From: a virus
Reading direction: 5' to 3' (one strand)
Virus record (IMG/VR): IMGVR_UViG_3300030329_000259
Span: 1-29,632 of that record
Length of the DNA: 29,632 nucleotides
Part shown: piece by piece, positions 1 through 29,632 of the stretch
Layout of the letters: each line of letters opens with the position of its first letter
Position numbering within the stretch: the first letter of the stretch is position 1
Made by a program: the position numbers and the translations under genes
The notes under the pieces: generated by a model
Databases searched by the model: none
Seen by the model: the letters and a program-made list of their open reading frames with translations, nothing else
What the model was told of the DNA's origin: nothing

Positions 1-98
1 AAACACCACCACCTGCATAAGAAGCCACTACGTGAAACCAACTACCTGTAGTTATTGTTCCTGCACTTGCTGATTGTATAGTAGCGTGGTCAGCATTA
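1..98. repeat. 98-bp terminal direct repeat (contig overlap), left copy
   Basis: Bases 1-98 are identical to 29533-29630. The copies diverge only at the last two bases of the window (cc, against gg at 99-100). The repeat lies within the LamG gene, and merging the copies keeps its frame open, so this is most simply the overlap of a circular assembly rather than a biological repeat. Confidence 0.9.
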
Positions 99-406
99 GG
101 TCCTAAAGTATCATATAGTGAAAATTGTAACGCTCCATTTGTTAGAACTTTAAAAGTATATTCTTGTTGGGCTGAAAAATTTTTAGCAACAATAGGTCTT
201 TCTAATGTAAGACTACTAGCATTAATCCAAGCAGAAATACTAAACGCAGAATCAGTTGTACCATTACCAAAAGAAAAGTCATTACTATCACCACAGTCTA
301 CATTGTCATTTGCTCCATCAAAGTTTATAGAATACTCATTAAGCAGTCCTGAAGGCTTTGGTGAATTAGCCCCCCCTATCATTTGTCCTAATTTTAATAT
401 CTTCAT
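1..406 (-). CDS. LamG-domain protein, N-terminal part (continues at window end)
   Basis: This is the first 135 codons of a gene that runs off the left edge. It starts with ATG at 406, two bases after the stop of the tandem paralogue at 409. The product opens with MKILKLGQ, continues with NEYSINFDGANDNVDCGD and FSISAWINAS, typical of LamG/concanavalin-like carbohydrate-binding sandwiches, and reaches HVVASYAGGGV at the edge. The frame continues exactly into 29532-29162 when the 98-base terminal repeat is joined, giving 258 residues. It is probably an exposed virion protein that binds host glycans. Family assignment is good; its place in the particle is inferred. Confidence 0.85.
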   Translation of the reverse strand, partial: MKILKLGQMIGGANSPKPSGLLNEYSINFDGANDNVDCGDSNDFSFGNGTTDSAFSISAWINASSLTLERPIVAKNFSAQQEYTFKVLTNGALQFSLYDTLGPNADHATIQSASAGTITTGSWFHVVASYAGGGV

Positions 407-408
407 TT

Positions 409-1209
409 TTAAGGTACGTCAGTTACTATATCTCCTGAAACCATATTTGTCATAGTTCCATCATTATTTTTCGCTTCATCTATTATTGTAGGGTAAGATC
501 CTGTTCCTGTTGGGTCACCATTTCTCCAATAACCTACAATATTTGTAGAATAAGATTGACCAAGTAAACTATCAGGACTTCCTGAATTATAAATACTTGT
601 TATATCACTTGCAGACAATAAGTCATCAAATATACCAACTTCATCTAGTTTACATTCATTATATTGTGAACTTGTACCAAGTCTAGCAAATTGCATTTGA
701 GCAGTAGTATTACTTACTGCTGCCCACGTTCCCTGAGAATTATATGTTCCACCACTACTTGATGTAGCCTGAACACCATTTAAATATCCAATAATAGAAG
801 ATGATGTAGAGCCTAAGTCAAAAGTGTAAGCAATATGATACCAAGTATCTACTGATAAGATAGTATCTATTATTAGTCTTTGATAAACTGTTTCACTATT
901 ACCGCCATAGAAAATCATCATAGGCATAGTATTGAAAAATGTTCTTAACTGCCATTCATACTTATTACCTACGTCCCAAAATGCACTTTTATTGATAATG
1001 GTCTTACCACCTGTGTTTGCTAATTTAACCCAACAAGAAAGAGTAAAACCCCTACCTGAGCCTGAATAATTAGGTGTAAATACATCTGCATCACCACAAG
1101 TAACATAGTCATCTACGCCATCAAAATCTAAAGAATATTCATTAGTAAAACTTGCTCCACTAGGAACATTTGAAGAACATAGACTTTGACCTAAGCGTAA
1201 AATTTTCAT
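409..1209 (-). CDS. LamG-domain virion protein, paralogue 1
   Basis: A 266-residue protein with one LamG/concanavalin-like fold: NEYSLDFDGVDDYVTCGD near residue 24, then FTLSCWVKL, TWYHIAYTFD, IIGYLNGV and KLDEVGIFDDLLS. The end, with GDPTGTGSYPTIIDE and GTMTNM, closely matches the end of the next LamG gene, as does the start (MKILRLGQ). The two are tandem paralogues with conserved ends and diverged middles. It starts by TAATG overlap with the 94-residue gene before it. LamG domains bind sugars, so a role in receptor binding or capsid decoration is likely but inferred. Confidence 0.8.
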   Translation of the reverse strand: MKILRLGQSLCSSNVPSGASFTNEYSLDFDGVDDYVTCGDADVFTPNYSGSGRGFTLSCWVKLANTGGKTIINKSAFWDVGNKYEWQLRTFFNTMPMMIFYGGNSETVYQRLIIDTILSVDTWYHIAYTFDLGSTSSSIIGYLNGVQATSSSGGTYNSQGTWAAVSNTTAQMQFARLGTSSQYNECKLDEVGIFDDLLSASDITSIYNSGSPDSLLGQSYSTNIVGYWRNGDPTGTGSYPTIIDEAKNNDGTMTNMVSGDIVTDVP

Positions 1210-1493
1210 TATATAACGTCTTCATAGTAGCAGATTCCTACACCACTTGTTAAAGTTATAGCGGTAACTTGTAAGAATAATGTTGTTCCTGCCGCCATTG
1301 TCGTATGCAATCCTGCTATTGCACTACCTGTACCTGTTTGTACATTAGTTGCACTTATTGATGCTATTACACTTTCTACAGGAAAATGAACAGCATAGTA
1401 TTTCTTACCTGACATTGCAGTTGTTCCAATAACATCACATCTATGTTTTCCTAGTTGTTCAGTTAATAGTTGTTGTACGTTTTCTATAGCCAT
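1209..1493 (-). CDS. Small putative structural protein
   Basis: A 94-residue protein with no named domain that I recognise. It has a short helical start (IENVQQLLTEQLGKH) and a beta-rich remainder with many Ala, Thr and Gly (VQTGTGSAIAGLHTTMAAGTT), in the style of capsid decoration or fibre-base proteins. It shares a TAATG junction with the LamG gene that follows and is 22 bases from the 159-residue gene before it. Position between tail-tube and LamG genes suggests a virion component. Function is not established. Confidence 0.6.
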   Translation of the reverse strand: MAIENVQQLLTEQLGKHRCDVIGTTAMSGKKYYAVHFPVESVIASISATNVQTGTGSAIAGLHTTMAAGTTLFLQVTAITLTSGVGICYYEDVI

Positions 1494-1515
1494 TTTTAAT
1501 TATTTTTATTTGTTA

Positions 1516-1995
1516 TTATTGTCCATACCAAATGTAATTAGTACCACTTGGTGATTGTCTTTGTGTATATTGTACTTGTGCTGTTCCTGACTTAGCAGTA
1601 ACATTTAATTTTCCTATTGCTACTAATCCCTGTACCACTCCATGTGTTGGAGCAACAGGTAATACGTCATCTTCATTTACAGGAGCATTACCTGCACTTA
1701 TTGCTACTGCTCCTGTCCAAGCAACTTCATATACTTCATATTTATAATATCCTGTTGGTATTAGTTTAGTAGCCCCTGTATAAACATCAGGCGTAGCATT
1801 GTAAGTAAAACTTAATTTAGTGTATCTTTCATATACTAAGTGTAAGTCAGAATATGCATATTGAACAGACTTGTCCATATCATTAGTAAACTTTACTAGG
1901 TATCTTATCAAATCAGAACTTACTGATGTGTCTATACGATTACCTTCAGTATTTACGTACATATTGAAAGAAGACTCACTAATTACTTGTATCAT
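1516..1995 (-). CDS. Putative structural protein, first gene of the fibre/portal block
   Basis: A 159-residue beta-rich protein. The segment GYYKYEVYEVAW, then VNEDDVLPVAPTHGVVQGLVAIGKLNV and a C-terminal NYIWYGQ, resembles unnamed virion proteins of Bacteroidota phages, as far as I can judge from memory. It starts with ATG at 1995, three bases after a TCTATTATATA element and downstream of an intrinsic terminator, so it probably opens a separate transcript covering the LamG, portal and lysis genes. The exact role (fibre, adaptor or decoration) is unknown. Confidence 0.65.
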   Translation of the reverse strand: MIQVISESSFNMYVNTEGNRIDTSVSSDLIRYLVKFTNDMDKSVQYAYSDLHLVYERYTKLSFTYNATPDVYTGATKLIPTGYYKYEVYEVAWTGAVAISAGNAPVNEDDVLPVAPTHGVVQGLVAIGKLNVTAKSGTAQVQYTQRQSPSGTNYIWYGQ

Positions 1996-1997
1996 AG

Positions 1998-2027
1998 TAT
2001 ATAATAGAAAAACGTCTTTTTTATTTG
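1998..2027 (-). promoter_or_regulatory. Putative phage late promoter, copy 5
   Basis: On the minus strand CAAATAAA (2027-2020) is followed by 11 bases and TCTATTATATA (2008-1998), with the ATG of the next gene three bases further on. The same arrangement occurs at four other places. This copy lies just after the terminator at 2041-2062, the best evidence that it restarts transcription. If TATTATA acts as a -10 box, the mRNA would be nearly leaderless. Confidence 0.6.
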
Positions 2028-2040
2028 GCTTTAAAAGAAA

Positions 2041-2062
2041 AAGGTGGACATAAGCCCACCTT
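2041..2062 (-). terminator. Intrinsic terminator after the tail-tube gene
   Basis: Read on the minus strand, AAGGTGG, an 8-base loop and CCACCTT form a perfect 7-bp stem, followed by a short T-rich tail (TTTTTCTTTT counting stem bases). It lies 35 bases after the stop of the tail-tube gene and just before the promoter-like element at 1998-2027. It probably ends the capsid/tail-tube transcript. Confidence 0.8.
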
Positions 2063-2096
2063 AATCAAGAAATATATGAAAACTACTAATTAAAGT

Positions 2097-2663
2097 CTAC
2101 GAAGATACTACACCACCTAATGTAAATCCACCATTATCAAATGGGTTTGTAGTATAATCAGGCACAAATTGGAAAGGCTGTTGCTCTAACCCATCAAAAG
2201 TTAAAGTGTAACCATTTCTATCACCAAATGCTGCTCCACTATCCATAGTTCCTGCATTTAATTCCATTCCATTAACACTACCAAGACATACTATAACATC
2301 GTGTCCTGTAGCAGTTACTGTTTGATTTAATTGTGCAAATATAATTACTTTTGTTGCTCCTAGTAATTTTATCTGATTTTGGTCTTCTTTTGTTAATCTA
2401 TTTAATATAATATTTACTGTTGGAGTATAAAATATCGTTCCATTTTCTCTTGAGCCTGTAATAGTATCAGTAAGACTTGCAACACCTAAAGGCATTGTAT
2501 ATCTATAAAGACTATTAGCACCCATTTCTAAATCAGTAATTTCACCATTCGCTGTTGGTATTGAAGTTACTTGGTCATAAACTGCGAAATAAATAAATTT
2601 TATTCCACCTGATATTCTATTACAATCAAGTCCTCTACCTTTTGTTAATGCTGTACACGCCAT
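2097..2663 (-). CDS. Putative major tail tube protein
   Basis: A 188-residue protein whose pattern fits tail-tube proteins of Bacteroidota siphoviruses. It opens with CNRISGGIKFIYFAVYD, has SLYRYTMPLG and GTIFYTPTVNIILNRL in the centre, then NGMELNAGTMDSGAAFGDRNGYTLTFDGLEQQPFQFV, where the GDRNGYTLTF-GxE-FxFV end is characteristic. The tube polymer surrounds the tape measure and carries DNA into the cell. The gene follows the major capsid gene across a 62-base gap holding a stem-loop, and a terminator follows it, as suits a highly expressed product. Assignment is from remembered family patterns. Confidence 0.7.
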   Translation of the reverse strand: MACTALTKGRGLDCNRISGGIKFIYFAVYDQVTSIPTANGEITDLEMGANSLYRYTMPLGVASLTDTITGSRENGTIFYTPTVNIILNRLTKEDQNQIKLLGATKVIIFAQLNQTVTATGHDVIVCLGSVNGMELNAGTMDSGAAFGDRNGYTLTFDGLEQQPFQFVPDYTTNPFDNGGFTLGGVVSS

Positions 2664-2686
2664 TGTTATAAGTTTTAAAGGTTAAA

Positions 2687-2714
2687 GGAGCAGAGGTTTT
2701 TACACCCCTGCTTC
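2687..2714 (-). terminator. Stem-loop between capsid and tail-tube genes
   Basis: On the minus strand AGCAGGGG, an 8-base loop and CCTCTGCT pair over 8 bp including one G-U, with two further pairs beyond one mismatch. The following bases (CCTTTAACC) are not a T run, so this may be a partial terminator, an mRNA-stabilising 3' end for the capsid message, or an attenuator rather than a full terminator. Confidence 0.5.
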
Positions 2715-2725
2715 TTGTATTAATT

Positions 2726-3643
2726 TTATGATTGTCTTACAATATCTGCTCCTACTCCTGTTTGAACACCCATAGAGTATTTTGCAACCACTCTAATGTT
2801 ATCAGACCCGTCTAAGTTAGCCATATCAAGTAAAGCAATACGTGTCGTATCTGAAAGTAAATCAGTCCCCGCAAACATATTACTTCTTTGTGCTGCTACT
2901 AATTGATTGTCAACCATACCTGGACAAACTGCAATCTTGTATCCTTCAAATACAGGCTCATAGTCACCATTCATATTGTAAGCATTAACATATCCTAATG
3001 TAGATACTGCTGATACATAGAAAGCGTAAGTCTTAGGATTCATATAAATATGTAAGTCTTCCTTTCTTAATATTGCTGAAACATTAGCAGCCATATCTGC
3101 TGTTAAAGTTTGTAAGTTTGCTATAATGTTTGCTGCTGTATAAGCACCTGATGCAGATGATTGTATAACTGTTGCATCAACACCTGGTAATAAGTAACCT
3201 GTTGCAGTTCCTAAGAATCCTGCGAACTCACCATTGTTAGCCGCTACACCTGACCATATTGAATCTTCAGCAGCATCTGCTATGATTTCACCCATATAAG
3301 ATATTACATAGTCATCAAATGATGGTGGTGGTGGAGCACCTGCTCCTGCTCTCATTTGTAATGCTTCCCACGAACTAAGCAGCGTAGTCTTGCACAAATC
3401 CAAATTAATTTGTAGATTTTTTGGTTCGAGAACTTTTTCCGTTAATGCAAGTGTTCCATTGTCAGTAAAGTCACACGTAGCATCTCTCACTACTGAACTC
3501 CCCGCCATCCGCTGGATATTGCTTTTATATTTGATATTTTCTATCAAAGTTAGATAGTCTAAACTTCTTGTTTCTTTTAGTGCCGCCGAAATATAAAACC
3601 CCGCCGCCTTACCACTAAAATTGCTTGTTACTGTAAACGCCAT
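2726..3643 (-). CDS. Major capsid protein (HK97-fold type)
   Basis: A 305-residue protein of the size expected for a Bacteroidota-phage major capsid protein. Visible parts are an N-terminal arm, a long-helix region around FDDYVISYMGEIIADAAEDSIW, and the late segments IYMNPKTYAFYV, YEPVFEGYKIAVCPGM and NMFAGTDLL, followed by a closing run of beta strands (IRVVAKYSMGVQ). It forms the icosahedral shell. The scaffold and XkdF-like protease genes lie directly before it in transcription order, which supports the call. The first 60 or so codons hold GC-rich runs (such as GGCGGCGGGG) unusual for this AT-rich genome. Confidence 0.8.
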   Translation of the reverse strand: MAFTVTSNFSGKAAGFYISAALKETRSLDYLTLIENIKYKSNIQRMAGSSVVRDATCDFTDNGTLALTEKVLEPKNLQINLDLCKTTLLSSWEALQMRAGAGAPPPPSFDDYVISYMGEIIADAAEDSIWSGVAANNGEFAGFLGTATGYLLPGVDATVIQSSASGAYTAANIIANLQTLTADMAANVSAILRKEDLHIYMNPKTYAFYVSAVSTLGYVNAYNMNGDYEPVFEGYKIAVCPGMVDNQLVAAQRSNMFAGTDLLSDTTRIALLDMANLDGSDNIRVVAKYSMGVQTGVGADIVRQS

Positions 3644-3666
3644 TTTTTTATTGTTTTAGTTATTAA

Positions 3667-4392
3667 TTATTTGTTTAAATTGTATAAAAATCTTTCTTGT
3701 CTAGTAAGTTTCTTGTATTCTTTTGTAGATAAAGGTTTTCTTTCTACACTAAACTTATTAGTATTTATTGGTGATTCAGCAGGTGTTTCTGCTAATTCAG
3801 TTTTTAATTTTTCATTTTCTGCTTTAATTGCTTCTACTTCTTCAGTTGTAAATTCAACTACTTCAGTTTTTTTAATAGACTTAGGTTTGTCAGACACTTC
3901 TTCAGATGTTTCTTCAGATGTTTCTTCAGACATTTCTTCAACATCATCATCACCACCTACTTTATCTCTTTTAAGGTCTGCTACTGCATCTTCTAAATTC
4001 TTGATGCGTTTTTCCATACCTTCCCAATCATAAACTGCTGCTTCTTCATCATAATCATCTTTGTCATCTTCTTCTGCTAATTCTTCTTTAACTTCTTCAG
4101 TTGACATTTCTTCTTCAGTAACTTCTTCTTCAGTTTCTGATTCTATAACTTCTCCAACAATCCCTTCTTCTTCTACCCTGAAACTTACACCTGTATCAGT
4201 TTTGTATGTTCCAATAGGCAGTAAAATCGTAGTTCCATCTTCAGTTAATACTGAAATGTCTACGCCTGCTTCTAATTCTTCCGCAGTTGATACAAATATT
4301 GTACCATCTTCGGATTTTGCCTGCCAGCCTAGTTTAACTTCTTCTTCTTTGTTAAGTCCTAGTGCTACTAATATTTGCTTTTTTAAATCCAT
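3667..4392 (-). CDS. Putative scaffolding protein
   Basis: A 241-residue very acidic protein. The N-terminal part (about 1-80) contains DGTTILLPIGTYKTDTGVSF, a compact beta segment. The middle (about 83-175) is dominated by Glu, Asp, Ser and Thr repeats (EEVTEEE, EETSEETSEE) with a helical WEGMEKRIKNLEDAVADLKRD. A coiled coil near 185-200 and a basic tail (KEYKKLTRQERFLYNLNK) follow. Such acidic coiled-coil proteins between the head protease and the capsid gene are usually internal scaffolds removed on maturation, and the basic tail would suit capsid binding. Role inferred from composition and position. Confidence 0.65.
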   Translation of the reverse strand: MDLKKQILVALGLNKEEEVKLGWQAKSEDGTIFVSTAEELEAGVDISVLTEDGTTILLPIGTYKTDTGVSFRVEEEGIVGEVIESETEEEVTEEEMSTEEVKEELAEEDDKDDYDEEAAVYDWEGMEKRIKNLEDAVADLKRDKVGGDDDVEEMSEETSEETSEEVSDKPKSIKKTEVVEFTTEEVEAIKAENEKLKTELAETPAESPINTNKFSVERKPLSTKEYKKLTRQERFLYNLNK

Positions 4393-4413
4393 AGTAATTT
4401 ATTTAAGTTGTGT

Positions 4414-4443
4414 TATATAATAGAATGTTTTATTTTTTATTTG
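4414..4443 (-). promoter_or_regulatory. Putative phage late promoter, copy 4
   Basis: CAAATAAA (4443-4436), 11 bases, then TCTATTATATA (4424-4414) on the minus strand. Here the ATG of the scaffold gene is 21 bases further downstream, unlike the 2-3 bases at the other four copies, so the element is not merely a ribosome-binding spacer. The upstream box overlaps the last codons of the protease gene. Confidence 0.55.
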
Positions 4444-5047
4444 ATTTTTGACTTTCTCTTATTATTTCATTAAGTGCTGATAATATCTCTAAGTCAGTTG
4501 GTTTCTTTTCTTGCATTTGCTCGAACTTATTTGTGAAATATCCTTCAATAGACAACCCTTTCAATTCTCCTTCCTTAATCTTGTTCCATAAGTCGTCATT
4601 GTCTATTCTCATTTTTACAAACCAAGTACCATTAGGTAAATCAAAACCATACATCTTTGACTTATCCATATCACCCTCTTTAATCCAACTTTCTACTGTT
4701 AGAACTCCTGACACTCTGTCTTGGTGTTGGTAAGTCGCTTTATGATGGTTATTGTGTTTTAAATAAAGTTCACTGGCCTTTCTTACTGTTTCAGGACTAA
4801 AATATACATAATAGTCTGAGTCAGTATTAGGGTCATATCTAAATATTTGTTTGTTAGGTATTAAAGCAGGAGAAACTAACATACGCTTTTCTTCATCTAC
4901 TTTAGCAAATGTTAAATTGTTCTTTTCTTTACCAAAAAATACAAAGTCTTGCTCTATTGCAGGGGCAGTTACTAGACTTATAGCGTCTATTGCTAATTCT
5001 TGGTTATCGTCTTCTATTACAAGTTCTATAATCTTAGTTTCTTTCAT
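4430..5047 (-). CDS. XkdF-like prohead protease
   Basis: A 205-residue protein when started at ATG 5047, preferred because it follows the previous stop as TAA-T-ATG, a junction used repeatedly here; an in-frame ATG at 5086 would add 13 residues overlapping the gene before. It has the features of the XkdF-like putative serine protease family: LVSPALIPNKQIFR, YYVYFSPETVRKAS, a His/Asn-rich NNHHKATYQHQDRV, VESWIKEGD, GTWFVKMRI and a final KIKEGELKGLSIEGYF. It likely cleaves scaffold and capsid proteins during head maturation, matching its place just before both genes. Catalytic residues were not fixed. Confidence 0.75.
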   Translation of the reverse strand: MKETKIIELVIEDDNQELAIDAISLVTAPAIEQDFVFFGKEKNNLTFAKVDEEKRMLVSPALIPNKQIFRYDPNTDSDYYVYFSPETVRKASELYLKHNNHHKATYQHQDRVSGVLTVESWIKEGDMDKSKMYGFDLPNGTWFVKMRIDNDDLWNKIKEGELKGLSIEGYFTNKFEQMQEKKPTDLEILSALNEIIRESQKSNKK

Positions 5048-5048
5048 A

Positions 5049-5534
5049 TTAAAAAGTATATCTTTTACTATATGTAAAATAATCATCTACGTTTTTTTCG
5101 GCTTCAGCAAGACTAGGAACATCACTACTTTTTAATCCTAGAGATTTTAAGGCTTTTGTAACATCTTCTTGCAATCCTCTTAATTTAGGAAATATTTTAC
5201 TAGCATTTGCGCCTAAATCTCTTAATTGGTCATCTAAATTTTCCCATTTTTTTCCTATTTTTTCTATTTTAGTCAAAATAGTTTTCATTTGTTTATTAAA
5301 TTTTATTAAATCATCTACATCTCCTAATTCTATTCTTTCAATTTTACTTAAATTAAATTCTTTTAACTCTTTTTCGTATTCTTCATAGGTTTTATTACCT
5401 AATGGTGTTGGTATTTGTTTCATTTTACTATATTTTTTAGGATTTGCTTTTTCACATTCGTCTTTAGTGGCGTATTTACACTCTCCTGTGTTACCCCACT
5501 TGTATTTATCGTCTTTACATTTTTTACACGGCAT
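5049..5534 (-). CDS. Cys-containing coiled-coil protein of unknown function
   Basis: A 161-residue protein starting with CKKCKDDKYKWGNTGECKY and DECEKANP, a four-Cys N-terminal segment that could hold zinc. The rest is Lys/Glu/Leu-rich helix (about 50-145) with coiled-coil character. It starts two bases after a TCTATTATATA element, so it opens a transcript, and ends one base before the protease start. Sitting between the tape measure and the head protease, it may be a virion or assembly protein. I recall similar N-termini in other Bacteroidota phage proteins but cannot name the family. Confidence 0.6.
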   Translation of the reverse strand: MPCKKCKDDKYKWGNTGECKYATKDECEKANPKKYSKMKQIPTPLGNKTYEEYEKELKEFNLSKIERIELGDVDDLIKFNKQMKTILTKIEKIGKKWENLDDQLRDLGANASKIFPKLRGLQEDVTKALKSLGLKSSDVPSLAEAEKNVDDYFTYSKRYTF

Positions 5535-5536
5535 AT

Positions 5537-5566
5537 TATATAATAGATTTATTAGTTATTTATTTG
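5537..5566 (-). promoter_or_regulatory. Putative phage late promoter, copy 3
   Basis: CAAATAAA (5566-5559), 11 bases and TCTATTATATA (5547-5537) on the minus strand, then two bases and ATG at 5534. It lies wholly in the 35-base gap after the tape-measure stop. Confidence 0.6.
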
Positions 5567-5569
5567 ATT

Positions 5570-6982
5570 TTATATTGTTGCTCTACGTCTTATGTTTGCT
5601 AATTGGTTTTGACTGTTAGTCATTTCATCAGTTACTACAAAGGCTTTTAAAGGCTCAGGCTGTTGACCACCACCTAAAGTAAATGCTCCTCCTAACATTT
5701 GTGGAGCAGGAGTTTCAGGACTTGCTGCTGGTACACCACCACCTCCACCACTACCTACATCTACAGCCATTATCTTTTTTACATTTGCTAAACCTGATAC
5801 AATTATTGCTGCTGCTTGTAACATAGCCAAAGGAGTACCTTTACCTGCTGCTAATGCTCCATTTGCTGCTGCATAAGTGTCTATAATAGCCTGTGCTACT
5901 GCTAAGGCTTTATTTTCTCCTGCTAATTCACTTAAAGACCCTGCTAGACTACTATAGGCTTCTAACTGTGCATTAACATTATCTAAGGCTACTTGTTTTT
6001 GTTCTTTTTGTAGTGATATGTTATTTACAAGTTGCTCAGATTGAAAACCTGTTATTTGTGCTTGTACTGCTTTCTTTTCATTTAAGGCTTCTTCTAATGC
6101 AATCTGATTTTCTAAACTATTGTTTTTTTCTACATCTAATCTTGCTGCTTCTATTTGTATATCTACAAGTTTCAACATTTCTTCTTCTTGCTCTTTTAAG
6201 ACTTCACCTAATTTATTATTTGCTGCAATTCTTTCTTCAAAAGTCTTACTTTCATCATCTCTTACTTGTCTTAGTTTTTCTGCTTGTCTATCATATTCTT
6301 CAATTAATCCCTGTACTTGTACTCTTGCTAAATCTGATTCTTTTCTTAATTCTACTGTTGCTGTTGCTGCATCAGTAGTATTTTTAACATAGTCTTTTAT
6401 CTTATCTGATGCAGTTGATATTGTGTTAGTAATTTTATCAACACTACCATCTACTCCTGTAAGCACATCAATACTTTCTTTACCTGCTTCTTTTACACTT
6501 TCCATAGCCCCCTTAAAATCACCTGTAAATAGTTTTTGTAAAGCATTACCTAAATGACCAAAAGTATCTAATAGACTATTAAACCTTTCTACTAAATTGT
6601 CTTTAATTGCATTACCAAAATCTATTATACTTTGTTTTGGGTTTTCAAATATATCTTTAAAAAAACCTGTAACAGTTTCAATATTATCTTCTAAGAATTT
6701 AAAAAAGTCATTAAATGCTATACTAAGACTTTCCATAGCAATATTAAATGTATCTAAGACTCTTTGGTTTTTACTAAATACTTCCATAAGTTTAGCAATT
6801 AAACCAACTACTAAACCAATACCTGCTGCTTTAAGTGCAGTACCTATACCTTTTATAGCCTTACCCATACCTTTAAATCCACCTGATGCTTCTTTAGTTG
6901 ACTTATCTAGATTATCTACTTCTTTAGTAACATCACCTACGTTAGATGTAATTTCTGCTTCTATTATTGTTTTATTCGCCAT
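5570..6982 (-). CDS. Tail tape measure protein
   Basis: A 470-residue protein with typical tape-measure build: a helical N-terminus (VTKEVDNLDKSTKEASGGFKGM), Gly/Ala-rich hydrophobic stretches near residues 40-70 (GKAIKGIGTALKAAGIGLVV), a long charged coiled-coil region around 200-345, and a second Ala/Gly-rich hydrophobic part near 355-405 before a Gly/Pro tail. It sets tail length and acts in DNA delivery. By the usual 1.5 angstrom per residue rule the tail would be about 70 nm, short for a siphovirus. Unusually, it is transcribed after the tail-tip genes rather than before them. Confidence 0.8.
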   Translation of the reverse strand: MANKTIIEAEITSNVGDVTKEVDNLDKSTKEASGGFKGMGKAIKGIGTALKAAGIGLVVGLIAKLMEVFSKNQRVLDTFNIAMESLSIAFNDFFKFLEDNIETVTGFFKDIFENPKQSIIDFGNAIKDNLVERFNSLLDTFGHLGNALQKLFTGDFKGAMESVKEAGKESIDVLTGVDGSVDKITNTISTASDKIKDYVKNTTDAATATVELRKESDLARVQVQGLIEEYDRQAEKLRQVRDDESKTFEERIAANNKLGEVLKEQEEEMLKLVDIQIEAARLDVEKNNSLENQIALEEALNEKKAVQAQITGFQSEQLVNNISLQKEQKQVALDNVNAQLEAYSSLAGSLSELAGENKALAVAQAIIDTYAAANGALAAGKGTPLAMLQAAAIIVSGLANVKKIMAVDVGSGGGGGVPAASPETPAPQMLGGAFTLGGGQQPEPLKAFVVTDEMTNSQNQLANIRRRATI

Positions 6983-6985
6983 AAT

Positions 6986-7210
6986 CTATTTTTTTATAAA
7001 TTCTAATATTGTATTTATTTTCTCTTTTAATTCTGCTATTTGTACTTTTAAATCTGACATTGCTTTAGCATTATCCTCGTGCCTTTTACCAAATTCTTTT
7101 TTAACCTCATATAAACTAAACACCATAAACTTATATATGGTATAAACAGCCCCTATTAGCAATACTAATGGTAAACCATAACCCTCTATTAATTGTAATA
7201 TTTCTTCCAT
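6986..7210 (-). CDS. Small membrane protein with coiled coil (holin-like candidate)
   Basis: A 74-residue protein with one N-terminal membrane segment (about 12-32, LPLVLLIGAVYTIYKFMVF) followed by a charged helix (VKKEFGKRHEDNAKAMSDL, then LKVQIAELKEKINTILEFIKK). This resembles the BhlA/XhlA-like small phage membrane proteins found near lysis or tail genes. It shares a TAATG junction with the fibre gene before it and lies 3 bases before the tape measure. It could be a holin, a membrane anchor used in DNA entry, or something else; the endolysin is far away in the genome. Confidence 0.6.
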   Translation of the reverse strand: MEEILQLIEGYGLPLVLLIGAVYTIYKFMVFSLYEVKKEFGKRHEDNAKAMSDLKVQIAELKEKINTILEFIKK

Positions 7211-8034
7211 TATACTATTATTTCATAAAGATTTAACGTAGCACTCCAACTTATATCCATATTCGCTGCTCCTGTTACTGACAAGTGCATATCATTTGTA
7301 GAATCAAAAAATAAAGCAGTTGTCCAACCTGTTACTGTTCCAAAACTTCCTAATGTTGCTACACTTTCGTTTGATACTTTTAGATATACTATTCCTGTTG
7401 CTCTTAAAAATATTCTATCATTAGGATTACCACCTGCTGTACCACCTGTTCTTACTCCTAATACATTTGCTTCAAAGCCCTGAAAAGAACTTGTAGAACT
7501 TCTTGCTATAATTGTATCAGAACTACTGTTATTGACTTTTAAATTAGTTTGTGTAGCGTTTGTAGTCGTTCCTGATAGACTTACTACTGAACTTTGACCA
7601 TAACCCTTACCAACACCATTAAAAGCCCCACCACCAATTACTACTTCTCCATCTCTTTGTGCTATACCATAGTTGCCTAATACTGTTGCATTGTTTACGC
7701 CATTTGATACTTCATTGTTGTCACCTATTAGTATATTGTTTCTAGATATTCCTTTTACTATATTATTTTCACCCATAATAATAGTATTAGTTGTACCTGT
7801 TTCTGCTGTATTGTTTTTACCTTTTATAAAATTATCTACATTATCTGCACTTGTAATTATAGAGTTATTTAACCTAAAAGCAGTACAAGAACGAGAATCA
7901 GAATTGTATGTGTACCCATACGCTTCACATTGTACTTGATTAGGTATAATATCATTTGTACCATCAGTAAAAATAACTTCACCCTGTCTAGTTGTTTGCT
8001 TTGGTTTTACGCTAAATCCTTTTTTAAATTCCAT
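7210..8034 (-). CDS. Tail fibre-like protein with YadA-head-like repeats
   Basis: A 274-residue protein. Residues about 55-135 carry Asn/Gly/Ile-rich repeats (NNSIITSADN, NNTAETGTTNTIIMGENN, ISRNNILIGDNN, GVNNATVLGN) resembling the left-handed beta-roll of trimeric adhesin heads. A Ser/Thr-rich stretch and a beta-rich end (about 205-274) follow. The N-terminal piece contains a Cys pair (VQCEAYGYTY, SRSCTAF). Such trimers commonly form phage fibres touching the host. TAATG junctions on both sides place it in the tail operon directly after the large tail-tip protein. Confidence 0.65.
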   Translation of the reverse strand: MEFKKGFSVKPKQTTRQGEVIFTDGTNDIIPNQVQCEAYGYTYNSDSRSCTAFRLNNSIITSADNVDNFIKGKNNTAETGTTNTIIMGENNIVKGISRNNILIGDNNEVSNGVNNATVLGNYGIAQRDGEVVIGGGAFNGVGKGYGQSSVVSLSGTTTNATQTNLKVNNSSSDTIIARSSTSSFQGFEANVLGVRTGGTAGGNPNDRIFLRATGIVYLKVSNESVATLGSFGTVTGWTTALFFDSTNDMHLSVTGAANMDISWSATLNLYEIIV

Positions 8035-10787
8035 TATGGTATAAGTATAAATTCAACTGTTGCTAAGTCGTTTGGTTTATAATCTATTCTATTCACTCTA
8101 AATACTCTATTCTTTAACATAACCTTATCACTAAACTTAAATGTGTTTATATCTGCTGCATTTAGATTTACTTTTATTGTCATTATTCTAGTATCAGCAT
8201 TGTATAATTCATTATAATATGGTGACCAATAAGTATTATAAAGATTATCTACTACTGTTGGACTTAATGGGTTTATATACTGACATTCTCCATAATTTAA
8301 GTCAGTTGTTGTTCCTGCTACAATAGGTATAGAAGATAAATGACTTGCTTGTAAGAATTGTGTTATATTCTCACTTGTACCACCATTTTGTGCAGGTACA
8401 TAAAAAGTTATATTACTAACAACATCATTTATATGTAGTATTCTAGGCTCATTATCAAAACCTTCAGTAGTTCCATCATCATTCATAGAATAAACAACAG
8501 GTACTATAAAACTTGTAAATTGTGGCGCAATAGGTCTTACTATTGTTGCTGCAAAAGGTTCTGCTGTTATTTCTTTTGTGCCTTCAAATAAAGTAGGCAA
8601 ACCTGTTGCTGATGTAGAAGCATCAAATTTGTGAGACCCATATAAGAAGCCATTAGTAGCATTTTTATATACATTAAAGTTATAATCGTTATCATCTTCT
8701 AAAAACTTAAATATAGTTTCTTTATTTAAGTCTACAAGTGGTGTTAACTTCATTTCTGATACATCTATCTTATTTGTCCAATCGTGTTGTATGCTTCTTG
8801 CTGCTAAGTTAGTACCTGCTGTATTAGAAACAAATACATCTGCATAAGGCTCTATTATAATGTTATTAGGGTTGTCAGGGTCAGGCATTGTAACTAAATT
8901 AAACATATTAATTAATCCTTTTAGAAAATCATATTGACCTAAGTCACCCCTTAAAGTGTGTAATAATGTAGCATTAGCAATAACAGTAGATGATACAGTA
9001 CCATAAACGTGTGTACCAAAAGCAACAACATTATCTTGTTTTACAGTATTAGTTTGGTCTGCTTTAAATCTACAAGACAAAGTTTGTCCTGTATTTATTG
9101 TAGTAGATATGAAACCTGTATAATTAACTTGGTCACTTGTTTGACCTGTAAATGTTTGCTGATTCATAACCCCATCACTAGAAGAAAACCATTCTATAGT
9201 AACATTAGTAGTTGCTCCTGTAAACAATAATCTTATATCATAAGATATATTATAAGTAGTGTTGTCTTGTACTGCTGTAAATACACTTGTACCTGTATTA
9301 AAACCTGCATTACTTGTCCAAGTAAAGTTAGGTGAAAAAGGATTATCGTGTGGAAACAATACAGCCCCATAACTACCATTAGGAGCAAAGTTATCTGCAT
9401 CGCTACTTTTTGCAACACTTTCTCCTGCTGTATTAAAGTCGTTAGGAGCATTACCTTCACCCCAATTAAAGTCCATAAATAAAGTACCAAAGTTTGCAGT
9501 ATCAAAAAAGTCTGAACTATATGTAAATTCAGTATCTGCAAATATCTTATCTATTAAATACTTAATTTTTATAAATGGTCTAAATGCTTGTTCTAATGCA
9601 GTCAATTCAGGATTACCTATTGTAGCATTATTACCTGTAGACCCATTTGCTAATAGTATTTGCCCTGTCCAATCTACAAAAGGGTATTTAAGTACGTTTG
9701 TATTTGTTAAGTTACCTATTGCTGAACTATAAGCGAAAGAATTAGTAGAAGATAATGGTGTTGATAAAGTAATACCTGTTGTATTTACCCAACTATTTTT
9801 GATGTTGTCTTTGTCATAGTCGTGGTCTAATTCACTAAAATCTAAGTCTTTAAAGGTCTTGTCTTTTAACACATCTGCTAAAGCAACAACCTCTGAATAT
9901 AGATTAACATTGTAACTAATCTCACCATTTTTATCACTTACGTCTATTAGTCTTAAAAATCCTTCAAATAATATATATCCATCTTGCTTTAATATACATT
10001 GTGTTTTAACATAAGGATTAAATACTATACCATCATCAGTACGTGTTATTTCAAAGATATTATCAAATATTTTATTATTTCTTTTTGTAGCAGGTAGATT
10101 AAATGCCTTAGAATAAGATTGTACCTTTTCTGCTACGTTTTTAAATTCATCTACACTTAATGTAAGTGGTATATCTTCCATTTCATATAAATCTACAATT
10201 ACTTCACCTGTTGACAAATCACTTATTGTTTCGCTAGGTCTTTGTACTTTAGGTATAATAGATATAGAACTTATGGCTAACACCCCCCCTGTATCAAAAT
10301 CAAATAAAATAGTATCACTTGTAGAATTAGCAGTAAATGTTGCTGTTATTGTGCCTGATGGTGAATTATATACTGTAGAACTTTGTAATACTGTTCCTGT
10401 ATAAAGTCGTATCGTAAATGTTCCTGTTGTGCTTGTGCCTACAACTATAGTTACTTCGTAAGTTGTACCTACTGTAAGATTTGATAGTTTTTGTATTACT
10501 CCTGTACCTGCATTTGTTGATGGTGTAAATACTAAAGAACCTGATATTTCAGCAGGTATACTAGAAACTGTATTTCTATATCTTGCCCAAGTATTAACAG
10601 CAATAGAACTGTAATTGTCTATAGCGTCTTGCATTACAAGACTAGGACTTGCTGAAGAAACAAAACTAGAAGAAACATTTAAACCACCAAAACTTAAACC
10701 ATCTATTAAGAATTGATTAGGATTATTGCTAATAGCATTGCTGCTACCATTATAACTTTGTGGAAATACTATTAATTGTACTGACAT
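8034..10787 (-). CDS. Large tail-tip / baseplate protein
   Basis: A 917-residue protein and the largest gene here. The core at about 195-330 (IPLTLSVDEFKNVAEKVQ, SYSKAFNLPATKRNN, YILFEGFLRLIDV, YNVNLYSEVVALADVLKDK) matches tail-tip proteins of Bacteroidota siphoviruses by remembered pattern. Two jelly-roll-like beta-sandwich modules seem inserted, at about 80-180 (LTVGTTYEVTIVV, TITATFTANS) and 480-600 (DNTTYNISYDIRL, NVTIEWFSSSDG), both resembling carbohydrate-binding modules. The C-terminus (NTFKFSDKVMLKNRVFRVNRI) looks like a compact OB-type end. It probably forms the tail hub and may contact host glycans. TAATG-coupled on both sides. Confidence 0.7.
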   Translation of the reverse strand: MSVQLIVFPQSYNGSSNAISNNPNQFLIDGLSFGGLNVSSSFVSSASPSLVMQDAIDNYSSIAVNTWARYRNTVSSIPAEISGSLVFTPSTNAGTGVIQKLSNLTVGTTYEVTIVVGTSTTGTFTIRLYTGTVLQSSTVYNSPSGTITATFTANSTSDTILFDFDTGGVLAISSISIIPKVQRPSETISDLSTGEVIVDLYEMEDIPLTLSVDEFKNVAEKVQSYSKAFNLPATKRNNKIFDNIFEITRTDDGIVFNPYVKTQCILKQDGYILFEGFLRLIDVSDKNGEISYNVNLYSEVVALADVLKDKTFKDLDFSELDHDYDKDNIKNSWVNTTGITLSTPLSSTNSFAYSSAIGNLTNTNVLKYPFVDWTGQILLANGSTGNNATIGNPELTALEQAFRPFIKIKYLIDKIFADTEFTYSSDFFDTANFGTLFMDFNWGEGNAPNDFNTAGESVAKSSDADNFAPNGSYGAVLFPHDNPFSPNFTWTSNAGFNTGTSVFTAVQDNTTYNISYDIRLLFTGATTNVTIEWFSSSDGVMNQQTFTGQTSDQVNYTGFISTTINTGQTLSCRFKADQTNTVKQDNVVAFGTHVYGTVSSTVIANATLLHTLRGDLGQYDFLKGLINMFNLVTMPDPDNPNNIIIEPYADVFVSNTAGTNLAARSIQHDWTNKIDVSEMKLTPLVDLNKETIFKFLEDDNDYNFNVYKNATNGFLYGSHKFDASTSATGLPTLFEGTKEITAEPFAATIVRPIAPQFTSFIVPVVYSMNDDGTTEGFDNEPRILHINDVVSNITFYVPAQNGGTSENITQFLQASHLSSIPIVAGTTTDLNYGECQYINPLSPTVVDNLYNTYWSPYYNELYNADTRIMTIKVNLNAADINTFKFSDKVMLKNRVFRVNRIDYKPNDLATVEFILIP

Positions 10788-12199
10788 TATATTGCTTGTG
10801 TTCTTAGTGTTTTAGTTTTTTCTACTTCAAAAGTATATTGTATTAATTTATCATTTGCAATAGTTTTTCTTGTATAACTTGATGTTGTAAGTCTTACAGG
10901 TGTTACAAATTGATTTAATGCAAATCCTGTTTCGTCATTTAATCCTGATTGTCCTTTTAAAATATATACTTCAGGACTATTTATTAATTCCTCTAACCAT
11001 ATAGACTCTGACTCAGTAATATAGTCAGTATTCATACTTATTCTTTCAGTAGAATTTACTCTGAATGTTTTTTTACCACCTTTAAAAGAATCTATCCTAT
11101 ATTTACTTTCATTCCAAGTACCCTCTAACTGATTATATGTAGTACCCTGTGTAGTTATACTTTTAGTAGACTTTTTAGTAAAGGTGTAATAATCCCACAC
11201 ACCATATTGATTTAACCAACATAATCTTACACTTTCATAACCTTTTAAGTCAGGACAGTTTACCTTTATAGTATAAGATGACGCTATTTGTGTAGGCGCA
11301 CTAGTAAAAACTTGTATACCTATTTCACCCCCCTGTATAGTACCTGCTGTCACTAACGCTTTAAAAGCAGCACTCCAATTTCTTAGATTACCTGGAAAAC
11401 AACCAAAGTACAATACATTCATACCTATATAAGCATTAAAAACATCATAAGCCCCATTTGCTGTAGTTCTATCTATTTGGTCAGTACCTATTGTAACCCC
11501 TGCACTATTCTTATAGGTTAAAGTAATATAAGATATATCACTTAATTGGTCATTAAACGCTTTTGGAGTAAACATAGCAACAGTACCATAATCTTCTACA
11601 TTAGCATATTGTATAGTAGGAGCATTACTTAAAAATTTATCTTTACTGTTTGTTAATAAAAAATCATCACTCATATCAAATCCAAAATTAGCCCCTGATA
11701 CATCTAATATGTCTGCATAAGTCAAATAACCATTAAATATTTGAAACAAATTACTATTTACTGCTTCTACCTGTACCAACTCATTAGTAGTTGTATCAAA
11801 GTATTCAGTTTTAAATTGTATCACTAAATATCTCATTAGATTTACATTACCTGAAAACTTGTCTATTAAGTGTAATGGGTGTCTTTTATCATCAGTAGTA
11901 GTTTCATCTTTATATGTACTATTTATTCTAGCCATATTATCAGCACTTACATAATTCTCTATTACTGAACGTAAGTTAAATATACCTACTCCTGCATTGT
12001 TAGGTGTAGTCTTAAATTTACCTACAACATCATCTGCTACTGCTGTGTTAGGAGCAAAGGTATTACTAATATGTACTTCTGCTTGAAACTTTACCCTAGT
12101 TTTTGTTGATACTATATTGCTGTTTGAAACCACAAATATAACATCTTGTCCTACAGGTGTTTGTGTATATAGTGGTTTTTGTTCTATTATTGTCGCCAT
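10787..12199 (-). CDS. Putative tail-tip structural protein
   Basis: A 470-residue beta-rich protein. Recognisable segments are the N-terminal VGQDVIFVVSN, AGVGIFNLRSVIENYV, then RYLVIQFKTEYFD, the central GYESVRLCWLNQYGVWDYYTF, and the C-terminal ESIWLEELINSPEVYI and LIQYTFEVEKTKTLRTQ. This pattern recurs in Bacteroidota-phage tail modules next to the large tail-tip protein, and it may play the distal-tail (Dit) role. It is TAATG-coupled to the completion protein before it and to the 917-residue gene after it. Exact position in the tail is inferred. Confidence 0.65.
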   Translation of the reverse strand: MATIIEQKPLYTQTPVGQDVIFVVSNSNIVSTKTRVKFQAEVHISNTFAPNTAVADDVVGKFKTTPNNAGVGIFNLRSVIENYVSADNMARINSTYKDETTTDDKRHPLHLIDKFSGNVNLMRYLVIQFKTEYFDTTTNELVQVEAVNSNLFQIFNGYLTYADILDVSGANFGFDMSDDFLLTNSKDKFLSNAPTIQYANVEDYGTVAMFTPKAFNDQLSDISYITLTYKNSAGVTIGTDQIDRTTANGAYDVFNAYIGMNVLYFGCFPGNLRNWSAAFKALVTAGTIQGGEIGIQVFTSAPTQIASSYTIKVNCPDLKGYESVRLCWLNQYGVWDYYTFTKKSTKSITTQGTTYNQLEGTWNESKYRIDSFKGGKKTFRVNSTERISMNTDYITESESIWLEELINSPEVYILKGQSGLNDETGFALNQFVTPVRLTTSSYTRKTIANDKLIQYTFEVEKTKTLRTQAI

Positions 12200-12786
12200 T
12201 AGCCTACTGTTATTTTATATGTTTTTAAACTGTCTAATATATCTTCTTTTAATTCTTTAGCCATATCTTGCCCAAAGTCTTGCATTCCTAACATTAAAGA
12301 TTTTTGAAAGAAACTAATTCCGTGTATTCCTTTAATCCATAATACTCTCATTATTGCAGTTCTTAATCCTGCTGTAGTCATAAATTGCCCACCTTCACTT
12401 CTTGGCTGTAAACCTTTTTTTCTAATAAAAGACCCTATACCTTTTCTCATTCCACCTTTTTTACCTGTACCTGTACCAAACTTATAAGGACTATCTTTTC
12501 TTTTTCCTTCCCAAGTTATATACCATCTACGACCACCCCAAGTTCCTTTATGGTCACCTGACTTAATAGTACCTCCCGCTCCTTTTACTCCCTTATCTAC
12601 ATACGTTCCATAATCTACCATAGAAAATTCTACACTAAACCCACTTTCATTTTTAACTACATTAAACTTTATAGATTGTTCTAATTTACCACCTCCTTTA
12701 CCTGCTACTTGTAAATTTCTTTTTGCATTAGCAACTATTTCTGCTCCAAAAGAGTTTAAGTATCTTTCTATATTGTCGGTATTCAT
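12199..12786 (-). CDS. Putative tail completion / neck protein (HK97 gp10-like)
   Basis: A 195-residue basic protein. The segment VEFSMVDYGTYVDKGVKGAGG matches the hallmark of HK97 gp10-type connector proteins, where a strand leads into YGxYVDxGxxG. A Gly/Lys-rich middle with several Trp (TWGGRRWYITWEGKRK) and a C-terminal amphipathic helix (DMAKELKEDILDSLKTY) follow. Such proteins finish the tail or join it to the head. It lies between the 149-residue structural gene and the large tail-tip genes, with TAATG junctions on both sides. Confidence 0.65.
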   Translation of the reverse strand: MNTDNIERYLNSFGAEIVANAKRNLQVAGKGGGKLEQSIKFNVVKNESGFSVEFSMVDYGTYVDKGVKGAGGTIKSGDHKGTWGGRRWYITWEGKRKDSPYKFGTGTGKKGGMRKGIGSFIRKKGLQPRSEGGQFMTTAGLRTAIMRVLWIKGIHGISFFQKSLMLGMQDFGQDMAKELKEDILDSLKTYKITVG

Positions 12787-13235
12787 TATACAAGACCTGC
12801 AAATATTTCTACTTGTACATCAGTTGTTGCTGATGGTCTAACTTGTACTGTTACTAAGTCTTCTAATGTAGGGAAAGCAGGTGTTGTGTCTTCTTCTGCT
12901 ATTGCTACATTTTCTGCTTGAAATAATACGTGTGAGCCACCTGCTCTTACAGTTACCTGATAGTTAGTGTTAGTAGTTACAAATGCTACTATAACATCTT
13001 GGTCAGTACTAAGATTGCTAATACGAAAGTATTTACAATTTTCTACATCTAATGCTCCTGCTGCTCCATGTGGTGTAGAATTAAATACTGCTACTGTTGT
13101 AGTGTTTGAATGCGCACAAGTTAATATACGTTCAAATACATCTACTACTCCTGTAGTTGTTAATGTGTTTGATGAACCTCTAACTGCTCCATTTAAAGTT
13201 ACTGTTTCGGTTATTGTTGTTACTAAATCCGCCAT
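12786..13235 (-). CDS. Putative virion structural protein
   Basis: A 149-residue Thr/Val-rich beta protein: ITETVTLNGAVRGSSNTL, a central FERILTCAHSNTTTVAVF, YFRISNLSTDQDVIVAFV, then VRAGGSHVLFQAENVAIAEE and a closing VQVRPSATTDVQVEIF. Phages carry similar small beta-sandwich structural proteins, but I cannot name the family firmly. It is in the tail gene string and shares TAATG with the completion protein. It could be a minor tail or decoration protein; the tail-tube role is better filled by the gene at 2097-2663. Confidence 0.6.
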   Translation of the reverse strand: MADLVTTITETVTLNGAVRGSSNTLTTTGVVDVFERILTCAHSNTTTVAVFNSTPHGAAGALDVENCKYFRISNLSTDQDVIVAFVTTNTNYQVTVRAGGSHVLFQAENVAIAEEDTTPAFPTLEDLVTVQVRPSATTDVQVEIFAGLV

Positions 13236-13237
13236 AA

Positions 13238-13303
13238 TTATAATTTTATTGTTATTTTAAAAAATCCTATTTCTATTCTATATTTGCCTATCTTAAATTT
13301 CAT
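13238..13303 (-). CDS. Tiny TAATG-coupled ORF (21 residues)
   Basis: ATG at 13303 overlaps the TAA of the tail-terminator-like gene (TAATG, the standard junction here), and the stop at 13238 is two bases before the next ATG. The ORF thus fills the gap exactly. The peptide begins MKFKIGKYRIEIGFF and alternates basic and hydrophobic residues. It may be a real micropeptide or only a translational bridge keeping ribosomes on the mRNA. Confidence 0.35.
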   Translation of the reverse strand: MKFKIGKYRIEIGFFKITIKL

Positions 13304-13830
13304 TACTCACCTGCTCCTCCACTTGATGCAGGTATTATACAAGCATCAAAGTCATTTTGCACTAATATTCCTAAACTAAAAACCCAACCTGTTAATTCAT
13401 TATCAAATCTTTCAGTAAATGGTTCTAGTGTTTGTTGTCCTTGTAAAAAGTATAAAGGGTTATTTACATCACCATCAGTTGATTGATATAAACTATGTCT
13501 AAGCATTGATATTATATCTACTGATATTTGTAAACAATCACTTAACACTTGTTGTTCACTACTTAGTCTTTCTGCTGATTGATAATTTTCAGTTGTCCAA
13601 TCTTTCTTTTCAGTTACTAAGTCACATATAAATATTTGAAAATTATATATTAGACCACTATCTTGTGTTGTTACATTAACAGGATTTATGTGCATAAGAG
13701 CAAACTTTTCCATCTTTTCGAGATTGATGTCGAATATGTCACCTGTTGTAACTGTTGCTATTTGATGATGTTTGTCACCTATATTCTTTAAAGTGTTTAT
13801 TACGTTATTATACGTTTTATTTGCTATCAT
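13303..13830 (-). CDS. Putative tail terminator / minor tail protein
   Basis: A 175-residue protein. It starts with helical MIANKTYNNVINTLKNIGDKH, then a beta/helix core (FALMHINPVNVTTQ, YNFQIFICDLVTEKKDW, LSDCLQISVDIISMLRHSL), and ends with the beta hairpin FDNELTGWVFSLGILVQNDFDACIIP. This helix-sheet-helix layout and size fit tail-terminator proteins, and related proteins sit near the assembly chaperone in Bacteroidota phages. It overlaps the end of the frameshift ORF by 14 bases. The assignment rests on remembered pattern and position. Confidence 0.6.
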   Translation of the reverse strand: MIANKTYNNVINTLKNIGDKHHQIATVTTGDIFDINLEKMEKFALMHINPVNVTTQDSGLIYNFQIFICDLVTEKKDWTTENYQSAERLSSEQQVLSDCLQISVDIISMLRHSLYQSTDGDVNNPLYFLQGQQTLEPFTERFDNELTGWVFSLGILVQNDFDACIIPASSGGAGE

Positions 13831-14074
13831 TTAATTTTACTTTATTTTGTGAATCTAAGTCTGTTTCATAACTTAACCAAGTTAAGCATTCTAACAAACT
13901 TAAATTTGTTATCCTTTCTAAGTTTACTATCTCACCATTTGTCAACCTATACATCACACCGAACCAACCCCACTTTTCTGCGAATGATTGTGTGGTAATA
14001 GTGTCTTCATTTCCTTCAGCATTTCTATCGAAGACAATTGAATACTCTTGTACAATTCGTTGCCTAAACTCCAA
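13817..14074 (-). CDS. Tail assembly chaperone, -1 frame extension (T-like part)
   Basis: An 85-codon reading frame overlapping the end of the 213-residue chaperone gene by 121 bases in the -1 frame. It has no ATG ahead of its conserved part FAEKWGWFGVMYRLTNG, EIVNLERITNLSLLECLTWLSYE, and its only upstream start is a TTG inside the T run. That strongly suggests translation as an extension by -1 frameshifting at 14074-14080, like gpGT of lambda, giving a fusion of about 259 residues (174 + 85). The extended chaperone would bind tape measure and tube subunits during tail assembly. Confidence 0.75.
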   Translation of the reverse strand: MEFRQRIVQEYSIVFDRNAEGNEDTITTQSFAEKWGWFGVMYRLTNGEIVNLERITNLSLLECLTWLSYETDLDSQNKVKLNDSK

Positions 14075-14595
14075 AAAAAAACCAATGCACTTTGCACTTG
14101 CTCTGCTGACATCTTTTTAAATTCTTCTGCTCTCATTCTTATATTACCATCATAGGCTTCAATAGTATATAGATTGTTTTTCTTTTCTACTATTGGTCTA
14201 AACAGTACAGCCATTATCTCAGGCATATTTTGCTCTATACCATTTTTAATAAATGTTTCTATATCTGCATATTCACCTAAAGTAATAGAGTCTAAGTCAG
14301 GGTGAAAACCATACTCCTTACCTTCCAATTCAACTATCTTATTTAAAGAACTACTTTGTTTATCTTGTAAGTCACCTAATCTATCCATAATAACAGCCAC
14401 ATCTCTTATTGATAATTCCTTTATTAACTTCTTAGGAATATTAGACAATGCTGCTATTGTTTCTTCTGCTTCCTTTGTCTTACTGCCTTTTTGTAAATCT
14501 ACGAGTTTAATCCACTTTTCTAAAGTGACGTCTGCCCATTTACTTATTAATTTGTAGTTTTTAGTCTTACCTTCTTTCTTGATTTTGACTTTCAT
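13954..14595 (-). CDS. Tail assembly chaperone, zero-frame form (G-like)
   Basis: A 213-residue, mainly helical protein: KISKWADV-type opening (ISKWADVTLEKWIKLVDLQ), LIKELSIRDVAVIMDRLGDL, LDSITLGEYADIETFIKNG and MPEIMAVLFRP. These follow tail-assembly chaperones of other siphoviruses, where LGEYxDxE and MxAVLxRP recur. Codons 172-175 (Val-Phe-Phe-Trp) are encoded by a run of nine T, where ribosomes can slip into the -1 frame. It is the first gene after terminase and starts two bases after a TCTATTATATA element, so it opens the tail transcript. Confidence 0.75.
   Translation of the reverse strand: MKVKIKKEGKTKNYKLISKWADVTLEKWIKLVDLQKGSKTKEAEETIAALSNIPKKLIKELSIRDVAVIMDRLGDLQDKQSSSLNKIVELEGKEYGFHPDLDSITLGEYADIETFIKNGIEQNMPEIMAVLFRPIVEKKNNLYTIEAYDGNIRMRAEEFKKMSAEQVQSALVFFWSLGNELYKSIQLSSIEMLKEMKTLLPHNHSQKSGVGSV
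14074..14080 (-). promoter_or_regulatory. Programmed -1 frameshift heptamer T TTT TTT
   Basis: In the zero frame the message reads GTT TTT TTT TGG over residues 172-175 of the chaperone, with a run of nine T at 14081-14073. T-TTT-TTT is a canonical X-XXY-YYZ slippery site that allows perfect re-pairing, and a -1 step leads straight into the frame of 13817-14074. Confidence 0.7.
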
Positions 14596-14597
14596 AA

Positions 14598-14627
14598 TAT
14601 ATAATAGAAAAAGTTGATATTTAGTTT
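14598..14627 (-). promoter_or_regulatory. Putative phage late promoter, copy 2
   Basis: TCTATTATATA (14608-14598) on the minus strand, two bases before ATG 14595. The upstream box at the same 11-base distance is degenerate (AAACTAAA, 6 of 8 against CAAATAAA). It lies in the 30-base gap between the terminase and the tail chaperone. Confidence 0.55.
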
Positions 14628-15966
14628 ATTGTACATAATACTTACCAAAGTTGCTGTCTATTTCATAAAACATTCTCATTGCTAATGCATCAGAATAATC
14701 AGGAGAACGTCCTAAAATTGCTTTTACTGTGTCTTTTGGTAATATTTGTAATTTATTATCTTTATCTGCATCTTTAGTTCTTACTTGCTCTAGTTCTTCT
14801 ATAATATGTTGCTTAACATTTACATCAGAACAACTTATGCCTAATTGACCTTTGTTGATTAAGTCTGCAAGTTTATAGTAACATTGTGTTTTTAAGTTTT
14901 GATAATTCTCATTTTTTAAAGCCTTAGAATTATTTACAAATCCTTTACAACGTAAATAGTCTTTTACACCACCACCTACTCCATCTTCATCAACAATTAT
15001 ATTTCTTAAATTAACTTGATTTTCTTGTTGTAATTTCTTAATCTCGTCTACAACGTCATTTACAGCCGATTTAAGCAACGTTCTCACATAAGTAATGTGT
15101 AACCCTTTCCAAAGCATTATAACTGTTCTATCGCTTCCAAAACGTGCTACATCACAAGTTATGTATTTTTCACCATCAACACCTTTTTGACTAAAAAGAC
15201 TTACTATTGAATTATAATCTATTAAATTATCATCATTTACATCATATTCCCAATTACCAAATAATAACCTTTGCTTACTTAATTCATCTAATTCAGATAA
15301 TTGCTTCTCATAATGCTTAGATATATAAGTATTATCTCCTACTAATGATTGAATAAATTTTCTATATGGTTTTAATGTTCCATCTTTAGCAGGTTTATAA
15401 TAAGATGTATATACCCAATTTTTTGCAGGATTACAAGTCATTAACATAGATGGTTTTAAATTGTTCTCATCTAATTTATATCTTAGTCTTGATGCTACTA
15501 TATTTTTTGCTTTTTCAGTTATTTGGTTTGCTTCATCTATAAATGCTGCTGTAATTTCTAATGAACCCAAATTATCAAAGTTAGGGTCTGATGGATATAA
15601 GAATAAGTCTTTTAATATTATTTCTGAACCATTATAAAATGTAATAATATTAGAATGTCCATTAAATGTATAATCTCTCCCTGATTCTAATTTCCAATAT
15701 GCACAAACTTCAAAGAAAGTATTTAATGTTGTCTTTTTAAGTGAATCTAATTTACTTCTACCCATCAAATATCTTGTTTTAGGATAATCTAAACACATTA
15801 TAATTAAATAACTTACTCCTATCCAAGACTTACCACCTCCTGCTGCTCCCCCAAATAATACTTCTTTTGTATCATTATCGAATAAATACTTTAAACATTG
15901 TTTCTGAGTCTGAGTAAATTCAGGTTTAATCTCCAAGATTGATGTTAATTTTGATTCTTTGTTCAT
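14626..15966 (-). CDS. terL: Terminase large subunit
   Basis: A 446-residue DNA-packaging motor. ATPase domain: Walker A GGAAGGGKS at 39-47, Walker B ITAAFIDEA at 138-146 with D144/E145, and coupling motif MTCNP at 176-180. Nuclease domain, RNase H-like: CDVARFGSDR with D272, IIVDEDGVGGG near 324-333, and SPDYSDAL with D426. It pumps DNA into the prohead and cuts concatemers. It overlaps the small-subunit gene by 41 bases, and the tail module follows. Size and all motifs fit an intact, functional terminase. Confidence 0.95.
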   Translation of the reverse strand: MNKESKLTSILEIKPEFTQTQKQCLKYLFDNDTKEVLFGGAAGGGKSWIGVSYLIIMCLDYPKTRYLMGRSKLDSLKKTTLNTFFEVCAYWKLESGRDYTFNGHSNIITFYNGSEIILKDLFLYPSDPNFDNLGSLEITAAFIDEANQITEKAKNIVASRLRYKLDENNLKPSMLMTCNPAKNWVYTSYYKPAKDGTLKPYRKFIQSLVGDNTYISKHYEKQLSELDELSKQRLLFGNWEYDVNDDNLIDYNSIVSLFSQKGVDGEKYITCDVARFGSDRTVIMLWKGLHITYVRTLLKSAVNDVVDEIKKLQQENQVNLRNIIVDEDGVGGGVKDYLRCKGFVNNSKALKNENYQNLKTQCYYKLADLINKGQLGISCSDVNVKQHIIEELEQVRTKDADKDNKLQILPKDTVKAILGRSPDYSDALAMRMFYEIDSNFGKYYVQ

Positions 15967-16264
15967 CTGATGTTATGTCTAATTTATTAGTTTCATTCCA
16001 ACCTAACTGTGTTTTTGCTGCGTGTAAAACCACTGATGGTACTTTGTCTTTTACACATTCATAATATTTAGACTTGATAAAATCATTTGCTATATTTTGT
16101 ATATCGGCTACATCTTTAGCAAATTGTTCGTCTTCTTTTAACCATTTATAATAATTCGTTCTAGAAAGTTCCGTTGTCTTTAATGCAGTTGTAACTACTC
16201 CTAGTGATTTCTCTAATGCTTGTAGCATTCTTTTTTTGTTGATTTGTGTTCTATTTTGTTCCAT
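15926..16264 (-). CDS. terS: Terminase small subunit
   Basis: A 112-residue protein with an N-terminal helix-turn-helix (about 9-45: KKRMLQALEKSLGVVTTALK, then SRTNYYKWLKED) and a helical oligomerisation part ending KVPSVVLHAAKTQLGW. The pattern of a transposase-like HTH plus HAAKxxLGWxE is common in phage small terminases. It recognises packaging DNA and loads the large subunit. It overlaps the genes on both sides (14 and 41 bases), implying coupled translation. Confidence 0.8.
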   Translation of the reverse strand: MEQNRTQINKKRMLQALEKSLGVVTTALKTTELSRTNYYKWLKEDEQFAKDVADIQNIANDFIKSKYYECVKDKVPSVVLHAAKTQLGWNETNKLDITSDEQRIKININLGD

Positions 16265-17330
16265 TTTGTATATATCTAAATGCTGCTGTTATTCTATTTT
16301 TTGTACTTGTTTTATTAAATCCTACCATTTTTTGCTTGCCTGTATTCCTTCCAAAAAAGTAACATTTCCAATTTTTATGTCTTTTTAATGAGAAAATTAA
16401 ACTTGGAGCAGATGTAGTTATTCCCATTATATATTTTTCGGTAGTATATTTCTTTGCTATAAAATCTAATAATCTTCCTCCTATTCCAATTCCCTGATAA
16501 TCAGGTAGTATTACTAATCTATGTACTTTTTTTAAATTAGGTACTTTATTAGGTAAATGTAATATACTTATAAATCCTGCTATTTGTTCATTAACGTATG
16601 CTACATAAGTATGTGCTGCATTGTTATGACTATGGCTCAAATAGTGGTGTTTAGCAAATATTCTCCATATTGACTTATCTCCTGTTTTGAATATTTCAAA
16701 TTTAACTTTTGGTCTATTTTTTTTTTGCCCTTCAAGTATTTGAAAGGTCATACTATCAGTATTAAATACCCAATCAGGTAATAGCCAATCTTGTACATCG
16801 TGATGACAAGTAACTGCTATAAATTGTTTGTTTGATTTCCTTATTGCTTTTTGCATAGCATAAGAACCTATTTTTGCTACATTTCTATCTACAACTGATG
16901 TAAATTCGTCAAATACTATTAATTTATCTTCTTTTAATAGTGCATTTGCTAAATCTACTCTCATTTTTTGACCATTGGACAAAACTGAATAAGGCTTTAA
17001 CCAACTTGGTGGTGAACTGAAGCCTACACTATTAAATATTTTTGTAATATCATCTACTGATGCTGTTTCAGGCATATCATCTAATATAGTTTCTGCTTTA
17101 TAATCAAAATTAGTAACATAAGCATCTTTGAATAATTCTTTTGCTATTGTTGTTTTTCCTGTACCACTATTACCAACTATTAATCCTATTTTCCAATTTT
17201 CAGGCATATCTATACTACCTTTAAAATGTTCTTTTATATGTTCAGTTTGTAAGTCAAACTTACCCATTACTGAAGAAACTCTAAAAGTCTTTTTAGGTTT
17301 GCTTTGTCTTAGAATGTCAAAATTCGGCAT
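16251..17330 (-). CDS. ABC-type ATPase fused to GNAT acetyltransferase (COG2401-like)
   Basis: A 359-residue two-domain protein. Residues about 20-200 are an ABC ATPase: Walker A GNSGTGKTT (53-61), signature LSNGQ (117-121), Walker B LIVFDE (137-142) and H-loop CHHD (175-178). Residues about 210-350 are a GNAT fold with acetyl-CoA motif RLVILPDYQGIGIGGRLL (271-288). No membrane segments, so not a transporter. This architecture is that of COG2401, 'ABC-type ATPase fused to a predicted acetyltransferase'. It overlaps the ParB-like gene by 22 bases and the small terminase by 14. A role in DNA modification or packaging control is inference; the substrate is unknown. Confidence 0.85.
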   Translation of the reverse strand: MPNFDILRQSKPKKTFRVSSVMGKFDLQTEHIKEHFKGSIDMPENWKIGLIVGNSGTGKTTIAKELFKDAYVTNFDYKAETILDDMPETASVDDITKIFNSVGFSSPPSWLKPYSVLSNGQKMRVDLANALLKEDKLIVFDEFTSVVDRNVAKIGSYAMQKAIRKSNKQFIAVTCHHDVQDWLLPDWVFNTDSMTFQILEGQKKNRPKVKFEIFKTGDKSIWRIFAKHHYLSHSHNNAAHTYVAYVNEQIAGFISILHLPNKVPNLKKVHRLVILPDYQGIGIGGRLLDFIAKKYTTEKYIMGITTSAPSLIFSLKRHKNWKCYFFGRNTGKQKMVGFNKTSTKNRITAAFRYIQNGTK

Positions 17331-17827
17331 TTATATCCTTTTTTAATTAATTCATTATATACTTGTTCTTGTTCTCTTTCTGATGTTAATTCTATTTCAA
17401 CTCTATATTCTTCAGAAATATTATCTGATATATCATTTACATCACTATTATATTCGTCATCTTTATTTTCCCAAACATCTAACCCCCATTCAGCAAGTTG
17501 TACACTATCCCACTCATTAGCCAACATATCCCATTCCCACTCACCAAAGTTTACATTGTCTTTTACTATAAATTCATCTTTTTGCTCTGATGTTAAACCT
17601 TCTGCTACATCTATCCATACTTCTTTAAGTCCTGCATCTTTACTTGCTTTTAATCTCATATTACCACCTAATACCATCATATTTTCATCTACTATTATTG
17701 GTCTTAACTTTAACATTTCAGGAAATTCCTTAATAGACTTTACTAATTTTTTAAATTTATCATTCTTAATTATTCTAGGATTATTAGGATTTCCTTTTAT
17801 TTTGTATAACTTAACTTGTTGTTTCAT
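17309..17827 (-). CDS. ParB-like nuclease-domain protein
   Basis: A 172-residue protein with a ParB/Srx-type domain at about 5-115: IKGNPNNPRIIKNDKFKKLV, LRPIIVDENMMVLGGNMRLK, KEVWIDVAEGLT and the following DEFIVKDNVNFGEWEWDML. In many phages this domain is fused to an adenine methylase, but here the chain ends after AEWGLDVWENKDDE with a short tail (YRVEIELTSEREQEQVYNEL), so no methylase is present. Its partner by overlap is the ABC-GNAT gene, suggesting joint work on DNA. It starts two bases after a TCTATTATATA element. Nuclease or CTPase activity is not proven. Confidence 0.8.
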   Translation of the reverse strand: MKQQVKLYKIKGNPNNPRIIKNDKFKKLVKSIKEFPEMLKLRPIIVDENMMVLGGNMRLKASKDAGLKEVWIDVAEGLTSEQKDEFIVKDNVNFGEWEWDMLANEWDSVQLAEWGLDVWENKDDEYNSDVNDISDNISEEYRVEIELTSEREQEQVYNELIKKGYKCRILTF

Positions 17828-17829
17828 AA

Positions 17830-17859
17830 TATATAATAGATTTTATCTTTATTTATTTA
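17830..17859 (-). promoter_or_regulatory. Putative phage late promoter, copy 1
   Basis: TAAATAAA (17859-17852), 11 bases and TCTATTATATA (17840-17830) on the minus strand, then two bases and ATG 17827. The upstream box overlaps the end of the preceding early gene. This copy separates the early block from the ParB/terminase block. Confidence 0.55.
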
Positions 17860-18055
17860 GCATTCTTCTTGTTATGCTGTTTTCTAATCTTCTTTCAAAT
17901 TCTGCACTAAGTATATCTCTTATTATCTTTTCGTTTGCTTTAAATTTTTGCTGCATATATTTAGAACTATTTGCGTGTGGATTGTTAAAGTAATATTCTA
18001 CTACTTCTTTACTTAGTTGCTTTAATTGTTTTGGTGTTCTTTTCTTTGCTCTCAT
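17849..18055 (-). CDS. Small basic protein, unknown function
   Basis: A 68-residue protein with the start at ATG 18055, chosen because it follows the preceding stop as TAA-T-ATG; an in-frame ATG at 18109 would add 18 residues overlapping the zinc protein by 53 bases. It is rich in Lys and Arg, begins MRAKKRTPKQLKQLSKEVVE and ends with EKIIRDILSAEFERRLENSI. The helices could form a helix-turn-helix, which would suit DNA binding, but no family is recognised. It is the last gene of the early block. Confidence 0.6.
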   Translation of the reverse strand: MRAKKRTPKQLKQLSKEVVEYYFNNPHANSSKYMQQKFKANEKIIRDILSAEFERRLENSITRRMLNK

Positions 18056-18056
18056 A

Positions 18057-18317
18057 TTAGTCAAATGATTCGTTAATACCTCTTTCTCCGCATAGTTTTT
18101 CTTTTGCACTATCCCAAAGTTTATCTCTCTTTTTACTTAATGTAGGTTCAGTTCTTATAAGATTAGGAAAGCCGCTAAAGTCTTTCTCTAATTCTTGCAT
18201 ATACTTACCACAACTACATAGTGCTTCTTTAGTTACCCATTTGCCCTCTCTTAGTACAATCGTTGCTTTTTGTAAATCTTTTGTTTCTTTACAACAATTA
18301 CATATAAATCTAATCAT
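18057..18317 (-). CDS. Small zinc-ribbon-like protein
   Basis: An 86-residue protein with a probable zinc site: CNCC at the start (FICNCCKETKDL) and LCSCGKYM near 33-40, giving two Cys pairs. The C-terminal half is charged (LSKKRDKLWDSAKEKLCGER). No family is recognised. It overlaps the DUF3310-like gene by 8 bases and sits among other Cys-rich early proteins. A DNA- or RNA-binding role is possible but inferred. Confidence 0.6.
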   Translation of the reverse strand: MIRFICNCCKETKDLQKATIVLREGKWVTKEALCSCGKYMQELEKDFSGFPNLIRTEPTLSKKRDKLWDSAKEKLCGERGINESFD

Positions 18318-18531
18318 TATTTATTATTTTATCTAATTCAAAATGTAGATGGTTTATTGCTTTACGTATATCTTCTATACCGCCATCATTGTGTTTGTTC
18401 TTACTTCTTAATAAATAAGTAACTGCTGTTCCTATATTATAGGACAAATCAAAGTTACTAACTACATCTTTAGCCATATAGCCATTTTTTCCTTTATAGT
18501 ATTTTGGTATATCTTTATCTTTCATTATCAT
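18310..18531 (-). CDS. DUF3310-like protein
   Basis: A 73-residue protein with the layout of the small DUF3310 family common in phages: YYKGKNGYMAKDVVSNFDLS, YNIGTAVTYLLRSKNKH and EDIRKAINHLHFELDKI, matching the typical HYKGxxGIEAIDVIExF, YNLGNAIKYILRAGxK and EDLxKAxxYL pattern. The family has been linked to nucleotide metabolism, but its activity is not settled. It is shorter than many members, with almost only the core domain. The 40-residue membrane peptide before it overlaps its start by 17 bases. Confidence 0.7.
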   Translation of the reverse strand: MIMKDKDIPKYYKGKNGYMAKDVVSNFDLSYNIGTAVTYLLRSKNKHNDGGIEDIRKAINHLHFELDKIINND

Positions 18532-18637
18532 AATTTTTTAAGTTTGCATCAAATTCTCCTTTTCTATAGCCCATATTGAAACCTTTGTACCAACCGATAC
18601 CAAAAGTTATAAACGCTATCATTATTGTGTATATCAT
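18515..18637 (-). CDS. Small single-span membrane peptide (40 residues)
   Basis: ATG at 18637 overlaps the TGA of the Cys-rich gene before it (ATGA). The 40-residue product begins MIYTIMIAFITFGIGWYKG, one N-terminal hydrophobic segment, then a charged tail (YRKGEFDANLKNYDNER). It ends inside the start of the DUF3310-like gene. Overlap on both sides and a membrane segment followed by a polar tail make it a likely real gene. Function unknown. Confidence 0.55.
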   Translation of the reverse strand: MIYTIMIAFITFGIGWYKGFNMGYRKGEFDANLKNYDNER

Positions 18638-19038
18638 ATCTTACTGTATTTAATATATAGTTTTTTTATTGCATCATACGCTGTAGACAAACAAGAACCA
18701 CAACTTGTTCTAGGATTATAGTTAGATGCTGTTATAGTATTATATAATTCCATCATTCTTATTTTTGCATCTTGTCCTTCTGCTACTCCTGTTTTTAAAT
18801 ACTTCCAAATGTCTAGTATTTCATCTATTAATTCTTGTGGTAAGTCTTCAGGTATTTCTATTACTGTAGTCTTATTCCAATAAGTCTTAGGACAAGCCAT
18901 TGGTGCTATACGTGCTTTAATCTTCATAAAACACTTGCACACCTTACAACTACCTGTAGGTTTAAAATAATAATCACAAGCCTTACATATAGCAAGTCTA
19001 TCTTCATATACTTGTTGTGATGTAAAAAACTTATTCAT
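18634..19038 (-). CDS. Cys-rich zinc-binding protein, unknown function
   Basis: A 134-residue protein with a dense Cys cluster: C18, C21, C31, C34, C36 and C49 (RLAICKACDYY, GSCKVCKCFM, MACPKTYW), which looks like a zinc- or two-zinc-binding fold seen in various phage proteins. A second pair, C113 and C116 (SCGSC), lies near the end after a helical region. It overlaps the sigma-like gene by 8 bases, so the two are probably co-translated and might act together. No function can be named from sequence. Confidence 0.65.
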   Translation of the reverse strand: MNKFFTSQQVYEDRLAICKACDYYFKPTGSCKVCKCFMKIKARIAPMACPKTYWNKTTVIEIPEDLPQELIDEILDIWKYLKTGVAEGQDAKIRMMELYNTITASNYNPRTSCGSCLSTAYDAIKKLYIKYSKI

Positions 19039-19591
19039 CTAATTCTTCTTTTATTATTGTTCTTACTTTGTCTATTGTCGTAAATAAACTATTCCTGCTT
19101 ATCTTGGTCTTGGCTGCTAACGAATCAAGCGTATTACCTTCATAGTAATACAACTTGAATAATTCCCTATCATACCAACTATCTAAATTGTCTAATATTA
19201 CATCAATCTTTTCCAATTTGTCTTGTCTTTCCTTTTGTATATAATCTACTTCATTAGGCATATTATATATGCTTTTATGAAAGTTATTATGTGTTGTTGA
19301 TGTCTGATAATTAACACCTACAAGATTTGTATAATACTTTCTATATTTATAATAAAAAGGACTTCTTGTACTTGTTAAAGCCCTACGTAAAACTACTGCT
19401 CCATATCTTGTTATACCATCTATACCATCTGCATCATAAATCTTTTTAATTGTTTCAGGATTCATCTGCAAAAGGTATAGCATTAATTCTTGTACAGCAT
19501 CATCTACTTTTTCTTTGTCTTGTGTAATACCATAACACATTTCTCTAAACTTGTCACCTAATTTTGATATTTCTAAATATATCTTATTCAT
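19031..19591 (-). CDS. RNA polymerase sigma-factor-like protein
   Basis: A 186-residue protein with the plan of a small sigma-70-family factor. The N-terminal part (about 1-50) has GDKFREMCYGITQDKEKVDD and DAVQELMLYLLQMNP, a region-2-like helical element. The C-terminal part (about 135-186) is region-4-like: LYYYEGNTLDSLAAKTKISR and NSLFTTIDKVRTIIKEEL, a helix-turn-helix. It could direct host RNA polymerase to phage promoters, and the genome has a repeated promoter-like motif before the late blocks. It could instead be another HTH regulator. Overlaps both neighbours by 8 bases. Confidence 0.65.
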   Translation of the reverse strand: MNKIYLEISKLGDKFREMCYGITQDKEKVDDAVQELMLYLLQMNPETIKKIYDADGIDGITRYGAVVLRRALTSTRSPFYYKYRKYYTNLVGVNYQTSTTHNNFHKSIYNMPNEVDYIQKERQDKLEKIDVILDNLDSWYDRELFKLYYYEGNTLDSLAAKTKISRNSLFTTIDKVRTIIKEELDE

Positions 19592-19940
19592 TTATTGGTT
19601 GTAGTTTTTCTATCTTATCTACTACGTCTTGTACCATATCATTTAAAAGTATTCTATACGAATGTATTGCTTTTGTGTTTCTTTTTGTTTCTACTCCTGC
19701 AAAATATCCATTAACCATTAATGATAAGTTTATAGGTAATATCATTAGCCAATCCCAATAGTTATTTTCTCTAACTCCTTTACCATAGTTGTTGTGGTAT
19801 TCTATCAATATATCTAAAACTTGTGCAAAACTTTTATATCTACTTTCTGAACTTACTTCTCTTACAAAGTCTTTTACCATATACAAATAAGCATCTACTA
19901 TTACTTCGTGCTGCTTATTACAGTATATTGGTTTTCTCAT
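19584..19940 (-). CDS. Hypothetical protein, helical
   Basis: A 118-residue, largely helical protein (VIVDAYLYMVKDFVREVSSE, YWDWLMILPINLSLMVNGYF, RILLNDMVQDVVDKIEKLQ). The middle is hydrophobic with two Trp and a short LMILPINLSLMV stretch, too short and mixed to call a membrane span confidently. It overlaps the sigma-like gene by 8 bases and follows the NinG-like gene after 21 bases. No family is recognised. Confidence 0.6.
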   Translation of the reverse strand: MRKPIYCNKQHEVIVDAYLYMVKDFVREVSSESRYKSFAQVLDILIEYHNNYGKGVRENNYWDWLMILPINLSLMVNGYFAGVETKRNTKAIHSYRILLNDMVQDVVDKIEKLQPINE

Positions 19941-19961
19941 TTTCCAAATATATAAAAAAAA

Positions 19962-20369
19962 CTACTCTAAATTTTTTTCTTTTTTTAAGTTATTAACAAG
20001 TGCTTTGTAATATCTTATGTCTTCTTCATAGTCTACTCTAGTCATTTTAATTGTTTGTTTAGATAATATGTGCAAATCAAAAGATGTACTACTACCATAC
20101 TTTGCATCTAAGTTAAGCCCAAATGTCCATTGTTCACCCTGCTTAAACATATTACAGCCAACGCATTGGACTTGACAGTTCTGCTCATTCCATCTTGTAG
20201 CCTGATGTTTTCTGCTTTGAAAGTGACCACATTGCATACCATCTTTATAATGGGCTACCTTACCGCAAGTAAAACATTGTACCATTCCTTCATCAGTAGC
20301 GTCTCTTAATCTTATATAAAGACTAAACCACTTGTCTAATTGTTTCTTTAATTTACTTACGCTTGTCAT
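19962..20369 (-). CDS. NinG-like recombination protein
   Basis: A 135-residue protein matching the NinG/Rap family: N-terminal SKLKKQLDKWFSLYIRLRDA, then a zinc/HNH-like centre QCFTCGK (C32, C35), CGHFQSRKHQATRW (C47, H49, H55) and QCVGCNMFKQG (C69, C72), followed by a helical tail. In lambda, NinG (Rap) is a Holliday-junction nuclease that helps recombination. Here it sits in the early block with annealing and SSB-like genes. It is shorter than lambda NinG (about 200 residues) but keeps the zinc core. Confidence 0.85.
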   Translation of the reverse strand: MTSVSKLKKQLDKWFSLYIRLRDATDEGMVQCFTCGKVAHYKDGMQCGHFQSRKHQATRWNEQNCQVQCVGCNMFKQGEQWTFGLNLDAKYGSSTSFDLHILSKQTIKMTRVDYEEDIRYYKALVNNLKKEKNLE

Positions 20370-20661
20370 AACCTAACTTATTACGCCAATCTTTCTCATA
20401 TATTCCTTTTCTTTTGTAATAATTATCACCTCTATAATGAGGGTTTTCTGATTGTAATTTTGCTCTTATCCTTTTTATAGTAGGAGCAGGAGTTAGTTTA
20501 CCAAAAGAATACAGTCTTAAAAATGTTCTTATACCTGCTGTATTCATATCTACATATTCTTTTAATTCATCATTCCAAATATTAGCACATAAGCGGTTGT
20601 CATCATCTCTTAAGTGTTCGTGTTTTTCTAACCAAAATTTTACTTTTTCTTTTGTTTTCAT
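20353..20661 (-). CDS. Conserved-type phage early protein, unknown function
   Basis: A 102-residue basic protein. The end, PAPTIKRIRAKLQSENPHYRG, follows a motif I recall from many phage early proteins (xIxRxRxKLQxxNPxLRG), with no assigned activity. The first half is helical and charged (KVKFWLEKHEHLRDDDNRL). Its ATG overlaps the preceding stop (ATGA), and it overlaps the NinG-like gene by 17 bases. The company suggests a role in replication or recombination. Confidence 0.6.
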   Translation of the reverse strand: MKTKEKVKFWLEKHEHLRDDDNRLCANIWNDELKEYVDMNTAGIRTFLRLYSFGKLTPAPTIKRIRAKLQSENPHYRGDNYYKRKGIYEKDWRNKLGYDKRK

Positions 20662-21026
20662 ATTAATAGTTTTAAAGGTTCTTGATAATAAGGGACTTTT
20701 TCTTTAGGTTTGTTTAATGTGTGTACTTCATAGTATGCTTCGTCTATTGTCTTTTTATGACTATATACCCATTTGTAAAAAGTTCTGATATTTAAAAATG
20801 GTTCATCTTTTCCAAATCTTACACCTATGCGAAAAGCATCTTGTATCTGATTGAAAGTCAGTCTATTAAATCTTTTTTCAGTCATTAAATCATTAGCAAA
20901 TATTTTAGATAGTGTTGCTAAAGTTTGAGCATCAGTTTTGTGTCCTATTTCTACTGATGTCTTTGCTAGCAAGTCTAAAACTTTTTCAGATAATTCTTTT
21001 AAATTTTCTTGTTGTAGTATTTTCAT
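20658..21026 (-). CDS. Hypothetical early protein
   Basis: A 122-residue helical protein. It contains NDLMTEKRFNRLTFNQIQDA and FRIGVRFGKDEPFLNIRTFY, a pattern I recall from Bacteroidota phage replication regions without a function. The C-terminal end (KEKVPYYQEPLKLLI) is short and polar. ATGA overlaps link it to both neighbours. It could be a helicase-loader or primase-associated factor given its position after the replication-type genes, but nothing in the sequence proves this. Confidence 0.6.
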   Translation of the reverse strand: MKILQQENLKELSEKVLDLLAKTSVEIGHKTDAQTLATLSKIFANDLMTEKRFNRLTFNQIQDAFRIGVRFGKDEPFLNIRTFYKWVYSHKKTIDEAYYEVHTLNKPKEKVPYYQEPLKLLI

Positions 21027-21307
21027 TTATTTAATTTTGCTATATATCCTGTTCTTGTTAATATTTTTAAATTTACAATTTTTACATTAGAAATATATTG
21101 TGAATTTTTTCTATCTAATTTATTTATAAACATAGAATATTTGACAACATCTAAATTAGGAAAATCATTACAATCATATTTTCTAGCAAATATACATTCA
21201 GTTAAATTTTTCGTAAAAGATTTTTTGAATTTATAATTTGACCTAAAATATTCTAAAGTTATATTACAAAATACTATTTCTCCTTTATTTACATTTTCTA
21301 TTTTCAT
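21023..21307 (-). CDS. Hypothetical small protein
   Basis: A 94-residue Asn/Lys-rich protein (MKIENVNKGEIVFCNITLEY at the start, NVKIVNLKILTRTGYIAKLN at the end) with two Cys around ECIFARKYDC. No family is recognised. It lies 4 bases after a 29-residue ORF and overlaps the next gene by ATGA. Base composition is even more AT-rich than in its neighbours. Confidence 0.55.
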   Translation of the reverse strand: MKIENVNKGEIVFCNITLEYFRSNYKFKKSFTKNLTECIFARKYDCNDFPNLDVVKYSMFINKLDRKNSQYISNVKIVNLKILTRTGYIAKLNK

Positions 21308-21311
21308 TTTT

Positions 21312-21401
21312 TTATTTTTTAATAAGAGCAGGGAATTGTAAATTTATCAAAGTATAACCTCTCACATTATTATTTAATTTATATTTACTAACCCTGCTCA
21401 T
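21312..21401 (-). CDS. Tiny ORF (29 residues) in the replication block
   Basis: ATG at 21401 follows the previous stop as TAA-T-ATG, the geometry seen at several firm gene junctions here, and the stop at 21312 is 4 bases before the next ATG. The ORF therefore fills an otherwise empty 95-base gap. The peptide begins MSRVSKYKLNNNVRGYTLIN and ends FPALIKK. It also contains both arms of an inverted repeat, so the DNA may serve as an RNA structure instead. Confidence 0.4.
   Translation of the reverse strand: MSRVSKYKLNNNVRGYTLINLQFPALIKK
21326..21399. repeat. Inverted repeat GAGCAGGG ... CCCTGCTC
   Basis: Perfect 8-bp arms at 21326-21333 and 21392-21399, 58 bases apart, in a gap between replication-type genes. 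GC-rich arms stand out in this AT-rich DNA. The arms could pair in mRNA across a large loop or bind a dimeric protein. The core resembles the stem-loop at 2687-2714 (AGCAGRGG). Confidence 0.5.
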
Positions 21402-21402
21402 A

Positions 21403-22011
21403 TTACAACAATTTCTTTGCATCAGTCCAAGCATTTATTTGTGCATCTAATTTAGACATACTAGATTTTTTTGTTTCTCTCCTTTCCCAAGTTCTAATTG
21501 CTGCTTTCCAATCTTTCATTTTATTTTTACCAATCTTCCAATTTTTAGATTCATAAAAATCATAAAAAGCATAAGCATCAATTTTATTTTTTCTTTCATT
21601 ACAATATACATCTATTTCTAAAATAGTTGGTTTTTTAAAACGCTCTTTATTATTATACGTAGTATTATTATTATTATATACTTTAGTATTAATATTATTT
21701 GTTAACATTTCTTTACTAGAGTCGTTAACCAATGTAATTATACGTGTTTCTATTTCTTTACTACCCTGTTTATATATGTTAACACGCTTTATATAGTTTT
21801 TATCTTCTAAAATTTTAAGCCATTTTTGTATAGATATTCTACTAACTTCATAAATTGTAGAAAAATATTTAGTAGATGCTGTACATTTTCCATTCATATT
21901 ACATAATGCTGTTATTTCTGCATAAAGTAATTTTGCATTAGGAGTTAATTTTTTATCATATCTTACATTAGCAGGAATAACAGCGTAGTAATTGGGTTTA
22001 TATTGAGTCAT
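21403..22011 (-). CDS. Helix-turn-helix replication protein
   Basis: A 202-residue protein of the phage replisome-organiser type. Residues about 1-80 form a winged helix-turn-helix: YYAVIPANVRYDKKLTPNAK, LLYAEITALCNMNGKCTAST and VSRISIQKWLKILEDKNYIK. An Asn-rich linker (about 105-125) follows, then a C-terminal DnaD-like helical part with AYAFYDFYESKNWKIGKNKM and WKAAIRTWERRE. Such proteins bind the origin and help load the host helicase. It overlaps the DnaA-like gene by 14 bases. No helicase is encoded, so this may recruit the host's. Confidence 0.75.
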   Translation of the reverse strand: MTQYKPNYYAVIPANVRYDKKLTPNAKLLYAEITALCNMNGKCTASTKYFSTIYEVSRISIQKWLKILEDKNYIKRVNIYKQGSKEIETRIITLVNDSSKEMLTNNINTKVYNNNNTTYNNKERFKKPTILEIDVYCNERKNKIDAYAFYDFYESKNWKIGKNKMKDWKAAIRTWERRETKKSSMSKLDAQINAWTDAKKLL

Positions 22012-22525
22012 TTAAGTCTATTAATTGAAATTCATATTTATAATTTTTCATCGCTAACTTAATGAATTCTATTTGTTTCGAACATTCATAATATGTAGTA
22101 TTTATAATAGTATTAACATTACCTGATTTTATACATATTGATAAATCAGGTTTATCACTTTCTTCTATACCATTTTTAATTAAATGATTTTTTATAGAAG
22201 CAGAACGTACAAAAACTTTTTTATTTGATTCTAAATTTTTGTATTCTACATATACTTTGTTAAATGTTCTTCTATAATCAGGCCAAAATTTAAACCTTTT
22301 ATGATGTTCTTTCTCATAATAATATATAGTTGCCCTATTTAATTTTAATATTTTAGACATAGTTCTATGTTTAGTACCATTTTCTAATCTTGCAATCATA
22401 CAAGCAACTGCTCTAGGTATCATATATTCTTCAGTTCTACTTTTAATTTCTAAATGATTATCTTTTAAACCTAATATTTTTGTAGTAAGTTTACATATTT
22501 CTTTAAAGTTATCTTCTGATGTCAT
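21998..22525 (-). CDS. DnaA domain IV-like DNA-binding protein
   Basis: A 175-residue protein. Residues about 25-78, with KSRTEEYMIPRAVACMIARL then RTMSKILKLNRATIYYYEKE, resemble DnaA domain IV, the helix-turn-helix that reads DnaA boxes (SRxxEYxxPRxIACYL and a following HTTV-like recognition helix, here RATI). No AAA+ domain is present. The remaining 95 residues are unassigned. It may bind a phage origin or regulate early genes. It starts one base after the previous stop (TAG-T-ATG) and overlaps the next replication gene. Confidence 0.6.
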   Translation of the reverse strand: MTSEDNFKEICKLTTKILGLKDNHLEIKSRTEEYMIPRAVACMIARLENGTKHRTMSKILKLNRATIYYYEKEHHKRFKFWPDYRRTFNKVYVEYKNLESNKKVFVRSASIKNHLIKNGIEESDKPDLSICIKSGNVNTIINTTYYECSKQIEFIKLAMKNYKYEFQLIDLNDSI

Positions 22526-22526
22526 A

Positions 22527-22838
22527 CTAAAAAGGCATATTATCGTTATTATCTTCTTTTACATCATCTTCTGCTTTAGCAAACCAATAACCATCTATAT
22601 TATGAAAGTATCTTCCATTGTATTCTCTTGAATATATATTACACAATACTTTTAAGTTATCACCCTCTTGTAGATTTTTTAACTTTTCTATTTTATCACC
22701 AAATGCACTTATTACTACTTCTTTATTATATTCTGCATTTTGTTCTATTAATATAGATTGCTTATTCCACTCTTTACCTGCTTTGCTAATGCCTGACTCT
22801 ATGTCAAACTTCTTAATTAATTTTCCTGTAATTTCCAT
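22527..22838 (-). CDS. DUF3127-family SSB-like protein
   Basis: A 103-residue OB-fold protein of the DUF3127 type seen in Bacteroidota and their phages: EITGKLIKKFDIESGISKAG, KEWNKQSILIEQNAEYNKEV and FHNIDGYWFAKAED. The acidic tail ends DNNDNMPF, like the DDDIPF tip with which bacterial SSB recruits partner proteins. It probably coats single-stranded DNA in replication and recombination. It lies 14 bases after the annealing-type gene and one base before the DnaA-like gene. Confidence 0.8.
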   Translation of the reverse strand: MEITGKLIKKFDIESGISKAGKEWNKQSILIEQNAEYNKEVVISAFGDKIEKLKNLQEGDNLKVLCNIYSREYNGRYFHNIDGYWFAKAEDDVKEDNNDNMPF

Positions 22839-22852
22839 TTTTATAATTGTTT

Positions 22853-23245
22853 TTAGTTATTATTTTTTTTAAAATCTTCTGCTTCATCTTCTCCAAATAC
22901 TCCTAATTCATAAAATCCTGTCATTTTTAGTACAGCCCTAGACAAAGCCCTTTTCTCAGCCATTTCTAAAACATACCAAGTATTAGTATTACCATCTTTA
23001 TATGATTCTCCTTTTAATGCTGAGCCAAATGTTTCTATAGTACAACCATCTTTAGTTGCAGTTGCTTTTACTCCTGCAAAATTAGGTTCTGACTTTACTA
23101 CATCAAAATATATTTTTATATTTTCTATGGCTTGGATTTTTTCTATTCCACTACGTGTTATGATAATATAATGCTGATGTTTAAAGACATCATCTTTAGT
23201 TAATTCGTACTTTATGTACTTTTCTTTTAGTTTTTCAGTTTTCAT
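22853..23245 (-). CDS. Putative single-strand annealing protein (ERF/Rad52-like, tentative)
   Basis: A 130-residue protein. The pattern YIIITRSGIEKIQAIENIKI, then GVKATATKDGCTIETFGSAL and WYVLEMAEKRALSRAVLKMT with GFYELGVFGEDEAEDF is what I know from phage annealing-type proteins, where an AEKRAxxRAVLKLxG helix and a GED end are typical. At 130 residues it is short for a full annealing protein (usually 180 or more). The SSB-like gene follows, as in recombination modules. A 10-bp direct repeat lies just upstream, possibly regulatory. Confidence 0.55.
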   Translation of the reverse strand: MKTEKLKEKYIKYELTKDDVFKHQHYIIITRSGIEKIQAIENIKIYFDVVKSEPNFAGVKATATKDGCTIETFGSALKGESYKDGNTNTWYVLEMAEKRALSRAVLKMTGFYELGVFGEDEAEDFKKNNN

Positions 23246-23254
23246 ATTTTCTTG

Positions 23255-23276
23255 ATTGTGTTAATAATTGTGTTAA
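23255..23276. repeat. 10-bp direct repeat ATTGTGTTAA x2, period 12
   Basis: ATTGTGTTAA occurs at 23255-23264 and again at 23267-23276, within the 47-base gap just before the annealing-type gene. A near-helical 12-base period suggests a protein-binding site such as an operator. Confidence 0.45.
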
Positions 23277-23292
23277 AAATACAAAATTTAAT

Positions 23293-23616
23293 TTAAAAGT
23301 TTTGTATTATACAACTTTCTTTAGAGTCTAATCCTGAACCTAATGGAATTGTCATTGTATAATCTTCTAGTTCGTCCCAATTTTCTAACTCTTGATATTC
23401 TTGACAAGAATAATTAGATTTAAATTCATCAAGATTTGTATATTCAGTATATTCACAGCATAAAGCAATAGGGTCAAATTCTAGTTCTTCACCTGTTCCT
23501 TCTTCAAACTCTTTTAAAAAATCCCATAATGCTATAAGCCCTGCTCTGCTAAAATTGTTTGGCCTATGTCTTCTGAACCAAGTTTCAAATTCGTAAAAAT
23601 TAATTTTTGTTTTCAT
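23293..23616 (-). CDS. Hypothetical acidic early protein
   Basis: A 107-residue acidic protein. The first part is basic and aromatic (KINFYEFETWFRRHRPNNFS), followed by GLIALWDFLKEFEEGTGEEL and an acidic stretch ending ELEDYTMTIPLGSGLDS. Several Cys (ALCCEY, SCQEY, ESCII) are present without a clear metal pattern. No family is recognised. ATGA overlap links it to the previous gene. Small acidic early proteins may act against host functions, but that is a guess. Confidence 0.55.
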   Translation of the reverse strand: MKTKINFYEFETWFRRHRPNNFSRAGLIALWDFLKEFEEGTGEELEFDPIALCCEYTEYTNLDEFKSNYSCQEYQELENWDELEDYTMTIPLGSGLDSKESCIIQNF

Positions 23617-23816
23617 TTTTCTTGTATGTGTTTAATTAGTTGTTCTTTTATATATTCTATTTGTTCTGAGTCTATCCAATCTATAAAGTTATATGCATCA
23701 AAGACTACTTGAAAATCTTTACCATATTCATCAGTACCTCTTAAATATAATTCTCCATCACAGCATTGAAAGGTATTTATATCATTCATTGCTTTATGTA
23801 TTAGTTCATTTTTCAT
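23613..23816 (-). CDS. Hypothetical small early protein
   Basis: A 67-residue protein with no recognised domain: MKNELIHKAMNDINTFQCCD, a short beta part (GELYLRGTDEYGKDFQVVFD) and a helix (EQIEYIKEQLIKHIQE). It starts as TAA-T-ATG one base after the previous stop and overlaps the next gene by ATGA, so its reading frame is well bounded. Confidence 0.55.
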   Translation of the reverse strand: MKNELIHKAMNDINTFQCCDGELYLRGTDEYGKDFQVVFDAYNFIDWIDSEQIEYIKEQLIKHIQEK

Positions 23817-23817
23817 A

Positions 23818-24099
23818 TTAATTAATTATTAGTGCTTCATTATTATTTTCTTTGTATAGTTTAAGGTGTTGTGCTGTAGTTTCTATCTCATAAGTACCCC
23901 TTAGTTGTAAACCTTCTTCTATAAGTAGTTTTTTAAATAAGTTTAGTATTTGTTTTTTTGTACCTACTACTTTTACTATACTATCTACTTCTTTATAATC
24001 AGTATACCTAGTATTAGTATTATAGCAATACATTGATACTGCACTTAGTGTTGGTTTTAACAACCATTCTTTTGATATTATTTTATTATCTAAAACCAT
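23818..24099 (-). CDS. Hypothetical early protein
   Basis: A 93-residue protein: ISKEWLLKPTLSAVSMYCYN, then VVGTKKQILNLFKKLLIEEG and an end rich in Leu, Lys and Asn. A beta-alpha-beta layout is likely, but no family is recognised. It overlaps the preceding membrane-protein gene by 10 bases and is followed after one base by the next gene. Second gene of the early block. Confidence 0.55.
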   Translation of the reverse strand: MVLDNKIISKEWLLKPTLSAVSMYCYNTNTRYTDYKEVDSIVKVVGTKKQILNLFKKLLIEEGLQLRGTYEIETTAQHLKLYKENNNEALIIN

Positions 24100-24341
24100 C
24101 TTAATATTAATTCAGTTGTTAATACTACTATTGCTACAGCAATTACTGATTTTATTACTGTATCTACTATTGTAGGTATTTTAGACTTAACCTCACTAAT
24201 AGCATAATCCCTCATATTATTATAATACTTAATCTTTTTAGTTTGAGGGTCATACTCACATCTGAAGAAATTTAGTATTTCTTTGGTGTTAAATATTTGT
24301 ACTTCTTTAGTTTCTCTATTAATTACTTTAAATTGTGTCAT
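24090..24341 (-). CDS. Tail-anchored membrane protein, first early gene
   Basis: An 83-residue protein with a polar N-terminal part (MTQFKVINRETKEVQIF, EILNFFRCEYDPQTKKIKYY) and one C-terminal membrane segment at about 61-82 (VIKSVIAVAIVVLTTELILR), so it would sit in the inner membrane with its bulk inside the cell. It is the first gene after the 257-base intergenic region, so it should be made early. Early single-span phage proteins may act in superinfection exclusion or host takeover; which applies here cannot be told. Confidence 0.6.
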   Translation of the reverse strand: MTQFKVINRETKEVQIFNTKEILNFFRCEYDPQTKKIKYYNNMRDYAISEVKSKIPTIVDTVIKSVIAVAIVVLTTELILRWF

Positions 24342-24598
24342 TTTATTATTTGTTGATTAATATGATGCTAAATTACAAAAAAAGAACCAATTAACATAGT
24401 TTTTAACTAAATAATTAATAAAGTTATTAACAATTTAAATGTTGATATTAGAGATTTTAAGTCGTATCTAGGGTATACTATTAAAAACAGTAGAAAGTGC
24501 CTTAGAATGCTTTAAAATAGGTTATACGGCAATAAGTAAAACTATTATTATCAACAAAAAATAAAATAGTGTTAACTTAGTAGAATTTTGTAATTTCA
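24342..24598. other. Intergenic region, candidate replication origin / early promoter
   Basis: This is the largest gap between firm genes; a 25-residue hydrophobic ORF takes its 24522-24598 end. TGTTGAT occurs three times: 24351-24357 and 24440-24446, and inverted at 24550-24556, where the extended form TTATCAACA (24548-24556) differs by one base from a DnaA box. TTAAC or TTAAT recurs every 12 bases at 24391, 24403, 24415 and 24427. It lies directly before the early block, so it must also hold the early promoter, but no clear Bacteroidota TAnnTTTG box was found. Confidence 0.45.
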
Positions 24599-24599
24599 T
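24522..24599 (-). CDS. Tiny hydrophobic peptide (25 residues), TAATG-coupled
   Basis: ATG at 24599 overlaps the TAA of the metallophosphoesterase gene (TAATG). The product starts MKLQNSTKL and the remaining 16 residues are almost entirely Leu, Ile, Val and Phe, a single membrane segment or signal-like peptide. TAATG junctions elsewhere in this genome mark firm genes. It could be a lysis-related or exclusion peptide at the end of the late transcript. Confidence 0.45.
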   Translation of the reverse strand: MKLQNSTKLTLFYFLLIIIVLLIAV

Positions 24600-25333
24600 T
24601 ATAAAGGCATTAAAAGGTTAATAGGGGTTGTTCCATTATTTAATATTACTGCACAGCCAACAGCAGGTCGTTTTCCATATTTAGCATAAGCCATTGCGTA
24701 AGTATTATGATTTATACCACAACCTGTTTGTAAAGCGAATGTTCTAAAATTCTTACCAACATAGTGTTCGCAATATGCTTGTGTATGTAGATGTCCTTGT
24801 ACCACATTTATCATATTATTTTTGCAAGATGTTCTAGCAGTACCTCCTTCTCCATGCTGATATAATACATTATCTTGTATATAATGGTCAACAAATTCCC
24901 AATTAGGTACTTCTAAGACTTCTTTATATGATTTTATCCATTTACTTGGAATAGCACTTGTTTGTGCCTTCCTCATTATAATCCTGTCGTGATTTCCGAT
25001 TATCACTTTAGTACCTTTTTTACCAAAGACTTTATACCAACGTGATATTCTTTTGATTGCTAATTCTAACTCATCTAGTCCACCCATACCATCTGCTGAT
25101 GTTTCGTGGTAACTGCTATAATGGTTGTCAATTATATCGCCAATAAAGATAACTTGATTGCAATTATAAATATGATATTGATTAACACACCAATCCAAAT
25201 ATTCATCAAGACAAAATGGTTCGTGCAAGTCACCGATAACTAGAACATTTCTAGTCTCGGTTTCTCGCATCTTTTTTAACGCCACAATTTCGTGTGGCTT
25301 TAAGCGGTATCTATTATTTCGCTGATTTTCCAA
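24599..25333 (-). CDS. Calcineurin-like metallophosphoesterase
   Basis: A 244-residue protein with all signatures of the binuclear metallophosphoesterase fold: GDLHEP (34-39, D35 and H37), GDIIDNH (65-71), GNHD (113-116), H160 in LYQHGEG, and GHLH (180-183). Such enzymes hydrolyse phosphodiesters in nucleic acids, nucleotides or small molecules; the substrate cannot be told. It overlaps the small membrane gene of the lysis block by 20 bases, so it is made late. Being beside lysis rather than replication genes argues against a simple recombination nuclease (SbcD-type) role. Confidence 0.85.
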   Translation of the reverse strand: MENQRNNRYRLKPHEIVALKKMRETETRNVLVIGDLHEPFCLDEYLDWCVNQYHIYNCNQVIFIGDIIDNHYSSYHETSADGMGGLDELELAIKRISRWYKVFGKKGTKVIIGNHDRIIMRKAQTSAIPSKWIKSYKEVLEVPNWEFVDHYIQDNVLYQHGEGGTARTSCKNNMINVVQGHLHTQAYCEHYVGKNFRTFALQTGCGINHNTYAMAYAKYGKRPAVGCAVILNNGTTPINLLMPL

Positions 25334-25502
25334 AGTCTGCTAATGATTGACCACCTAACATTGCAATAAGACTCCACCAAATTTGTGATACTGCTGTTTC
25401 ATCTACACCTAAAGTAGAAGCAATTAAAGGTATAACTATTGAAGATATACCTAACCATACTTTCTTAGATGTAAGTAATTGTGAAATAATGTAATTTTTC
25501 AT
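25314..25502 (-). CDS. Putative holin
   Basis: A 62-residue protein with two hydrophobic segments, WLGISSIVIPLIASTLGV (about 16-33) and IWWSLIAMLGGQSLADFG (about 41-58), a short turn and a basic C-terminus (GKSAK). Size and two-span layout fit a small phage holin. It follows the M15 endolysin gene after 34 bases. Holins open the membrane so endolysin reaches the wall. Other candidates are the peptide at 26022-26183, just ahead of the endolysin, and that at 6986-7210. Confidence 0.6.
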   Translation of the reverse strand: MKNYIISQLLTSKKVWLGISSIVIPLIASTLGVDETAVSQIWWSLIAMLGGQSLADFGKSAK

Positions 25503-25536
25503 TTTTATTTAGTTTTAATTAATATTCAAATTTATT

Positions 25537-25971
25537 CTATTGATATAACCATATAACATCAGGGTCTTTTAAGTTGTCAACATCACAATGTATAAAAGTC
25601 TTGCCTATGCCTATACGATTAATTCCTACGTGCATTAGTGATTGTACTATTAAATATCTTTCTCTACTTCCATAGTAACCTATATCAACTGCTTTGCCTT
25701 TAAGATGGCTTGAACCTACTCTACCACCCACAAGTTTATTTCTTGCTTTTGTTCTATAACCACTAGTAATTTTAAATGGAATACCCGCTATACCTCTTGC
25801 TGAATCTAATTTAATTAGCAATTCTCTATCCATTTTATAGCCACTACCTGCTTCATCAGGGCTATCAAACTCTGAGATTTTAAAGAATGTTAATTCCAAA
25901 TTATAAGAATTTAAGTTTGTATATTTTAACCCCTTTAACTTCGTGTACAAATTCTCTAGACACTTTAGCAC
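25537..25971 (-). CDS. Peptidase M15-family endolysin
   Basis: A 144-residue enzyme of the M15 (D-Ala-D-Ala carboxypeptidase-like) family. Zinc ligands are visible as H89 and D96 in SSHLKGKAVDI and H128 in FIHCDVD, with the usual ITSGYRTKARNKLVGG before them. It cuts peptide cross-links of peptidoglycan at lysis. The domain starts only near residue 26 (LTFFKISEF). A TTG at 25899, placed as TAA-T-TTG after the small ORF at 25901-26029, would give a 120-residue form and mimics the junctions used elsewhere, so that start is a serious alternative to ATG 25971. Confidence 0.85.
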   Translation of the reverse strand: MLKCLENLYTKLKGLKYTNLNSYNLELTFFKISEFDSPDEAGSGYKMDRELLIKLDSARGIAGIPFKITSGYRTKARNKLVGGRVGSSHLKGKAVDIGYYGSRERYLIVQSLMHVGINRIGIGKTFIHCDVDNLKDPDVIWLYQ

Positions 25972-26029
25972 TTTCTTCTTGTTTTACGTACTTAGGGTTA
26001 GTTGAGTTTAGTTTTCTTTTCTTAGGCAT
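25901..26029 (-). CDS. Small basic ORF (42 residues) between holin-like and endolysin genes
   Basis: ATG at 26029 overlaps the end of the membrane peptide gene by 8 bases. The product starts MPKKRKLNSTNPKYVKQEES and continues with SREFVHEVKGVKIYKL; it is strongly basic. It overlaps the endolysin reading frame if that starts at 25971 but ends just before the alternative TTG at 25899. Unknown function; both frames cannot be equally constrained. Confidence 0.45.
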   Translation of the reverse strand: MPKKRKLNSTNPKYVKQEESAKVSREFVHEVKGVKIYKLKFL

Positions 26030-26183
26030 CTTTATCAAATTTAATGAACTTATATATTGTAAATGCTATTGCTAACACTAAAGATACAAGTGTTAATATT
26101 TCATTACATTCAGTTATACTAAATGCTATTGCTGTACTATTTGCTACTCCTACTTGTAGTGTGTCTTTTAATTCGTTCATCAT
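26022..26183 (-). CDS. Small membrane protein before the endolysin (holin candidate)
   Basis: A 53-residue protein (ATG 26183; a second ATG follows at once at 26180). It starts MNELKDTLQVGVANSTAIAF and has one membrane segment around EILTLVSLVLAIAFTIYKFI, ending in a charged KFDKDA tail. Position shortly upstream of the endolysin suits a holin, pinholin or anchor. It overlaps the basic ORF before it by 47 bases in another frame and the ORF after it by 8 bases. Confidence 0.55.
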   Translation of the reverse strand: MMNELKDTLQVGVANSTAIAFSITECNEILTLVSLVLAIAFTIYKFIKFDKDA

Positions 26184-26262
26184 TTTTAATATTTAGTTTT
26201 CTATCCAAGTAGGATTTTAACTTAGTTATGTTCTTTATTTTTGTTTTATAAAATCTTTTCAT
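26137..26262 (-). CDS. Small basic ORF (41 residues), TAATG-coupled to the connector gene
   Basis: ATG at 26262 overlaps the stop of the head-tail connector gene (TAATG). The peptide starts MKRFYKTKIKNITKLKSYLD and is very rich in Lys and Arg. Its end overlaps the start of the membrane gene at 26183 by 47 bases. The junction argues for translation; the composition suggests nucleic-acid binding or a simple coupling ORF. Confidence 0.4.
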   Translation of the reverse strand: MKRFYKTKIKNITKLKSYLDRKLNIKNDERIKRHTTSRSSK

Positions 26263-26837
26263 TAGTAGTCACCTGCACTTAAAAAATCTCTTAATGTTAA
26301 CTTCGTACCTTTTTGCATTGGTCTTTCTAAATTCATTCCATTGTAGTACGCATTAGAATCAGGACTAACATCTGCTCCACTATTTGTACTGTACTCAGGA
26401 AAACTAGATGTATTATTTCTAATATAGTCTATCAGTCTTTCAGTATAATATTCTGCTGTGTTTCTAACTTCTTCTCTAAGATGTTGTGCTTCAGTTTCTG
26501 ATAATGCTGTACCTGTTTCGCTAGTCTTAGAATATATATTACCATTTTCTATTTTAAACCTTAGAAAAGGCACAGCGTGAAAAAATGCCCAATTAGGTAG
26601 CATATCTCCTATATAATCGTCTAACAAAGTCTTATAGGCTTCATTACCTACATTACCTATTGTACCTGCTACAATTAAGTCTTTTAGTTTTTGTGTAAGG
26701 TCAGTGCCTAACTTAGTTTCTACATATAACTTTTGTGCCTGTCTTACATAAGGCAATAATAAGTCTACATCTACGTTAAGATTAATTGCTGTAGATTCTT
26801 TTAATTTTTCTTCTGATATAAATAATACGTATGACAT
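26262..26837 (-). CDS. Putative head-tail connector (adaptor) protein
   Basis: A 191-residue protein. The N-terminal half is helical and follows adaptor-type connectors: NVDVDLLLPYVRQAQKLYVE, TKLGTDLTQKLKDLIVAG, then NEAYKTLLDDYIGDMLPNWA. The later part has a long helix (SETEAQHLREEVRNTAEYY) and a Ser/Asn-rich tail. Similar proteins follow the portal or capsid gene in Bacteroidota phages and attach below the portal ring. It comes two bases after the portal stop, which supports the call. Confidence 0.65.
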   Translation of the reverse strand: MSYVLFISEEKLKESTAINLNVDVDLLLPYVRQAQKLYVETKLGTDLTQKLKDLIVAGTIGNVGNEAYKTLLDDYIGDMLPNWAFFHAVPFLRFKIENGNIYSKTSETGTALSETEAQHLREEVRNTAEYYTERLIDYIRNNTSSFPEYSTNSGADVSPDSNAYYNGMNLERPMQKGTKLTLRDFLSAGDY

Positions 26838-26839
26838 AA

Positions 26840-28930
26840 TTATCTTGGTTTTAAAAATCCTTTATTCTTCATTCTTTTAGGTGGTTTCGCTACTAGTATG
26901 TTATTTTTTTTAGCAGTAAATCCTTCACTTCTTGCCTTTGTATAGCCTATTAGTTCTGCATCATCTATCTTAGTTGTTCTTGATTCTCCTATTGTAGTCT
27001 TATAAATTTGTCTTAACCAAAAATGCTGGCAATTACCTCCACCTTTGTAAAGCCATATAGAATATTTTAGATTTCCATTAGGACCCCAGCCTATATTTCT
27101 ATTTTGTCTTTCAGAATAGTAATAGTCATTAACAACCATTCCTGACATTCTTAATATATCTTCTTTTCTATATAATTTTTTAGCAGACATCATTTTTTTG
27201 CAAAACTCTCTATTTTGACCTGTTTTATTTACTAAAAAATTATCTTCTGTATATACATAACGTACTCTAAAATAATCGTAAGTCTTTTTAGATATACCGT
27301 CTTGTTCAGATTTTCTACCAGGTATTGCTTTACCTGTACTTGTTGCTAATTCTATTTTTTTATTAGTAGCATCATTTAATGTTTTTTCAAAGTCAAATTC
27401 TTCGTGTTCATCTACAACTTTTTCTTCTTCTATTAATTCCCAACCATCAGTTATATCTTCACCATATTCTTCTATAAATTGTTCTAATTCAGTTTTGTCT
27501 GACAATCTATAAGGTTCTTCTTCTGAACAATTACACTTACTAAGATTAGTTATTTGGTCGTGTGACTCGCAGGGCATATAATAAGTCTTTCCATCTTGTG
27601 TATGTTCGTGTGAACCACTACAACCAATTATTCTTGCTTCTGCTTCTGCTTCTTCTTTTGTGTCAAACAAAGGCAATTCTACGTCATCATTAATCATACT
27701 ACCTACTTTAGCAAAGTCTTCTTTTACTTCTACATCTAGCGGTTCTAATCCTAATTCTTCTCTAATTTCGTCTTGTGTCATTACAGCCATCAAGTCTTGA
27801 TTAGTAAATCTTGTAGTAATAGGTTTTAATTGTACAAAGTTAACAGGCATATCCATATTATTAACTTGGAATATTTTTCTTAAAACTTTTACTATTTGGT
27901 CTTGGAATGGCTTAATTACAGTATTGAGATAAAAATTTGCGGCGGTATTAAGTTCGTCTGCATTATTACCAAGTCCTGTATCAGACTTAATACCCATTAA
28001 CATAGGGCTTGTTACCCTGTGTCCTGTTAAGATATTTTGCACTAATAACTCTTGTAGTGCTAAATACTGCTTATCTGCGTCAGAAACGCTTATAGGAGTT
28101 ATTTCAGGTACTCTATTTCTATCGTCTGAAAATGTGAGTACGAATTTACCGCTATTAGAAGCCCCCGCGAATTTATCTGCTAGACTTTGTTCTATTTGGA
28201 ATCTTTCTTCTTGTGTTGGTACACCATTTGCGAAACTTATAAAGTAACTTCCCGCAAAACCGTTAGATATATTATTTAGATGAAACTCTGCTACTCTTTG
28301 GTCTACTAACGCCCAATTATTAGCCGCTATGTAGTCAGGTGTATGATACACGTTCATATTAGGGCTGTAAAGACCTGAATATAAAATCTGATTTGCTGAC
28401 GTTCTATCATTTGTGTTAAAAGCAGGTACTCTATAAGGTTTATGTATTCTTGTGTTTGACCAATCACTAGAAATATAATATGCTTCTACTTTACCAAATT
28501 CGTTAGGTCTTTCTGCTCTTACTTTCTCCACTGCTACGTGATAAATTTCGGCAATTTGAGTCCTATCCTTACTCCATACTATGTTAAGTGCAAATGCTCC
28601 CTGTAATTTAAAGTCAAACGCTATTTTTTTTAAGACTTCGTGTAGGCTTTCACTACCATTAGCCCTATCCATAAAGTTTTGTAGTTTAATTCTTGCTTCT
28701 AAATCTCTATCTTCTTCGTCTTCTATTATAAGATTCTCACCTGCAATCATTTCTGCTGTAGCGTTGATTATTGCCGCTTGTGTTGACGAATTGTAATAAA
28801 GGTCTATAATAAACTGTGGGTATAAATTTTTCCAATTCTCAGTACCATATTCTATGTAGTCTTTACCACGTACTTCTTGTACAGTAGGAGCAGTTTCAGT
28901 TGATAAGTTTATGTTAAGTATATTTTCCAT
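26840..28930 (-). CDS. Portal protein with C-terminal Cys/His-rich extension
   Basis: A 696-residue protein. Residues about 1-400 follow phage portals: STQAAIINATAEMIAGENLI, FKLQGAFALNIVWSKD, ITPISVSDADKQYLALQELL, TGHRVTSPMLMGI and LNTVIKPFQDQIVKVL. The portal ring is the DNA gate of the head. After 430 come extra parts: IGCSGSHEHTQDGKTYYMPC (435-454) with CNC (466-468), an acidic linker, then a domain at 545-645 with YDYFRVRYVY, NREFCKKMMSAKKLYRKEDI and SIWLYKGGGNCQHFWLRQIY. The extra Cys and His may bind zinc. It starts by TAATG with the 73-residue gene. It lies far from terminase, an uncommon order. Confidence 0.8.
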   Translation of the reverse strand: MENILNINLSTETAPTVQEVRGKDYIEYGTENWKNLYPQFIIDLYYNSSTQAAIINATAEMIAGENLIIEDEEDRDLEARIKLQNFMDRANGSESLHEVLKKIAFDFKLQGAFALNIVWSKDRTQIAEIYHVAVEKVRAERPNEFGKVEAYYISSDWSNTRIHKPYRVPAFNTNDRTSANQILYSGLYSPNMNVYHTPDYIAANNWALVDQRVAEFHLNNISNGFAGSYFISFANGVPTQEERFQIEQSLADKFAGASNSGKFVLTFSDDRNRVPEITPISVSDADKQYLALQELLVQNILTGHRVTSPMLMGIKSDTGLGNNADELNTAANFYLNTVIKPFQDQIVKVLRKIFQVNNMDMPVNFVQLKPITTRFTNQDLMAVMTQDEIREELGLEPLDVEVKEDFAKVGSMINDDVELPLFDTKEEAEAEARIIGCSGSHEHTQDGKTYYMPCESHDQITNLSKCNCSEEEPYRLSDKTELEQFIEEYGEDITDGWELIEEEKVVDEHEEFDFEKTLNDATNKKIELATSTGKAIPGRKSEQDGISKKTYDYFRVRYVYTEDNFLVNKTGQNREFCKKMMSAKKLYRKEDILRMSGMVVNDYYYSERQNRNIGWGPNGNLKYSIWLYKGGGNCQHFWLRQIYKTTIGESRTTKIDDAELIGYTKARSEGFTAKKNNILVAKPPKRMKNKGFLKPR

Positions 28931-29151
28931 TAGTCTTCTTGTTTAGTCCATTCATTACTAGCCATTATGACTAATATCTCAGAATGATTATATTGTTGTA
29001 AACCTACTAAAAAATCAGGAGTATCGCCTTCAAATTTAAGTACAGTTTTTGTTTCATCTATTGATAATCTTAAAGTATCTTTGCTAGTTTCACTTACTTT
29101 GCTAAAGTCTACTTTATCTATTTCACTTATTTCGTATATAACGTAAATCAT
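28930..29151 (-). CDS. Small hypothetical protein before the portal
   Basis: A 73-residue acidic protein: MIYVIYEISEIDKVDFSKVS, TLRLSIDETKTVLKFEGDTP and ILVIMASNEWTKQED. Strands alternate with turns, suggesting a small alpha/beta fold. It is TAATG-coupled to the portal gene and starts 10 bases after the LamG stop. The constant pairing with the portal suggests an assembly or virion role; no family can be named. Confidence 0.6.
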   Translation of the reverse strand: MIYVIYEISEIDKVDFSKVSETSKDTLRLSIDETKTVLKFEGDTPDFLVGLQQYNHSEILVIMASNEWTKQED

Positions 29152-29161
29152 ATTTTTGTTT

Positions 29162-29632
29162 TTAAGGTACTACTGTTTCTATATCTGAACTTGTCATATT
29201 AGTCATTGTACCATTATTACTGTTAGTGCTTTGGTCAACTATTGTGGGGTAAACACCTGTTCCTAGTGGGTCACCCATACGCCACCAACCTACAAGATTA
29301 GACATACCTGTTAAGTCGGTAGGTGTGCCGCTATTATAAAGACTTGAAGCGTCACTCAAATCTAACTTCTTATCCCATAGAGATACTTCGTCTATATTTC
29401 CACTAAATATTTTTCTTGCAACTTCATCTTTTCCTATTAAAAAATCAGCAAGACCATTGCTCATAGCAGTATAGTTATTAGTTGATGCTGATGTAGAAAG
29501 TGCAGAGCCATTAACAAACATACCCATACCTGAAACACCACCACCTGCATAAGAAGCCACTACGTGAAACCAACTACCTGTAGTTATTGTTCCTGCACTT
29601 GCTGATTGTATAGTAGCGTGGTCAGCATTACC
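29162..29632 (-). CDS. LamG-domain virion protein, paralogue 2 (C-terminal part)
   Basis: The remainder of the LamG gene that begins at 406. From the right edge the frame reads through HVVASYAGGGV, MGMFVNGSALS, NIDEVSLWDKKLDLSDASSL and YNSGTPTDL to GDPLGTGVYPTIVDQ and GTMTNM, matching the end of paralogue 1 (409-1209). ATG at 29560 is only an internal methionine or an artefact of the cut; the true start lies across the contig join. The two outermost bases change one codon (Gly against Pro in the left copy). Likely a glycan-binding virion protein. Confidence 0.85.
   Translation of the reverse strand, partial: GNADHATIQSASAGTITTGSWFHVVASYAGGGVSGMGMFVNGSALSTSASTNNYTAMSNGLADFLIGKDEVARKIFSGNIDEVSLWDKKLDLSDASSLYNSGTPTDLTGMSNLVGWWRMGDPLGTGVYPTIVDQSTNSNNGTMTNMTSSDIETVVP
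29533..29630. repeat. 98-bp terminal direct repeat (contig overlap), right copy
   Basis: Identical to bases 1-98. The last two window bases (29631-29632, cc) differ from bases 99-100 (gg), which may be assembly noise or strain variation within the LamG gene. Collapsing the repeat gives a circle of about 29,534 bp. Confidence 0.9.

Follow-up and report, generated by a model that had tools for sequence, protein, structure and literature searches.

Five copies of a bipartite motif in the window studied here, i.e., the entire IMG/VR record IMGVR_UViG_3300030329_000259 of 29,632 nt, are very probably late promoters of the phage, at which transcription switches from the sigma factor of the host to a sigma factor of the phage that reads the bipartite sequence. 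Most likely, the reader of the motif is the phage's own ECF-like sigma factor. Promoter sequence, conservation and lineage specificity were computed, as were a predicted sigma fold and a linked change of sigma residue 76 and base 2 of the -10-like element. A broader proposition, which we consider probable but hold less firmly, is that the late regulon has been recoded repeatedly in nature: the residue at the C-terminal end of the sigma2 domain would set base 2 (Arg for C; Asn, His or Tyr for A), possibly the next residue would set base 3, most or all promoters would shift together, and the mRNAs would be largely leaderless.

The phages concerned are marine, have genomes of ~29 kb and are presumed to infect Bacteroidota. 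The ends of the record (1-408 and about 29566-29632) share a stretch of a gene for a LamG-domain protein, with an offset. The split of this gene between the record ends suggests a circular or permuted genome, which the assembly probably closes imperfectly, since the repeated stretch is offset. The promoters and the genes behind them are located as follows.

17830..17840, minus strand: late promoter 1, -10-like element TCTATTATATA; ATG at 17827; kept before syntenic genes
17852..17860, minus strand: upstream (-35-like) box of promoter 1, CTAAATAAA
17309-17827, minus strand: ParB-like gene behind late promoter 1; terminase genes next
14598..14608, minus strand: late promoter 2, TCTATTATATA; ATG at 14595
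14620..14628, minus strand: upstream box of promoter 2, TAAACTAAA; includes the TerL stop codon
13954-14595, minus strand: first gene of the tail block, behind late promoter 2
5537..5547, minus strand: late promoter 3, TCTATTATATA; ATG at 5534
5559..5567, minus strand: upstream box of promoter 3, TCAAATAAA
5049-5534, minus strand: 161-aa protein with a weak scaffold match, behind promoter 3; XkdF-type head protease next
4414..4424, minus strand: late promoter 4, TCTATTATATA; leadered, ATG at 4392
4436..4444, minus strand: upstream box of promoter 4, TCAAATAAA; within the 3' end of the protease gene
3667-4392, minus strand: acidic scaffold-like protein, behind promoter 4; major capsid protein next
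1998..2008, minus strand: late promoter 5, TCTATTATATA; ATG at 1995
2020..2028, minus strand: upstream box of promoter 5, CCAAATAAA
1516-1995, minus strand: gene opening the head/fibre block, behind promoter 5; then LamG proteins and portal (across the record ends)

The window contains exactly five copies of the 11-mer TCTATTATATA; each is on the minus (coding) strand, and the plus strand has none. In 300 dinucleotide shuffles of the window, it was found 0.18 times on average, counting both strands, with a maximum of 2, and the bipartite form, consisting of the upstream box, 11 bases and TCTATTATATA, was found in none (0/300). The 8-mers located exactly 11 bases upstream of the 11-mer are CAAATAAA in three cases and TAAATAAA and AAACTAAA in one case each. 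An earlier note on this DNA had described the five exact copies and the upstream 8-mers with their three variants, and both descriptions proved accurate. It had also placed four copies close to an ATG; all four end 2 bases before it (17827, 14595, 5534 and 1995), and in the fifth a gap of 21 bases separates the motif end from the ATG (4392). The claim that the motif lies in non-coding DNA holds for the five 11-mers, which are all in gaps, but only partly for the upstream boxes, two of which (promoters 2 and 4) overlap coding DNA. As the note had stated, the copies precede genes that open late blocks, with the terminase, tail, protease, capsid and fibre/portal blocks seen downstream, and the motif differs from the host-type TAnnTTTG box: this -7 box of the Bacteroidota primary sigma factor is absent from the late sites of the window and from the distinct sites of the relatives.

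Between the ParB-like gene and the terminase genes, the window contains a gene for a fused ABC-type ATPase and GNAT acetyltransferase (16251-17330), which matches PHROG 11143 with an E-value of 4e-98. The fused gene is present in few relatives only; in many relatives, a late promoter lies directly 5' of the small terminase gene instead.

Relatives were collected as 80 loci by TerL homology. These loci contain 157 copies of TCTATTATATA on the coding strand vs. 5 on the opposite strand, and the logo of 50 distinct sites reads TNAA[AC]TAAA followed, at a fixed spacing, by TTTCTATTATATA. The exact motif was found in 26 of the 30 records that were searched whole, many of which have four or five copies. 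A pattern scan of IMG/VR yielded at least 112 new loci; among the matches listed, homologs of window proteins are encoded in 112 of 112 loci, and a reading frame that starts with ATG follows 118 of 118 sites. The motif is kept at syntenic late boundaries in relatives, on which the promoter reading of the earlier note depended. No host regulon was found in 84,980 bacterial and archaeal genomes, where the same pattern occurs only as scattered single copies, and a link of TCTATTATATA to a phage was not found in the literature searched. Judged by these searches, the motif is confined to this phage lineage. Flavobacterium phage 11b and Cellulophaga phage phi10:1, which are cultured relatives, have TerL in common (about 52%), but neither the motif nor a sigma homolog was detected in phage 11b or phi10:1 (35-kb stretch), and, therefore, they provide no direct experimental anchor.

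The putative reader of the motif is encoded in the early block, in an operon preceded by a promoter element of the host type.

19945..19952, minus strand: host-type Bacteroidota -7 box TATATTTG (TAnnTTTG), before the sigma operon
19584..19940, minus strand: gene for a 118-aa protein, first of the sigma operon; sigma gene next
19031..19591, minus strand: putative phage sigma factor, 186 aa, ECF-like (sigma2 + sigma4), in the early block; assigned by homology, predicted fold and the residue 76 linkage

A homolog of the sigma-like protein was found in 29 of 30 records searched, and a TAnnTTTG sequence lies about 360 nt upstream of the sigma gene in 180 of 239 records. Sequence profiles detect region 4 only, weakly, yet in most family members, and a weak match to PHROG 36 ('transcriptional regulator') covers residues 119-184. 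A sequence search of the PDB with the protein returned no significant match, and tblastn against a phage collection returned nothing up to an E-value of 1. The AlphaFold2 model of the full-length protein (pLDDT 72) has ECF sigma L as its best PDB match (E 5e-4); other sigma factors dominate the list, and one of the best VIA matches is sigma E (Z about 10). For residues 1-92 alone (pLDDT 87), the best VIA match is the sigma2 domain of sigma L (Z 8.3), and four more sigma chains rank next, above unrelated rows; Foldseek alone gave no significant match for this isolated domain. The predicted architecture consists of two domains, sigma2 and sigma4, in ~190 residues, with neither region 1.1 nor sigma3. 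The assignment of region 2 follows from the model, whilst region 4 is weakly indicated by the profiles. Thus, the sigma-like protein that the earlier note had seen in the early block appears sigma-like at the level of the predicted fold.

Residues 74-77 form, in the model, the turn behind the long helix with which the sigma2-like domain ends. In a profile alignment to E. coli RpoE and RpoD, only the helix-turn-helix (HTH) of region 4 was aligned; hence, residue 76 has no exact sigma70 number, and base 2 of the -10-like element is -12 or -13. In a phage ECF factor, the contact to the extended -10 element sits just C-terminal of sigma2 (PMC5333181), and -12, the upstream edge of the -10 element, is the only position of this element for which sigma suppressors have been reported (PMC2613000). 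In one of the homologs (L006:737-1240), about 18 residues are missing from the region 2.1-like part, through either a real deletion or an assembly artefact. A very distant homolog (L228 / L503; E about 1e-17) carries SKTSPFYKKYRKYY in the key region together with a single TGCATTATATA site, and may represent an outgroup. Directly downstream of the sigma gene, at 18634-19038, a small cysteine-rich protein with a DUF6171 domain (E 4.5e-8) is encoded; most relatives have it, and it is a possible transcription partner.

Relatives without the exact motif have TACATTATATA or TATATTATATA at syntenic sites, with the upstream box unchanged. The sites were called by anchoring on the upstream box whilst leaving bases 2-3 free. 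Where the sigma factor has Arg76 (Arg76-Ser77), 260 of 261 sites read TCT; with Asn76-Asn77, all sites read TAC (14/14), and with Asn, His or Tyr at position 76 followed by Ser77, all read TAT (38/38). For base 2, this amounts to C at 260 of 261 sites with Arg76 and A at 52 of 52 sites with Asn, His or Tyr76. An Arg favoring a C:G pair and an Asn favoring an A:T pair are chemically expected. In hand counts over whole records, among the rows listed, Arg76 genomes have 110 TCT and 4 TAT among 114 sites, and non-Arg76 genomes have no TCT, 19 TAT, 16 TAC and 1 TAA. Single TATATT sites in four Arg76 genomes (G008:11914, G018:15383, G022:28838 and G062:16037) are exceptions to the rule. The longer TACATT records contain 3-5 TACATT sites each, and where TCTATTATATA was looked for as well, at most one copy was present; the lone TCTATTATATA of one such record lies inside a reading frame and has no upstream box. 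Sequence comparison indicates that most or all sites of the TACATTATATA and TATATTATATA genomes changed together, and residue 76 with them.

The non-Arg sigma factors are found in three places on the sigma tree, each near related Arg sigma factors; the tree was built without columns 76 and 77, and some of the relevant branches are only moderately supported. Only a few recoding events are seen. In the sigma alignment, no column other than 76 separates the base-2 classes perfectly (101/101 Arg vs. 20/20 Asn, Tyr or His), and none of the neighboring proteins sampled from all three lineages has a perfectly separating column; the sigma column itself reaches only 0.98 in this control, since an Arg76 genome that has a TCT site and a TAT site was counted there as A-type. 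The link between residue 77 and base 3 (mostly T where residue 77 is Ser, C where it is Asn) is weaker than that between residue 76 and base 2, because one genome (G035; L230 / L501) with a Tyr76-Ser77 sigma factor has TATATT and TACATT sites mixed. This genome is possibly an intermediate between two promoter codes. Lineages with a Lys76 sigma factor (L521, L524, L536 and L184) have the looser late motifs TTCTATATATA, TCTATTTAATA and TCTATAATATA, and looser motifs are also found in some Arg76 genomes.

An alternative, which we regard as unlikely, is that the protein is a late activator of the RinA/ArpU sort with a sigma-region-4-like domain, which binds the upstream box and aids the host holoenzyme at a weak -10 element. 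In favor of this reading, phages commonly encode a late activator where an early operon ends, directly ahead of the terminase block; moreover, region 4 is the only one detected at the sequence level, and the PHROG match is annotated as a transcriptional regulator. However, the model of the full-length protein matches ECF sigma factors with two domains, the residue that tracks the -10-like bases is located at the end of the sigma2-like domain, outside the HTH, and the -10-like element does not resemble the TAnnTTTG box of the host. It is very unlikely that the motif is read by an alternative sigma factor of the host, or by its primary sigma factor together with another phage protein. Although flavobacteria have several ECF sigma factors (PMC9723704), the scan of bacterial genomes revealed isolated single copies and no regulon, and the genome-wide recoding of the sites tracks a residue of the phage protein. 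It is most improbable that the motif is no promoter but acts in translation, as a signal ahead of the start codon, or is bound by the ParB-like protein or the packaging machinery: it often abuts an ATG, the ParB-like gene has a copy in front of it, and in Bacteroidota the bases just 5' of the ATG affect translation, but the distance to the ATG ranges from 0 to >30 bases whilst the spacing of the two boxes stays fixed, the motif is not palindromic and is absent before the early genes of the window, and base 2 tracks the sigma factor, with no ParB column separating the classes as well. A phiKZ-style TATG promoter, used with a phage RNA polymerase, was also considered; upon inspection, no large polymerase subunit was apparent among the reading frames of the window.

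For the switch to a phage sigma factor, we infer the binding of this protein to RNA polymerase and promoter DNA, the early-to-late timing, the start sites and the host. Early in infection, host RNA polymerase with the primary sigma factor of Bacteroidota would read the TAnnTTTG promoter of the sigma operon. The ECF-like sigma factor (19031-19591) would then join the host core enzyme and read the bipartite promoter TNAA[AC]TAAA-N11-TCTATTATATA; sigma4 would recognize the upstream box, and the TC of the -10-like element would be read by the C-terminal end of sigma2 (~Arg76-Ser77). Thereby, the terminase, tail, head and fibre/portal blocks would be turned on. At most sites of the window, transcription would start at the ATG or 1-2 bases from it and produce leaderless or nearly leaderless mRNAs. 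The self-contained late-transcription switch suggested in the earlier note is supported by the lineage-private motif, the sigma-like fold and the changes in the motif that track one sigma residue; its timing and start sites would be as outlined here.

In F. johnsoniae promoters, the G of the TTTG box is at -5 (PMC6847099), and this geometry predicts a start for the sigma operon at the A of the ATG at 19940. At the late sites, the commonest arrangement, seen at 25 of 56 distinct sites, has the ATG beginning 13 bases downstream of the motif's first T, and transcription is expected to start at this distance; other sites would be leadered. The first open ATG is 23-45 bases after the motif start at about 20 of the 56 distinct sites, and leaderlessness is not universal. 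Accordingly, the near-leaderless layout proposed earlier agrees in its geometry with four of the five sites of the window and, among the distinct sites of the relatives, with about half. As leaderless mRNAs constitute only 5.5% in F. psychrophilum (PMC9723704), a phage with often leaderless mRNAs would be unusual.

The proposed system would be a complete and compact early-to-late switch for abundant, uncultured marine phages that presumably infect Bacteroidota, and its motif labels the late genes of these phages in metagenomes with no need for annotation. The natural pairs of sigma factor and promoter vary at one amino acid and one base and, thus, a genome-wide shift in the specificity of a sigma-promoter network can be tested with existing sequences. 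An orthogonal sigma/promoter pair would also be a useful tool in Bacteroidota.

The closest parallel is found in phages phiEco32 and 7-11, where a small phage-encoded sigma factor works with the host core RNA polymerase, as would be the case here, and where phage-specific promoters precede structural genes and host promoters serve the early genes (PMC4331800, PMC7881722, PMC5333181). Likewise, lineage-specific promoters are found here before structural gene blocks, and the sigma gene is located behind a host-type promoter. However, phage ECF promoters are described with an extended -10 element and no recognizable -35 element (PMC4331800, PMC7881722, PMC5333181), whereas this phage has a strong upstream box at a fixed spacing. 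Because this box is conserved, the system is classified as a variant that works like phiEco32 and not as a member of the phiEco32 family. The presumed Bacteroidota host and the genomes of about 29 kb are further differences, and the lineage is also set apart from the described phiEco32 type by the natural recoding of sigma factor and promoters and by the often near-leaderless layout.

In sigma70, the region 2.4 suppressors Q437H and T440I act on the -12 base pair (PMC2613000), which is comparable in that a single residue at the end of sigma2 shifts the base preference at the upstream edge of the -10 element, as residue 76 would do here. The suppressors, however, are mutations made in a primary sigma factor in the laboratory, whilst the change reported here is natural and extends over several sites per genome. 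The promoter of the Bacteroidota primary sigma factor, TTTG or TAnnTTTG (PMC6847099, PMC9723704), is present before the phage sigma operon. In contrast, TAnnTTTG is absent from the late promoter, whose upstream box is also different. The late promoter of phage T4, TATAAATA, has no upstream box and is read with gp55, which has no sigma4 domain. As in T4, a sigma-like protein of the phage would drive late genes from an A+T-rich -10-like element, but here the upstream box is conserved, a sigma4 domain is present and the sequence is not TATAAATA. Phage-encoded sigma factors with promoters of their own are already known from the phiEco32 type, and what appears new in this lineage is the upstream box, the often near-leaderless layout and the natural recoding.

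Follow-up and report, generated by a model that had tools for sequence, protein, structure and literature searches.

A probable DNA base-modification cassette formed by a ParB-like protein and an ABC-ATPase/GNAT fusion next to the terminase genes of a marine phage

Introduction

The closest described relatives of the proteins studied here belong to the GNAT-ABC ATPase family, for which an acyl modification of DNA, as yet uncharacterised, has been predicted (PMC7824862, citing Iyer 2013). Jumbo-phage relatives, such as Tenacibaculum phage pT24, are predicted there to produce an acylated DNA base. The prediction that ABC-GNAT proteins modify DNA is already known. In the better-known com-mom system, Com activates the translation of mom (PMC6483171).

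Here, we analyse a 29.6-kb virus record from a marine phage, which is referred to throughout as the window (the whole stretch of 29,632 nucleotides). Its minus strand encodes, in this order, a ParB-like protein, an ABC-ATPase/GNAT fusion (ABC-GNAT), the small terminase subunit (TerS) and the large terminase subunit (TerL). The pT24 protein is a match of the window ABC-GNAT (match H27), with 38% identity at 2e-45. From comparative sequence analysis, we consider it likely that the ParB and ABC-GNAT pair constitutes a self-contained DNA base-modification cassette that marks phage DNA against restriction.

Results

Organisation of the locus

The following features were located, with coordinates referring to the window:

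17309..17827, minus strand: ParB/Srx-like protein, 172 aa, with a constant N-domain (residues 1-136) and an exchangeable C-terminal tail
17312..17419, minus strand: C-terminal 36-residue "mini" domain of ParB (residues 137-172), found with our own HMM and phrog_28816
17309..17330, minus strand: 22-base overlap of the ParB stop and the ABC-GNAT start, probable translational coupling
16251..17330, minus strand: ABC-ATPase/GNAT fusion, 359 aa, from Pfam, phrog_11143 and a structure model
17151..17174, minus strand: Walker A motif GNSGTGKT of ABC-GNAT
16968..16982, minus strand: ABC signature LSNGQ of ABC-GNAT
16905..16922, minus strand: Walker B motif LIVFDE of ABC-GNAT
16797..16808, minus strand: H-loop CHHD of ABC-GNAT
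16635..16649, minus strand: HHYLS motif near the start of the GNAT domain, with a Mom counterpart, HYSRR, at a comparable place (weak profile match)
16479..16520, minus strand: GNAT acyl-CoA pyrophosphate loop RLVILPDYQGIGIG of ABC-GNAT
16266..17456, minus strand: block exchanged as a unit (ParB tail and enzyme), from breaks in nucleotide identity; the right-hand edge is approximate, to about 10 bases
15926..16264, minus strand: TerS, the downstream flank of the slot (phrog_4044, 8.6e-5)
14626..15966, minus strand: TerL (PF03237, 1.9e-6; phrog_2, 1e-31)

The original prediction described two genes that overlap each other by 22 bases and also overlap the small terminase gene. Both statements hold: the two open reading frames are real, lie on the minus strand and share positions 17309-17330, and ABC-GNAT shares 14 bases with TerS (16251-16264). 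The 22-base overlap exceeds what chance would give: it is conserved in 48 of the 49 window-like loci checked, and it is the most frequent ParB/ABC-GNAT overlap when one locus is counted per cluster at 60% identity (16 clusters), translational coupling being its probable meaning. The single promoter-like element proposed for both genes was not upheld, as the 23 sigma-70-like matches in the region are not above those in shuffled sequence (21.1 +/- 5.2), and no such match is located on the minus strand immediately before the ParB gene.

A methylase candidate elsewhere in the window (4430-5086), which matches phrog_1530, "DNA methyltransferase", was rejected, given that the same protein matches head maturation proteases. 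Judged from this protein, the label of phrog_1530 is a misleading family name.

The ParB protein and its mini tail

The window ParB is matched weakly by ParB_N (8e-5, below the cutoff of that family) and at 1e-23 to 2e-25 by phrog_940, phrog_498 and phrog_620. A Foldseek search with its model returned ParB CTPases (9e-6) and sulfiredoxins. A motif of the G-x-x-R type is present as GGNMR, in which G55 is invariant and R58 nearly so in the alignment. The protein, at 172 aa, comprises only the N-domain and the mini tail; the ParB proteins of chromosome and plasmid partition are characterised by a central HTH, a dimer domain at the C-terminus and a ParA partner. Pfam and phrog scans of the gene revealed no fused methylase domain. 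In the original prediction, the ParB domain was described as of a kind that usually comes fused to a methylase, which is missing here.

With our own HMM, 226 of 337 loci were found to have the mini domain directly upstream of ABC-GNAT, at the end of the preceding gene. Where Mu-like phages lack ParB, the mini domain is encoded immediately before ABC-GNAT by a stand-alone gene, which is 42-49 residues long and is matched by phrog_28816. BLASTP of these stand-alone proteins against the window ParB gave no match; the link between them and the ParB tail is provided by our HMM and by phrog_28816, which matches the C-terminus of the ParB of Gordonia phage Axumite. Three of the six invariant residues in the ParB alignment (E150, C167 and R168) fall within the tail. 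As the mini domain recurs upstream of ABC-GNAT, persists as a stand-alone protein and holds half of the invariant residues, we infer that it is a partner-specific dock to ABC-GNAT. Neither ParB nor the mini domain was found in the P12024S/T4-type lineage, which indicates that the adaptor is not obligatory. The ParB proteins encoded beside Mom (L377:645-1220 and L373:2469-3002; L-numbers designate the loci compared) end not in a mini domain but in a CPxC half zinc ribbon that is reminiscent of Com.

Domains, motifs and fold of ABC-GNAT

That the second gene encodes an ABC-ATPase/GNAT fusion is confirmed by Pfam (ABC_tran, 1.1e-9; Acetyltransf_7, 2.2e-9) and by phrog_11143, which covers residues 6-356, i.e. 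the full length with both domains, at 4.4e-98. The Walker A, LSNGQ, Walker B and GNAT acetyl-CoA motifs, which had been described as intact, were all located at the sequence level, in addition to the H-loop CHHD. An alignment of 43 diverse homologues shows no or almost no variation at the key residues of the ATPase and acyl-CoA motifs. The structure model (pLDDT 87) exhibits two clean domains, with an ABC fold at residues 1-209 (Z 15.7) and a GNAT fold at residues 210-355 (Z 15.1), the latter matching an ordinary acetyltransferase, 1y9k. The fold matches with an alignment spanning both domains include PDB 2zpa (E 3.6e-7, TM only 0.30), the solved structure of TmcA, a tRNA cytidine acetyltransferase. 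TmcA is an ATPase joined to a GNAT and acetylates a nucleobase amine with ATP. Given the low TM-score, TmcA is considered as an analogy only.

The analogy with Mom, on which the original prediction had drawn, was a good lead, but membership of the GNAT domain in the Mom family is not established by profile comparison. The hhalign probability against the Mom profile was 17%, with HHYLS aligned to HYSRR, and dropped to 5% with deeper alignments; homology to Mom was accordingly set aside. Mom (PF25680) was also absent among the 25 Pfam families listed for ABC-GNAT, with E up to 0.083. A solved Mom structure was absent among the fold matches listed, from which no conclusion is drawn.

Exchange of the ParB tail and the enzyme among relatives

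We gathered 80 loci whose TerL is 82-98% identical to that of the window, and counted the occupants of the slot between ParB and TerS only in those relatives with ParB in view, whose TerL is 83-98% identical. An N6/N4 methylase fused to ParB fills the slot in six loci (L461, L468, L473, L495, L515 and L516), and a TET-associated glycosyltransferase (TAGT, PF20691) in six others (L462, L463, L464, L465, L471 and L527). Mom (PF25680, 7e-37) was identified in one locus, L523; 9 of these 13 methylase, TAGT and Mom cases are confirmed by Pfam, the remainder being assigned via sequence similarity. ABC-GNAT itself is present in L459 and L510, the latter with split ABC and GNAT and with a formyltransferase-fold gene. 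In two further loci (L531 and L534, both at 2239-3171), the slot is occupied by a 310-aa protein without a family match; no Pfam match was obtained for the L531 protein, which was scanned, and the protein is a candidate DNA-modifying enzyme.

In most relatives, DNA identity to the window ends at 17457, inside ParB, and is regained at 16261-16273, where TerS begins. ParB residues 1-125 of the window are nevertheless 95% identical to those of the methylase fusion in L461 and 93.5% identical to those of the TAGT-linked ParB in L462. Given these sharp breaks and the constancy of the N-domain, we read the alignments as showing that the ParB tail and the enzyme are exchanged as one unit, whereas the adaptor stays. 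The missing methylase is thereby accounted for, as a methylase and ABC-GNAT take each other's place in a single slot. Many close TerL relatives have no ParB at the position of the cassette, which indicates that the cassette is dispensable. All counts refer to contigs, many of which are related to one another.

A comparable exchange was found in cultured phages. Arthrobacter phage Sonny encodes ParB, a small gene and Mom, and EastWest encodes ParB-mini and ABC-GNAT; the two phages are 64% identical in the upstream gene, 54.5% in the ParB domain and 80% in the downstream gene. By this comparison, Mom and ABC-GNAT are swapped between matching flanks. ParB also immediately precedes Mom in Microbacterium phage Antuna.

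Com and partner genes in Mu-like relatives

In 16 Mu-like loci, ABC-GNAT is preceded by a Com homologue at a distance of 270-348 bases. Outside these loci, the Com HMM had no match in about 60,000 ORF segments, and none in window-like loci. As a control for specificity, Com loci were gathered regardless of the downstream gene, the best 80 of 399 yielding 76 loci. In this sample, Com precedes D12 methylases in 41 loci, N6/N4 methylases in 23, C5 methylases in 4, ABC-GNAT in 6 and unassigned genes in 2, so that a methylase or ABC-GNAT follows in 74 of the 76. Judged by the genes that follow it in this sample from the best 80 of 399, Com marks DNA-modification genes. Two loci, L444 and L451, have Com homologues with no recognised modification enzyme after them. 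Two Mu-like phages of Pseudomonas, with com regions that are 70% identical, differ in what comes after com: mom in GEC_PNG14, and mini, ABC-GNAT and formyltransferase genes, in this order, in Komp_PAO1_1. Aeromonas phage PX29 carries Mom and ABC-GNAT genes at separate places (L374:232-1116 and L094:3851-5029).

A formyltransferase-fold gene is located close downstream in 59 of 80 Mu-type loci, which suggests that the primary product is elaborated further in this lineage. No such gene lies beside the cassette of the window, nor was the family reported among the other window proteins; the product of the window may therefore be the simpler one. The formyltransferase-fold partner (at L092:5083-5700, L097:5128-5601 and L089:1805-2452, and in Mu-type loci) lacks the catalytic Asn of N-x-H-P-S-L-L-P in all 61 readable sequences, most of which have G-Y-H-P-S-L-L-P, and its chemistry may thus not be ordinary formyl transfer. 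In Rhodococcus phage Jace, ABC-GNAT is followed by an aspartate decarboxylase (L086:5101-5526; PF02261, 2e-33), perhaps another elaboration of the adduct.

Distribution of ABC-GNAT

ABC-GNAT homologues were identified in phages that infect widely differing hosts, i.e. Lactococcus, Streptococcus, Gordonia, Pseudomonas, Leptospira and Porphyromonas, among others, in hundreds of viral contigs, and in genomes including those of Planctomycetota and Nonomuraea, mostly within phage-like neighbourhoods where these were checked. Among ten neighbouring genes of genome loci that were scanned, seven were terminase or portal genes, two were of cellular type and one encoded a small HTH protein. The Planctomycetota copies were accordingly not retained as cellular, and most genome copies, perhaps not all, are probably proviral. 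Besides the fused form, a split form, in which the break falls near the ABC/GNAT border, is also common. L252 contains tandem full-length copies, and L101 and L306 an additional GNAT copy.

Discussion

The proposal that the pair chemically marks phage DNA is well supported by context, i.e. by Mom, a methylase or TAGT in the same slot and by Com in Mu-like relatives. We favour a DNA-modification cassette because of the slot exchange, the swap between Sonny and EastWest, the presence of Com in Mu-like phages and the recurring mini tail. In the mechanism that we propose, the ParB/Srx domain would serve as the DNA-side adaptor, retained while the enzyme changes, and its C-terminal 36-residue unit would dock whichever enzyme follows. 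The ABC ATPase would spend ATP to engage DNA, the predicted substrate, and to present a base. With acyl-CoA as the donor, the GNAT domain would then attach an acyl group, the predicted modification, to an exocyclic amine of the presented base, whichever base this may be. Phage DNA marked in this manner prior to packaging would be expected to escape host restriction.

Regulation of packaging was the alternative raised in the original prediction; in such a scheme, ParB would bind the packaging site and the ABC/GNAT protein would modify terminase or capsid proteins. Among the visible loci, TerL does lie within 2.5 kb downstream in all 69 of the window-like type and in 34 of the 66 from bacterial genomes, and the ABC-GNAT gene overlaps TerS. 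However, no TerL was found within this distance downstream in 37 of 54 visible Mu-type loci and in 52 of 57 visible P12024S/T4-type loci, and phages with terminases 83-90% identical have a methylase, Mom, a glycosyltransferase or no cassette in view. Since most Mu-type and T4-type copies are located away from the terminase, a packaging role is unnecessary, and we regard regulation of packaging as highly improbable.

It is also very unlikely, in our view, that the GNAT domain acetylates a host protein, such as RNA polymerase or a defence protein, to which ParB and the ABC domain would deliver it. The match of its fold to an ordinary acetyltransferase (1y9k, Z 15.1) is in keeping with this, as are the known phage GNATs that acetylate proteins (PMC7824862), but it would leave unexplained why a methylase, Mom or TAGT can take the place of the enzyme next to one and the same ParB, and why Com is present upstream in Mu-like phages. 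The least probable reading is that ABC-GNAT is cargo, acting as a defence or exclusion effector rather than as a self-protection enzyme. Although the cargo at this site varies and PADLOC reported a weak match to Mad3 (9e-11), this match spans part of the ABC domain only, the cassette has no visible nuclease partner, and those alternative occupants of the slot that were identified modify DNA, with neither toxins nor nucleases among them. As PADLOC gave this one partial match only, a defence system was rejected.

Returning to DNA modification, a broader formulation, which we consider evenly balanced, is that of a plug-and-play platform, in which a constant ParB/Srx adaptor would be combined with interchangeable blocks of tail plus enzyme (methylase, Mom, TAGT, or ABC-GNAT with or without the formyltransferase-fold partner). 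The tail would act as the address code for the enzyme, and the product of the ABC-GNAT version would be a base modification so far unobserved in nature. A common adaptor role of ParB, if correct, would explain why phage ParB-like proteins are so often found beside methylases without an obvious partition system. Slot exchange and the association with Com provide independent and specific grounds for the predicted modification of DNA by ABC-GNAT, and the comparison names cultured carriers in which to seek the modified base, among them Pseudomonas phage Komp_PAO1_1, Lactococcus phage P335, Gordonia phage Axumite and Nonlabens phage P12024S. The exchange boundary further offers a simple route to additional DNA-modifying enzymes, via whatever occupies the slot.

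With regard to known systems, TmcA resembles the window protein as an ATPase-GNAT fusion with a weak fold match across both domains; it differs in that its ATPase is of the helicase type and its substrate is tRNA. The com-mom system of phage Mu is similar in position and regulator (in Mu-like relatives), in the exchange with Mom (in Arthrobacter phages and window relatives), in the GNAT fold and in the HHY/HY motif. In contrast, the window cassette showed no significant sequence relationship to Mom, adds an ABC ATPase, has an intact acyl-CoA loop and belongs to loci without Com. Phage ParB-DNA methylase fusions (phrog_498) share the slot and a ParB N-domain that is up to 95% identical, whereas in the window the mini tail takes the place of the methylase, together with ABC-GNAT as a gene of its own. 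The predicted GNAT-ABC ATPase family (phrog_11143, pT24) has the same domain order and is homologous across both domains, to which the window adds the ParB-mini partner. In the literature searched, where Iyer 2013 was represented by the paper that cites it, we found no account of slot exchange, of an association between Com and ABC-GNAT, or of the mini domain. The part that appears to be new is the context, namely a ParB that stays constant while its tail and the enzyme change, blocks with sharp boundaries, the association with Com, and the mini domain.
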